Assembly (NCBI GenBank): GCA_036426205.1
Contig: WSYH01000085.1
Span: forward strand, 248,001-312,000
Reading direction: 5' to 3'
Length of the DNA stretch: 64,000 bases
DNA from: Ascaphus truei
Lineage: Eukaryota > Chordata > Amphibia > Anura > Ascaphidae
In this document: piece after piece, positions 1 to 64,000 of the stretch
Numbering within the stretch: position 1 is the first letter of the stretch
Layout: each line of letters opens with the position of its first letter
The notes under the pieces: generated by a model
Seen by the model: only the letters and a program-made list of their open reading frames with translations
The model's database searches: none
Told to the model about the DNA's origin: nothing
Translations under genes and position numbers: made by a program

Positions 1-1511
1 CTCTGAGTCTGAGAACTGTGGACTCGTAGATATGACATTTCACTCAAAAGTGCTCCCCCTGTATCCCCCCCAAATATTGAGTATACTTCTGGCAATACCT
101 ACCCCTCCCCCCTCCCCCCATCCCCCCCTCATGCAACAGGTGTCCCCCCAGGAACCCCTATGTGTCAGAGCAGGGAAATGGTAACTCATATATCATGCAT
201 ACATCAAGGTGTCCCCGACCCGTCCTCTCAGTTCCTCTCCCCCCCCTCAATGCGCCCCTTAGGGACCCCCCAGGTCTGAAGGAAAAAGGGTCTACTTGCC
301 CTGCGCTTGTCCCCACAGTGCTGGCGGTATGTGGCTCAGCGAAAACACAGAACCCAGACTTGATGCTCATTTCTAATGTGTCATAAGAGTACTGCATAAA
401 GCCTGTATACAACTGTGAGAATGCTGTCCCACCCCCCCTTCCCCTCCCTCCCCCCCTTCACCCTTCCTCCCCACCACCCTCCATCCCAAGAAGCCCCACT
501 ACTCACCTTATCTGATTCATGTATGTACTTGCACTGCTGATTTCTCATGACCTAAAGTATTCATAATGCCTATGCGTCAATAGACCTGCTGGTCAATTTA
601 AATATGCTCTAGGAGCTCTGCCTAAACCCTGTATATGCCGTTGACATTGCTGTCCTCCTCTCCCCCCCATGCCAAACCAAGGAAAAGGTTTACCTGACCC
701 ATGTTTGTATTTGCAATGTTGATTTCTCAGGATCTAAAATATCCATAGTGCCTGTGCACCAATAGACCTGCTGCTCAATCTAAATATGCTCTGGGAGCTC
801 TGCTTAAACCTTGTATATGCCTATGGCACTGCTGTCTCCCCCTGTCAGTCCCCCCCCCCCCATTTTCCCCCTCTTCCCCCCCTCTCCCATTCCTCAATAT
901 TCCCTGAAAGATGCCAAATAAGAGCAATGCTGCTATACTCTTAGTAGGCCAAAGACAAAAGGCACCAAGGTCACCCCCCCTCCCACCCTACCCCCCTCAC
1001 TCCACCCCCCCCCTCCCACCCCACCCCCTCCACCCCCTTTCCTCACCCCCTCCCCCCCTCTCCCCGCCCCCAGCAGAGATCATAGCTCACCAAAGTTGCC
1101 ACCCTTAACTGTTTGCAGTCTGGCGTTCTACCCCCCATCCACCTGCTACTTGCAGATCCACCCCTGCCTTAAATAACGAGGGTGTTGGACCTCGTATCCT
1201 GGTCTCGCCCCATGTTTGACGACCCGGAAAGTTCTCCAGGGGTTCTCGCCCCCTTCCCTTGACAACAGGGTGACCAAAAGAAACTCTTTTGGGCTCCCGG
1301 ACAGCCCGCATTCTTTCACTCCCTCATGTGTCCACCCCCCTCCCCCCCCAGCTCCCCCCCCTTCCCCCCCTCTTTGGCCCCTCCACTCTCAGAGGTCCTT
1401 ACAGGGATTACATGAGGACTTCATGCCCCCTCGCTTGGAGGACCCACCCACCCCCGACATGGGAATCACTCGGGGCCCGGGGTTTAACCCTAGGAGCCGT
1501 ACCCCTACCTA
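1..1511. other. C-rich, pyrimidine-rich spacer upstream of L1 ORF2
   Basis: There is no credible gene here. The stretch is dominated by runs of C and CT on the plus strand. It probably represents the spacer or 5' region of the L1 copy whose ORF2 starts at 1512, because the second L1 in this window also has a long, compositionally extreme spacer before ORF2. Short ORFs here have proline-rich translations that simply reflect the C runs. Confidence 0.5.
498..842. repeat. Tandem repeat, two copies, period about 182 bp
   Basis: The block containing CAATAGACCTGCTG at 578 recurs at 760 with about 85% similarity by eye. Each copy starts near CATG(T)..TGTA and ends in a C-rich tract. A third, poorer copy may lie at 362-440 (GCCTGTATAC..ATGCTGTCCC). 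The tandem arrangement in front of an L1 ORF2 resembles monomer-type LINE regulatory DNA, but that is only an inference. Confidence 0.6.
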
Positions 1512-3690
1512 ATGGCGTCAATTAAAATCATCTCCCTGAACATTAAGGGCCTTTATTCAGTTACAAAGCGTAAACTGGCTCTCCAAGAGCTTAAAAAAAA
1601 AAAATGTGATATTATTTGTATCCAGGAAACTCACTTTAATACCTCAGATCCACCCAACACATTCAAGCACACTTTCCCCCAAGCGTTCTTTGCATCCTCC
1701 CCAAACAAGAAATGAGGAGTAGCCATACTGATTAAAAATAACATCCCCTTTGCCCCAACAAAGATAATAAAAGACCCTGAGGGAAGATAGTTGCTACTAC
1801 AGGGTACCCTGTCAGGATCCCCCATCTCTATACTGAATATATACGCCCCTAATGACAATCAAATCCAATTTCTCCAGAACCTACTTGGCTCTCCTTGCTA
1901 CTACTGGTTGGAGACGTCAACATGGTCCTCTCCCCAGACCAAGACAAAATCCACTGTGCCCACGTCACCACACACCGCCCAGACACAGAAAAAGGCCAAA
2001 CAATTCTGTGAGATTATACGAAACTACTCACTGTCGGATATTTGGAGGACCCAGCATGTAGGTCAGAGGGACTACATGTTCTTCTCAGCTCCTCATCAGT
2101 CTTACTCGTGGATTGACTATTTTCTAGGCACCAATAATGTTCTCCAGGCATCCTCCCACTCCAACATAGGCCCAATTACTTGGTTAGACCATGCCCCTGT
2201 CGAACTGACCCTCTCTCTACCTTTCGTCAAAAGTTCTGCGTATAAGTGGAAATTGAATGACTCATTCCTAAACGACCCCAGGTGGTTAAGTCAATCAAAC
2301 AGAAACTAAACACCATTTTCCAAATAAATAGCGGTTCTGTATCAGCAGCAGCAATGCTCTGGGAAGCACACAAAGCTATTATCAGGGGAGACCTTATCTC
2401 ACTAGCCTCCCATAAGAAGAAAATGAAACTCAAAGCACAATAAGAACTCACAGATAAGATCTTGGCCCTAGAACTCCAACATAAGCAGACGTTCTCTAAG
2501 AGAGTGTTCAGAACCCTAGATAAAACAAGGGCAGAACTTAAACTATTGCAACTTGACGAGGTAGAGAGGGCATTGAAATGGATTAACCAAAGTTTCTACG
2601 ACAGGGACAACAAGGCAGACAAACTCCTAGCCTCAAAAATTAGAGGCGTAAAAGCCAAAGCCCAGATCACAAAAATCCACACCAAAAATGGACAGCTATC
2701 CTACAACCAAAAAAGAAATAGCGCAGAAATTTGCAAAATTCTACGAAGAACTTTACAACCTCCACCTCCCTGGCCAGGACCAGGACAGTGCCAAAATAGC
2801 CGCGGAATATCTAACTCAATGCAACCTACCATCCCTATCAGCGGAATAGCTCGAGTTCCTTAACCAAAAAATAACACAGAAAGAGCTGTCCCAAGCCATT
2901 AGTTCCCTCAAAATAGCTAAGACACCGGGCCCAGGCGGGTTTTCTAACGCATATTATAAAAAGTTCGCAGCATCCCTCTCCCCTTACCTATTGGACATGT
3001 TCAATTCCTTCTTAGATGGTGAACCAATCCCAAGTACAATCTCGGCCGCCAACCTTGCCATCATCCATAAGGAGGGAAGGGATCCACTACAATGCGGTAG
3101 TTATAGACCGATCTCCTTACTCAATACAGACCTCAAGCTTTTCAGCAAGATCCTAGCAAACAGATTGAACCCGATTCTCCCCAGACTAATTCATATAGAC
3201 CAAGTGGGCTTCGTGTCAGGAAGACAGGCCTCTGACAACACCCGCAAAATTATAGATATCATAGACCACGTCCACCTCAACAAGACCCAAGCCATGATCC
3301 TAAGCATTGATGCTGAAAAGGCATCTGACTGAATCAAATGGTCCTTTCTCGACCAAACCATGCTTAGATGTGGCTTCTCAGTCCTGTGCCTTGAGGGGGT
3401 GCGAGCCCTCTACAACAACCCCACCGCCTTCCTAAAACTCGCGGGCGGGCACTCAAACCAAATAGCAATCAAAAATGGAACCAGACAGGGTTGCCCTCTA
3501 TCCCCACTACTTATCGCCATCTCAATAGAACCACTGGCAGCCCGGATCAGGGCTGAACCTAGCATAAAAGGCATCACATTGCAGATAATGAGTATAAAAT
3601 CTCCCTTTTCGCCGATGACGTCATTCTGACCCTGGCTGACCCCCATATTTCCCTCCCCAATCTACAGAAGCTATTAGACCAATTCAGTCT
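1512..3690 (+). pseudogene. L1-clade LINE ORF2 remnant (endonuclease + reverse transcriptase)
   Basis: Broken LINE ORF2. The start is MASIKIISLNIKGL, typical of an apurinic-like endonuclease N-terminus, followed by IQETHF and, after an in-frame TGA, the GVAIL and NIYAPN blocks. The RT part has SYRPISLLNTDLK, QVGFVSGRQ, RQGCPLSPLL and LFADDVILTL (about 3605-3634), which holds the FADD catalytic box. At least five stops or frameshifts separate the pieces. RT motifs place it in the L1 superfamily. It ends abruptly inside RT near LLDQFS, where gypsy sequence starts, so thumb and C-terminal regions are missing. The copy is dead. ORF1 is not visible upstream within the window. Confidence 0.85.
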
Positions 3691-4552
3691 ACCGTCGTAG
3701 CCCTTATCACAGTGTTAATCAAGATAGGTGCATATCCCTCATCATGGTCCGAGACCGCCATCCAAGCATTCGACTTTCTCAAGAGCGCCTTTGTGTCCGC
3801 CCCTATCCTCGTCCACCCAGATCCTAAACTTCCATTTACCCTAGAAGTGGATGCTTTGGATGTCAGGGCCAGCGCAATTTTGTCTCAAAGAAGATCGCCA
3901 TTGGCAAGGTTAAACCCTTGTGCTTTCTTTTCGAAAAAAAATTCTACGGCGGAACGGAATTATAATGTGGGGAACCGGGAGCTCTTAGCAATCAAATTGG
4001 CATTAGAGGAGTTGAGGCATCTCTTAGAAGGTACAGTAAACCCCATAACCATTCTAACAGATCATAAGAACCTTCTCTACATAGAAGAGGCACGTCGACT
4101 GGGCGCTTGACAGGCTTGTTGGACACTATTCTTTCCCGGTTCAATTATATAATTTCCTTTGTCCTGGGCTCCAAAAACCTGAAGGCATATGCCCTGTCAT
4201 GGCAATTCCTTGTGGGGGATGGGTCCGTGGAACAGCTAGAGACAGTAATCCCATCCAAAATTATTATATCTGCAAATTCCTTTGACGTCATGTACAATAT
4301 CCGATCTGATCAGTCACAGGTTCCTAGGGGTCTCAATGTCCCTGAGGGGTGTTTCTTCACTGCACCGCAATATTGAAAGAAGGTCGTCGAGTGGTGTCAC
4401 TCCTCCAAATTGCTGGGACACCCTGAGACGCGGAGAACCAATGACCTCATTCAACGAACCTTCTCGTGGCCGGAAATGCTTAAGGATGTGGAGGAATTCG
4501 TCAAGGCATGTGGCACATGTGCTCACAACAATGTGCCTCGGAGCAACCAACA
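3688..4552 (+). pseudogene. Gypsy pol: RNase H and integrase zinc-binding part
   Basis: RNase H is recognisable from FTLEVDALD, the degenerate counterpart of EVDASD with the catalytic Asp region, then [21 protein letters not shown] and [13 protein letters not shown] frameshift at about 4107 leads into LSRFNYIISFVLGSKNLKA, which is the end of RNase H. The HHCC integrase zinc finger follows in another frame at about 4380-4550 (EWCHSSKLLGHPE and ACGTCAHNN). Several frameshifts and substitutions make it non-functional. The reading continues after the PLE insertion at 5399. Confidence 0.8.
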
Positions 4553-4565
4553 GGTCTCCTCCATC

Positions 4566-5398
4566 GGGGGGAGGACACAAAGCACATAAAACTTCCTCTC
4601 CAGGGTGAAAAGATCACATGGAATCAGATAACGATGTAGATAGCATATGTGGAGAAAAAACGAAAAATATAGTGCAACACAGTTTTAATTGACAAATAAT
4701 ACTAGAGCAAGGAATGCCAAGAGAACACAGCTGATGGCACGATGGAGAGTCTGCATAAAGCACACAGGTAACCTACACCCCTGAAGAAGTCCGGGCAACC
4801 GGATGAAACACGTAGGGTTACCTGTGTGCTTTGACCTGTGAAGCAGTGCAGACTTTATGCAGACTCTCCATCGTGCCATCAGCTGTGTTCTCTTCGCGTT
4901 CTCCCGCCTACACAATTTGCGGTGTTACTGACAACTACGGAGCCAGATGATCTTTCCCTTGCTAGCGGATGATTAAAGGAACTGGTCCGTGATGTCAGAC
5001 GCCGCCCGAGTGCGGAAGTAAAGGACGTGTGAAGCTGATTAGAGCCTAGCAGAGCTGCGTCTCCACTGAACCCAGAGTGGTTAAACTGCATTATTTTTTT
5101 CTGAAGCATGTGAGTGTATTGGAGCTCCTTGCTCTAGTATTATTTGTCAATTAAAACTGTGTTGCACTATATTTTCTTTTTCTCTCCACATATGCTGTCT
5201 ACATCGTTATCTGATTCCATGTGATTTTTTTCACCCTGGAGAGGAAGTTTTTTGCGCTTTGTGTCCTCCCCCCGATGTTACTTTGAGAGATTGAGAAATC
5301 TGTCACACCAGCTGCATCTCCTCTTGGTGATATTAATCTCTTCTTATTGTTTATCTATTTATATTTTTTTAAGGTTTGCACTTACTTTCCTTGCACCG
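4566..5398 (+). mobile_element. Short Penelope-like element copy with inverted arm and ribozyme-like hairpin
   Basis: The insertion is bounded by a 13-bp direct repeat GGTCTCCTCCATC (4553-4565 and 5399-5411), which is the host gypsy sequence duplicated on insertion. The first about 140 bp (4566-4705) are an inverted copy of 5103-5278, giving long arms. The middle carries a hammerhead-like fold (4760-4829). No ORF is present. The inverted arm, the 13-15 bp target duplication and the self-cleaving-type motif match what is known of Penelope-like retroelements. A related fragment lies in inverse orientation at 36140-36416. Confidence 0.7.
4760..4829 (+). ncRNA. Hammerhead ribozyme-like motif (PLE type, minimal stem III)
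   Basis: The conserved box CTGAAGA (4781-4787) fits CUGANGA. It is followed by one A, stem II GTCCGG/CCGGAT (4789-4794 with 4799-4804, one G.U pair) closed by a GCAA tetraloop, then GAAA (4805-4808). A tiny stem III (C..G, A-U) and the dinucleotide U-A at 4813-4814 would be the cleavage site. Stem I is CCC/GGG, a six-base internal bulge, then an exact 12-bp helix (4760-4771 with 4818-4829). Compact hammerheads of this form are reported for Penelope-like elements. The extra A before stem II is a deviation. Activity is untested. Confidence 0.7.
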
Positions 5399-5524
5399 GG
5401 TCTCCTCCATCCCCTGTCAATTCCAGATCGGCCTTGGAATCACTTGTTGATGGATTTTATAGTGGACCTTCCGACTTCAAAGGGGATGAATACTATCCTC
5501 TTCATCGTTGACCGCTATTCAAAG
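5399..5524 (+). pseudogene. Gypsy integrase fragment between two insertions
   Basis: This short piece of the outer element's integrase encodes [28 protein letters not shown] and FIVDRYSK, the start of the integrase catalytic core with the first catalytic Asp in MDFIVD. It is split from the preceding zinc finger by the PLE. It is split from the rest of the core (resuming at 8692 with QTHFVPL) by the inner gypsy element. The last five bases CAAAG are the target duplication of the inner element. Confidence 0.85.
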
Positions 5525-6272
5525 TGTGAGGAATCGGGGAACGCGTCCCTTGCGGCGTGCTCCCTCCTCGCTTACCTATAGTACTGCAGTTGCAGCTGCC
5601 GAAGATCCACCCCCGCTGATGCGCGCATCCTGTTACAAAGCGCTCGCGCACCCGCTCCTTCTACGCACGGCCACCGAGCATAGCTCCGTCTCCTCGGATG
5701 CGCCGCACCTCCGATGTGCGCTCTGCACGCATATTATGGCGCGCAACGAGCCCCAGCTGCGTGGCAAGTTTAGCTATGGGCCCTTGTCTCCTGCAGCCTA
5801 TCCTTGGCATCTGCGGAGGCCCCGCCTCCACTCCGCCCCCTCTCCTACTGGTTCCGGTCTCCTATAAAGGACTGGCCTCTTCTGTATACTTTGTGAACAT
5901 AACCAGTGGCGTAGCCTTTGCGTGTGCCTGTCTTGTCCAGCTCAGTCTTGTCTTGTTCTCTGCAGTAAACCTCTTGTGTACCGACCTGGCTTTGCATTTG
6001 GATTTTCTCTGGCTCTTTGACCCCTGGCTTACGGATAACGACTATGAGTACCTCTCCAACCCCAGACCACAGGCTTACGGACTCCAACTACGTGTACCTC
6101 TCCAACCCATGGACACCGGCAAGTATTGGATTAACCCTTTCTACATACCCAGACCCAGAAATGCTGCAAACCACCTTCTGGGCTCGCCCCCGCTACTGTG
6201 GGTGTTTGGCATAGTCCTTCCCACCTCAGTGCCGGGGTCAGGTCTTGTTTGTGGGCTCGCGCAAGCGTTGCA
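5525..6272 (+). repeat. 5' LTR of inner gypsy element
   Basis: 748-bp LTR from TGTGAGG to GCGTTGCA. It matches 8020-8691 closely over its last about 670 bp. It contains a TATA-like box CTATAAAGG at 5862-5870. About 30 bp downstream lies GTGAACATA, a slightly mutated copy of the transcript-start sequence discussed for the 3' LTR. Confidence 0.88.
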
Positions 6273-6273
6273 G

Positions 6274-6283
6274 TATGTTCAGC
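6274..6283 (+). promoter_or_regulatory. Putative self-priming primer-binding site (inner gypsy)
   Basis: The ten bases right after the LTR, TATGTTCAGC, are the exact reverse complement of GCTGAACATA at 8313-8322 in the 3' LTR. That sequence lies about 31 bp downstream of the TATA box, where transcription should start. No tRNA-like TGG primer site is present. This is the self-priming arrangement known for Tf1/sushi-group retrotransposons. It overlaps the probable gag start ATG at 6275. Confidence 0.75.
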
Positions 6284-7033
6284 CCAACAAACATTGACCC
6301 CCCTGAGGTGGGCCTACCCACAACTGCTTCCACTCTAGTGGGAAACATACCCCAGGAACCACGTCTTCCGACACCCAATTGGTATGCGGTTGAACCCCTA
6401 GGATGTCGAGGCTTTCTTATCCAATATGATATTCACTTTGAATTAACCCCTTCTCGCTTCCCTACCGATAGATCTAAAGTGGGTTATATCATGACATTGC
6501 TGGCCGGAGACGCTTTGGCCTGGGCATTTCCTATCTGGGAGTTAATGCATGAACTCACGCAGAACTTTCTTGTTTTAAAAAAAAGGCTTCAGCAGGTCTT
6601 TGACACTCCTGGCCGCGAGGCTACTGCGGCCTCTTCTCTTTTCCACATCACCCAGGGCTACTGGACTGTCGCGAAGTATGCTCTTGAATTTCGGACTATT
6701 GCCGCGGAGACCGGTTGGAACAATGAAGCTTAAACTGCAGCCTTCTGGCAGGGCCTCTCAGACTCTTTGAAAGATCAATTGGCTGCACATGTAAGACCCA
6801 CTGCCCTGGAAGATCTGATCTCTACATGTATACGGGTGGATCAACGCCTCCAAGAGAGACGAAGTGAACGCCAGAATACTCGTACGCCTGTACCTATTTC
6901 TCTCTCTCCTACTCTCTCTCCTTTAGTTCCAGTTTCTGAAGCACCTGAACCCATGCTGCGGGTACTCACCAGTTGTCTGTTACAGAAAAGCAGCACCGGA
7001 GAAGTGAGGGGCTATGTCTTTATTGTAGCCTAG
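6275..7033 (+). pseudogene. Gag of inner sushi-type gypsy element
   Basis: Capsid-type gag beginning MFSPTNIDPPEVG and containing FLIQYDIHFEL, AGDALAWAFPIWE, QQVFDTPGRE, YALEFRTIAAETGW and FWQGLSDSLKDQL. These are the conserved blocks of the sushi/Mart/PEG10-like gag family. An in-frame TAA at 6731 follows GWNNEA. The nucleocapsid knuckle in the overlapping frame reads [14 protein letters not shown], with the conserved His replaced by Arg, so the zinc site is broken. A frameshift links gag to pol at about 6975. Confidence 0.85.
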
Positions 7034-7039
7034 CCGGTC

Positions 7040-8019
7040 GTTTGGCATACCGCTGTCTTACGCGTCCGGGAAAACGCCAGCGGCCTATAAGGTATGATGG
7101 AATTTCTTTGGGTACCATATCTTCTTGTCCGCCTTCCAAGGAAAATATGCCAAAAAGGATCCTTCTGCCTATCATAATGGAGGGTACTGACTTTCATACT
7201 TCTGCACTTGCCTTCATCGACTCTGGGTCTGGAGGAAACTTTGTGGACCAGAATTTTGCTATAGAACATCGGATTCTTCTGCTTAGCAAGTCCATTCCCA
7301 TAGGACTCGAAGCAATAGATGACCGTCCACTTCAACCTGTCTTCATCTGCCTGGAGACTGCGATATTCACTCTTTCCACCAAGAATGGACACAAGGAACA
7401 AATCTCATGGGATGTCATTCATTCACCATCGGTGCAGGTAATCTTGGGTCTTCCCTGGTTACAATTGCATAATCCTATAATTGACTGTACTGATAAACTG
7501 CCAATACGATGGCCTGGTGCATGTCATATTCCTTGTGCTTCCCCTCCTCTTTCTCTTGCCGGTTTAGAAACTGCTGATACTGTTAAGGGTCCACTTCCTG
7601 AGGCTTATATTGCATTCCTTGACGTCTTCGATAAGGTTAGCTCTGAAGCCCTTCCACCGCATCGTCCCTTCGATTGTCCCATTGATCTCATCCCTGGTGC
7701 CATTCTCCCTAAAGGCAGATCCTACCCTTTGTCAATTCCAGAATCCCGTGCCATGTCAGAGTATATACAAGAGAACTTAAAAAAGGGATTTATAAGAAAC
7801 TCCACCTCACCTGCTGAGGCAGGCTTCTTCTTTGTGAAAAAGAAAGATGGGTCTCTCCGCCCCTGCATTGATTATAGAGGTTTAAATAAGATCACCCAGA
7901 AGAACCGGTATTCCTTACCACTCATCACAGAACTGTTCAACCGCTTACAAGGTGCCTCCATTTTCTCCAACCTTGACCTCCGCGGTGCTTATAACCTGAT
8001 ACGCATCAGGGAAGGAGAC
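7040..8019 (+). pseudogene. Pol of inner gypsy: protease and N-terminal RT, truncated
   Basis: The aspartic protease has [12 protein letters not shown] (about 7215-7250). The connecting region has [18 protein letters not shown]. The RT opening is [61 protein letters not shown] and [10 protein letters not shown]. It stops before the YLDD box at the deletion junction (8020), after which the same frame reads meaningless LTR sequence to 8286. A functional polymerase is impossible. Confidence 0.88.
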
Positions 8020-8691
8020 GAAGATCCACCCCCGCTGATGCGCGCATCCTGTTACAAAGCGCTCGCGCACCCGCTCCTTCTACGCACGGCCACCGAGCAT
8101 AGCTCCGTCTCCTCGGATGCGCCGCACCTCCGCTGTGCGCTCTGCACGCATATGATGGCGCGCAACGAGCCCCAGCTGCGTGGCAAGTTTAGCTATGGGC
8201 CCTTGTCTCCTGCAGCCTATCCTTGGCATCTGCGGAGGCCCCGCCTCCACTCCTCCCCCTCTCCTACTGGTTCCGGTCTCCTATAAAGGACTGCCTCTTC
8301 CTGTCATACTTTGCTGAACATAACCTTGTGTAGCCTTTGCGTGTGCCTGTCTTGTCCAGCTCAGTCTTGTCTTGTTCTCTGCAGTTAACCTCTCATGTAC
8401 CGACCTGGGTTTGCATTTGGATTCTCTGTGGCTCTTTGACCCCTGGCTAACGGATAACGACTACGAGTACCTCTCCAACCCCAGACCACAGGCTTACGGA
8501 CTCCAACTATGTGTACCTCTCCAACCCACGGACCCCGGCAAGTATTGGATTAACCCTTTCTACATACCGAGATCCAGCAACGCTGCAAACCACCTTCTAG
8601 GCTCGCCCCTGCTACTGTGGGTGTGTGGCATACTCCTTCCCACCTCAGTGCCGGGGTCAGGTCTTGTTTGTGGGCTCGCGCAAGCGTTACA
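8020..8691 (+). repeat. 3' LTR remnant of inner gypsy element
   Basis: Colinear with 5601-6272 but lacking the first about 75 bp. The TATA box is CTATAAAGG at 8281. GCTGAACATA at 8313-8322 is complementary to the sequence following the 5' LTR. It ends GTTACA before the duplication CAAAG. Confidence 0.9.
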
Positions 8692-9605
8692 CAAAGCAAA
8701 CTCATTTTGTCCCCTTGATGGGTCTCCAGAATTCTTCCAGGCTCGCGGATGTCTTTATCCAAGAAATCTTCTGTCTCCATGGGGTGCCACTAACCATCGT
8801 CTCTGACAGGGGCTCACAGTTTATTTCCAAATTCTGGCATGCTTTTTCTCAGAGGTTGGGCATTTCACTACGGTTTTCTTCTGGATACCACCCACAAACT
8901 AATGGACAGACGGAGAGAGCTAATCAAACCCTGGAGCAATACCTTCGGTGCTTCATAGCCAATACACAGGACAACTGGGTGGACCTTCTGCCATGGGCCG
9001 AATTTTCTCTCAATTCTCTACATAACAACTCCACTCAAGAGTCACACTTCTTCATAAATTACGGGTTCCATCTTTTCCATTTACACTCTTTCTCCCAACC
9101 CTCGTGAGTACCAGCAGTAGATAATCATATCTTCCTTCTGCAAAGCTTTTGGAAAAAGATCCAGGAGAACCTGAGAATGGCTACGGGAAGGCAGTTACTA
9201 CAGGCAGACCGCCATCAACGCCAGGTACAGGAATTCTCCCCAGGAGACAAGGTGTAGCTGTCCTCGATGAACATAAGGCTAAGGTTCCCACACTGAAGCT
9301 GGCACCCAGGTTCCTCTGTCCCTTTTCCATGGTTAGGAAGATTAACCCGGAAGCGTTTCACCTGCGTTTTCCACCCACAATGAGGATCCCTCCGGTTTTC
9401 CATGTGTCCCTGTTAAAACCAGCATTTCAAAGTCCTTGTTTACCCAAAACCACCACACTTCCACCTCCCCTTCTTGTACAAGGACAGCAGGAATAAGAGG
9501 TCCAGTCCATCCTGGATTCAAGGATCTCCAAAGGAGGGGGTTTGGCCAAGAGGAACTAATGGGTTCCCCACCGGCACCTCCACGCCCCTCGACTCATTCA
9601 AGCAT
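8692..9605 (+). pseudogene. Outer gypsy: integrase core, C-terminal part and degenerate chromodomain
   Basis: Resumes the integrase of the outer element: KQTHFVPLMGLQ, TIVSDRGSQFISKFWH (second catalytic Asp) and SGYHPQTNGQTERANQ (catalytic Glu). These are followed, after a frameshift near 9100, by LKLAPRFLCPF and MRIPPVFHVSLLKP, the usual C-terminal integrase block. In other frames at 9493-9600, VQSILDSRIS and WVPHRHLHAP correspond to the chromodomain that is intact at 33196-33340. The sequence is broken by several small deletions. Confidence 0.85.
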
Positions 9606-9616
9606 TCCATCTAAAA

Positions 9617-9788
9617 CAGTGGTTCCCAACTCCAATCCTCAAGGACCACTAACAGTGCAGGTTTTAAGGCAATCCTCTCATTAGCACAGGTGGCCCAATC
9701 ATTGTGACTGAACCACCTGTTCTCAAGCCGGGGTATCCTTAAAACCTGCAATGTTAATGGTCGTTGAGGACTGGGTTTGGAATCACTG
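9617..9788. mobile_element. hAT-type MITE
   Basis: 172-bp palindromic element with ends CAGTGGTTCCCAAC and TTTGGAATCACTG. It is flanked by the 8-bp near-duplication ATCTAAAA/AACTAAAA (9609-9616 and 9789-9796). End sequence and 8-bp duplication fit hAT elements. It is inserted between the chromodomain region and the 3' LTR of the outer gypsy. Confidence 0.8.
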
Positions 9789-9836
9789 AACTAAAACATC
9801 TAAACCACCTTGGAAATGCCTGGAGGTTGCTTCTGA

Positions 9837-10500
9837 AGGGGGGGGTTACTGTGAGGCTCTGGGAGCCACACCGCCATTGGCGTACTCCCCACTCACCTGC
9901 ACCACCGCGGGCTCCTCTGCTTGCTCCCGCCTCCCTCCATGCCGCCCGACCGCCGCCGCACTAAGGCGTGCACGCCTGCACCATCTAAATAGTGCGGTCT
10001 ATGGCACGCACAGCACGCACTCGGCCACACACACGGAGGCGCGGCCATGCACACGAGAGCGTGATCAAACCAAGTAGCCCTGCCTCCTCGCTCTCACAGG
10101 TGCTCATTACACCTGCTCTCTTCTTACCACAACCTCTGTTGGCCACACACCTCCACGCTGCAATTCTCCTATTGGACGCTCTCTCCTACTTGTGCTCAGC
10201 TGTGCCACTGGCACTTTGGCTGAGCATAAAACCAGTTCCTGTTCTAATCACTCTCTGCCTCCCTAGTCCTGTCGTGTTTATCAGTGTTCCTCCCATGTAC
10301 CGACCCGGCTTCCTCCTCGACTACTCCAAACTCTTGGCTTCAGACCCCGGCTACGGCAAACGACCACTCTGCTCTCTCCGCACCTGACCTTGGCTTACGG
10401 TAAAACTACTCCATTCCCCTCTCCAACCCTGGACTCGGCTAACAGTTCTTTGAACTATCCATACATCTCCAATTCTGACCCGGTGACCCAGACCAACCTA
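9837..10500 (+). repeat. Polypurine tract and 3' LTR of outer gypsy element
   Basis: GAAGGGGGGGGTTAC at 9835-9849 is a polypurine tract directly before TGTGAGGCTC, the same first seven bases as the inner element's LTR. The LTR has a TATA-like GCATAAAAC near 10223. It shares the TACCGACC..GGCTTACGG block order with the inner LTR but is diverged. The right end is not sharply defined, and no matching target duplication can be found because the left part of the element is missing. Confidence 0.7.
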
Positions 10501-10798
10501 GGGGTCTATGCAGTAAGCAGCGGAAAAATGCATTAGCCAGGTTTGGAATTCGCCATGTTTTTGGCGTGTTAATCTTGCTGTATGCAGGAAGAGCCTAATC
10601 CCTGGTGAATGAATGCGCCACCACCATTTGAAAGAATGGCAAGTAACCTGTGGCAAGACAGGCTGCCTGGCGAGAATCTGCCTAGAAGCCGTCCCCTGCC
10701 GAGATGTGTTTGCAGCAAAGAGAGAACCGCTGCTCTCTCGGCGCAAACATCGGCACATTAAAAATTATTTTAAATACAATTTTATTCATAGTGTATAT

Positions 10799-11043
10799 GT
10801 GCAGGGTGTCTCCGGAGCTGAACCACATTGGTTTCAGGTCCGGGGACCCCCTGCTTCCCGAGATACAGGCCCCTTTATGAGGTGCCGGTATCCCTCTGCA
10901 TTTAAATGTCCCGATCACTTAACCGCGGAATGTAAACAAAGCAGAGGGATACCGGCACCCCCTAAAGGGGCCTGTATCTAAGGAAGCAGGGGGTCCCTGG
11001 ACCTAAAACCAAAGCGGTTCAGCTTCGGAGACCCTCTGCACAT
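10799..11043. repeat. Foldback repeat A (inverted repeat about 110-bp arms)
   Basis: The left arm TGTGCAGGGTGTCTCC.. and the right arm ..GGAGACCCTCTGCACA are reverse complements with few mismatches. Arms contain GGGACCCCCTGCTTCC and AGGGGCCTGTATCT. There is no coding capacity. It is related to the neighbouring palindrome at 11103-11458. Confidence 0.8.
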
Positions 11044-11102
11044 CTACAGTATGGTATGAATAAAACACCCATATCAATAAACACTCATTCCTTTCCTTTG
11101 CA

Positions 11103-11458
11103 GCTATGTGCTATGGTAACGAAGCAGCATGAATGTATTTTTAATAATATTGTACAGTGAGCAGGGGGTGCCCTGAGCTGAACCACATTGCTTTGTGGAC
11201 CAGAGACCCCCTGCTTCCCAAGTTACAGGCCCTCGTATGTGTCATCGGGTGGCAGTGTTGCCGCCATCTTTATAGCGTCCCATACGCGCCGTGCCCGCTA
11301 TAAATATGGTGGCGACACTGTAACCGATTCCCCAAACTGGGGCCTGTAACTCGGGAAGCAGGGGGTCCCTGAGCCAGAAATCAATGCGGTTCAGCTCAGG
11401 AGACCCCCTGCTTTCGCACAATATTATTAAAATACATAAATGCTGCTTCATTACCATA
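11103..11458. repeat. Foldback repeat B, related to foldback A
   Basis: Arms run from CTATGGTAACGAAGCAGC to GCTGCTTCATTACCATAG and share the internal GCAGGGGGT..GAGCTGAACC segment with foldback A. Two related palindromes lie side by side, typical of non-autonomous DNA elements. TSDs were not resolved. Confidence 0.75.
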
Positions 11459-11824
11459 GTGGATAGCCGCTAAGGAAATGCAGGGGTTAAGGCATAATCG
11501 CATGTTTATTGGGGACATTTGCCCCCAATAAACATAGCAATAAACGACATACACCCCCTGTGTATTTAAAATACATAAACACTGGGCGCATGCGCGACTG
11601 ACTGGGAGATGGCAGCTTAAGCTGAGAGCTCCTCTGATCCCCAGCGCATTTAAATCAATAAGTACAATAAAAACCCACCCAAACTCGGAGCAGAACATAC
11701 CCTCAGCAGCATTGAAGCGGCGGCTATATCAATAACTCGGGCCACGACAAAAAGCACTAACAGATAGTCCCTGGATCTGAGATCTTATTTCTGGCACACA
11801 GAGCAAGCAAAGGCTAGGGACGAG

Positions 11825-12712
11825 ATGGCCATGTCTGCGGGCGGGAGTTCTGACACGGACTCCACGCAGGGCAGGGGAGACCCAGAAGAGGAAGTGGGGT
11901 TGCAGCCCGTCCTACGGAAGGACATGACTAAGTTCTTAAATGAAATAAAAGACTTTTTCCGCAGTGAAATAGATGGGCTGCGCAAGGACATACAGGGAAT
12001 AGGAGAACGCACCCACGAGCTGGAGCAGCAGATGGATGTCTCTATGGAGTGCCACCAGCACACGGGACAAGAATTAACCCACATAAAACAAAGGTTTCTC
12101 GAACTGGAAGAGAAGCAGGAAGACGGGGAAAACAGAGACAGGAGAAACAATCTCCGGCTGAGAGGCATACCTGAGGATGTCATGGACATCGAGGACTTTG
12201 TGGGGAGGTGGATGGAGTCCCTGCTGCCAGATAAATCCCCTTCCGAGCTCCAACTGGACATATGCGACCGTGCCTTGCGAGTGAAACCTCTTCCCAACAA
12301 TCCCCCGCGCGATGTCATCCTGCGCATCCACTATTTTAAAATAAAAGAGGCGCTTAGTAAAATCACAAGGGCATCCCCCACACTCCAGTTCGAGGAAGGG
12401 ATATTGTCTGTCTATCAGGACAAATCCCGCACTACACTAAATAGAAGACGGGCGCTACAACCTCTTACAAAAGTACTGAGAGAGAGGGGCATACGTTACA
12501 GATGGGTTTTCCCCTTTGGACTCCTCGTCATTAAAGATGGCAAAGCCCACAGCATACGGCATTTGGATGAGGGGGCAGCACTCCTACAAACCCTAGGGGT
12601 TAAGGACAAGCTCCCGCAGCAACCAGAGCAGCGCCAGACTGCAGAAACCTCCTGGACACGAGTGAGCAGGGCGGCCGAGAACAGGAAGACCAGCAACAAA
12701 AACAAACCCTGA
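11825..12712 (+). CDS. L1 ORF1 protein (RNA-binding nucleic-acid chaperone)
   Basis: An intact 295-codon ORF. In the L1 family this protein trimerises through a coiled coil and coats element RNA in the cytoplasm. Here residues about 40-100 are acidic/heptad-rich (FFRSEIDGLRKDIQ, HELEQQMD, LELEEKQED), fitting the coiled coil. RRNNLRLRGIPED (about 105-117) is the RRM start. FGLLVIKDGKAHSIR and DEGAALLQTLGV belong to the C-terminal domain. The ATG at 11825 is the first after the upstream stop and has a purine at -3. The ORF is uninterrupted although the downstream ORF2 is dead, so it may be kept open by chance or by recent age. Confidence 0.88.
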   Translation: MAMSAGGSSDTDSTQGRGDPEEEVGLQPVLRKDMTKFLNEIKDFFRSEIDGLRKDIQGIGERTHELEQQMDVSMECHQHTGQELTHIKQRFLELEEKQEDGENRDRRNNLRLRGIPEDVMDIEDFVGRWMESLLPDKSPSELQLDICDRALRVKPLPNNPPRDVILRIHYFKIKEALSKITRASPTLQFEEGILSVYQDKSRTTLNRRRALQPLTKVLRERGIRYRWVFPFGLLVIKDGKAHSIRHLDEGAALLQTLGVKDKLPQQPEQRQTAETSWTRVSRAAENRKTSNKNKP

Positions 12713-14370
12713 GGACTGGAGGGTGGATCGGCCTGGATAATGCCCCCTAGTTATACCCTTGATGCTCCTGGCTGACCGGGCGGCACGTTGCCCCCTGGGA
12801 TGTCACGGATCCTGGCTGAAGGGACAAAGTTTCTATTTATAACCTGTTGCTGCAGTTTGAAGCGGCTTTAAAGTCATCCTCCAGCGAAGCCAAAGCCAGC
12901 GGACCCCTGCTAGAAGCGTGAGGAATACCGTGTTCCTGTGCAGAGACAATGGCCACCAAGATGGCGCCTCCTGCATCTGCATTGAAGTGCCGAGGAAGAA
13001 GCGGGAGATTTTTGCGGGCAAATATGGTGCCCCTGCAAAAGGCGCGAACGGACTGATGCCAGGCAAGTGGGCGGGAGGGGAGGAGGCGGAGGCGGAGTTC
13101 TGGGAGGAGGAAGTAGGAGGCCCCACTTACCTGATCCAAGGACAACAGGATCTGACGTCAGCCGGAGGCAGGGCACCCGGATATGACGTCATCAACGAAC
13201 CAACCCGGAAGTGAAGAAGGGAACTGTCGGGGACCTGAGGCAGAGGTACGCGCATTCCTCAGCCGAGGGACCCGATGGACAGCGGAGTGGGGGGGAGGGG
13301 AGCAGAGACAATGGGAGGGGGGCCCAGGGGAGAGGCATGGCGGCGAGCGGTACGAAGCAGCCCCATATCATAGTAGGTTGCAAATGCGGAAGCGGATATC
13401 ACACGGAGCATCAGGCACCATATTTAGGGGGCGGAGAAGGAGGGGAGGTTGGAGGAGGACAGGAAAGAGGGCAGATGAGGAGAGGATAAGAGGGGGAGAG
13501 AGGGCAAGAAGAGAGTGCTGAGGGTAGAGAGAGGAAAGAGAGAAGGGGGGGAGGTAGAGTAGAAGGGGAGTATGAGGAGGAGCATACCGGAGGGGAGGAA
13601 CAACAAGAGAATAGGGAGGGCGCTGTTAGATTGGAGACCGAAAAGAAGGAGGAGGTAAGAAAATGCATAGGAGGAGTAAAAATACAAATGAGTGCACAAC
13701 AAAATAAAAAAAACAACGCAGGAAAGAGGATAGGCAGTTAAACAAGTTAACACATGGTTAGCGCAACAGGTTAATTAATCCATACAAGGGTACAGAGGGG
13801 GGAAAAAAGACAAAGTTTTAAGTTGAAGTTTTAAAAAGTTGAGTTTCCCAGGAAAGCTGGGTGGAAGAGTTACACAATGGCATAAACTATAAGAGTATTT
13901 AGTTTTACATAAGATAATGCTCCATAGCGCGGGGGGTTAGGAGGTAGCTCCGCTCTCCTGGCAGTAGGCATGGGCCTCAACCACACTGACCAGGGTACAT
14001 TGAGGTCAGTTGGGAAAGACCCGGGGAATGTGGACTTCCTACAGAACTGGAGCCTTGCAGTGATGAACGGTGCAGTGGATGCAAGGTCACGGGGTCCCCG
14101 GGCACATGAGCTCAGACCAGCAAGGTCTGGTAAAAGCTCAGAACAGTTGATATTGCTGTCTATTATGATGCTGTCTATACTACATGTTGTGTTGTCTCCC
14201 CTGTCTGTTTTTGTGCGTATCCCCCCCCCCCCTCCTATCCCGACCCACCACATGGAGCGACAACAGGAGCATTCGGAGCCACGCGGTCTAACGGCAACTC
14301 AGCCATCGTCCAGCAAAATCACCCGTATCAGTGCACAGAATAGGGTAAGCAGATCTATACACACACCACA
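12713..14370 (+). promoter_or_regulatory. Long inter-ORF spacer with promoter-like GC-rich core
   Basis: No supported gene. Between 12945 and 13215 the sequence has the look of a CpG promoter. AAGATGGCGCC (12959) matches a YY1 site, GTGGGCGGGAGGGG (13066) and GGAGGCGGAGGC are Sp1-like GC boxes, CTGACGTCAG (13151) and ATGACGTCAT (13183) are full CRE palindromes, and ACCCGGAAGTG (13204) is an ETS site. A 400-bp purine-rich GA/GGA tract follows (13270-13660). This could be an inserted LTR or promoter, or a genuine internal L1 promoter. Site names are pattern matches only. Confidence 0.45.
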
Positions 14371-17300
14371 ATGTCTGTAACCTGGTTATCTCAAAATGTG
14401 AAAGGCTTTAATAGTCCGCAGAAGCGGAGGGTTGCCATTTCTCAATATAAGAAAAAGAAGATAGATGTTTTGTTCCTACAGGAAACACACTTCAGAGCCA
14501 GACACAACCCCAAATATCTAGATGCCCAATACCCGCAGTTTTATTTAGCCTCAGAAAGAGAAAAAAAGAAAGGGGTGGCTATACTCCTACACAATAATTT
14601 CCCATTCAAAATAGATAAGATTAAAAGAGATGTGGAAGGCAGATATCTTATTCTGATAGGGACAATACAAAACAGTAGATTGACCTTGGCCTCAGTCTAT
14701 GCCCCATGCGAGAACGACCCGCAGTTCTTTAGATCTTTCTTCACACTCCTAAACAGGATCGCAGAGGGCAGTATAGTACTTGCTGGGGACCTTAATAAAC
14801 GCTTGGACCCAGATATGGACAGAACACAGACGAAACATAGAGACAGAGCGGAAGGGGTCACAGCACTCCAACAGGGAATCAGAGAGAATCAGCTGGTGGA
14901 TATTTGGAGGGAACAACACCCTGGGGAGCGGAGTTACACATTTTACTCAAACCCACACGACAGCTACAGCAGGATCGACTAATTTTTGGTGTCAGCTAGA
15001 CTGGTCCCCCAGATCACCTACTCAGGGATACATGATATTTCATGGTCCGATCATGCACCAATTGAGCTGAGGTGCTCCCAGATCAAGCTGTTCAGCCCGG
15101 GAGCAAACTGGAAACTAAATGAGTCTTTATTAAAGATCCCAGAAACCGCGCAACAAATTAAAGCCGAGATCTCACAATTCTTTAAAGCTAACACCGGCAG
15201 TTTGGAATCCCACGTCACCTTGTGGGAGGCTCACAAGGCCACTATGTGAGGGGTCCTGATAAATATAGCAGCGGGTAAGAAAAAAGCGAGGAAGCTAAAA
15301 CAAAAGTATTAAGGGAGAGGCTCCATGAGCTCTCTATAAAGCATACCCAATCCGGCAACGCAGACACATTGAAGGAGTTGAAGGACATAAGAATAGAGCT
15401 TAACCTCCTCCTCACCTCCCAGGCTGAGAAAGAACTGAGTTGGACAAAGAGGAAATTTTTTGAAAAATCGAACAAGCCAGATACCATGCTAGCTAGGAAA
15501 ATTCGCAATAAACAACACAACTACACAATCCATGCGATTAAGACTAGAACGGGAGAGCTAACAGCCAATCCCAAACACATAATCGAGGAGTTTAGAGCAT
15601 ACTATGCAAAGCTATATGATGGCCAGAAGGTTCGGCATAACGCTAAATTAAATAAGGCTTTAGGCGAATGTTTAGCCAAAGCGAACCTACAAAAACTGAC
15701 AAGGTTGGAGCGGGAGTTCCTTGTTAAGGAGTTTACAGCGGAGGAACTAAAAGAGGTAGTTGTTAACCTTAAACCTGCTAAAGCTCCAGGCCCAGATGGA
15801 TTTTCTAACTTGTATTATAAAAAATATATAGGAATCCTGTCCCCGCACTTGCTGAGGATGTTCAAGCATATTCTAACCGGGGGCTCCTTCTCAGACATGA
15901 TGTTGCAAGCGTCCATCTCAGTGATCCATAAACAGGGCAAAGATCCCACCAATTGTCCAAGCTATCGGCCAATATCTTTGATTAACTCAGATATTAAAAT
16001 GTATTCCAAATTACTGGCCAATAGATTGAGTTCGATTCTGCCTAGGCTGATTCATCCAGATCAGGTTGGCTTCATCGCAGGTAGGCAAGAGGCCGATAAT
16101 ACTAGAAGGATAATTGATACTATAGATTACATAAATGCCAACAAGATCCCGGGAATGATTGTAAACCTAGACACAGAAAAAGCCTTTGACAGAATCGACT
16201 GGCCATACTGTACCTGGATGCCACGCTTGCAGCATTTGGAATGGGGGAAACGGTGATACGGGCAATCAAAGCGCTGTACATAAATCCAACAGCGCGGGTA
16301 ATCCATCAAGGGTACCCATCAGACTCGCTGCAAATTAAAAGTGGTACAAGACAGGGCTGCCCACTTTTGCCACTGTTGTTTGCCCTATGCATGGAATCAC
16401 TTGCAAACCACATTCGCAGTAATAAAGACATCATGGGAATCTACATACAATCTCAGGAGTACAAAACCGCGTTATACGCCGATGATGTTATCCTGACAAT
16501 GTCAAAGCCCCTAGTCTCCCTACCCAACCTCTTTGACCTCCTGGACAAATTCAACTCAGATTCGGGGTTTAAAATCAACCAATCAAAATCAGAGGCGCTA
16601 AGCCTGAACCTCCCCAAAACTACCGAAAAACTAGTAGAGATTAACTTCAATCTGAATTGGCAACCCAAGATGATTAAATACCTGGGAGTTAATCTCACAA
16701 AGGAGGTCAAATTGCTATATAAGGCAAATTACCCCAATCTCCTGGATTGGAAGAATTTATAGCGTGACGATGAACCTTCTGCCCAGACTCTTATACCTTT
16801 TCCAGACACTCCCCATACCCATAGATAGAGCGGAGATAAGTGACTTGCAGGCTCAGATCTTTAAATTTATATGGCACAATAGGAAAGCTAGGATTCCAGC
16901 AACAACACTGATTAAACCCAAAACAGCAGGCGGACTGGCGGTGCCTTGCTTGTTCTCATATTACAGAGCGGCACAATTGAGCCAAATTATTCAATGACAC
17001 ATAGATCCTGAGCGCCGTAGATGGGTGAAGCTGGAGAGCGAGCTGTGTACCCCATTGGACATTCAGAATCTGATTTGATACCCAAAACTTAGGTTAAAGA
17101 AAATCTCGAGACCGCTCTCCTCAATAACCAACTCACTCTCGATTTGGGAAGCCACTAAATTTAAATGCGCCTTAACCAAGCGATACTCCCTGATTAGATT
17201 GTGCTCCAGGGCTGGACGAGGGACACTTTATAGTCTGGAAGCAGAAGGGATACGGGAGGTTGAGGGATCTGGAGGGCATAAGCACCATTCAAACATTCAC

Positions 17301-17556
17301 GCAAATTCAGGCAGACAAAGGCATCCCTAACACAGAATTTTTTAGATACCTCCAGATCCGGGCATTTTACACCAAATACAAGAACCGTCCTAAAGTGACG
17401 AATTTCGAATCGCTCTGTGCACGAGGGCACAACACCTCGGGACTTACATCTCAGTTGTACAGAGAGATAGTCGATCCTGGGATCGGCCCCAACACACATC
17501 TTGACTACATGACCCACTGGGAGAGGGACTTAGGGGAGACTTTAGAGGACGATTAG
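14371..17556 (+). pseudogene. L1 ORF2 (endonuclease + reverse transcriptase), degenerate
   Basis: The endonuclease starts MSVTWLSQNVKGFNS and has LFLQETHFRA, VYAPCEND, LAGDLNKRLD and SDHAPIEL (catalytic SDH). A TAA at 14980 replaces the codon after SRID. RT motifs are KAPGPDGFSNLYYK, SYRPISLINSDIK, HPDQVGFIAGRQ, DTEKAFDRIDW, RQGCPLLPLLFAL and LYADDVILTM (YADD at 16474-16485). The post-RT region continues in pieces to 17556 (LLPRLLYLFQTLPIPI and FIWHNRKARI). At least six stops or frameshifts are visible, including those at 15247, 16241 and 16762. Overall similarity to the 1512-3690 copy is high, so both belong to the same LINE group. Confidence 0.88.
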
Positions 17557-19197
17557 ATTCTTTTCATCTATAGCTAATGTATTTATCAGCTTTATTTTGT
17601 CATTGTTGTGAATAATGTAATTTGTATTTAGTTAAAGGTTAATTGTAATGGCTTCTTTATGGTACTTATTAGAATGATGGTGGTTACTTTAAATTAGAAT
17701 TGTTTTGGCATATGTTTTGGCTTTAGGAATTGAATAGGGAATTGTATAATTGATTTGTATTGTATTGTAATTGTTTGAGAAATGGATTAATTGATTGATG
17801 CTAATTGTATTGATGTTGCTTAGTTTTTATTTGATTTTCATGATGGCATTGCTTGTTAGGGACATGTTCATATTGTATTTTATTGTTCATATATTTTGCC
17901 TAGTGTTACACGATGCACACATTAATTGCATCATGTACACACTCAATGCAATTGTGTGACTTCATATACATTTGTGTAGCTGCATTTTTGATGTTTTATA
18001 TTACAATGGCTGATGGATTTTATTTAACATGCATGTGGTGATTTTAAGATTAAAATTCATGTTTTGATTTATGCATTTTTATGTGTTTCATAATGGGCAA
18101 ATAATCTATTATCCATATCTGGATATAGTTATTTGGCACATTATTGTACAGTATGTGTGTGGGGGGGTTGGGGGATGTATGTATTGAATGTATAGGTCAG
18201 GTTTATTTATTTTACATTCAGGGTTGGTTCCTTGGTTCTGCGAGAGACCTCTGGAGACCACCTGAGGTATCCTTGGGTATCTCACAGGTACCAGGCTGCG
18301 TTGTCCACAGGTGACACCTGCAGGGAAGAACCGGTGGCCTCACATCCGTGGGGGCACTGCGGACCCGTAGTGAGCACCCGTGGGTCCCCAGACCCCCGTG
18401 AGAACCACCCGAGGCCCCTCAGACACCTGTGAGTCTGACCCGGGGCCCCCAGACATCCACGGGCCTACCGTGGGGACACAATTGTGGCCAATGGTGACCT
18501 GCGGAGACCACCTGGGGGCTATGGCACTTGGCGGGACCAAACAACATGCCTCCAGAACCTGTATGAAACAAGTTGCTTGTACTCTGTATGTCTCTCAGGT
18601 GACCCATCGGGCCACCGGGGACTAGCGTGGGGCTGGGGTATGAACCCTTTATGTAAAAGAATACATCATGTATTTATGGGGAGGCACAGGGGGTGGGTAA
18701 TGTATTTAATAATAGAATGATGTTATTGTGGGGCTGTGTATTGTTTTATTGTGGGTACTGGGGGTGGGGGAGGGGGTATTTGCCCCAGGTTATTTGTGGT
18801 AGGCCTCCTGGCTGGGTATTGGGTGAGGGTGGTTAGGCCTCACGGGTGGGGGGTTAGTGGGGAGGGTATGTAGGCCTCCCGAGTGGGGTCAGGGTGGGTT
18901 AACCCCTTAATGACTGTAGCGGTTATAACCGCTATGGTGATTAAGGGTTTAGGGACATTACAATGGATGTTTTATTCTTGTTTATGCATTGCAGCAGCGA
19001 TGGGGCATGGGCAATGAAGATTGAGGATGGCCTTCATCATGACAGCCGGACAAGGGTGAGTGCTATATGTATTTAATGTATTTTGTTTCTTTATGTATTT
19101 TAATGGGCACATTCACTTTATCCTTTGTGCCTATTACATACGTGTATGTGCATATATGTGTTTGTTGGGGGGTATAGGGGTTTGTTGGGTAATTAGT

Positions 19198-19223
19198 TAT
19201 ATTTATATCTATATATATATATT

Positions 19224-19260
<37 letters not shown>

Positions 19261-19262
19261 CT
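19198..19262. repeat. AT dinucleotide microsatellite
   Basis: Run of TA/AT dinucleotides followed by a 60-bp CT-rich stretch. Apparent ORFs here are simple-sequence artefacts. Confidence 0.9.
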
Positions 19263-19407
19263 CTAAATCTCTCATATCTTCTCTTCTCTCTATCTTCTCT
19301 ATCTCTCTTCTATACTTTCTAGTATACTAGCATATATTTCTGTCTTTTATTCTCTTTATTATTTCTTCGTTCGGTTGGGCTGTTGTGTTGTGTTTTTCTT
19401 TTTTATT

Positions 19408-19625
19408 GTGGGTAGCGGGGGTGGGTGAAGGGGGTATTTGGCCCCAACGGTGGTTTGTTTAGGGCTTGCGGGTGGGTAGCGGGAGGCCTTAACCCCTTCA
19501 TGACCGTAGCGGTATTAACAGCTACGGTCGTGAAGGGGTTAAGGGCACCCGCAACCCCCCCGCAAGGCCTAAACAAACAACAAGGGCCAAATACATTCTT
19601 CACCCATCCCCGCTACCCACAATAA
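19408..19625. repeat. Large palindrome with TTAACCCCTTCA core
   Basis: Arms of about 100 bp (GTGGGTAGCGGGG.. and ..CCCCGCTACCCAC) enclose CCTTCATGACCGTAGC / GCTACGGTCGTGAAGG. The core repeats the palindrome seen at 18901-18965. A MITE-like foldback element. Confidence 0.75.
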
Positions 19626-20417
19626 ACCTGGCACGGCGGCTTAACCCCTTCATTGCTTTAGCGTTTACCCGCTTAGGTAATGAAGTGGGCTTTAAATGCA
19701 TTTTTCCTGCCTCGGATGCATGCCGGGGGGCTCCGGTGCTGTTATTAATGGTATCAGCTCAGGAGACGCCCGGCATCAATCACAGCCAGGAAAAAGGCCT
19801 GAATTTTTTCGAAGTGCCGATCCGCCGCTCATCAGCAGCCTCTCACAATCAACTTGCCAACTTTTTGTGGCGTGCTGGATTCGGCAAAAAAACGCCATTC
19901 TAGAGTGGGGAATAGCGGCGCAAAACTACTCGCCACTACTAGAATTGAGCGTGGCGGAAAAAGTGCCTTTTCGCCGCGCCAATGGCGGAAAAAATTAAAC
20001 CGCCAAACAAATTGGCGTTTTTTTTTGCTTCTCGTCATGTTTTCTCCCCTTACTGAATAGGGGTAGGCATTTTTGGCGTGAAACGGGCGAGAAGTGCCTT
20101 TCCGCCGCTTAATGCATGACCCCCCTACTCTCAAGACGCGCCCTCGTGACTGTGGGTGGCGCTCTATCCATTCCCACCTCAGCACCATGGTCCCGCCTAG
20201 TTTGTGGTGAGCACAGCATGACAATATTGTACCTAATGCGCTTTGCCACACAACGCAACATAGTTGTTTGTTCCCCACATGTGTCAATATCTGTAAAGCA
20301 TTGTATTTGAAGTGTTTATTTTTACCCTCAAACTTGGGCTTACACCACTTAATACATTTATCAATTTCTGTAGTACAACCTTATGATACAATGTCATGCT
20401 CAATAATATATTATATG

Positions 20418-21531
20418 TGTAACACACTCCCCCCCACCCCACAATCGCTGATAGGGACCATGTGGGGAAATCTACATGTATTACCAGGTGTGTTGCAATA
20501 CCTGACAGGCTCACAGGAGGCCTGAGCCTCCGCTGATGGGAACCTGGGGTGTGTCCTGGAACAGACTTACAGCGCCTCTACCTGTTCAGGTTTCTAGAGT
20601 GTAGAATAACCCCTGACTCAGGACCAACATACAGTAACCACATTCACCAGATATATACAGTATATAAACAGTTTACTATATGCAGATAGAACAATATAAC
20701 ACAACAATAACATCAGTAGTGTTACCCTGTAACACTAGGTCTCACAGGGCCATCACCCTACACCATATACCCAAGAGTCCCAAGAGTCCCCACCCAAGTG
20801 TGAGACAGCGCTGCCCACTAAGTTGAGGTGAAGTTGGTGCACTTGATGTGTGATGAAGGTACCTGCCAGGTGTGCCCACACCAAGGCGCGCTGAGAATCT
20901 GTACTTGGAATCCCTTGCTCCAACAGGATGATCCCACGTTGTGATCCGCCTCTGCGATGGATGGCTCCCGCTTGGAGTGATCACTTTGCGAATGTCTTTT
21001 ATCTCTGCTTGCCTGCAGAGTGTTATCCAGTCTTTATCACCAATACCAAGATATATGCTTCCAGGCTATAACCATCACTTATGTTGTCTCTACAAGACCC
21101 TGTCCCTATCCTAGGGGAAGTCCCTGTTGCAGCCACAAGCTAAGGGTGAGTGGGTGAGCGCGCTCAGTTGTATCTTTTCCTCAGTCCCCTGTGGAGCTCT
21201 TTAACATTGGGGCTGCGTGCGCAATCGCCATTGCCCATGCACAACTCTATAATGGCTGCTTTTGCACTCCTGGCCCTCAATGGCTCTGGCTCTACCTGTA
21301 ATGGTTGCCGCTGACCGCTACTCTGCGTGCCAACTCTAACATGGCCGCCGTAACCTTCTGTGCATGCACGAGCCTTCGCGCATGCGCAAGTACGTCAAAA
21401 ATGGTGGCGCCCTGTCGCTGATGCCACCGGGAGCCCCTGGCTACTCACTTGCCCCGAAGCTGCCCCCACCAGGATGACGGTAAGGGAGGGGGACCCGTTG
21501 GACGTGGGGAGCCAGAGGGGACCTGGCTACA
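20418..21531. repeat. Dispersed direct repeat, copy A (LTR-like, TG..CA)
   Basis: Runs from TGTAACACAC to ACCTGGCTACA and is matched along its length by 24965-26286. It contains a GC-rich CpG segment near its end (CATGCGCAAGTACGTC). Ends TG..CA suggest an LTR. Flanks do not give a convincing target duplication. No ORF. Confidence 0.6.
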
Positions 21532-21860
21532 TTCTCCCCTGGTGGAAATACCAACTTTCCCACTTGGAGGACAACGTCACAATACATAATGTTACTCAAT
21601 AAAAATGCAATGCATAACATGTACAACTTATAATACAGTATGCACGTTATCATCAATGGTACAGGACATAATAACCACAGTGATACCTGAGGCCATCTGA
21701 GTGTTAGCTGTTTGCTGAGACCCATAGTGGGGTGTCACTAACTGATCGTGTGAGGACGACTCACTTGACTCCTGTGAGTCTACTTTGATGGAACTGAAGT
21801 CTCTGTAGACTCTTTGAACTCATGATAAATTACAATTTATTTTGCCCATCTTGTGTGCTC

Positions 21861-22915
21861 TTAAAAATGACAAGTCCATCATAATCAAAAATGCAGATAA
21901 AGGGGGGGCTATTATAGTTCAATCCGCAGCTAAATACAGGAATGAAGCCATTAGATTATTAAGTGACAACATCTTTTATACAAGATTGAGAGCAGACCCC
22001 ACTAAGAGATTTCTTGCAGAACTAGAAACACTTTTGGAACTTGGTGATATTTTACAGGTCCTAAGTAACAGAGAAAGAAAATATCTCATGTGTGAATTTC
22101 CCATCGTACCGGTTTTTCACCATCTCCCAAAGATCCACAAGTCAATGGAGAACCCTCCGGGGCGACCCATTGTCTCTAGTATTGGATCTTTGGGAGATGG
22201 TGTTTCCCGATATGTGGATCACTTTCTACAGCCCATCGTACAACACTTACCATCTTTCATACGAGATATGACTGCACTACTCATTGACTTGAAGAACGTT
22301 GTCTGGAAGGAGAGCTACAGGTGGGTCACCATGGATGTCACATCATTATACACAATAATAGCACATGAACATGGCCTTAAAGCAATATACCACTATTTAC
22401 AATTATCTTCACTGTCCACCGCACAAATCACTTTCATTAATGATTCTATTTTGTTTTTACTTACACATAATTATTTTCTTTTTGATTCACTTTTTTATCT
22501 TCAAACACAAGGCACAGCAATGGGGACTTCCTTTGCCCCCTCCTATGCCAATCTTTTTATGGGTCTATGGGAATCTGTTCACATTTTTGGTAGCACTAAC
22601 ATTTTTCGTTCTAACATTATTTTCTATAAATGCTACATTGACGACTTGATTTTCATTTGGGATGGTGACCTACACACCCTGCACACCTTTATTGACACTC
22701 TAAACACTAATGATATTAATCTTAATTTCACATTTAACACTGATCCACATAGTATCAATTACTTAGATGTGACACTCCATGGTGACCCAGACTCTGCAAT
22801 ATCAACTGACATATTCACGAAACCCCATTCAAGGAATTCATACTTATATGCAAAAAACAGACATCCCAGATCCATGATCCGTGGGATTCCAAAGGGGCAA
22901 TTTTTGCGTTATTAA
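21861..22915 (+). pseudogene. Penelope-like reverse transcriptase domain
   Basis: RT of PLE type, the enzyme that copies element RNA at the target. Visible blocks are NADKGGAIIV, FHHLPKIHKS and PPGRPIVSSIGS, VTMDVTSLYTII (first catalytic Asp), QTQGTAMGTSFAPSYANL, YIDDLIFIW (catalytic YIDD at about 22635) and INYLDVTL. The N-terminus is missing because the element is 5' truncated just before KNDKSIII. The frame is open for about 350 codons and ends at TAA 22913, where a relative would read on, so this is a premature stop. A frameshift follows within 80 bp. Confidence 0.9.
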
Positions 22916-23748
22916 AGATTATGCTCGGACCATGACAATTTTCTCCAACATTCACAAAATTTACAGACAGAGGGTACTCTAAGAAAGATATAGATGAGGC
23001 CTTTACTTTTGCTGAATGTTCTGATAGGACAATGTTGATAAAAGGCAACAAAAATCAAACAAAGAAAAAAAACAAATATCAAGATAATTCTTTATTTATC
23101 ACTAAGTACAGCAGACAGGCATCTCAGATTAAATACATTGTATCCAAGCATTGGAAAATATTGAAACTAGATCCTGATTTGGAACCATTTACTCAAAGTC
23201 CAAGATTTGCATTTAGGAGTGCCAATACTTTGGCCACATCCCTCTCCAAAAGTCTTTATCAGTCACAACCTCAATCCAGAGTTAGAAATATACCTAAGGG
23301 TTTTTTTAAATGCGGCTTTTGTAAATGCTGCCAATATGCATTACCTACCAAAAAAGTTCAAACTGCCTCTACTAATACCAAATTTAGAATTTCAACATTT
23401 ATAAACTGTCACACAAGCTATGTTGTATATGAGATTCTATGTGGTTGCAATGCTAAATATGTGGGCAGGACCATCCGCCCACTACACAAAAGAATAGCTG
23501 AACATATCAGATTGATTAACAAAAAGGATATTTTACATCCGGTATCCAAACATTTCACATTATGCTCATCTGGCGGTTTAAAGAATTTTAGATTTTTTGG
23601 CATTGTACATATCCCCACACATGTTAGAGGTGGGGAGAGATTGAACAGGTTAAATAAAATGGAGATGCAAAGGATCTTTTCTCTAAATACTCTCCAGCCA
23701 CATGGTCTTAATGTTGACTGGGAACTGCAACATTTTCTCCATCACTAA
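22916..23748 (+). pseudogene. PLE linker and GIY-YIG endonuclease domain
   Basis: After the stop and one frameshift, the linker continues (KDIDEAFTFAECS) into the ORF from 23032. A Cys cluster FKCGFCKCCQYA (about 23310) precedes the GIY-YIG nuclease. The latter has SYVVYEILCGCNAKYVGRT, HKRIAEHI and HPVSKHF, with the C-terminal RLNKMEMQRIFSLNTLQPHGLN typical of the family. The nuclease nicks the target to prime reverse transcription. The catalytic Arg (GRT..) and the downstream Glu (AEH) are present, so this part may be relatively intact. Confidence 0.9.
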
Positions 23749-24207
23749 TACATCTATCCAGTTCTCATTGATCATCATGTCCTATTACATATCTCCTTCC
23801 CCCCCTCCCCTTCCCCTTCCCCTTCCCCCCCTGTCATTCATTCACTCCCCATTATAGAACACTATTTATTGTCTATATTAATATGTATGTTGTTGCTACT
23901 GATTACTTATCCTCTATAAGAATGTCCAGTTCTTATTACTTTTTTTTTATCTAATTACTGTATCAGACATATGTATATATATCTATTTAGATTTGACATC
24001 TCATTCATTGCCAGGAAAATACAATTGTAGAGTCATTGATACATCAATTTGTTTTCTTATATGCTGTATTATACCCCTTGGCATTGTTTTAAAATGTTTT
24101 TAATGTGGCTGTCACATAGCAATTATGAGGATTATCCACCTCACCTGATGTATACCTGGTGCAGGTGTTTTGTGTTGATTCTGCCTATATCTATGTTCCT
24201 CCCATAA

Positions 24208-24266
24208 CTGATGGATCACTCTTTGACAAAGGCCTGAGGGCTGAAACGCGTCAGAGGATCCATCAG
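24208..24266 (+). ncRNA. Decayed hammerhead ribozyme-like hairpin in PLE tail
   Basis: Stem I pairs 24208-24222 with 24253-24266 (14 bp, one bulge). Inside it are TTGACAA (24223-24229), a 4-bp stem II GGCC/GGCT with loop TGAG, GAAA (24243-24246), CGCG and the TC cleavage position. The hammerhead core needs CTGANGA; here C and the second G are changed to T and A, both consistent with C-to-T or CpG decay. Likely inactive. Confidence 0.6.
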
Positions 24267-24964
24267 CTGCACATGTCTGTTCAATAAACTTTTTTTAGTC
24301 ACCACCTTCGTTTAGCCCTGTTTACTCCACGGCTGTGCTCGCTCTGCTTCCTGCTGCTGCTGGAGGAGTTTCCATCTTGTGTGCTCAACCCAGAATCCCG
24401 GTATTAATGTCTTGGTAAGATCTATTCTACCGTGACTCCCCCCCCCCCCGCAATGTGAGTGGCTCAGCGCAGAGCCAGAACCGCTCCTGACTTTGCGGGA
24501 GACGCAATTTTAGGTGTGACTCACTGTTAGCTCTCCCAGATGAGGAAGCCTTCATTTTGATCACAGTTCCGTTAACTACACTATAACTCTTTGCGAATAT
24601 AAGGGGGTAGCCTTCTGGTGGGGCATTTGGAGCTTGTAAAGTCTAAGGGACAGGTGCTAGGCACATTTTCTGATCCACCGTCAGCAGTATGGTACTCCAA
24701 TGACCAGTTGTGTCATACTCTCGTCCGATCACCCACAATTTGTCTACGCTCAGGAGATCCTTTTCGGGAATTTCAGATTGCCCTCCTCTTCACTAGAGTG
24801 GGAACGTTCACTACTGCTACCATGTGACTGGGCAGTTCTTTAACTCTGACGGCCTAGGCATGGACCTCGTGGCCTTTGGGTAGTAACATAGTGGGGAATT
24901 AAATTGAACAAATTTGATTACTGAATAGGGCACCCCAGGTCTGAATCTCAGCAGCACCTCCAAA

Positions 24965-26286
24965 TGTAACACACTTCCCCCTCCCCCCTCCCCACAATCG
25001 CAGATAAGTACCATATAAGGAAATCTACATGTATTACCAGGTGTGGTACAATACCTGTCAGGCTCACAGGAGGCCTGAGCCTCCGCTGATGGGAACCCGG
25101 AGTGTATTCTGGAACATACTTATTGCACCTCCACCTGTGCAGGATTCTTGAGTGTAGAATAACCCCTGACTCAGGACCCACATACAGTAACCACATACAC
25201 CAGAGAATATATAAACAGTTTACTATTTGCAGATAGAACAATATAACACAACAATAACATCAGTAGTGTCACCCTGTAACACTAGGCCTCACAGGGCCAT
25301 CACCCCACACCATATACCCAAGAGTCCCAAGAGTCCCCACCCACCCAAGTGTGAGACAGAGCTGCCCACTAAGTTGAGATGAAGTTGGTGCACTTGATGT
25401 ATGATGAAGGTACCTGCTGGGTGTGTTCACACCCGGGCGCGTAGAGAAACTGTACTTGGGATCCCATGCTCCAACAGGAGGATCCCACGTTGTGATCCGC
25501 CTCTGCAATTGATGGCTCCCGCTTTGAGTGATCCATCTTGCGAATGTCTCTTATCTCTGCTAGCCTGCAGAGTGTGATCCAGTCTTTATCACCAATACCA
25601 ATATACCAGTATATGCTTCCTGGCTATAACCCTCACTTATGTTGTCTCTACAGGACCCTGTCCCTATCCTAGGGGGGAGTCCCTGTAGCAGCCACAAGCT
25701 GAGGGTGAGTTGGAGTATAGCTGGGGCCTGAGGGGGTATCTTGCCTAGTACAGGGGTCACCTGCTCCCTGTACATACAACCTACCCTCTCTGCATCCCAG
25801 CTCGAACTGACTAGCAAGCCCTCAGCACGCCCAATTGTATCTTTCCCTCTAGGGAAGCTCTGCATGCAATTGGCTGCTGAGGATCACTTGCATGGCAGCC
25901 ACAGTGGCTGCTGGGTCTTGTAGTCCCCTCTGGAGCTCTTTGGGGACATTGGGGGAGTGAGCGCGATCACAACTGCACATGCGCAACTCTATAATGGCCG
26001 CCGTTGTTCTCCTAGCTCTCAATGGCTCAGGCTCTACCTGTAATGGCCACTGCTGATGCGTCTGCGCATGCGGGTTTCTGCACACCAACCCTAACATGGC
26101 CGCCGGACACCTTTGTGCATTCGCAAACCTTCGCGCATGCGTAAGTACATCAAACATGGCGGCGCCCTGTCGCTGATACCACCGGGAGCCCCCGGTGACG
26201 CACTCGCCTCCGCATCTGCCCCCACCGTAATGAGGGTAAGTGAGGGGGAAACGGAGGACCGGGGAGCCAAAGGGGACCTGGCTACA
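24965..26286. repeat. Dispersed direct repeat, copy B
   Basis: Same orientation and ends as copy A (TGTAACACAC to GGCTACA) with an extra about 200 bp near 25690-25930. Together with copy A it encloses 3.4 kb, 2.5 kb of which is the PLE. They may be the two LTRs of one depleted element or two solo LTRs. Contains ACATGGCGGCGCC (26152), a YY1-like word. Confidence 0.6.
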
Positions 26287-27034
26287 TATCTAACATGTCT
26301 AATATTTCTTCATAGACTAGGAGTATTTGTCATATGTGTATTATATTAACCCAGCATTTCGCAAACTGGGGGGGCCAAGATTATTTTGGGGTGGCGTGGG
26401 CGGTTGCAGAGGGCCCACGCTCTTCCCCAAGGCATTTTAATTAAATGCCTGGGACGGCATGAGGCTTCTGCAACCTTTACTTACCGAAGTTCAGCCGGGT
26501 TCAGGATACGTGACCATGGCAACGCGGTGTCAAATGACACCGTGGGGTCATGTGACGTCACGGTTGCCATGGTAATGTGATGTCATATGACGTCGCATGA
26601 GTTAAGGGAGGGGGCACACCGACAGAGAAGAGCAGGCAGGGGTATTAACCTACTGATCGGAGTAGAAGGTTTACTACCAAACACACCTTGCTTGGTATAT
26701 CTTTGCACCAATTATATTATCTAATTGATAGACCTATATTAAGGTGCTATCATGGTATACTATAGCAGCCATCATGGGGATTTTAAAGCACTGTAAATAG
26801 TTTTCAGTTACATCACTTACACATTATTAAAGTATCTTAGTATTTTTTCTAGTGGGAGACAATAAATTCCCTCTATAAAGCTTGGTATTTTTATATTCTT
26901 TATACATTTCGGAATGCCTCCTTAAAGTAGTGTGAATATTCAGATTCTTATGACTATTGTGTAAGTAATACATCTAGCACGCTCTGTCCATGAGTGCAAC
27001 ACAATGGTTCTTGTGTAGGATTTCTTTTTCACAC
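26287..27034. other. Intergenic DNA without recognised gene
   Basis: 26340-26620 contains inverted words GTGACCATGGCAACG and CGTTGCCATGGTAATG, and repeated TGATGTCA/TGACGTCA-like sites. The rest is AT-rich. I see no coding region or RNA gene. Confidence 0.5.
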
Positions 27035-27520
27035 TAAGGGGCCTATGAAGAGAGCAGCGAATTTTAAAATTGGCGAATTTATTAAAAAGTAGCTTTTTTG
27101 GAGAGTTTTAATCTCCATATGCAGAAAAGTGCGAATTCTGCTATGTTTAACATGGATGCGTGTGGCGAGTTTAAATTGGCGAGATGCGCGCTTCAGAAAT
27201 GTGTTAAAACAAATTCGCGCCTTTTTTTTTCCCTTTGCAATGGCCGCGAGCGGCAGTTTTTTTTGGCGAGGCAAAACGGAGACAATCGCGCCATTTTATT
27301 GGCGCGAACAGCCGCTAGATGCCGTTCGCGCCTCTCTGCATACGGATATTTTTAAAACTGGCGAGATTGAGGTTCTCGCCAGCCGCGAGGCGAGTTTTAC
27401 AAATAGAAAAGAAAAATTGGCGCGTTTTTCGGAACTCGCCATTTTCTGCTGCTTTCTGCGCGATTTTCTCCAAAAAATGGCGAATTTCGAAATAGCGCTG
27501 CTCTCTGCATAGGCCCCTTA
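27035..27520. mobile_element. Palindromic MITE with GGGGCCTATG ends
   Basis: 486-bp element with ends TAAGGGGCCTATG and CATAGGCCCCTTA and long imperfect arms rich in GGCGAG/CTCGCC and GCGCG words. It shares the general GGGG(C)CTATGCA..GCAGCG end design with the fragments at 10502 and 20120. Confidence 0.75.
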
Positions 27521-27747
27521 ATGTTGTTGGTTCATGTATTACTGTATATATCCTCTGCACCGGACATATGAGAGTTAATATTTCTCCTTGACACAGCAAT
27601 TTTGGCTGAGCGGATAATCAAAAGACAGTAGTTTAATAATCCCTTTAGGAACAAAAAGCCTGTGTCCCTGCATACCAGTTTTAAGGTTGGTTAACTGAAG
27701 GTGAGATAATCTTTCTGTTTTTAAACACTCATGTTGAGTGTAAATTC

Positions 27748-28060
27748 CTGTTAGCCACTTCACACCTAGTTTAGCACAAAGCACTAAGCATAAACACTCA
27801 GGGAAAATTTAGAGGGTTGAACTATATTAATGTATTGTTTCAAGTTTCAATTATATATATAGATAGATATACTATATATATATATAATATATTATATATA
27901 TAGATATCTATATCTATATATATTATAGATATCCAATATTTAGTTGGACTGTTTACTGAAACTTGAAACAATACATTAATATAGTTCAACCCTCTAAATT
28001 TCCCCTGAGTGTCTATGCTTAGTGCTTTGTGCTAAACTAGGTGTGAAGTGGCTAACACTT
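27748..28060. repeat. Long inverted repeat with AT loop
   Basis: The left arm 27748-27860 and right arm 27955-28060 are near-perfect reverse complements (for example TAGAGGGTTGAACTATATTA and its complement), separated by about 95 bp of AT repeats. A diverged single-arm relative lies at 34290-34350, on the other side of the gypsy element. Confidence 0.85.
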
Positions 28061-28304
28061 ATAGTGTATAGATATATATAGAGTTTATCTGTGTATCCAT
28101 TCACTTAGAATGTTTTTATTGAAAGGGCTGTAGTTATGTATAATAATGATTTCAATATAGATATTATATAAAAAAACGATATACATATTATCCATTCGAT
28201 TGTAATGTTGTTGTGTCAGAGAAGCTTCCATATTGTAGTAAACACAGTGCACAGTCCCACATCACTGCAATTACTGTGTTTATATTTAAATGTAGTTAAG
28301 TATA

Positions 28305-29124
28305 TGTTAGGAATGTGAGCACACAGTGCCTCAGGCGGAGCTCACGGCTCTCTCCTTACACTGCTCAGGCCCTTCCACTACAACCACGCAAGCCCCCTTC
28401 AGCTTCATCACTTACCCCTCGGCATGGTGGGATGCTCCACGAGGTTCTTCCTCCATGCTCTGCACCGCAGCCGTCGGCACGGAATCGCCGCCCCGCACGC
28501 ACGTGCGCACCCCACGTTGCTTCCTCTCATGCAAACGTCAGACTTACAGTGCACACACAAAAGCCCTTGAACTTATCCCCACTCAGGCTCCACCCCCAAA
28601 CACCGCACGGTTACAATCTGGCTCTTGCTGAGTGTCACCTGAGCTCTAAGAACAGCAGCCAATGCACTGAAGCTCCCTGGGCTCCTCCAGGCACGTCCCC
28701 TCTCCTGGTTGGCTTTTCCAACTTTATATACCCTCTCTGTTCTGTGCTTCCTTGCTCGTCATAGTTTTTGTATGGGTGTTTCACAGTTCTTGTTCTTTGT
28801 TTCTCTCAGTTTTGACGTGGCTTGGCAGACTACCCCCTTTGGCTCTCGACTTCGGATTGTTCCTGTTTACGTTCTGGCTCCCTTCGACCACGGCACTCAT
28901 CTCGATCCCTCCATACGTCTCCTACCCCTGATCTCGGCAACGGCAATGACCATTCTTCTGGGAAAATGGTACCGGCAAATTTTCACGCAATACACCCCAT
29001 CTGGTCTGGCACCATCTAATACACAACAACCCGGACACGTCCCTCGCTCTGTCGGTGTGTGTATTCATAACTGCCACCTCAGTTCTAGGGACAGGTCTGG
29101 TCTGTGGGCTACTCCGGCATAACA
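28305..29124 (+). repeat. 5' LTR of chromodomain gypsy
   Basis: 820-bp LTR from TGTTAGG to CATAACA. The TATA box is TTTATATA at 28723-28730. CTCGTCATAG at 28755-28764 lies at the expected transcription start and can pair with the bases just after the LTR. Confidence 0.93.
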
Positions 29125-29134
29125 TTATGATGAG
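29125..29134 (+). promoter_or_regulatory. Putative self-priming primer-binding site (chromodomain gypsy)
   Basis: TTATGATGAG directly follows the 5' LTR. It pairs over all ten positions (two G.U wobbles) with CTCGTCATAG at the predicted 5' end of the transcript (28755-28764). There is no tRNA-type TGG start. It overlaps the gag start codon region (ATGATG). Confidence 0.65.
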
Positions 29135-30076
29135 CCCACAAGACGCAGACCAGGCCGAACTGAGGCAAGCAATCTCTACACTGATACAGCAAAACCAGGC
29201 CATGGCCGATCAGATTGTGGCCCTAACACGCCAAATGGCCAAACTTTTGGCTCTGGTACTGGAAGCACCTGTTACTCTTTCTCCTCCACAGGCTGCAGAA
29301 CCAGTCAGACCCAACAGTCAGGACGTGAAGATACCGCCTCCCAAGCCGTACGCTGGCAACCCGCAGAGTGCAGAGGTTTCCTTAACCAGTGTGAGGTTCA
29401 ATTTGAAATGGCACCCCGTCAGTACGACACTGGCCGGAAGAAGGTAGCCTACGTGTACAACCTACTGATGGGTAGCACGCTGGCATGGGCCTCGCCAGTC
29501 TGGGAGTTGCACCCGGACCTGACACAGGACTACCTAGCCTTCAAGGGTGAGTTCCGACAAGTCTTTGATTCCCCTGCACGCCGGGAGATGGCGTCTGTTT
29601 CCCTCCTCCAGATAACTCAGGGGCGAAGATCGGTGACACAGTATGCGGTGGAATTTCGCACGCTCGTCGCCGAGACGAACTGGGGACAAGAGCCGCTCAT
29701 CTCCGTCTTCTGGCAAGGTCTCTCAGAGTCCATCAAGGACGAGCTTGCTCAGCAACCCAGGCCAGACCAATTGGAGGCGCTCATCGTCTTGGCCGTACTC
29801 ATTGATCAACGCATCCAGGTATGACGCTCGGAGCGTCAGCATGCCCGGCCACTAACCTTCCAAGCACCCTTCCCCAACTCTCCTCTGGTTCCTAGACCAC
29901 CTCCTTCACAGCAGCTGGCACTGGAGCCTCCCGAGCCAATGCAATTAGAGGTGCAACAGATCCAGAATCCACTACGACAACACCGCTACGCCGGCGGACT
30001 CTGTTTCTACTGTGGATCCCCTGAACATCTGGTCCGTGCATGCCCTTTGCGTCCGGGAAATGGGAACACTCAGTGA
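29127..30076 (+). pseudogene. Gag of sushi-type chromodomain gypsy
   Basis: Starts MMSPQDADQAELRQAIS, shifts frame at about 29400, and continues with APRQYDTGRKKVAYVYNLL, STLAWASPVWE, FRQVFDSPARRE, YAVEFRTLVAETNW and SVFWQGLSESIKDEL. A TGA at 29822 (probable CGA to TGA change) interrupts it. The nucleocapsid knuckle CFYCGSPEHLVRAC (C-X2-C-X4-H-X4-C) is preserved at about 30000-30045. This gag family is the source of vertebrate genes such as PEG10 and RTL1, by general knowledge. Confidence 0.88.
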
Positions 30077-32362
30077 GTATGGAGGGGCTCTCACTTGGTG
30101 TTATCTCTTCTCGTCCCCTCCCAAAGGAGGCACTGCCTAAGAAACTTACAATTCCTATTTCTCTCGCAGGCGCTGAGTTTCGCACATCTACTGCTGCCTT
30201 TATCGACTCCGGTGCTGGAGGAAACTTTGTAGACCTCGATTTCGCCAAACAGAACTGGATACCTTTGGTGAAGAAGGCCCAACCTATTGCCTTGGTTGGG
30301 ATTGACGGTCGTTCGCTGTCTCCAGCCGTTATCTCGCTACAGGCTGTACCTCTCCTCCTATCTACCTACTCCCACAGCGAGACCATGGTCCTTGATGCCA
30401 TCCATGCCCCAGGTATGCTGGTAACCCTCGGCCTACCTTGGTTGCAGAAGAACAACCCTCCAATTGACTGGGCCTCACCTACCCCCATCACCTGGAAACC
30501 GAGGTCAGGGAAGTCTCCCAAACACTTGGCTAACACAATGATTCAGGACTCCATTCTTCCCCCTGTGTACCACCCTTTCCGCGAGGTCTTTAACAAGGTC
30601 CGCTCAGAACAATTGCCTCCTCATCGGTCCTACGATTGCCCCATCGATTTGGTCCCAGGATACACCTTGCCCAAGTCCAAGACTTACCCATTGTCGATAC
30701 CTGAGTCTCAAGCCATGGAAGACTACATAAAGGAAAATCTTGAGAAAGGATTCCTATGGCCCTCCAGTTCCCCGGCGGGAGAAGGGTTCTTCTTCGTGAA
30801 GAAAAAGGATGGTACTCTGAGGCCATGTATTGATTACCGGGGCTTGAACGGCATCACCATCAAGAACCGCTATCCTCTCCCCTTGATCACGGAACTCTTC
30901 GATAAACTGCGTGGGGCTAAGATATTTTCCAAATTGGATCTCCGTGGGGCTTACAACTTGGTCCGCATCAGGCAGGGCGACGAGTGGAAGATGGCCTTCA
31001 ACACCCGCTGTGGGCATTATGGGTACCTCGTCATGCCTTTTGCTTTATGTAAAGCCCCGGCTGTCTTTGAGGACTTTATTAATGACGTATTTCGGGAGGG
31101 GCTCAACATCTTTGTTATTGTCTATTTAGATGACATTTTGATCTTCTCCAAGAATCTCCAGGATCACATTCGTCACACCTCGTATGTCCTCTCACGTCTA
31201 CTCAAACATCACCTGTACGCCAAACTAGAAAAGTGTACCTTCCATCAACGCTCTACCCAATTTCTCGGCTACATTATTTCGGATGAAGGCTTTTTGATGG
31301 ATCCAGGTAAACTCCAGGCAGTTACGGAATGGCCCAGACCAGAAACTCTCAAGGCTATCCAGCGCTTTTTAGGATTTGCGAACTACTATCGGAAGTTCAT
31401 TCTCAATTTCTCCACTCTAGTGGCCCCCATCACGGCGTTGACTAGGAAAGGGGCTGACCCTTCTGCCTGGTCTGCCAAAGCTATCTCCGCCTTCCAGGCC
31501 CTTAAAGAGGCATTTGTCACGGCACCGATCCTGCGCCACCCCAACACGGATCTTCCCTTTGTAATAGAAGTTTGACGCATCGGACTGCGGAGCAGGGGCT
31601 GTACTATCACAGAGGTACTCGCCCCAGGATAAACTTCACCCTTGTGCGTATTTCTCCAAGAAATTCTCCTCCGCCGAGAGGAATTACGACGTTGGCAACA
31701 GAGAGTTATTGGCCGTTAAAATGGCACTACAAGAGTGGAGAAATCTGTTGGAAGGGTCAAGGGAGCCATTTTCTATTTTAACGAACCACAAAAATTTACT
31801 TTATATCGAAGGAGCATGTCACCTCGGTCCTCAACAAGCTCGCTGGGCACTCTTTTTCTCTCGCTTCAACTATCACCTATCCTATATTCCGGGAACGAAG
31901 AACGTGAAGGCAGATGCATTGTCCAGACAATACTCCTCGGAAGACAGGCCTGAGGCAACTTTGGAACCTATCCTACCTCCCGAAAGAATTTTGGCTACTT
32001 CCACCTTCAAATCGCTAGACAAGATCAAAAGGGACCAGCAACAGATCCCTTCAAACACGGCGATCCCCTCTAAAAGGCTCTTCGTCTCACCCAGATTCAT
32101 TCCAGAGGTCCTAGATTGGGGACACTCTTCTAAACCCGCAGGTCACCCGGGCTTCAGAAGGACATTAGACTTAATTCGTCGGAACTTTTGGTGGCCCAGT
32201 ATGTCTAAAGACATTGCGGAATACACTCGCGCTTGTCCTGTATGCGCCAAGAACAAGAAACTTCCACAGAGACTTCAGGGACTTCTCCTCCCATTGCCAG
32301 TGCCTGCTCGTCCATGGTCCCATATCTCCATGGATTTCATAGTAGACATCCCTAGGTACTAG
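30073..32362 (+). pseudogene. Pol: protease, RT, RNase H, integrase start
   Basis: Protease has FIDSGAGGNFVD. RT has [37 protein letters not shown] and the YLDDILIF catalytic box (about 31123-31146). Its MPFALCKAPAVFE has a Leu-Cys change in the usual GL.NAP motif. RT runs open from 30040 until a one-base insertion at about 31573. RNase H follows in the next frame ([32 protein letters not shown]). The integrase zinc finger has HPGFRRT and CPVCAKNK, and the core starts HISMDFIVDIP before TAG at 32360. Confidence 0.92.
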
Positions 32363-33403
32363 GGGCTTAAACACCTTTTAGTTGTCGTAGACATGTTTTC
32401 GAAGATGGCCCACTTCACCCCCTAAGGACTGCCCCTCCTCTCCCGTCCTAGCAGACATTTTCTTGAGCATACTCTTAGGATCCTGGCATTCCGTCTTCAT
32501 TGTCTCTGACAGAGGATCCAGTTTGTCTCCAAGTTCTTGAGAACCTTCAATAAAGACTGGAATTGTCTCTTCCTTCTCCTCTGCATACCACCCCCAGGTC
32601 CAATGGACAGACAGAGAGAACTAACCAAGTCGCTGGAGAAATACCTCAGATGTTCATCTACGTTCCCAGGATGATTGGTCCAACTCTGCCGTGGGCAGGA
32701 GGAGTACGCGGTCAATTCGGCCCGAAGTGAATCCACCCGAGAATCTCCATTTTTTTGTCAATTATGGGTTTCACCCTCCCTGCCTACCCATTTCCAATCT
32801 GGCTTCTGGGGTACCGGCGGTAGACGAACAGATTTCCACTCTCCAAGACATTTGGTCCAAGGTACAAAAGTCTCTCCACAAGGCCGCCGATACTGCTAGA
32901 CTTCAGGCCAATCGCCACCATCGGCCGGCACCCAACTACAAGCCAGGGGATTTAGTATGGCTCTCGTCAAGAAACATCCGCTTGAGAGTCCCTTCCCCTA
33001 AACTGGCTCCTAAGTTTTTGGGACCCTTTCCCGTCGTGGAGCAGATTAACCCAGTGGCGTTTCGTCTTAAACTACCACCCTCCATGAGGATCCCAGACGT
33101 TTTTCATGCCTCGCTATTAAAACCTCACATTGCCAATCGTTTCTTTTCTAAACAGACCAGCAAACCAGATCCAGTCACGGTACTCAATAACGAGGAATAC
33201 GAGGTACAAGCCTTACTGGACTCCCGCATCTCCAGGGGGCAGCTTCAGTTTTTGGTCCACTGGAGGGGTTTCGGACCCGAGGAGAGGTCTTGGGTACCGC
33301 TCAAAGACATCCATGCGCCCAGCCTCCTGAAGACTTTTAGGAGGAAATTTCCGGACAAACCGTTCTTGGATCGTCCTGAGGCCGATCCTGAAGAGGGGGG
33401 TAC
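32363..33403 (+). pseudogene. Integrase remainder and chromodomain, with polypurine tract
   Basis: The catalytic core is broken by several small deletions at 32363-32690 (IVSDRGS-like and GQTERTN-like words in different frames). From 32691 the frame is open: KVQKSLHKAADTARLQ, YKPGDLVWLSSRNI, LAPKFLGPFPVVEQINP, MRIPDVFHASLLKP, then the chromodomain YEVQALLDSRISRGQ, FLVHWRGFGPEERSW and VPLKDIH (about 33196-33340). The chromodomain would target integration to modified histones in this clade. The frame runs on into the LTR. Confidence 0.9.
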
Positions 33404-34225
33404 TGTTAGGAATGTGAGTACACAGCGCTTCAGGCGGAGCTTACGGCTCTCTCCTTACACTGCTCAGACCCTTCCACTACAACCATGCAAGCCCCCTTCA
33501 GCTTCATCACTTACCCCTCGGCATGGTGGTACGCTCCATGAGGTTCTTCCTCCATGCTCTGCGCCGCAGCCATCGGCGTGGAATCGCCGCCCCGCACGCA
33601 AGTGCGCACCCCACATTGCTTCCTCTCATGCACACGTCAGACTTACAGTGCACACACAAAAGCCCTTGAACTTATCCCCACTCAGGCTCCGCCCCCAAAC
33701 ACCGCACGGTTACAATCTGGCTCTTGCTGAGTGTCACCTGAGCTCTAAGAACAGCAGCCAATGCACTGAAGGTCCCTGGGCTCCTCCAGGCACATCCCCT
33801 CTCCTGGTTGGCTGTTCCAGCTTTATATACCCTCTCTGTTCTGTGCTTCCTTGCTGGTCATAGTTTTTGTATGGGTGTTTCACAGTGCTTGTTCTTTGTT
33901 TCTCTCGGTTTTGACGCGGCTTGGCAGACTACCCCCTTTGGCTCTCGACTTCGGATTGTTCCTGTTTACGTACCTTCTGGATCCCTTCGACCACGGCACT
34001 CATCTCGATCCCTCCATACGTCTCCTACCCCTGATCTCGGCAACGGCAACGACAATTCTTCTGGGAAAACGGTACCGGCAAGTATTCACGCAATACACCC
34101 CATCTGGTCTGGCACCATCTAATACCACAACCCAGACACGTCCCTCGCTCTGTCGGTGTGTGTATTCATACCTGCCAATTCAGTTCTAGGGACAGGTCTG
34201 GTCTGCGGGCTAGTCCGGCGTAACA
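33404..34225 (+). repeat. 3' LTR of chromodomain gypsy
   Basis: 822-bp copy of 28305-29124 ending GCGTAACA. It carries CTGGTCATAG (33854-33863) where the 5' LTR has CTCGTCATAG. Followed by the duplication GTATA. Confidence 0.93.
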
Positions 34226-34230
34226 GTATA

Positions 34231-36139
34231 AGAATGATTTAAAAATATAGTATATATTATTTAAAAATGTATAGAAAGTTTTGAAACACTCATGTTGACT
34301 GTAGCTTCCTGTTGGCCACATCACACCCAGCAGCACTAAGCATAGACATTCAGGGGAAACTTAGTATAAAAATATCATAATCCGTTTTCCCACTTTTAAG
34401 GTTTGTTAACAAAGGTCAGATAATCTTTCTGTTTTTAAACACTGATGTTTAGGGTAGCTTGTAGAAATAAAGGCTACAAGGGTTTTGCGTATGATTTGTC
34501 TATGTGCATGCGTGTCTATGGAACACTTAGGCTATGTGTGTTAGTGAATTGGAATTTGAGAAGAGGCGAGAAGAAGGAGCAATCAGAGGGTGGGGGTGGG
34601 CTGAGTTGCTCTACATAGGAGAGAAAGGAAGATAATAAGTGAGAATTAACTTTTGCTACTGGTATTTTGCTTGGGGGGGGGAGGTTTCACTTGATAGAAT
34701 CAAAGTGGGGAGGGGGTACTGCTTTATCTATTCTATGCATCCATCCAGTCGATAGTGTGGCCAAATCCCACAGCACTAAAGTGAACACTGGATATTATAC
34801 CTGTACATACAGTATTACAGACAAAATTAGTTACTTTTTATTTGCAATGTTTTGCAGTTACAATGTTTTTATACAGTACTGTATGTCTGCACAGTATGTG
34901 CCCACTACGATTAAAATATATTAAAAAAAATATCTCAGCAGTATTAAAAATGTTGAAAATGTTAATCATTTTTACACTAAAATTGACATCATCTTCTGGC
35001 TGTTGATTTGACGGCTTTAATTCTGTAAAATATTTGTGAGATTATTTTTAATTCTGTAAACTATTTCTGAGATTATTTATTGTACCCTATTAAAAAACAA
35101 GAAATTAAAAGTGCTTAAAGCACAGTGTGCACATGCATGGTCTATGGAACACATATAGAGGTCCTTTAATGTTGGCGCATGCGTTTCTATGGAAAGTATA
35201 TCCATATCCTTTAAAGTGGGTGCATGCATGGTCAAGGGAATGCATATGTGGATCATTTGGGAATGATAGTCCTACTGTACAGTTTTGTGTGTAAATTTGT
35301 GCAAACTTATATTTACCTTGTAATACACGGGCTGAAAGTTGGGTGGCAACGACCCATTGTTAATGCAAAGGGTGTGCTGTATCTAGATGTTCGAGTTGAT
35401 CATCTAGTTGGCATGTTGGTTCATCTCGTTTTCAGTGTTGGTCCATACAGGTAAGGGTAATAGGGTGGGTACTGAGGTCGAGGCAGGTGCGCAGTTGGAG
35501 CAGATACCTGGGTGCCCACAGGTATTCATGTTTGAGCTAGTTCTCAAGAGGAGACAGGCACTCAATTTGCAGCAGGTACTCAGGAGGCAGGTATTTGGGA
35601 TGTAAGTTCATCACACTTTCAGAGCTTGTAGATCCATACTGTTAATGGAACTGGGGCAGGTAGGTACTGGGGTGGAAGTAGGTACTCACATTGGAGAAGG
35701 TATTTGGGTGGAGGCAGGTATTCAGGTTGGAGAAGGTACCTGGATGCAGGCAGGTACACTGGTTGGAATCGGTACTAGGGTGGAGACAGTTTAAAGGGAT
35801 GGGTTTTGGGTAGGTCTATTATTCAATCTCTTGCTAAGTGGATAACAAAGTGCTAATACCGAATTTAGCGTGGTGGTTGAACATAAATCACGCTTTATCT
35901 GTACACACAAATGTGTTCCCCAGTAACCAGTGATAATAAAATCTAGTGTAACAATATGTTACATTCCTCACACATTTAACTCAATTAATTGCCCTTTAAT
36001 GCCGATCGGGTACTAATGAACGGAAACTCCCATTGACTTGAATTGCAGTTTCTTCGTGTTAGTTCTGGAGGAGTACATGAAGCGCAAAAACTCCTCTCAC
36101 AGGTAAAGATGTTTGTTCACAGGAATCAGGCCTCAATAT
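34231..36139. other. Intergenic AT-rich DNA with a minisatellite
   Basis: No gene recognised. 34240-35440 is AT-rich. 35450-35800 is a degenerate minisatellite built on GGCAGGTA(C/T)T(C/T)GGGT.GGAG words with a unit near 32 bp. 35800-36140 has no recognised content. Confidence 0.55.
35450..35800. repeat. Degenerate minisatellite
   Basis: Repeated GAGGCAGGTA..GGTTGGAG..GGTACCTGG modules, about ten imperfect units. Confidence 0.7.
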
Positions 36140-36416
36140 AAGCAGCATATGTTAAAAAGAAAAGAGAAGAAAAAATAGTGCAACACATTTTTAATACATA
36201 AACAAAACTAGAGCAAGGAGCTCCAGTCCACTCACATGCTCCAGGATATAAAAAGCAGTTTAATCACTCTGGGTTCAGGAACAACGCAGCTTTACTTGGC
36301 TCTGCTTAAATCTGCTAAATAGAGTCCTTATCGTGTCTCCTACTCCCGCACTCTGGCGGCGTTTGACATCGCGGACCTTCTCCTTCCGTCCTTCACCCGT
36401 CTAGTAATTCTCACAA
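36140..36416 (-). repeat. PLE tail fragment, inverse copy of 4990-5200
   Basis: Contains AGTGCAACACATTTTTAAT, CTAGAGCAAGGAGCTCC and CAGTTTAATCACTCTGGGTT, which match the complementary strand of the PLE tail at 5000-5200. Cut on the right by the MITE at 36417. Confidence 0.65.
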
Positions 36417-36826
36417 TACACTGCCGACACACTTTATTCGAGCTCGGCTAGTCCCACGAATTCGGGTATACCCGGGTGAATTGAGGTTTGTGACTGTTTT
36501 CTGCCCGAGTGCATTGAGGTATTTTCCAGGCAGGGATTGAAGCATTTTATTCCCGCTGGCTGCAATACTGCACAGTATATATATATATATATACTGCATT
36601 ACAATTCATGAATTTATGCCATCTGGTAGACACGCGAAGCATTGCAGCCTATTAAATCCTAATCATTATCATTTAACAGATCAGCCGCCCATCAGCCAGG
36701 CATGAACCCAGGCTGGGAAGGCAAACGCAACGGGGCTTGTCAGAGGTGAGGAGCGGCGCATTCCAGGTATCTGCCAGGTACATACTGGGTATTTGCTCGA
36801 ATAAAGTGTGTCGGTGCAGTATGTCA
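36417..36826. mobile_element. MITE sharing both ends with the FOX-BEN transposon
   Basis: Ends TACACTGCCGACACAC.. (36417) and ..GTGTGTCGGTGCAGTA (36826) are inverted, with CCGACACACTTTATTCGAGC on both sides and TA at each edge. The left half is homologous to the transposon end at 49338 (CATTTTATTC.CGCTG..T.CAATACTGCA). The right half is homologous to the forkhead-side end (TGATCTGTT.AAT.. and GCCA..TGGCA..AATTCATGAATT). It is therefore a deletion derivative of the large element described below. A near-identical truncated copy is at 61337-61626. Confidence 0.75.
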
Positions 36827-36946
36827 TTGCTTCTTTTTTCTTGTCTGTTATCAGCCGGGGTTTAACTGTGGAAATGCCCGCCTAAAAAAAATTGAAAAAC
36901 CTCCCAACTCTTCCGCTGAACTTGAAAAATCCCATACACGCATGCG

Positions 36947-37135
36947 CCTAAATGTGATGACATTCATATGCGTTTCAACAAGGTTCTAATGAGACATACA
37001 TGCATATGCCTAAATGTGATGCCACGCATATGCGTTTCAACAAGGTTCCAATGGGACATACACGCATGAGCCTAACTGTGATGACACGCATATAAGTTTC
37101 AACAAGGTTCTAATGAGACATACACGCATGCGAAT
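36947..37135. repeat. Tandem repeat, three copies, period 62 bp
   Basis: Units start CCTAA(A/C)TGTGATG at 36947, 37009 and 37071 and contain CGCATATGCGTTTCAACAAG. A single diverged unit is found at 62785-62835 in copy 2, so the unit belongs to the transposon and expanded here. Confidence 0.9.
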
Positions 37136-37376
37136 AAAATAAAAACAGTTTGAAAAGAAGAATAAGCCTAGCTAAAATTGAAAGTATTGATTAATAAATA
37201 TAGAATAAAAGATCTACATTTTTATTTTGGGGGTTTCTTAGAATTTTATTAAACATGCAAGTGTATGCAACGTCAAACAGTAGTGATGATTACAGTACAA
37301 TGTAAAATAGTATTGAATATGAAAATAGCAACATACTGTATAAGGTTTTCTATAAAGCTCACAATTATTCTATCCT

Positions 37377-37710
37377 AATCAATAAAAATTGCACGTCACT
37401 AAATGTTTGCCTACTTGGATTTTTAAATCAGATCGCAATGCGCAAGCAATGTTTAAAAAAAGCGATATTAGAGGTCCATCCTTTATTCCATCTATCCCTC
37501 CTTTTGCTTTTTTCCGCTTGATGTCAAAGTTTATTTTCTGGGGGGAAAAAAAATATGCTATTATTTCCGGTATTGCGCATGCGTCAAGTCGAGTCATTGG
37601 GAATTAAAGCAGCAGTTCAAGCAATATCCTATAGTACATGTGTGTCTGTACGATGAGAACAAACTTCTGATAGGCTCTGGCTCTTGAGCCCCGCTCTCTC
37701 CCTAGCTGTA
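37377..37710 (-). other. Conserved block downstream of forkhead gene (copy 0)
   Basis: On the minus strand this matches 45540-45880 (copy 1) and partly 62570-62700 (copy 2). It includes a pyrimidine-rich stretch ending CCCCAG followed by AAAATAAACTTTGACATC. Translation KINFDIKRKK is shared by copies 0 and 1 but the frame then diverges. It may be a 3' exon, a 3' UTR or a structural part of the element. Confidence 0.5.
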
Positions 37711-38326
37711 CACCAATTGTATCTACAATCATATTGCAGGACTATATTTTCAATAATTGTGCAAGAATTGAATTGAATTAAATTAAATAACCCTGAGCAA
37801 AGTGATTGATTACAGGAGAACTGACCGATCTTCAGCTTACTGTAACTAGTCACTTGTCTGTGTGCATATTGCACATACTGTAGTGCCGACGAATATTCTA
37901 AAACAAATCTGGGGCAATCACCAACAAGACCCAGGTACATGCTGGGTGCATGCTTCAACATTTCAGTGACATTTCTGTAGACAGACTAATGGCCCATCGT
38001 ATTAACAGCGGGCCTGAATGGGACTGCCAGGGACCCCTGCTGTGTTAATCCAATGGGCCATTAGTCTCTGCAGAAATGCCACTGAAATGTTTGAAGCATG
38101 TACCCAGCATGTACCTGGATCTTGTTGGTGATAGCCCCAGATTTTCCAAGGCAAGTTTAAGGCAAGTTTTAGAATACTCGTCGGCGCACCTGTACGGTAC
38201 AGTACAGTATTATTTTTAAAAAAGAATATATTTTTTTTAATTTGGCAGCTTCAACTGCAACTTTAAACTTAATACTGTACTGTATAGTGTAATACAGTAT
38301 ACTGTAGTACATTATTTTTACTTTCA

Positions 38327-38985
38327 TTATAGACTTTGCAAAACGGGTGGTGATGAGCCACTCTCACTCCTGTAGACTTCATTATAGTTGACAGGTGACA
38401 GCTGGCCTGCTACTCCTGTAGTTGACAGCTGATGAAGCTGGAAATCTATTTGGTACATGCAAGCTTGCTGGTACCTGTACGTGAAATAAGGCTTGCAATT
38501 TTGCAGATTTTCTGGTGGGGACAGGTAGCAAGGATTGCCATCCACCAGGTTATCACTTACGGTTGGATCGTTATTGTAAGATGGTGATGGTGCCTGTGAT
38601 GGGGCTATTGCCGGATCATTGCTGGATTGGGATTGACGAATTTTATATGGATTAAATCTGACATTTCTTCTTTTGAAATTGCCATGATCAAAGATGCTGT
38701 GAAATTCTGGGGCCACACCCCAATACCCGCTTGTATCTCTGTCAGAAGGGGCAATGCGAAAAAAACACTGATAATACGAAAAAAAACCTCTGATCGCTAC
38801 TTAAGGTTTTTCTTATTGCACGCTTCCACACTAGATCATCAAGTGAAAACTTGTAAAAAATCAAAGTTCGAAATGAAAAAAATCATATATTTCTTCAACA
38901 GTCACCATGTTATCTGCTGCAGCATTTATTGCAGAACATATTAAAAATGCATAACTACAGTCAGGTTTTGTATACGTATGCGGTG
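38327..38985 (-). pseudogene. Divergent forkhead-domain gene, copy 0
   Basis: On the minus strand the start MCTPHTYTKPDCSYAFLI is followed by helices of a forkhead domain, KRAIRKTLSSDQ in the recognition helix, and GYWGVAPEFHSIFDHGNFKRR in the wing. A one-base shift after EEIYDFF and a second shift in the poly-T stretch before RIAPSD split the frame. The second part (38716-38327) is open to the end, with the C-terminal tail QLSPVNYNE and SSPPVLQSL matching copy 1. It is a pseudogene relative of 44593-45273, carried by transposon copy 0. Confidence 0.85.
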
Positions 38986-39499
38986 TGCACATTATGTCCA
39001 GTCCAGTCAGCAATTGTGCCAGGATAGGAATTTAGAAAAAAGCACAGAGCACATTTAGAGGTTTTTATTATGAAACGCCTCAATTTGATAATGTCTTCAG
39101 CGTATTCAAGTACCAAGGTCAATTCCCAATGGACCATTGTACAGTACGTACACTTGTTTTTAATCTGTTTTTTTTAAACACCTGCATATCGACACAGTAG
39201 CACAGTACTGTACACATTACAATTCATTACAATTCATTAATTTCTGCCATCTGGCGGATACGCAAAGAATTGCACCAAAATAAATCCAAAACCATTAAAT
39301 TAAACACATCAACCCTGGATGCCTGGCAGCGTGAATGTGGCGTGAACGGCGGCGGGAATACCGTGTGGAATACAGCAGAGTACATGAAAACGGCTCCGTG
39401 ATTTATTCGAATAACGGCCGCTTAAGCTGTATGTAATACTGTACGATGAAAAATGCAAAATATGCACAAAACAGTACACTGTCCTGAGAAATAGAACCA

Positions 39500-40015
39500 A
39501 GTGGCATATTGCATTGTAGAGGGTATCAAGTTTGCTAAGGTGGGTTTGGGGTGCCAAGCCGTATACTTTGTCCCTATAGTCGATAATTGGCATTAGCACC
39601 TGCTGTATGATACGCTTTCTGACCAGCAGACTTAGGGAGGATTTGTTCCTGTAAAGTACACCTAGTATGCATAGGTTTTGGATGTCAGGGTATCAATGTG
39701 TATAACGAATGTTAAATGCCAAAGTATTTTAAACTAGTTGCAGGAGTCAGGGTGGTGTTAGCGTAGGTTCTGATCTTGGGCTCAGTCATTGGAAGCTTTC
39801 AAAATGTAGCCTTGGTCCCAAATACCATTGTTACAGTCTTGTCAGTGTTTAAAAACAGTTTGTTTTGGGAAATCCAATTTTTAATTCTTATATAGTCAGA
39901 TTGAAGTACATGTTCAAGGTCGGAGAGGCTGAAGCTGTGTGTCATCTGCATACATGTGTATTGAAACTCCCTTACAAGCTGTAGGAAGATCATTGATGAA
40001 CACTGAGAAGAGTTT
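39500..40015 (-). pseudogene. L2/CR1-like LINE reverse transcriptase fragment
   Basis: Minus-strand reading gives FINDLPTACKGVSIHMYADDT with the catalytic YADD, a frameshift, then LEHVLQSDYIRIKNWISQNK and LFLNTDKTVTMVFGTK, the typical RT palm/thumb transition of L2/CR1/Rex-type LINEs. The post-RT piece LPIIDYRDKVYGLA and LSKLDTLYNAICHLV follows at 39480-39600. Truncated at both ends and broken. Confidence 0.8.
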
Positions 40016-41310
40016 AATCAAACAAAAATAACCCACAAATATATACAGAAACTTTTCACAGAAGTAAACTAATAACATAAACTTGAACACATATTTGGAT
40101 AAGCTTGGTTATTATACATATACATGAACTTTGTTCACTCAAGAGTAATATATATTCTTCAATGAATAAACAAATGTGTCTAATCATGTAGTGCTCAGTA
40201 GAATCAGCCATCTGGCCTGATTCCTATTCTTATGCCTTGTACAGGAAATTGCTAAATAATTCACTATTACATGATACTATAAAAACAGTGAAGTTGTATT
40301 GCTTCAATTAGTGAATGTTCATGTTTCAAATTTGGTTAACATGCACAATTTCCTCTTGATAATAGTGAGTTAGTGTTCTTGCATTAAACTGAACACCTGC
40401 ATCTATCCTAGGTCATTTGGAAACATATGTTAAAAAAACACTCCTAAAGAATAATTAAAAGCCATCCAGAAAGTGTTTAATTTATTCTGTGATGTGTGCT
40501 TTGGAATTACCCTTGGAAAGACTTATTTCTTCTACTGAAACGATCTGCTACAGGTTAAGGTCACTATTTTTCTAATAGCACATAAATCTGTATCTAAAAA
40601 AGAGACATACTGTAGCTATTATATGTTTTCATTATCCTTATAGAAAAAGTAACTGTAAACTTAATTCAATTCACCTAGTGTCAAACAGGTTTTATTCACT
40701 AAACAGTGTTGTCAATTGGGCATGATACAAGTGACATTATATGTAGCAACCTTTTTTAGGACAATATTATAAGCTTGCTCAAGACCTTTTCTAAGAAAGT
40801 ATTCAAGAAGATAGAGGAAAAAAATTAAAATGCATGTGTTGGAGAAAGGGAGACAGATAATTTAAAGAAGAGCAAAGTAAATATTGAACAATGCACCTGA
40901 TTGGGAGGCTGTACATATGGTAGGAATGTATAAAAGTGGAGTCCTGATTGAATTTCTGCCTTGCCTTCATTCTACAGTATCTCACACAAACAAAGAGTCT
41001 GACAGCAAAACACAGTCAAAACGAGTAACTGATAGCTACAGTATAATAAACAATCTAAAAGGAAATGTACTATATTTGCTTGCTATTCCTTCCTTTGTGT
41101 AGAAAATGACCTACGGTATTGATTAAAATATGATAATTTCATTCATTGAGAAGCGTAAAGAAGAATGAGAATTGTAAGACTCAGATTCACAGAGGGTCAT
41201 TAACTCAGTGATAATAACAAGCCATTTTCAAAATTATTACTATTATTTTGCATGAGATTTACGCATATCCCCAAAACTGATTATATTCCATCAAAAATGG
41301 AAATTGCATA
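40016..41310. other. AT-rich DNA without recognised gene
   Basis: AT-rich sequence lying between copy 0 and copy 1 of the transposon. No domain, tRNA-like fold or tandem repeat was recognised. It may be original host DNA. Confidence 0.5.
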
Positions 41311-41345
41311 TACTGATGGAGCGGCCGTTATTCGAACGGATCTCG
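41311..41345 (+). repeat. Forkhead-side terminal inverted repeat, copy 1
   Basis: Terminal TACTG, then GAGCGGCCGTTATTCGAACG. Compare TACAG..AAGCGGCCGTTATTCGAAT (copy 0), TACTGTCGCGGCCGAG with TTTATTC (51528), and CCGACACACTTTATTCGAGC (MITEs). Confidence 0.65.
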
Positions 41346-41692
41346 AATCAGTTTTCGTGTTGACCGCTGTATTCCATTCGGTATTTCCGCGTTTTGACCA
41401 CTATTCATGCCATGTTCACGCAATCCGGCACCGGGCAGCCACACGCGGTTGATCTGTTTAATTTAATGGTTTATTTTTTCTTTGAATGCAATTCTTCGCA
41501 TATCCGCCATGTGGCAGAGGTTAATGAATTATAATTTGGTTGCTATTCTTTGCGTATCCGCCAGGTGGCAGAAATTAATGCATTTAATGAATTGTTTTGA
41601 ATTATAATGTGCATGGTACAGTGCTACAGTATACAGTAATTTGCTACTATGTAAGGATGCAGGTGTTTAAAACAGATAGCACCCACGTCTAT

Positions 41693-44480
41693 GGAAAATA
41701 GCTGAAGCGCTCAAATGCAGGTATATCTCAAAATGATAATAAGCCAGACCACTGTACCAGGGTACTAACAATTGATATAGTACCTATTGTGTCATATAAT
41801 GGGTACTATCCTCCTGAAGACAGGTGGTGTGTGGTGCAACCCACTCACCATATGTCTCATTGGCAGGTTCCCCTGAAAAATATGCAAATACTCACATCCT
41901 GGTAGGGCAGGCAGGCAAGCTGTGCAGCTACTCAATGCAATACAGGGAAAAGGGAGACCAAAAAGCGCACCAGCACAAACGGAGCAGGACAAAAGAAAAC
42001 AGAAACAAAACAATGATATTTTAAAAGGGCACTTTATATGTGGCGCAAAAGACCCATCCAATGCATTCGAAAGTAGCAGAGTTCTTTTTTCAAGGATTAA
42101 AAACACAAGTGATAACATCCATTATTATACCCTCTTACCTTGGGCCATTTAGCTGCAAAATCAGAACTGCTGAACGTCATAACAGAGCGGACTCAGGCGA
42201 CTCAAGGCAAAAGGAAGTACCAAAGGCAGGACAGTGTGGCCCATTTTGGATGTGGGCAAACATAGGAACACCAATAACAAAGCTTTATTGACCATTCCGC
42301 AGAACAAATACATTGCCTGCTCACTGGACACAGCATTATTAAACGAAATAAAGCTATATTAAAACTAAACTAAATGCTAATAAGGGGGTACTATTATATC
42401 AGGGAAAAAACATGAACAAGGTGGATTAAAAAACTGCTGTGTTGCAACTAAGTTATATACAAAAAAAAAAGTTAAAAATAAAAACATTCTAGACATGATT
42501 AAAAAAATGTGCAAGAAAAGTAAATTTAAAGACATATTACACATACAATGCATACACAGATTGTGTACCTAAATCATAGGAACCAGGGAAATTAAACCAT
42601 TATAAATATGAAGTATTATCCACAGTAACATCAAAGAACAATTAAGCTATACATGATATGATAATAGGCATGATAAGGCCTAGGTTCAAAGGTTTAGATG
42701 ACAAGAATTAATGTCCAATATAATGAACATTGTCTTATTTAAATCTGTATTACCAAACTAATTACCATAATACATGTCATATCACAAAATTTGTTTACAA
42801 AAATGGTTGTTACGTTGCCAGTCCCTGTTCAAGCCCATAGGAAGCGCGTTTGCGAGAGTGAAGATCCAATACGCCTCCCTACGGTCCAGAAGGTTGATTG
42901 ATCACCTCCTCTGAGATTTAGCAAATAACTGATTCAATCCCACCAAAAAGAAAAATTCATTTAATCCTCCCTGACCAACCTTCAGTGATAATGTTTTCAG
43001 GACTGGATGATTAGTGTCTCTCAATTTTGTGAGCAAATGGATTTTAAATCCTGTAGCCCTTTAAGGGCTCTCTAGTCGTCCTCCACCCAATAACTCTTGC
43101 CCTAACAACCACATGTTATTAGATAAATCACACCAATTGACTTTTACAATTTATAAAACTGTTAATCTTAAATTCCTATTGTGGTAATATATTACACCAT
43201 GTGGCCGTGTGGCGGGCAAGCAAACTCTGGAGTAAAAAACTTGTTGGCAGGCTTAATGTGTTTACATGCCTACAAGAGCCTACATTGACAGGTGAACACT
43301 AGTGATTTAAAAAAAAAGTTTTTTTTGAGCACCAGAGATTTGATGTCACTAGTGTGATGAAACATGATGATCCAATTTGTATCCTCGCTCTACGAATACA
43401 AAACAGTGTAGGACCAGTATTGCCAAAACTATTTTTTAACGGACAGCGGTTCCAGGATAAGACATCCTAATCTGTTTGATAATTGATAGAGTTTACACTT
43501 TTCCACTATCGTGGTCAATCGTTTAACAAATTGTGAAATATAAAAATCAGGGGATATTGTGGTTTTTGATTCACTGATCAGATCCATGGTGTAAGTCACA
43601 ATAGATTTAAACTCACAATGATACACACTTCAACCATTGTTAAACAAGGCGCAAAGAATCTTCAATTGGATGTGGGGCACCAACAATGATGCTCTACTCT
43701 GGTACGTAATGATTATCAAAATGCAATGCCTAAATGTGATTTGGGGTATCCCCATTTCCAAACCATGCCCCTTGTAAGCTCCTCAAGAATGGAAAGGAAC
43801 AAACCACTCATAGTGGGAACAAATTCCTTCTCACAGCTTGAGGAAACTGTAACCTTGGGTATGGCCTTTATGACATGGATGGGTGGCAGCTGTCAGCCCT
43901 AGAAAGGTGTTCCTGGCATGTTTGCTTCCTATAAACAATCCGTTTGGATTTTTTTGTTGTGTCAGTACAAATAATTGTAGATCCAGTCTTTCTTGCACAT
44001 TTTTTTAAAACAGCTAGTTTTTTATCCACCTTGTTCATGTTTTTCCTTGATATAATAGTTACCCTTGATTAAGCATGTTTAGTTTAATATAGCTTTTTGT
44101 CGTTAAATATGCTTGTCCAGTTAGCAGCAATGTATTTTGTTATGCTGGAATGGTCAATAAAGCTTTGTTATTGTGTTCCTATGTTTGCCCACATCCAAAA
44201 TGGCCACACTGCCTTTGGTACTTCCTTTGCCCTTAGATCGGCACGAGTCGCTATGTTATGACGTCATCGGTTCTGATTTTGGCGCGAAATGGCCCACAGG
44301 TAAGAGGGTATATAATGGATGGTTATCACATTGTGTTTTATCCTTGAAAAGAACGCTGACGACGGTTCGAAATGCATTGGATGGGTCTTTTGCCACATTA
44401 AGGCCCTTTAATCATTTTTTGTTTCTGCGTTTTTTTCCTGCTCCGTTTGTGCTGGTGCGCTTTTTGGTCTCCCTTTTCCC
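41693..44480 (-). mobile_element. Penelope-like element with inverted arms, in copy 1
   Basis: Bounded by the exact 15-bp duplication AGCACCCACGTCTAT (41678-41692 and 44481-44495). Arms of about 450 bp (41960-42470 and 43990-44480) are inverted copies, both with the GTTTGTGCTGGTGCGCTTTT tail. The coding remnant is on the minus strand, for example LDRREAYWIFTLANALPMGLN (42830-42905) and HLLTKLRDTNHPVLK (42985-43050), the C-terminal part of a PLE polyprotein. Heavily decayed. A third tail copy is at 62835-62981. Confidence 0.82.
44355..44385 (+). ncRNA. Hammerhead-like core remnant in PLE arm
   Basis: CTGACGA (44356-44362) is followed after six bases by GAAA (44369-44372) and TGCATTGG, the order of a hammerhead core. 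Stem II is too short to form, so this is a remnant. The equivalent at 62835-62880 reads GAAACGCGTTGG but has lost CTGANGA. Confidence 0.4.
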
Positions 44481-44592
44481 AGCACCCACGTCTATACTGG
44501 TACATACTTACAGTGGCCCATTGTCAATTGACCTTGATTTTTCGAAGACATTATCAAATTAGGCATTCTTAATAAAAAGCTTTAAATACTCA

Positions 44593-45273
44593 ATGTGTGC
44601 CTTTTTCTTTCCCCGCACAATTGCTGAGCTGAGTGGACTTTATGGCTACACCACAGGCTATAAAAAACCTGACTGTAGTTATGCATTTTTAATATATTCG
44701 ACAATAAATGCTGCAGCAGATAAAATGGCGACTGTATCTGAAATATATGAATATTTAATTTCGAACTACGATTTTTACAAGTTTTCACCAGACGTTCATG
44801 GGTGGAAGCGTGCGATAAGAAAAACCTTAAGTAACGATCAGTGGGTTTTTTGCATTGCCCCTCCTGCTGGAGAGATTTGCGGGTATTGGGGTGTCATGCC
44901 AGAATTTCACAGTATGTTTGAACATGGTATTTTCAAAAGAAGAAAGGTCGGTTTTAGCCCATGTAAGAATCGTCAATCCCAATCCAGCTATGTGCCGACA
45001 AAAGCACCAGCACCAGCCGGTCCGACCATCAGTGATAACCTGGTGAACGGAAATCCTTTGTACCTGTCCCCGCCTAAATACCTAGAAAATGTCCAGCCTG
45101 AGCATGATTTCGCGTACAGGTACCAGCAAGCTTGCATTTACCAGTACCAAAATGATTTCCCGCTTCATCAGCTGTCAACTACAAGTGGACCAGGTCAGCT
45201 GTCACCTGTCAACTATAATGCAGACTTGAGGAGTCACAGTGAGTCATCACCTCCTGTTTGGCAAAGTTTATAA
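44593..45273 (+). CDS. Divergent forkhead (winged-helix) protein, best preserved copy
   Basis: 226-codon ORF. Residues 25-117 form a forkhead DNA-binding domain: KPDCSYAFLIYSTIN (helix 1), TVSEIYEYLISNYDFYKF (helix 2), GWKRAIRKTLSNDQWVF (recognition helix), GYWGVMPEFHSMFEHG and FKRRK (wing and C-terminal basic patch). The recognition helix differs from the usual NSIRHNLS: the Asn and His that contact DNA are Arg and Lys. The tail is rich in Ser/Pro and ends QLSPVNYNADL and SSPPVWQSL, conserved with copy 0. By comparison with copy 0 the original start is probably ATG 44642, with one base lost before KPDC, so the N-terminus here may be altered. It lies inside transposon copy 1 facing the BEN gene. 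Expected role: nuclear DNA-binding protein; target unknown. Confidence 0.85.
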   Translation: MCAFFFPRTIAELSGLYGYTTGYKKPDCSYAFLIYSTINAAADKMATVSEIYEYLISNYDFYKFSPDVHGWKRAIRKTLSNDQWVFCIAPPAGEICGYWGVMPEFHSMFEHGIFKRRKVGFSPCKNRQSQSSYVPTKAPAPAGPTISDNLVNGNPLYLSPPKYLENVQPEHDFAYRYQQACIYQYQNDFPLHQLSTTSGPGQLSPVNYNADLRSHSESSPPVWQSL

Positions 45274-45539
45274 TGAAGGTAAATATACAGTAGAGTAATG
45301 TACTACACTGTATTACACTATACTGTACTGTACAGTACATGACAGTATTACTGTAAATTTAGAGCTGCAGTTCAAGCTTGCGTGTGTCAAAACAATTATT
45401 TTTTAAACAATACTGTACGTACATTACATTGCATCAATACAATACTGTATGTGAGTTGAGGGAACAATACTGTACAATACTGTATGCGAGTTGAGGGGAT
45501 GTTTCTCTGTTGAGTGCACTTTGAAGAATGATTTGATTG

Positions 45540-45880
45540 GCTGTCGAAGTACGTGACGCTGCAGCTTAAAAATGTAGGGAGAGGGTGGGTTGGGGCTGAA
45601 GAGTCAGAGCCAATCAGAAGTTTGTTCTCATCCTACAGACACAGGTGTAGGATATTGCTTGAATGGCTGCTTTAAATCCCAATGACACGACTTGACGCAT
45701 GCGCAATACCAGTAATAAATAGCATATTTGTTTGTTTTTCCCCAGAAAATAAACTTTGACATCAAGCGAAAAAAGACAAAAGAAGGGATTTGGATGGACT
45801 TCCATTATCGCTTTTTTAAAAAGTTGCTTGTGCATTGTTTGCCAAGTAGGCAAACATTTAGTGACAGTGCCATTTTTATT
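45540..45880 (+). other. Conserved block downstream of forkhead gene (copy 1)
   Basis: Matches 37377-37710 on the other strand. Contains GCATATTTGTTTGTTTTTCC followed by CCAG and AAAATAAACTTTGACATCAAG. The frame KINFDIKRKK is shared, later codons are not. Confidence 0.5.
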
Positions 45881-47254
45881 GATAGAACAATTGTGAGCTT
45901 AATAGAAAAACTTATACTGTACACTGAACAGTATGCTGCTTTTATAATCTTCAAATCTTTTATTTACATTGTACAGTACTGTCATCTTCACAACTTTTTT
46001 TTATATACACCAAAAATAAAAATGTATATCTTTATTTCTGTACAGTATGTATTATTTATTATTCAATGCTTTCAACTTTTGCAACAGTACTACTGTTTTT
46101 CTTTTTCTGATATGCACATGCGTGTACTGCACTTTGTTGTATGTCTCATTTTGACTTTTTTTTTTAATAAAATGTAAGAGAAATTCCCTTGCATTAAATT
46201 ACAGTATGTGAAGTGCAATGCTTTGTTGAACTGTTGATAAGAATTTCAGGTCTGCAATAGGGGGTCGGTCAAAAAATACATTTTATTTTTTAATTCAAGT
46301 TTTACAAATATATATTTTTCGGGGTTTTTGCCATGGGCTTGCATAGCAATTATGGATATTATGAGATTCAAACAGTACTGTTGATTTTTAATTCCACACT
46401 AGTCATGTACGTTCTGTCCGAGGTGGGTGGCATACTGTAGTACTGTGATTTTTATTTGGGGGTGTGGGGATCAAAACATTATGATGACCAGTTGAGAATA
46501 TGTCTTTGAACTATAGCTTTGAACTTCATACAGCTCACACAGCTCGCACCCCCTCCCCCCCCCCCGCACACACACACAAGGCTCAAGGATTTCAACTTCT
46601 TATCAACACCTCTGACAAACCATGCACCATGCCACGCATGCGCAAGTGCGATAAGCTAAGCCCTTCTAACTTGACTTTTCTTCAACACAACACTCCCCCT
46701 CCCCCCCACTAGTAATAAGATTAACATGTTGTGTGAGATATAGGCTGAGCTAAGCAAGCCCTTCTAAAACTGCTATTGTACTGTAACATAAAAAGTCAAC
46801 TTGAAGTTCAAAGCTTATCAACAACACAACAGAGCCCTCCAACAGAGCCATTCACGTAAATGTACTGTTGTGTGATAATCATGAGCTGGGCAGAAGACAT
46901 GTTGGATAATCCTTAATGCAGGAAAATAGTATTTTTCTATAGAATTTTATTGCATTATAAACAGAAATAATTGATTAAACAATAAAAATATAATAATTTT
47001 TATAAAACATTTTTTGTTTTTCTATATATTTTTTTCCCAAACTAATGTGAAGTGCAATGCTTTGTTTGTTGAACTGTTCATAAGAATTTCAGGTCTGCAA
47101 GAGGGGGTCGGTTTAAAAAATAGATTTATTTTTTAATGCATAATACAGTACAAAAATACAATACAGTAGCTCTTGTCTTTCTCTTCGTTATGCATTGCAA
47201 GATGGGGGGAGATCGGGTAGAGAGGGGGCTGCAGCTCTGAAAATATAGTATTTC

Positions 47255-47890
47255 AAAAGATTTTTTTTAAAACAAAATTTTGGGGGGGCAAAAACAAATT
47301 TCTATACAGTAACTACTGAGAGAGGGTGGGAGAGAGGGGTTTGTGTAAGATACAGGCTAGTTTGTACATGAACACTGTATTATTATCTTACACACACCCC
47401 CCCCCCTTCCTTTTTTCATTGCGGCAGTTCTGAAAATGAAAAGAAACAATAAATGCAGACATGGTTAGTTTGAGTACCATACAGTACTTCCAGTGCTGTA
47501 AAGTGCCTGTATCATACCTTCCTGTGCCTGATTAACAGAAATAAATGATTAAACAATAACAATACAGTATTTATTTAAAAAGATTTTTTTTAAAACACTT
47601 TTTTTTGGCAAACACGAATTTCTATACAGTAACTACTGAGAGAGGGTAGGGGAGGGGGGTTTGTGTAAGATACAGGCTGGTTTGTACATGAACACCATAC
47701 TATTATCTTACACATCCCCCCCTTCCTTTTTTCATTGCAGCAGTTCTGAAAATGAAAAGAAACAATTAATGCAGACATGGTTAGTTTGAGTGCCATACAG
47801 TACTTACAGTGTTGTAAAGTGCCTGTATCATACTTACCTGTGCCTGATTAACAGAAATAAATGATTAAATAATAACAATATTTCAAAACA
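47255..47890. repeat. Tandem duplication, period about 319 bp
   Basis: Two copies of a segment containing CTGAGAGAGGGT, TGTAAGATACAGGCT and AGCAGTTCTGAAAATGAAAAG, about 95% alike. Confidence 0.85.
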
Positions 47891-47960
47891 ATAAAAATAA
47901 AAAAGAAAATGATTAAACGCATTAAACAATAAATCCTTGTTTTTTTGGTAAACTTTTGCA

Positions 47961-49062
47961 CTACAGTAGATTTTGGGAAAAGTCATTAGCAAGAGGGTTG
48001 CCACTCCAAGCACGAGCCCTTGTATGCCTCAACAGGCCATTTATAGTGTCTCTCACAGCTCTCATAATTGTTGGGGTAACACGGAAATAACGCTCCACTT
48101 CATTCACAATGGTCTTTCTTAAATTTTCTGGCAGAGCCTTCTTTCTTTTATTTCCTTCATAATTTACATTGTGGGTCCAACGGCTGTACAAAACTGACGT
48201 GTGTTTAAATATTGACAGGGCAAATTTGTGGGCTGCACCAGCACTTCCAGTCTTATATTTCTCCCGGGTGTGCTGGGTCAGGTCAGTCAAGATGATGTCC
48301 GGCAGCGTTACAATCCTGGGTGCTGGTGTACTTCTGGCAGCGGGCAAGGGTAGGTGGTCTGGGAGGATGCTTTCCTCCTGTCATGGCCTTACCGGAGTTG
48401 TCATCTCATCTTCAAAGGCATACAGATGATCTGCTGATGGATGGGGTGGGCGTGGGGGGCTTGGTGAGGGAAGCGTGAAGGTCCCATCATGCAGGTCACC
48501 CTCCTGCTCCTGCGTCAGACATACTGGTACAGGGACAGGTAAGGAACTCGCAGGAAAAAATACATCCCTTACAATCTTCCTTTCCATCTTCTCCATGTTC
48601 CTTTCCATCTTCTCCATGTTCCTTTCCATTTTCTCCATGCGCATATCCATACTCAACATGGTCTCCAAAAGAAGATCAACCTTTTGATCTGTGCTGTAGA
48701 CATCTGCGTGGGTGGGTGGTGGAGGAGGTGACCAGGGGCTGGCCCGGAGAACAGCGTCGAGGATGGTTGGTGGAGCTGGTGATAAGGGGGTTGGCAGGAG
48801 AACAGCCTCAATGATGGGTTGTGGAGCAGGTTGGCAGGGGGTTGACAGGAGAGCAGCCTCAATGATGGGTTGTGGAGCAGGTGAGCAGGGGGTTGACAGG
48901 AGAGCAGCAGCATCGAGGATGGGTCGTGGAGCAGGTGAGCGGAGGGTGCAAGGAGAGGATCGGAACTCCACTTGATTTGCACTGTGCTAAGGGTGATAGA
49001 GATCAGTGCGTGAGAGTCTATGCAATTTGTCTCACCTTTTATTTGAAATTTTTCGAGGGCAT
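47961..49062 (-). pseudogene. BEN-domain coiled-coil protein, copy 1 (one stop codon)
   Basis: Read on the minus strand from about ATG 49062. There is a proline-rich region of four 17-residue repeats (LLSTPCSPAPQPIIEAA-like), a coiled coil of repeated KMERNME heptads after VDLLLETMLSMD, an acidic linker, then a BEN domain. BEN shows PDIILTDLTQHTREKYKTG, HKFALSIFKHTSVLYSRW, GNKRKKALPENLRKTIV and IMRAVRDTINGLLRHTRAR. A single TGA at 48381-48383, where copy 2 has a Cys codon, interrupts an otherwise continuous frame to TAG 47961. The N-terminal basic region of copy 2 is deleted here, so the first codons are uncertain. BEN domains bind DNA or chromatin factors; its role in a transposon is inferred only. 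Confidence 0.82.
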
Positions 49063-49245
49063 GGACACGAGGTGCAGGTGTTAAAAGTGGGCGTACTGTG
49101 TACTAATCCTGTCGAGTGACATTTAAGCACATTAAATTAAAGTATAAATACACCATCCTTTTTGTGTATTCAATGCACATTCAATACACATCGAATTCAC
49201 ATCGAATTGCTCTGTGTGTGCTCAGATTTTTTTTCTAACAGCAGC
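49063..49245. promoter_or_regulatory. Divergent promoter between BEN and transposase genes, copy 1
   Basis: 183 bp separate the start codons. The palindromic TATA-like word GTATAAATAC is at 49142-49151. ACGCCCACTTTTAACACCTG, read on the minus strand (49076-49095), is shared with 54035-54056 of copy 2. Repeated TCAATGCACAT/TCGAATTCACAT words (49170-49210) precede the transposase ATG. Confidence 0.55.
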
Positions 49246-49337
49246 GATGCCAAAGAAAAGGATTTCAAAAGATCTCAGCTTGAGAATAAATGATATGTAC
49301 CAGAATGGACACGGCATTTTACAGATCCAATGCTGGT
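49246..49337 (+). pseudogene. Transposase exon 1 of copy 1, cut by copy 2
   Basis: Starts MPKKRISKDLSLRINDMYQ and continues NGHGILQIQCWL, the helix-turn-helix N-terminus of a Tc1-like transposase (family pattern KELS.DLR.RIV.LH..G). Homology with exon 1 of copy 2 (53910 downward) stops exactly at CTGGTTA, where the end of copy 2 begins. The rest of this gene is predicted to lie beyond the right edge of the window. This exon is intact up to the break, whereas copy 2's exon has three stops. Confidence 0.75.
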
Positions 49338-50214
49338 TAAAGTGGCGGCCGATCTGAGTCTAAGTCGACTAGATCCGCGGCTTTCAGATTATCCCGGTTA
49401 GGTACGTTTTTTTGTCGTTTTCGCCCTTAGTGAACTGCGTTATTTTCGCGCTCGTGATATTAGCATTTTATTCTCGCTGTCTTCAATACTGCAATGCCGT
49501 GTAAAAACTCAGGGGGGCTTTTGCGAGCTGTTGTCTTGGAAGTCTAATACGTTCGCGGTTCAACCTACGTCAGTAGACAGTCTGTGTGTGCGTGCGCAGT
49601 AATTGTAAATTTGCATATTTAAAGTATACATGCATTTGCAGTGCTGTGCTGCTGTACAGTATGTCTCATTTGAAAATAGTTGAAACGCATAGGCGTGTAC
49701 AGTACTGTAACAGTGTTACATTTCTGCATATACAGCGCTCTCCCCTCGCTCAGGATAATTAACTGCACTGCAGGGTTTTTCAACTTCTTATCTTCTGTGC
49801 CTTGCAGTACATCTCTCCCACACCATTCCTTTGAACGTGTGTCTGGTTTCAACCACATTCCTGCTTGACAGCAGGAATTTACTGCGCATGCACCTCTAAC
49901 TTCGCCCACCACTGCTTGCTTGCCTGAGTGAGTGACCAAAAAAATGTAATTTTTTTTTTATTGTAATTTTTTTTTCTCCACAAGCCTGCAAAAACCATCT
50001 TACTGTATTACGATATTCAATCTGTGCTGTAGCTTTTGACTGCGACCCTGTGCGTTTGACTGCACATGGTTGATTTGTGTGCTTTTTACGTACTGTATTT
50101 GAGGGTGTATTATTATGATGAACTGCCTTTTGAAATTAAAGTATGTCTTTAGCTTTGAACTTCATGCAGTTGTACCCTGTAGCCCCCTCCCCCACGAACG
50201 CTAGCTCAAGGATT

Positions 50215-50800
50215 TCAAATTCCACGGAGTCGGTAATTTTCTGATTCTTGCCATTGTGTTCTTTAATCCGTCCATAGCTGAGCTACAAAACCTCAGTGCG
50301 CCTGCGTTTAATCCTTTTTGAGATGGGAGCTGCTTACTGCGCATGACTCACCCAACCCACCCCTCTCCACAGAGTCGTTAATTTACTGAATCTTGCCATT
50401 GTGTTCTGAATCCGTCCATAGCCGAGCTGCAAAGCCTTTTGAAATTACTGTACTCTACAGTACAGTATGTTATTTCTTTGAACTGCTGCACGACTAATCC
50501 TTCATCCCTCCCCAGGCACACACAAACTCTTATCGACAGACACCTCCACAGAGTCATTCATTTTCTGAAGTTAGTTAGTCATTTTGTTTTTAATCCGTCC
50601 CTAGCCGAGCGTAAATCGTCTCACTGTGCCTGCGTGTACTCTAATCATTTTAGAGATGGGAGCTTGCTGCTTACTGCGCATGAGTCACCCAACCCCCTTA
50701 CTCCACAGAGTCGTTAATTTTCTGAATATTGCCATTGTGTAATCCTCTTTGAGATGAGCTAGCTGATTACTGCACATGACTCACCCCCTTCCCCCCCAAC
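50215..50800. repeat. Degenerate tandem repeat, unit about 165 bp
   Basis: CACAGAGTCGTTAATTTTCT-like starts at 50222, 50370, 50548 and 50705, each followed by TCTTGCCATTGTGTTCT or a variant and TCCGTCCATAGCCGAGC. Confidence 0.75.
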
Positions 50801-51527
50801 CCTTTGAGGCTTAGTTTACGGTAACGCTTTGGAAATTCCCTTCTCGATTTTGAAATGTAAATCTGAGTTGCACAGCATTGTGAGAATTGAGAGTTAAAAA
50901 ACCATTAACTGATTCATGTTGTTTTGTCATTCATTCTTATTCATTGGTGTACTGAAGGGGTGGGGGGGTTTGTGGTTGTTGTCAATAATTATGATTAGCA
51001 GGAATGTGAATACATATTCATTTTATTTTATCAGGAACCAAAAAATACAAATATAAAAATAATCATGAATAATATATAATGCTGTCTTTATTAAGTCCTT
51101 CTGGCAGATTGAAATTGGATAAACATTTAGAAAACATTTGTAAAACATGGGAAAACATGAATAATGCACATTTATAAGAATATTATTTAATAATATATAC
51201 TGTAATGTATAATATATATATATATATAGTAATATTATTTTTTCATCTTTATCTTGCTCCTCATTCTGTGTACAGTACAGTAGCTCACTGAGAGAGGAGA
51301 GGTTTTGTGTACATCATTACTGCTGTTTATATACTGTACATTTGACTGTAAAAGCAGATTAGACTGGACACAACACCCCACCTCCCCCAGGCCACCCTTT
51401 TTCCTGAAACGACAAGAAAACAAAACATTAGTGCAGTTATGTGCGTACTGTATTATGGCATTGTGTGATGTGTAGTACTACTGTACATCGCTGGTGCTGC
51501 TTTCTCTGGAAAAAAAATTTGAGCAGT

Positions 51528-51870
51528 TACTGTCGCGGCCGAGTTTATTCTTACCTTTGCCCGGTCTCGGCCGCGACAGTAACCGGGCGCGTGCCGGGGT
51601 GTCCCGTGCGCGCGCTGAAGCCTCGGAGGAGCGGTCCTCCGATCGGGGCTTCCCCCTCCCCTCTCCAGGTCCGCCGGGTCCCCCGGAACCCCCCACCGCC
51701 ATCCCCCACATCGCGGGACACCAGGGCTCCGTCGGGGAGACCTGGGCAAGTGTGCATGGGGCGCAGGCACCCGATGAAGCGTGACCGCGCATCGGTGACG
51801 CCCGGCACGCCGAGAGGATTTGGCTAGCAAGCCGGGAAATCTCCCGGCTTGTGGAACTAGCCAACGAAGA
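51528..51870. mobile_element. GC-rich insert opening with a TIR-like palindrome
   Basis: TTACTGTCGCGGCCGAG at 51528 and its complement CTCGGCCGCGACAGTAA at 51566-51582 form a 55-bp palindrome. It is followed by about 290 bp of CpG-rich DNA ending in an ATCTCCCGGCTTG hairpin (51834-51856). The end resembles the FOX-BEN transposon ends, so it may be another small derivative. The boundary on the right is approximate. Overlapping ORFs on both strands are composition artefacts. Confidence 0.5.
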
Positions 51871-52111
51871 TTAAAACTTGTCACCAGTGTAGTAGGCAGC
51901 TACTGTAGTACTGTCAAACTAGTCTACTGTATACTAGAACTACTGTATACTCTGACTACTGTTAAATACTATGTACTGTAACCTGATGGCTGGTGCTGCT
52001 CTCTCTGTAAAGAAAGAACTGTAACTACTGTATACTCTGTCTTTTGGGAAAGAAAAAATCTGTGCCATACTTACCTGTATCATACTGTACTTACAATACT
52101 ACAGCACAGTA

Positions 52112-53910
52112 CTACTTTCCTGATGCTTGCCCATTTTGCGCGATGACAACGGGCAACACAGTGGCAATATGGTCTATATATTTATTGCAGCGTTCCACGG
52201 TGAGTACATCGTTCCAAAAACACATTATGCCTTTCAACAACTCGTCCTTTTTGGAGGGTTTCACCCCTTTCCGGATATGGTCCTTCAGCTGATGCCAGAC
52301 CATTTCAATGGGATTGAAGTCTGGCGGTCTGTCATTGGAAAAAAAAGGACAATTAGTTTAAGAGATACAGTACACAGTAAAAACAGTGGGGAAAAAAATG
52401 AAACACGGTCTACTGCACTTACTCCGCTGGCGTCTTCACCCAGTTGATACCGCGCTCCAGGATTTCCGCTGTTGACGTGGCTTGCTTCGGATCGTTGTCC
52501 TGGTAGAAGCAGTGACCATTGGGGAACTCGCGTGTGATGTATTGCACTATCTCAGGGACAATGTTGTCTTGGAAGAAAGCTTTATTCATGATTCCTATCG
52601 CAAGAAAAAATAAATGCTCAAAAAACTGCACAATAGTACAGTACAGTGCATACATTAAGGCTACACTAGTAAAGTACAGTGCATAAGGCTACGTTATATT
52701 TCATATATTTTACCTTCAAAGATGACAATGCATCCTGGTCCGCCTAGAGATGGCACCCCACACATGCAGCTTCACGGGGTGTTTTGGCCGTGGCTTCAAA
52801 GATATGCGGACTTTTTTGTGGAATGCAAAGCTTGCAAATCTCTCCAGCGACACAGTAGACTCGTCAGTGAAGATGCAATCCTGGAAAGTTTCCCCACTGT
52901 CGATCCATGCCTGGGCCTGGACCACTCTTTTAATTTTGTTTGCGTCCCTTATCATGGGGTACGCTCTGTAATGGCAAGGAATAAATAATTTTAGCGGTAC
53001 AGTACAGTTTCCTAAACAACACTTTTTCCTCCTGTACTGTCCAGTACTAACCTCACACGTCCATATTTCCATCCAATGCTGCGTCTCATCTTCTTTATGC
53101 TGGTCTCGGATACAGTGAGATTGTGATGTGCCTGCAGAGTGTATTTGACCCTTAATGCACTCTTCTCATCATTCTCCTCACTTATTTTATCCACCAGAAG
53201 AGTTGTCTCCCTAAAATGTAAAGAAAAACATTCCGGTAAGTAAAAATATTAGAGACAGTAGATCAACAGGATACAATATATTGTTCTATTAATATGCAGC
53301 AATATAAAACTGTTGTAATATAAATATAAATATACAAAATATATATACTGTTGTAATATAAATATAAAACTACAAAATATATACAGTATACTGTTGTACT
53401 ATAAATATGAATATACAAAATATATATCCTGTTGTAATATAAATATAAATATACAAACTATATATACTGTTGTAATATAAATATAAATATACAAAATATA
53501 TATATACTGTTGTAATATAAATATAAATATACAAAATATATATACTGTTGTAATATACATATAAATATACAAAATATATATACTGTTGTAATATACATAT
53601 AAATATACAAAATATATATACTGTTGTAATATAAATATGAATATACAAAATATTAGTTAAATAAACAAAATTATTAGATTTTTGGATCTAAATTTTTTTT
53701 CAAGTGTTATAAATATACTTACGCGTTAGTTACCCTTGGTGCCCTTTTGCGTTCTCTGTTTTTTCAGTGTGCATGATAGTTCACGGTGGTTGATGGCACA
53801 ACGAGGCCGGAAGTAGCTAATCAGCATTGGATAGCAGCAATTCGGTGTCCGCTCGTGTACATCTCCTAAATTCGCATGCTGAGATCCATGGAAATCTTTT
53901 TAACAACCAT
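52112..53910 (-). pseudogene. Multi-exon Tc1/mariner-like DDE transposase, copy 2
   Basis: Five exons on the minus strand join with GT..AG introns: 53910-53723, 53210-53052, 52965-52714, 52594-52423, 52328-52112. Exon 1 is an HTH start (MVVKKISMDLSMRI) with three stops. Exon 2 ends the DNA-binding region (SETSIKKMRRSIGWKYG). Exon 3 carries the first catalytic Asp (CIFTDESTVS) and KLHVWGAIS. Exon 4 carries the second (FYQDNDPKQATS) and GINWVKTP. Exon 5 carries the third acidic residue (DFNPIEMVWHQLK) and ends LPVVIAQNGQASGK. D2 to E spacing is about 32 residues. Joins are in phase (for example TTT GAA G/GA ATC ATG). A two-base loss in exon 3 after GAISR shifts frame, so it is not functional. 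It would cut and paste the element at TA. Confidence 0.85.
53276..53655. repeat. AT-rich minisatellite in transposase intron 1
   Basis: About nine units of 38-43 bp built on CTGTTGTAATATAAATATA with ACAAAATATATA. It lies inside the first intron of the transposase gene and so inflates that intron. Confidence 0.9.
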
Positions 53911-54067
53911 TGCTGCGAGTAGTAAGAAATACAAACACAAGAATGTATATTCGATGTTTAGTCGATGTGTATTCAATGTGCAGTGAATCCACAAAATGGA
54001 TGGTGTATTTATACGGTAATGACTCACATTAGAGTACGCCCACTTTCAACACCTGTACCTCGCTGCC
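53911..54067. promoter_or_regulatory. Divergent promoter between transposase and BEN genes, copy 2
   Basis: 157 bp between start codons. GTATTTATAC (54004-54013) is a symmetrical TATA-like box usable in either direction, 55 bp before the BEN ATG. TACGCCCACTTTCAACACCTG (54036-54056) and the TCGATGT/TCAATGTG words (53950-53985) are conserved with copy 1. Confidence 0.55.
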
Positions 54068-55539
54068 ATGCATAAAAGGTTACACACATTGCATAGCCCA
54101 CCACTCGATGATCTTTATCTGAACTCGCCCTTGTCCAGATTCTGCATTGTGCCACCTGCTTCCATGGTGCAACCCCGATTCTTCGGACGCAGGAACCCAC
54201 TCGCCTCTGCCGTGCCTGTCATGCAGAAAATGCAAAAGGCGGTTGTCGTTTCCACGCCAAGGCAAAAGCGACAGGCTAAGGCCAATAAAGAAAACCTTCT
54301 GCTGACCCCAAAGGCTAAGGGTTTTCATAGACGTCAGCCTTATTATGTCAAGAAGATATACGGTGATGTACTCTTGACGCAAAACGATTGGCAGCCAATC
54401 CATCGAACCCGCAGACCACTTCCTCACATACGCTTCAACGACTCTGCCGCCGCTGTCCCGGAAATCTTCAGCCCGTCTTCTCCACCCCTCATCCTCGATG
54501 CTGCCGCCGCCCTCCCGGAAACCCACAGGCCATCTTCTAAGGTTCTATCCGACGACGCTGCCGCCTCTGAAATCCACGGGTCACTTTCTCCTTCGCTCTT
54601 AGACGACTCTGCTTCTCGCCTGGAAATCCAAAGGTCACTTTCTCCATCCCTCTTCGACGACGCTGCCGCTTCTCCTCTACCGGATATCCACAGGTCACCT
54701 CCTCCACCCTTCTTCGACGTCGCTGCCGCTTCTCTCCATGGAACCCCCATATCATCCTCCGTTGCACCCATCCACCCAGATGTCCACACGCCATGCACAA
54801 GAAGCAGCTCGTTAGACCGGATGCTGAATGGGATACGTGTGGATCTCCCCGGGAACTCTATTGTGCTAGCAAAGATAGATTTGCTTCTGGAGACCATGTT
54901 AAATGTGGAGCAACGGATGCTACATATTGATCAACGGATGATACATATGGATCAACGGATGCTAGATATGGATCAACGGATGGATCGATGGATGGAGAAG
55001 ATAGAGGTTGACATAGCGGGTATACATCATTTGCTCAGTGTTAATGCCCCTGTTTCCCCGACGCCAGAGCAGGGGGTGACATGGATGTGATGAATGGGAG
55101 CATCGACCCCCTTCCATCACCAAGCACACCCCCTCCACCAGAAGATGTAGTGTACATGTATGCCGTTGAGGAGGACATGACAACCCCATCAAGACCATGC
55201 CAGGAGACAACACGGCAACCAAGACCGGAGGAAAGCTTCCTTCCAGACAACCTACCATCGCCCGTCGCCTCAAGCACACCCGCTCGCAGAAGACCTACAT
55301 TCGCTCACATCGATATGGTGCCCGACATCTCCCTGTACGATCTGCCACTGACGCTCAGGGAGAAGTGTAGGGTGATGAGTGCAGGTGCACCCCTCAAGTA
55401 TGCCTTGTTACATTTTAAGCAACATGTTCCCTACTCGTTGTACTGCGACTGGGCCTTCAGAGTGAACTACGATGGAAATCGCGTAAAAAGGCGCTTCCTG
55501 TCAATTTAAGAAAGAACATTCTGGATGAAATGCGGCGTT

Positions 55540-55989
55540 TGACAGAGTAAATAAAAGCCACCAGCTATATGCCTGGAAAACCTATGTCTAGTCTGCAGTG
55601 CAGCACTGAATAGGTTAACTTAAGCTGGGAACCTCAGGACAATTAGTTGGATCCCAGCTGTGTTAAAACCCCAGGCTGTAGACACATGGAGCTGGCTGTT
55701 GAGGAGAGAGGAGTAAGCTACTGGAGAGATTACTGATACAAGGTCTGTTATCAAAGTACATGAATTATGAACTGTCTGTCTCCTGCATAGAAAAGGGTAG
55801 CTGCCTGATTTTTACACTGTCTGCTAAAGAGAAACTGTTTTGTTTTGTCTGCTGAAGAAAAAGACATTTTTCTTTTTGTTTGCTGATGAAAAGCTATTTT
55901 TGTTTTTGTGTGCTGTATATCTTTTAAGGCTCAAAAAATAAGCCTTGTCACGAAACACGCGTGTGTAGTTGCATATACCCTGCTACATA
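55540..55989 (+). repeat. 5' LTR and adjacent primer-binding site of Gmr1-like element
   Basis: 450 bp from TGACAGAG to CTACATA. It lacks a 13-bp segment (CCTAATCAAAGTG) present in the 3' LTR. TGGTGTCAAGAAGTG at 55990 follows at once and resembles the complement of a tRNA-Leu 3' end (from memory), with one extra base. Confidence 0.88.
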
Positions 55990-56062
55990 TGGTGTCAAGA
56001 AGTGCTGGGATTTTGAAAAGCCCCTGAAGTCAAAGGGCCACACACACACATACACACAAGAA

Positions 56063-57474
56063 TGGAAAAAATTGAAGAATTTTTTTAAGAGTTTTTGTGT
56101 GAGCAGACCAAACAGCAGGGACAGTTAATGCAGGAACAGGCCCGGCTACAAGCAGAGAGAGATGAAAGATGATTGCAGCAGCAAACCCAGCTCCTAACCC
56201 AGCAGCAGGCAGAACAGGAGGAGCGAATGGCCAAGCTGCTGACCCAATTTCAGGGGTCTGCCAGTCCAGAACTTGCAAGCAGATCACCGATACTCCTGAG
56301 GAAAATGGCTCTGAACGAGAATCCAGAGGCTTTTTTACTGACATTTGAAAGAGTTGCGGAAGCTCAGGGCTGGGCTACAGATCGCTGGGCAACTGCTTTG
56401 GCCCCGATCCTCATAGGAGAAGCTCAGGCCTCATATAAGGGCCTCCCAGCAGATCAGGCAATGGACTACCGACAAGTAAAAGCCGCCATACTGGATCGCT
56501 TAGGTCTGACCCCAGAGACGTACCGGCAGTTATTCCGGAACATGAAGTACACCGCTAAGATGAGACCCCGGGTCCTCGCTCAGCGATTATTGGACTTGTG
56601 TATGCACTGGATACAACCCGAGGAGTGCACTAAGGAGGCAATTCTTGAGCAGGTGGTTTTGGAACAATTTCTACAAATAATACCCCCTTACGCATGCTCG
56701 TGGGTAAGACGCCACGCTGCTGAAACCCTAGCTTTGGCGGTCCGACTCGTGGAGAACTTCCTTGGGGCTGAGCAGCAGGCGAGTGTCCTGGACCCGACTC
56801 CACCGGCACTTGTGGATGCCCAAAGAGGGAGGTCGGATCAATGGGGAACCTACGGCCCGTCCATACGCAACCGCCAAATCCAACGGAAGGAGCAGTCATT
56901 CCAGCAAGGACAGAGTCCAAATGCTGGTCCCCGCCGAGACCCTCATCTCCTTCCGGATGTCGGCTCATCGCAAAATGAGAGAAACTTCCGAGGACGTCGC
57001 CCACAGGACCCACCAGATGCCTGGTCTCCAGTAACCGGTCCAGCAGAGCGCTATCCACAGCCCCCTCCTGCAAGGGAACCCTCTCCATGTTCCGCCTGCG
57101 GAGAACAAGGCCACCGGTATGTGGACTGTCCACAGATGGATTGTTCATTCAGCAAAAACGTCGCCTCGGCCTTTACTGGAGAAAATTACAAGCCCTGGCT
57201 ACTTCCAGCCCTGATTGGGGAAAGAAACGTCCAGGCCCTTGTAGATTCAGGCTCTGGGAAAACTCTGGTCCTCCAGGAACTGTTACCGCCTAACGTGTGT
57301 TCTTTTGACTCCCCATGGAGCATAGAATGTATACACGGCAATGTAAAACGCTATCCGATGGCCAAAATCTGGCTACAGGTAAAAGGTCAGGAGGCTTACC
57401 TCGAAGTAGGAGTCGCTCCTTGGCTCCCTGTCCCGTTGTGCTCGGTCGGGACTGGCCTTTCTTTTCGGACCTAA
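56063..57474 (+). pseudogene. Gag-protease of Gmr1-like element, with SCAN-like capsid domain
   Basis: Frame from MEKIEEFF with stops at 56087 and 56167, then open from 56173. A Gln-rich coiled region precedes the capsid. TPETYRQLFRNMKYTAKMRP, LLDLCMHWIQPEECTKEAIL, LEQVVLEQFLQIIPP and WVRRHAAETLALAVRLVENFL are clearly SCAN-domain-like, as expected because the SCAN domain of vertebrate zinc-finger proteins was derived from this gag type. The CCHC knuckle is CSACGEQGHRYVDC (57091-57132). The protease motif ALVDSGSGKTLV lies at 57235-57270. Confidence 0.9.
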
Positions 57475-59100
57475 TGGCCCCAGTCTTTCATGAGGAGCCT
57501 CCTTCTAGGGCTCACGAGAACCCTGGCAAACTGTTCCCCTTCTCGGCAGACCTTTTTCCCAGTAGACACCGGGTTCAAAAGACTCGGAAGCAATGACGCT
57601 CTGAAAAACAGGATTGGTTGCAGAAATCTGGGTCTCAAGGTGACCATTCTAATAGTCAGAGGTGATGGCTGCGGATGGCCAAAGGGAGGGGGATATGGGC
57701 CCTGGAGATTTACCAGACCTGTACCTCCCTGACTTTCACCAGAAGCAAAGGGAAGACCCAGTCCTTGCTAGACAGTATGACAAGGTGGTGAAAATTGATG
57801 AGCAGATTTTAGATGCACAGGGGTGATAGTATTCCCCCATTTTGAGCTATCAAAGGATATCCTATATAGGGTGAATAGGCAGACACACTAAGGGGAGGTC
57901 ACCAGACAGATATTTGTTCCCAAGGCGTTTGTTAAATCTGTGTTCACTCTAGCCCATTCTGTCCCTTGGGGTGGTCACCTGGGCATGGATAAAACATTGG
58001 ACCGTATTTCATCCCGATTCTATTGGCCATGGATGCATAATGATATTGCTAAGCTATGTGCGGCATGTCCGGAGTGCCAGCTAACTAGTCCATAAGGACA
58101 AAAACCAGCCCCTTTGGTTCCGCTACCCTTGGTGTCAGTTCCCTTTGAGAGGATTGGGGTAGACTTGGTAGAACCTCTAGAACCTTCTGCGAAAGGACAC
58201 AGGTTTATCCTTGTAATAGTTGATTATGCAACAAGATATCCTGAGGCGTTCCCCCTGAGAACAGCAACGGCGAAGCAAGTAGCCAAAAAGTTGTTGGAAC
58301 TGTTCTCACGGGTTGGACTTCCCCAGGTTATGTTGACAGACCAAGGTACAAATTTAATGGCTAAACTGATGCAGGATGTCTTAAAGTTACTAGAGGTCAA
58401 GTCTGTTCGGACATCGGTCTACCATCCACAGACTGACGGATTGGTGGAAAGATTTAACCGAACTCTAAAAGGGATGCTGAGGAAATTTGTAGAATCAGAG
58501 AAGAGAGCCTGGGATGAACTTCTCCCTTTTTTGCTGTTTCCAGTGCGGGAAGTTCCCCAGGCCTCCACGGGATTCTCTCCATTTGAATTGCTCTATGGCC
58601 GCCAACCCCGGGGTATTCTAGACCTCCTAAAGGAGTCCTGGGAGGAACAGTGGTCCCCTTCTAAGAATACCCTGCAATATGTACTAGACCTTAGGAAGCG
58701 CCTAGATGTGGTCGGCCATTTTGCCAGGGAGAATCTTAGATCAGTCAGGAGAGACATTACAATCAGAATGCTCGCATGAGAGTGTTTCACACAGGAGACC
58801 AGGTGATGTTATTGTTACATAGTTGCGAGAGTAAACTCCTGGCCAAATGGCAGGGCCCATTCGAAGTACTCCGCCGTACTGGTGATGTGGATTACGAGAT
58901 CGCTCAACCAGGGTCCAGGAAGGGTAAACAAATTTACCATGTGAACTTGCTGAAACCCTGGAAGATGCAGCAGTCTCTATTCATCCACCCGGTGGAGGAG
59001 GAAACGGACTTGGGTCCTCAGCCTCCACAGGAGAACATTGTGAGTGACGATAAAATCCCAATGGGTAAACAGTTGTCCTCTGAACAAAAAGGGGACTTGT
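57475..59100 (+). pseudogene. Integrase of Gmr1-like element (upstream of RT)
   Basis: The zinc-binding part HLGMDKTLDRISSRFYWP ... CAACPECQ is at 57970-58080, with a stop at 58093. The catalytic core is open from 58114: FERIGVDLVEPL (first Asp), VMLTDQGTN (second Asp) and HPQTDGLVERFNRT (Glu). The C-terminal region continues after a shift at 58776 with VFHTGDQVMLLLH, KWQGPFEVLRRTG and QIYHVNLLKPW. The 57475-57960 stretch is decayed. Confidence 0.9.
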
Positions 59101-60475
59101 TAGAAATAATTACACAATTCCATGATGTTTTTTCTGACTTACCAGGACAAACTAACTTAATATCCCATGCGATCGAGACAGCACCTGCGGTAAAAGTACG
59201 TTCCGTCCTTATAGGTTGCCTGAAAGTCGTAGGGCTCTGGTAGAGAAGGAGGTACAAGAAATGTTACACTTAGGAGTGATTGAGGAATCATGCAGTGAGT
59301 GGTGTAGTCCACTAATTATGGTCCCTAAACCCGATGGGAAGGTAAGATTTTGTGTGGACCTCCGAAAGGTCAATGCGGTATCCAAGTTTGACGCATATCT
59401 GATGCCAAGGGTGGACGAATTAATTGACGCCCTTGGTAATGCGGAAAAGGATACTGGCAAATACCCTTAGAGGAAAAGTCCAAATGAAAACAGCCTTTGT
59501 CACGCCCATGGGTTTATACCAGTTTGTGACAATGCCATTTGGACTGCATGGAGCCCCAGCCACATTTCAGAGACTCATGGATAAGGTACTGAGGCCCCAT
59601 AGGACTTATGCCGCAGCCTACCTAGATGACATTGTCATTTATAGTAAACACTGGCGGGCCCATCTAAATAGGCTGAAAGCGGTCCTCAAATCTCTAAGAG
59701 AGGCAGGGCTCACAGCCAACCCTAAGAAATGTGCATGGGTAAGGCGGAAACCAAATACTTAGGGTATGCAATGGGAGGTGAAAAAGTAAGGCCACTAGAC
59801 GACAAGGTAGTGGCCCTGAAAGAAGTTCCGACCCCCAAACAAAAATGCAGGTACGCTCTCTGCTTGGTTTAGCAGGGTACTACCGGCGGTTCATCCCCAA
59901 CTATTCGGAAGTGGCAGCCCCTTTAACGGACCTCACAAAAAAGTGTTCCTCTACACAAATGGTATGGTCAAGGGATTGTCAGAGAGCCTTTGAGGACATA
60001 AAAAGGTGTCTATCAGAGGGTCCCATCCTTAGAAGCCCAGACTTCAACAGCCCTTTCATAGTGCAAACAGATGCATCAGAGATAGGGCTAGGGGCAGTAT
60101 TGTCACAACAGTTTGAGGGAGTTGAACACCCTATAATTTTCCTGAGTAGGAAATTGTTCCCGAGGGAAAAAAACTACTCAGGGATTCAGAAAGAGTGCCT
60201 CGCAGTAAAGTGGGCAATCGAGGCTTTGAGCATTACCTGGCAGGAGTCCATTTTACTTTGGTGACGGACCATGCTCCACTGAAGTGGTTAAATAGTATTA
60301 AGGATTCCAATGCTAGATTGACTAGGTGGTATATGGCCCTCCAACCCTTCTCATTTGAGATTCAGCACAGGCCGGGAAAAGAGAAAGCAAATGCTGACTT
60401 CTTTTCTAGAGAAGGGGTGGATGGTCGGGCTTCAGCCGTGCGTAGCCCCAGCCACACACTAACAGGCGAGGAATG
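59101..60475 (+). pseudogene. RT and RNase H of Gmr1-like element
   Basis: RT begins FHDVFSDLPGQTNLISHAIE. After frameshifts, SRRALVEKEVQEMLHLGVIE, VPKPDGKVRFCVDLRKVN, FVTMPFGLHGAPATFQRLMD and YLDDIVIYS (about 59619-59645) are the standard palm motifs. QVRSLLGLAGYYRRFIPNYS is the RT end. RNase H has FIVQTDASEIGLGAVLSQQ and FTLVTDHAPLKWL. It ends at the 3' LTR with no chromodomain and no downstream integrase. Confidence 0.92.
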
Positions 60476-60939
60476 TGACAGGGTAAATAAAAGCCACCAG
60501 CTATATGCCTAGAAAACCTATGTCTAGTCTGCAGTGCAGCACTGAATAGGTTAACTTCAGCTGGGAACCTCAGGACAATTAGTTGGATCCCAGCTGCCTA
60601 ATCAAAGTGTGTTAAAACCCCAGGCTGTAGACACATGGAGCTGGCTGTTGAGGAGAGAGGAGTAAACTACTGGAGAGATTACTGATACAAGGTCTGTTAT
60701 CAAAGTAAATGAATTATGAACTGTCTGTCTCCTTCATAGAAAAGGGTAGCTGCCTGATTTTTACACTGTCTGCTAAAGAGAAACTGTTTTGTTTTGTCTG
60801 CTGAAGAAAAAGCCATTTTTCTTTTTGTTTGCTGATGAAAAGCTATTTTTGTTTTTGTGTGCTGTATATATCTTTAAGGCTAAATAAATAAGCCTTGTCA
60901 AGAAACCCGCGTGTGTAGTTGCATGTACCCTGCAACACA
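60476..60939 (+). repeat. 3' LTR of Gmr1-like element
   Basis: 464-bp copy of the 5' LTR, ends CAACACA, followed by the duplication GCGTT and the resumed BEN coding sequence. Confidence 0.92.
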
Positions 60940-61194
60940 GCGTTTTTATCCAATTACAGATCCTGTAATGAAAGGCGTTAGAGACTGCATTAATGGCGTT
61001 TTGCGCCATGCAAGGAATCGGCCATGGATGGACAATGTGATGGACTTTATGGCTTAATCACGGGAACTGTAAGACTATACTGTTGTGCTGAACTGTGCTG
61101 TACATGTTTTGACCTGCTGAACTTAAATAAAGGAGATGTTTTGACCTGCTGTACTGTATTTAACTTACTGCTTTAACTTGCTGTACACACACAC

Positions 61195-61310
61195 ACAGGA
61201 CGTGCACAATTCCAGTCCCTGAGGGCCGCAAACAGACACGGTTTTCAAGGATGTCCTGAAAACTGGGCCTGTCTGCTGCCCTCGAGGACTGTACTGGTGC
61301 AGGTCTGACT
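61195..61310. mobile_element. Foldback MITE, copy 1 (second copy at 61808-61920)
   Basis: TGCACAATTCCAGTCC..TGAAAACTGGGCC and CCTCGAGGACTGTACTGGTGCA form inverted arms around CCTGAAAACNGGGCCTGTCTG. An almost identical copy lies 613 bp downstream in a duplicated segment that also contains the AATAAAGGAGATG word. Confidence 0.7.
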
Positions 61311-61336
61311 GACTGTTTTGCACACCATCCACTGTA

Positions 61337-61626
61337 CTGTACACTGGCGACACACTTTATTCGAGCTCGGCTAGTCCCACGAATTCGGGTATACCCGGGT
61401 GTATTGAGGTTTGTGACTGTTTTCTGCCCGAGTGCATTGAGTTATTTTCCGGCAGGGATTGAAGCATTTTATTCCCACTGGCTGCAATACTGCACAGTAC
61501 ATATATATATACTGCATTACAATTCATGAATTTATGCCATCTGGTAGACACGCGAAGCATTGCAGCCTATTAAATCCTAATCATTATCATTTAACAGATC
61601 AGCCGCCCATCAGCCAGGCATGAACC
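61337..61626. mobile_element. Truncated copy of the 36417 MITE
   Basis: TACACTGGCGACACACTTTA start, then near-identical to 36417-36707 through CATCAGCCAGGCATGAACC, where it stops about 120 bp short of the second end. Inserted in transposon copy 2, downstream of the BEN gene. Confidence 0.85.
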
Positions 61627-62834
61627 TGTTGCGTTTTGTAAACTGTATTTTATGAATAAAGATTTTTTTTAATCACAGGTAAGACCATACTGTTGTGCTG
61701 AACTGTATTGTACATGTTTTGACCTGCTGTACTTAAATAAAGGAGATGTTGTTGTGTGTTTTTTAACTTGTATTTATACAGAAATGTTTTAACTTGCTGT
61801 ACACACACACAGGACCTGCACAATTCCAGTCCCTGAGGGCCGCAAACAGGCACGGTTTTCAAGGTTGTCCTGAAAACCGGGCCTGTCTGATACCCTCGAG
61901 AACTGTACTGGTGCAGACTGTTTTGCACACCATCCCACTGTATATGTTTTGACCTTAATAAAGGAGATGTTGCATTTTGTATATTTTATGAATAAAGAAT
62001 TTGCTTTTAAAGCATGTGACTGTAAACCATACTGACTGACTGTAAATGTTTTTACTTTCTATACATAAATGTTTTCACTACTGTAGCAGTAAACCATACA
62101 CCTGTTGATGTTTTGAATTGCTCTGCACTTAAAATGTTTCTACATTGTACAGTATTTGTAAATAAATGTTTTTGTACTTCACCAATAAAAGAACATGTTG
62201 ATTTGTTTTACATTGTTCCATTGGCTCCTTTGCTACTGTAACAAAATACAGTGTTTCTAGAATGTACACTACTGTACAGGCACACTGTACTGTATACTGT
62301 AGGCATGCTCAGTACAAGAGTATTAAAAAAAATAGAAGACACATACAGTACTGTTCTGTATGCACTGGCACTGTATAGAAGACACATACTGTACAGTATG
62401 TACAGTACTGTAATACATGTAGAATAAATGCATAGTTTTTATTTTTTTCGGGTTTATTACACAGTATACTGTTTATAAAAAATATTGTACACTGTACGGC
62501 CGGAAAACATCAGCATACTGTTTCAGGTACAGTATTCTATCCTAATTAATAACAACGGCCACAAAACTGTAGACTCCGGTACGTGGCTTTTTAAATCAGA
62601 TTCAGCAATGTGCATGCATTGTTACACAAAGTGATATTATCCATCGAAATCCCTCCATTAGCCACTTTCTTTTCTGAGGAAAAACAAAAAGAAAAGTTTT
62701 ACTGTAATGGTCTAAAGAAGTTCCCAGCCAGTCCCACCAATAATTTTCTCGGGGGGCAACTCCTGTTCACATGCGCGTGCGCATACCATGGATGTAATGA
62801 CACGCATATGCGTTTCAAGAAGGTTCCAAAGCGC

Positions 62835-62981
62835 ATGCGCTTGAAAAAGAACGTTGTGAAGTTCGAAACGCGTTGGATGGGTGTTTTGTCACATTAAAGT
62901 GCCCTTTTAATCATTTTCTGTTTTGGGTCCTTCCTGCTCCGTTTGTGCTGGTGCGCTTTTGGTCTCCTTTTTCCTCCAATT
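62835..62981 (+). mobile_element. PLE 3' tail fragment
   Basis: TTGAAAAAGAACGTTGTGAA..GTTCGAAACGCGTTGGATGG matches 44343-44480. It is flanked by GCATGCGC on both sides (62826 and 62986 region). A 5'-truncated insertion within copy 2. Confidence 0.7.
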
Positions 62982-63211
62982 TGCATGCGCCTAGCGTTCC
63001 ACCAATTGTTCAGTATCTGCAGTACAGTACTGTAGAAGCCGCTAAACCAATGATATTGCTTACAGGAGAATCGCTTGACTTTTGAATCGCACCGATATTG
63101 ATATTGTATTGTCAAAATAAAAAAAAAATACAGAAAATAATACGGCAACAATACTCACCATAGAATTTCCCATTCAGCTGGCGCCGGCGCCGGCGCCGGT
63201 CCACTGCCAGG

Positions 63212-63742
63212 TCAGTGTTCTTGATCATCCACGTTGATAGTTTGGAGCAGGACTTGTCCACCTGTAGTCAGCTGATGAGGCTGAAAATTGCTTAGGTACA
63301 TGCAAGCTTGATCGAAACTGCACGTGAAATCCGACTCAGTGTCAGGGTTGTCACTGACGGTGGGACCGTTATCGGAAGCCGGTGCCGGTGCATTGCTTGG
63401 CAGCGACTGTCGTTTCTTAGTTGGTTTTAACACGACCCTTCGCCTTTTGCCGTCTGCATGATCATAGATACTGGAAAAAGCCGATGATACACATCAATAC
63501 CCTCCAACAAATTGTGGCTCAATACGATAAAAACAGGGATCGCTACATAACCTTTTCCTTATTGCACGCTTCCACGTATGAGGAGCTGGTGAAAATTTGT
63601 AAAAGTCATAGTTTTCGATAAAATACTGATACATTTGAACAACTGTTGCCATCTTATCATCTGTTGCATTAATCGCGGCCCATATCAAATACGCGTAACT
63701 TCTGTCGGGTTTTTGGAAAACGGGCTGCACTTGAACACTCAT
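63212..63742 (-). pseudogene. Divergent forkhead gene, copy 2 (single stop at a conserved Trp)
   Basis: Minus strand, start MSVQVQPVFQKPDRSYAYLI. Forkhead helices are INATDDKMATVVQMYQYFIE, NYDFYKFSPAPHTWKRAIRK and RLCSDPCFYRIEP. The wing GYW is changed to GY-stop by TGA at 63494-63496. The same frame then continues for 94 codons (AFSSIYDHADGKRRRV) to the end DDQEH at 63212. The recognition helix again has RAIRK instead of NSIRH. The C-terminal tail is diverged from copies 0 and 1 and runs toward a GGCGCC repeat (63178-63200). Confidence 0.85.
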
Positions 63743-64000
63743 GGCGGGTGGCGGGTCTCTGGAGAATACTGTAACCGTAACTGGTCTTTGTCTTTCTTTA
63801 ATATGAAAAGCCTAAATTGATACATTTTTGCAACCTCTTCCTTCAGTCTCAAGGCCAAGTTACAATAGCACACTGTGGTATCTTTTTTAAACGAAACACC
63901 TGCAAGTCGACACATTACTGAAGCACATGCGCATTACAATTCATGAATATCTGCCATCTGGCGGACACGCGAAGAATTGCAACCTATTAAATCCGAACCA
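63740..64000 (-). promoter_or_regulatory. Upstream region of forkhead gene and subterminal part of copy 2
   Basis: Colinear with 41487-41690 plus 44496-44640 of copy 1: the subterminal motif GCAATTCTTCGCGTGTCCGCC (minus), CAGGTGTTT..AAAA.GATA, and ACCTTGA..ATTAGGC near the start. No TATA box is obvious. The terminal repeat itself is outside the window. Confidence 0.55.

Follow-up and report, generated by a model that had tools for sequence, protein, structure and literature searches.

The 64,000 nucleotides of Ascaphus truei DNA analysed here (the window) raise the question of whether a forkhead gene, a second gene (gene 2) and a Tc1-like transposase belong to one mobile element, and what a forkhead gene would do there. 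Known members of the Tc1/mariner group usually possess a single transposase gene in 1-2.5 kb, and Tc1-type transposons are regarded as minimal, with one transposase and two ends; a three-gene family departs from that. We consider it very probable that such a family exists, in which a forkhead gene, a gene for a coiled-coil protein and a five-exon DDE transposase lie within one pair of short terminal inverted repeats.

The cleanest copy retrieved, L039, was found on a different contig of the 2.8 Gb genome that was searched. It measures 7.7 kb (7,728 bases, with ends at 505 and 8232), its terminal inverted repeats are identical at 25 of 25 bases and TA stands outside both. It holds the forkhead gene (999-1610, +), gene 2 (3896-2628, -) and five transposase exons (4090-5836, +), and the gene order is fixed: terminal inverted repeat, forkhead, convergent gene 2, divergent five-exon transposase, terminal inverted repeat. 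L039 is also broken, with gene 2, exon 3 and exon 5 each spread over more than one frame. Free of other insertions, the element is about 7.7 kb long. L033, chosen from the forkhead list before the gene 2 positions were known, shows this gene set in this order. Both ends were observed in three copies, namely L039 and copies 1 and 2 of the window, while in L033 and two young copies the right end is masked by other insertions. An Rfam search gave no match.

In the window, copy 1 begins with a TA duplication at 41311-41312 and a left terminal inverted repeat at 41313-41337 (+), so that the left end placed there by the earlier note is real, the element starting at 41313. TA lies outside both ends of this copy too, and its left repeat matches the inverted right end at C15145:317069 in 23 of 25 bases. 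The forkhead gene is an open frame from stop to stop (44563..45270, +), and gene 2 (47964..48986, -), with one in-frame TGA at 48381-48383, is matched in copy 2, L029-L033 and L039. A putative divergent promoter region separates gene 2 from the transposase (48987..49246); it matches copy 2 at 67% (48995-49339 to 54119-53818), and L033 and L039 at 92%. The first part of transposase exon 1 (49247..49339, +) is cut at TA 49338-49339, and the exon carries on past copy 2 in L037.

The two copies had been read as lying side by side; they are in fact nested. Copy 2 interrupts the first transposase exon of copy 1, where the TA is duplicated, and has the opposite orientation. It occupies 49340..64000 (-) of the window, from its right end at 49340 to a left end at C15145:312154 (window coordinate 64154), 154 bases beyond the window, where the extension of the contig proposed by the earlier note located it. 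The empty-site alignment delimits this insertion: the joined flanks of copy 2 and the uninterrupted exon 1 of L033 are identical in 159 of 170 columns, gap-free. Copy 1 restarts after copy 2 and reaches its right end at C15145:317069 (window coordinate 69069), followed by TA. Copy 2 is therefore one insertion into another copy, moved as one unit. Its two ends resemble each other poorly as inverted repeats, and their alignment does not exceed chance.

Inside copy 2 the transposase (52112..53910, -) has five inferred exons (53910-53723, 53210-53052, 52965-52714, 52594-52423 and 52328-52112), with stops in exon 1 and a frame break in exon 3. Gene 2 is divided into an N-terminal and middle part (54068..55509, +; frames 54068-55090 and 55081-55509), which matches L029-L032, and a C-terminal end (60938..61057, +), where L032 matches with its positions 5578-5943. 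In the forkhead gene (63215..63811, -) the start of the domain is followed by an in-frame stop. The proposal that two oppositely oriented copies share gene set, order and relative strands holds for both, with gene 2 convergent with the forkhead gene and the Tc1-like transposase diverging from gene 2. It is incomplete for the transposase of copy 1: the window holds just the start of exon 1, exons 2-4 lie beyond the window end, and exon 5 was not found in the sequence examined there.

The window also contains a third copy that had been missed, truncated (37275..39431, -) and matching copy 1. Its left end at 39429 follows TA 39430-39431, with the end sequence CGGCCGTTATTCG, and it retains a broken forkhead gene (38974-38330, -) plus the region downstream. 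Stops, frame breaks or insertions affect all three window copies, and every copy that we read closely is broken.

The Tc1/mariner hallmarks are present: a TA target-site duplication, terminal inverted repeats and a DDE transposase with Tc1 motifs. With the Tc1-like group (motif QDNDPKH..TPAESPDxNPIE) the element shares short inverted ends flanked by TA on either side and the DDE transposase, but it differs from usual Tc1/mariner elements in its two further genes, its five exons and its 7.7 kb. The copy 2 transposase matches Ascaphus truei proteins at 85-87% across roughly 60% of the query, and relatives from fish and elsewhere (P0003-P0007, P0009) reach 44-57% over half or more of it. The second D and the E are separated by 32 residues (DD32E), a spacing common to P0003, P0004, P0007 and P0009; six other relatives have 34. 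The close relative P0003 passes the DDE_3 profile (49.9 bits vs a cut-off of 28.6 bits), which is missed by exon 5 of the window taken alone (23.6 bits) and by P0002 (13.8 bits). Tc1 transposase binds the ends and cuts and pastes, and by this established biology the transposase of our family would bind the element ends and move the element in the same way.

We took the 150 best-scoring genome matches for each gene and counted pairs within 10 kb. Among these, the expected arrangement was found in 32 of 33 forkhead-gene 2 pairs, 34 of 35 gene 2-transposase pairs and 18 of 19 forkhead-transposase pairs, against a chance expectation of about 0.04 pair per arrangement, and in 7 of 8 triples; for most of the 150 entries per gene, the lists of the other genes contain no partner. 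The three-gene element is present in many dispersed copies. L039 and the linkage at many places bear out the TA-inserting Tc1-type family that the earlier note had proposed, in which the ends enclose forkhead, a further gene other than a transposase, and a transposase of several exons. Copy 3, with a forkhead end and gene and with no gene 2 or transposase found beside it, would suit the idea that a forkhead element merely stands by chance next to a gene 2-transposase element. However, L039 holds the three genes inside one identical end pair, copy 2 entered copy 1 as a single unit, and order and orientation recur at many loci; we rejected two separate elements, which are contradicted by L039 and copy 2 and are very improbable. 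At about 3324, L032 has a sequence that looks like an end but may be part of a small unrelated element; a two-gene element with known ends is therefore not among our claims.

The forkhead genes of both copies, recognized earlier from the letters, match PF00250 well above the Pfam cut-off of 27 bits: copy 1 at 44563-45270 (+) with E 1.4e-13 and 51.2 bits, copy 2 at 63811-63497 (-) with E 4.7e-14 and 52.7 bits. This is what they have in common with FOX transcription factors, and the best PDB match of the copy 1 protein is FOXL2 (E 3.5e-12), alignable across the whole domain. Searched against proteins, the copy 1 forkhead returned 50 candidates, none at E <=0.001. In the genome the gene is a dispersed repeat, of which the best 150 of 17,422 first-look candidates were scored, many with broken frames. 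The host genome has forkhead and BEN gene families of its own, and the genes could have been ordinary single-copy host loci near transposase copies. They are dispersed repeats with ends instead. In a tree of 21 forkhead domains the eight host domains that were fetched form their own group (98/99), while the transposon lineages differ from them in two extra residues ahead of the recognition helix and in high copy number. Copy number and ends contradict ordinary host loci, an explanation to which we assign practically no probability; none of the 6 genomic places found by the BEN model is a listed gene 2 place.

Gene 2 itself consists of coiled-coil repeats and a C-terminal domain without family assignment, and the BEN label that it had been given is not supported. 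The PF10523 profile has no match in gene 2 of copy 1, L030 or L032, and no match was found among PDB sequences. An hhalign comparison with four PDB BEN domains gave a probability of 1.1 and E 0.048, and 3 of 60 column shuffles were equally good. The profile, PDB and genome-wide model searches gave the BEN label no support. The structural models are helical (mean pLDDT 52 and 48), and Foldseek returned 70 matches at E <=10, none at 0.001. A protein search with gene 2 gave a single match at E <=10, to P0021 of Ascaphus truei (70%, covering 31% of the query). Our guess is that the gene 2 product is a partner of the forkhead protein.

With a forkhead gene and a second gene beside its transposase, the element seems, from its sequence, to carry a gene regulator of its own. 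Tentatively, with a little less than an even chance, the forkhead protein could serve the element as a functional component: it would bind DNA of the element itself and assist in opening that DNA or in expressing the genes on it, by analogy with the Myb-like DNA-binding protein encoded by the second gene of Harbinger elements. Alternatively, an element with gene 2 and the transposase captured a forkhead gene a single time and has copied it ever since without benefit, which we regard as rather unlikely. Such passive cargo agrees with the many broken forkhead copies and with the young transposase loci L030, L031 and L032, the three with enough flank, where no forkhead match lies within 4.7, 7.5 and 5.8 kb; therefore the gene may be absent from a subfamily, which speaks partly against the three-gene family. 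It also agrees with a dN/dS of 0.45 for forkhead (copy 1 vs L033), higher than the 0.10 to 0.23 of the transposase exons in unbroken comparisons (exon 3, copy 1 vs L031, 0.17); for gene 2, copy 1 vs L030, it is 0.31. However, the forkhead value remains below 1, as do those between Harbinger-lineage forkhead subgroups (0.23 to 0.57 for many more distant pairs); closely related Harbinger-lineage copies reach up to 2.41.

Chance trapping also explains less well that forkhead genes adjoin an unrelated transposase type: at 14 of 20 fetched loci of other forkhead lineages the neighbour is a Harbinger-type transposase, with DDE_Tnp_4 at 41.2 bits in L010 and 50 bits in L026 (cut-off 24.8). PIF/Harbinger elements and ours both combine a transposase with a DNA-binding protein, but the DDE_Tnp_4 transposase is unrelated to the DDE_3 type of the window element, which inserts at TA. 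In the tree, the long branches of the Tc1-type and Harbinger-type forkhead lineages meet, a pattern compatible with one origin or with two. It is conceivable, if on the whole doubtful, that forkhead factors belong permanently to the functional gene set of vertebrate cut-and-paste transposons, having entered or passed between the two types as chromatin or transcription regulators. Forkhead proteins bind closed chromatin, and this is the sole support for a role in choosing insertion sites, in which the forkhead protein would guide the transposase to open host promoters; we consider it improbable and prefer the action on the element's own DNA.

If the family has an animal transcription factor on board in many copies, mobile DNA would introduce a gene-control protein of its own into the genome. 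New regulatory proteins and binding sites could then arise from the family, and it would offer a natural setting in which to study how DNA transposons evade silencing. Teratorn of medaka, a piggyBac-herpesvirus fusion, is, like other multi-gene DNA transposons, also a cut-and-paste element with many genes (PMC10175614), but it is 180 kb long and partly viral, against 7.7 kb here. The many forkhead-like frames that our element leaves in the frog genome can misdirect gene annotation.

Other insertions have enlarged the window copies. Copy 1 contains one at 41693..44480, with inverted-repeat arms at 41945-42443 and 44007-44480 (84% alike), which is absent at the same place from L033, itself matching copy 1 on both sides. 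Within copy 2, a small element with TA on both sides (51530..51889) is missing from L035, which has a single TA. As a further correction to the earlier reading, gene 2 of copy 2 is interrupted by an LTR retrotransposon (55540..60937, +), presumably gypsy-type from its frames, whose LTRs (55540-55987 and 60476-60937) are 93.9% alike.

A Tc1-type element carrying a forkhead gene, gene 2 (its second, non-transposase gene, convergent with the forkhead gene) and a divergent five-exon transposase is real and was formerly mobile in Ascaphus truei. The genome (2.82 Gb, 19,235 contigs) was searched with the copy 1 forkhead protein, gene 2 and transposase exon 3, and linkage was evaluated on the best-scoring 150 places for each, drawn from 17,422, 10,215 and 8,526 first-look candidates, respectively. 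Among these places, and counting pairs within 10 kb, 32 of 33 forkhead-gene 2 pairs were convergent (the window's own pair included), 34 of 35 gene 2-transposase pairs were divergent, and the transposase lay downstream on the same strand in 18 of 19 forkhead-transposase pairs, against a chance expectation of about 0.04 pair per arrangement. The full gene order was present in seven of the eight triples, and most places among the best 150 per list had no partner on the other lists, for which the restriction to 150 places may or may not be the reason. The fixed arrangement claimed in the earlier note is found at other loci.

Two of these loci were described individually. The first (L033, contig C3), third on the forkhead list, was retrieved at a stage when no position of gene 2 had been determined; in it are a forkhead gene at 945-1559 (+), gene 2 at 5823-4934 (-) with the C-terminal part missing, and transposase exons 1-5 at 6087-7871 (+), and it is 91-95% identical to copy 1 in long matches, with other insertions present. 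The second (L039, contig C4) was chosen because its genes were the closest together among the eight triples. It is without large insertions and measures 7,728 bases between its ends at 505 and 8232, which are identical in 25 of 25 bases and have a TA at either side. Between this single pair of ends lie all three genes, as the earlier note had proposed: a forkhead frame of 213 amino acids without a stop, gene 2 and the five exons. This copy is nevertheless damaged: the matches to gene 2, to exon 3 and to exon 5 are in each case spread over more than one frame.

The forkhead content of the element is solid. In the window, the two forkhead genes noted previously, at 44563-45270 (+) in copy 1 and at about 63811-63215 (-) in copy 2, both score above the Pfam cut-off, and a third, broken one in the truncated copy 3 (38974-38330, -) had been overlooked. 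A motif, CCGCCAnnTGGC, which resembles the CTCF core site, occurs close to the left ends of forkhead copies (window 41504 and 41558, +, and 39246 and 63953, -; 592 in L033; 667 and 720 in L039); the search pattern matched four times in the 64-kb window, each time near such an end.

Copies 1 and 2 share the forkhead gene, gene 2 and the divergent promoter with transposase exon 1. The common gene set and also the opposite orientation reported previously stand; the layout, however, is nested and not side by side. The match to copy 1 breaks off within transposase exon 1 at the TA at 49338-49339, and copy 2 starts at 49340. By reading 5 kb past the window (L037), the second end of copy 2 was found at C15145:312154 (the window covers 248001-312000 of this contig), as the earlier note had suggested checking, and the bases right after it, TACTTGC, continue copy 1 exon 1, followed by exons 2-4 (L037 257-1734 is 92% identical to L033 6180-7623). 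When the copy 1 flanks are joined with one TA, they align gap-free to exon 1 of L033, which is uninterrupted there (159 of 170 columns identical); therefore copy 2 inserted into copy 1 at a TA, which was duplicated. The right end of copy 1, at C15145:317069, is its inverted left end in 23 of 25 bases, followed by TA. The two ends of copy 2 repeat each other poorly, pairwise alignment giving nothing above chance.

Both copies are damaged. Gene 2 has one in-frame stop in copy 1 (47964-48986, -), and in copy 2 an LTR element (its LTRs 94% alike) divides it into 54068-55509 (+), which reads in two frames, and 60938-61057 (+). For the transposase of copy 2, five exons are inferred from 53910 to 52112 (-), of which exon 1 contains stops and exon 3 is broken in frame; intron 1 of this gene contains a 38-bp tandem repeat array of 9 copies (53301-53653). 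An inverted copy of the forkhead-gene 2 interval sits downstream of the transposase (window 46206-47850 versus L037 2090-4799; L039 5837-7490), with 82-88% similarity within copy 1 and for L039 against copy 1. A small repeated element of about 400 bp (window 36416-36821 and 61340-61626; L031 3103-3495; L032 5019-5420), 93-98% identical between copies, matches the left end of the forkhead element in its inner part and is possibly a short non-autonomous relative. At 21818-23745 the window also has two frames of 365 and 270 amino acids, presumably, from reading their sequence, resembling a Penelope-like reverse transcriptase and a GIY-YIG-type end.

Around young transposase copies, gene 2 was divergent from the transposase in four of four loci (L029-L032). 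Beyond gene 2, no forkhead match was found in 4.7 kb (L030), 7.5 kb (L031) and 5.8 kb (L032), and L029 is uninformative because it ends within gene 2. Either these three loci represent a subfamily without forkhead, or the gene is hidden by insertions and truncation.

The BEN label previously given to gene 2 is not supported. The Pfam search gave no match to gene 2, and the Pfam BEN model hit 6 places in the whole genome, four of them within one 745-residue frame, none coinciding with a gene 2 place among the best 150. Against four PDB BEN domains the gene 2 profile aligned one 31-column segment (probability 1.1, E 0.048), equalled by 3 of 60 column shuffles. No match resulted from a PDB sequence search with the C-terminal domain, nor, at E 0.001, from a fold search with low-confidence models, and the three matches of another PDB sequence search were all at chance level. 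From its sequence, the product may be described as carrying coiled-coil-like repeats, and the C-terminal domain is probably helical. A predicted Ascaphus protein (P0021, LOC142465264) has several N-terminal repeats resembling transposase exon 2, then a gene 2 match.

Forkhead genes also occur beside an unrelated transposon superfamily. Of 20 loci fetched around Pfam-forkhead repeat matches, 14 (L010, L012-L015, L017-L019, L021-L024, L026, L027) have a transposase of the PIF/Harbinger type that follows the forkhead gene and is encoded on the other strand, with DDE_Tnp_4 detected in L010 and L026; among the matches listed for the 20 loci, none was in the other orientation. The identity of these forkhead domains to those of the window is mostly about 40%. 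By inspection, the transposon lineages have two extra residues before the recognition helix compared with the eight host domains fetched. A tree of 21 domains places the eight host genes in a single group (98/99), and each transposon lineage represented by two or more rows likewise groups together; the tree favours neither a common origin of the lineages nor separate ones, and long branches meet. Two further loci hold forkhead-like frames, one of a divergent lineage (L020, 1868-2509) and one a decayed host-like domain (L028, 1968-2219), and no Tc1 or Harbinger transposase match was found in either.

Pairwise dN/dS, by a simple counting method, was 0.45 for forkhead between copy 1 and L033 (205 codons) and saturated against copy 2; among Harbinger-lineage forkhead genes it was 0.5 to 2.4 for near copies and mostly 0.3 to 0.7 for more distant ones. 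For gene 2 it was 0.31 (copy 1 versus L030), 0.27 (copy 1 versus L032) and 0.66 (L030 versus L032), L032 being partly out of frame. For exon 3 it was 0.17 (copy 1 versus L031), 0.23 (copy 1 versus copy 2), and 0.10 (copy 2 versus L031); comparisons with L033, in which this exon has a broken frame, gave 0.42-0.58. These values are compatible with some constraint on the forkhead gene and are not proof of function.

Tc1 and Harbinger are transposon classes across frogs, in passages that are silent on such cargo (PMC12822217). A full-text search of literature outside most subscription journals and all preprints found, among the papers listed, no Tc1 or mariner element of this kind, no forkhead gene in a Harbinger element or captured by transposons, and no match to DD32E; the novelty of the forkhead-carrying element is limited to that literature. 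The transposase is 85-87% identical to two Ascaphus truei proteins over about 60% of the query, and one Ascaphus protein (P0002) is matched without a difference over 84 residues by 14 of the 150 exon 3 copies scored in the genome. The spacing from the second D to the E is 32 residues in the spliced exons of L036, a spacing that the element has in common with its relatives P0003, P0004, P0007 and P0009, whereas it is 34 in six others (P0006, P0011, P0012, P0014, P0015 and P0016).
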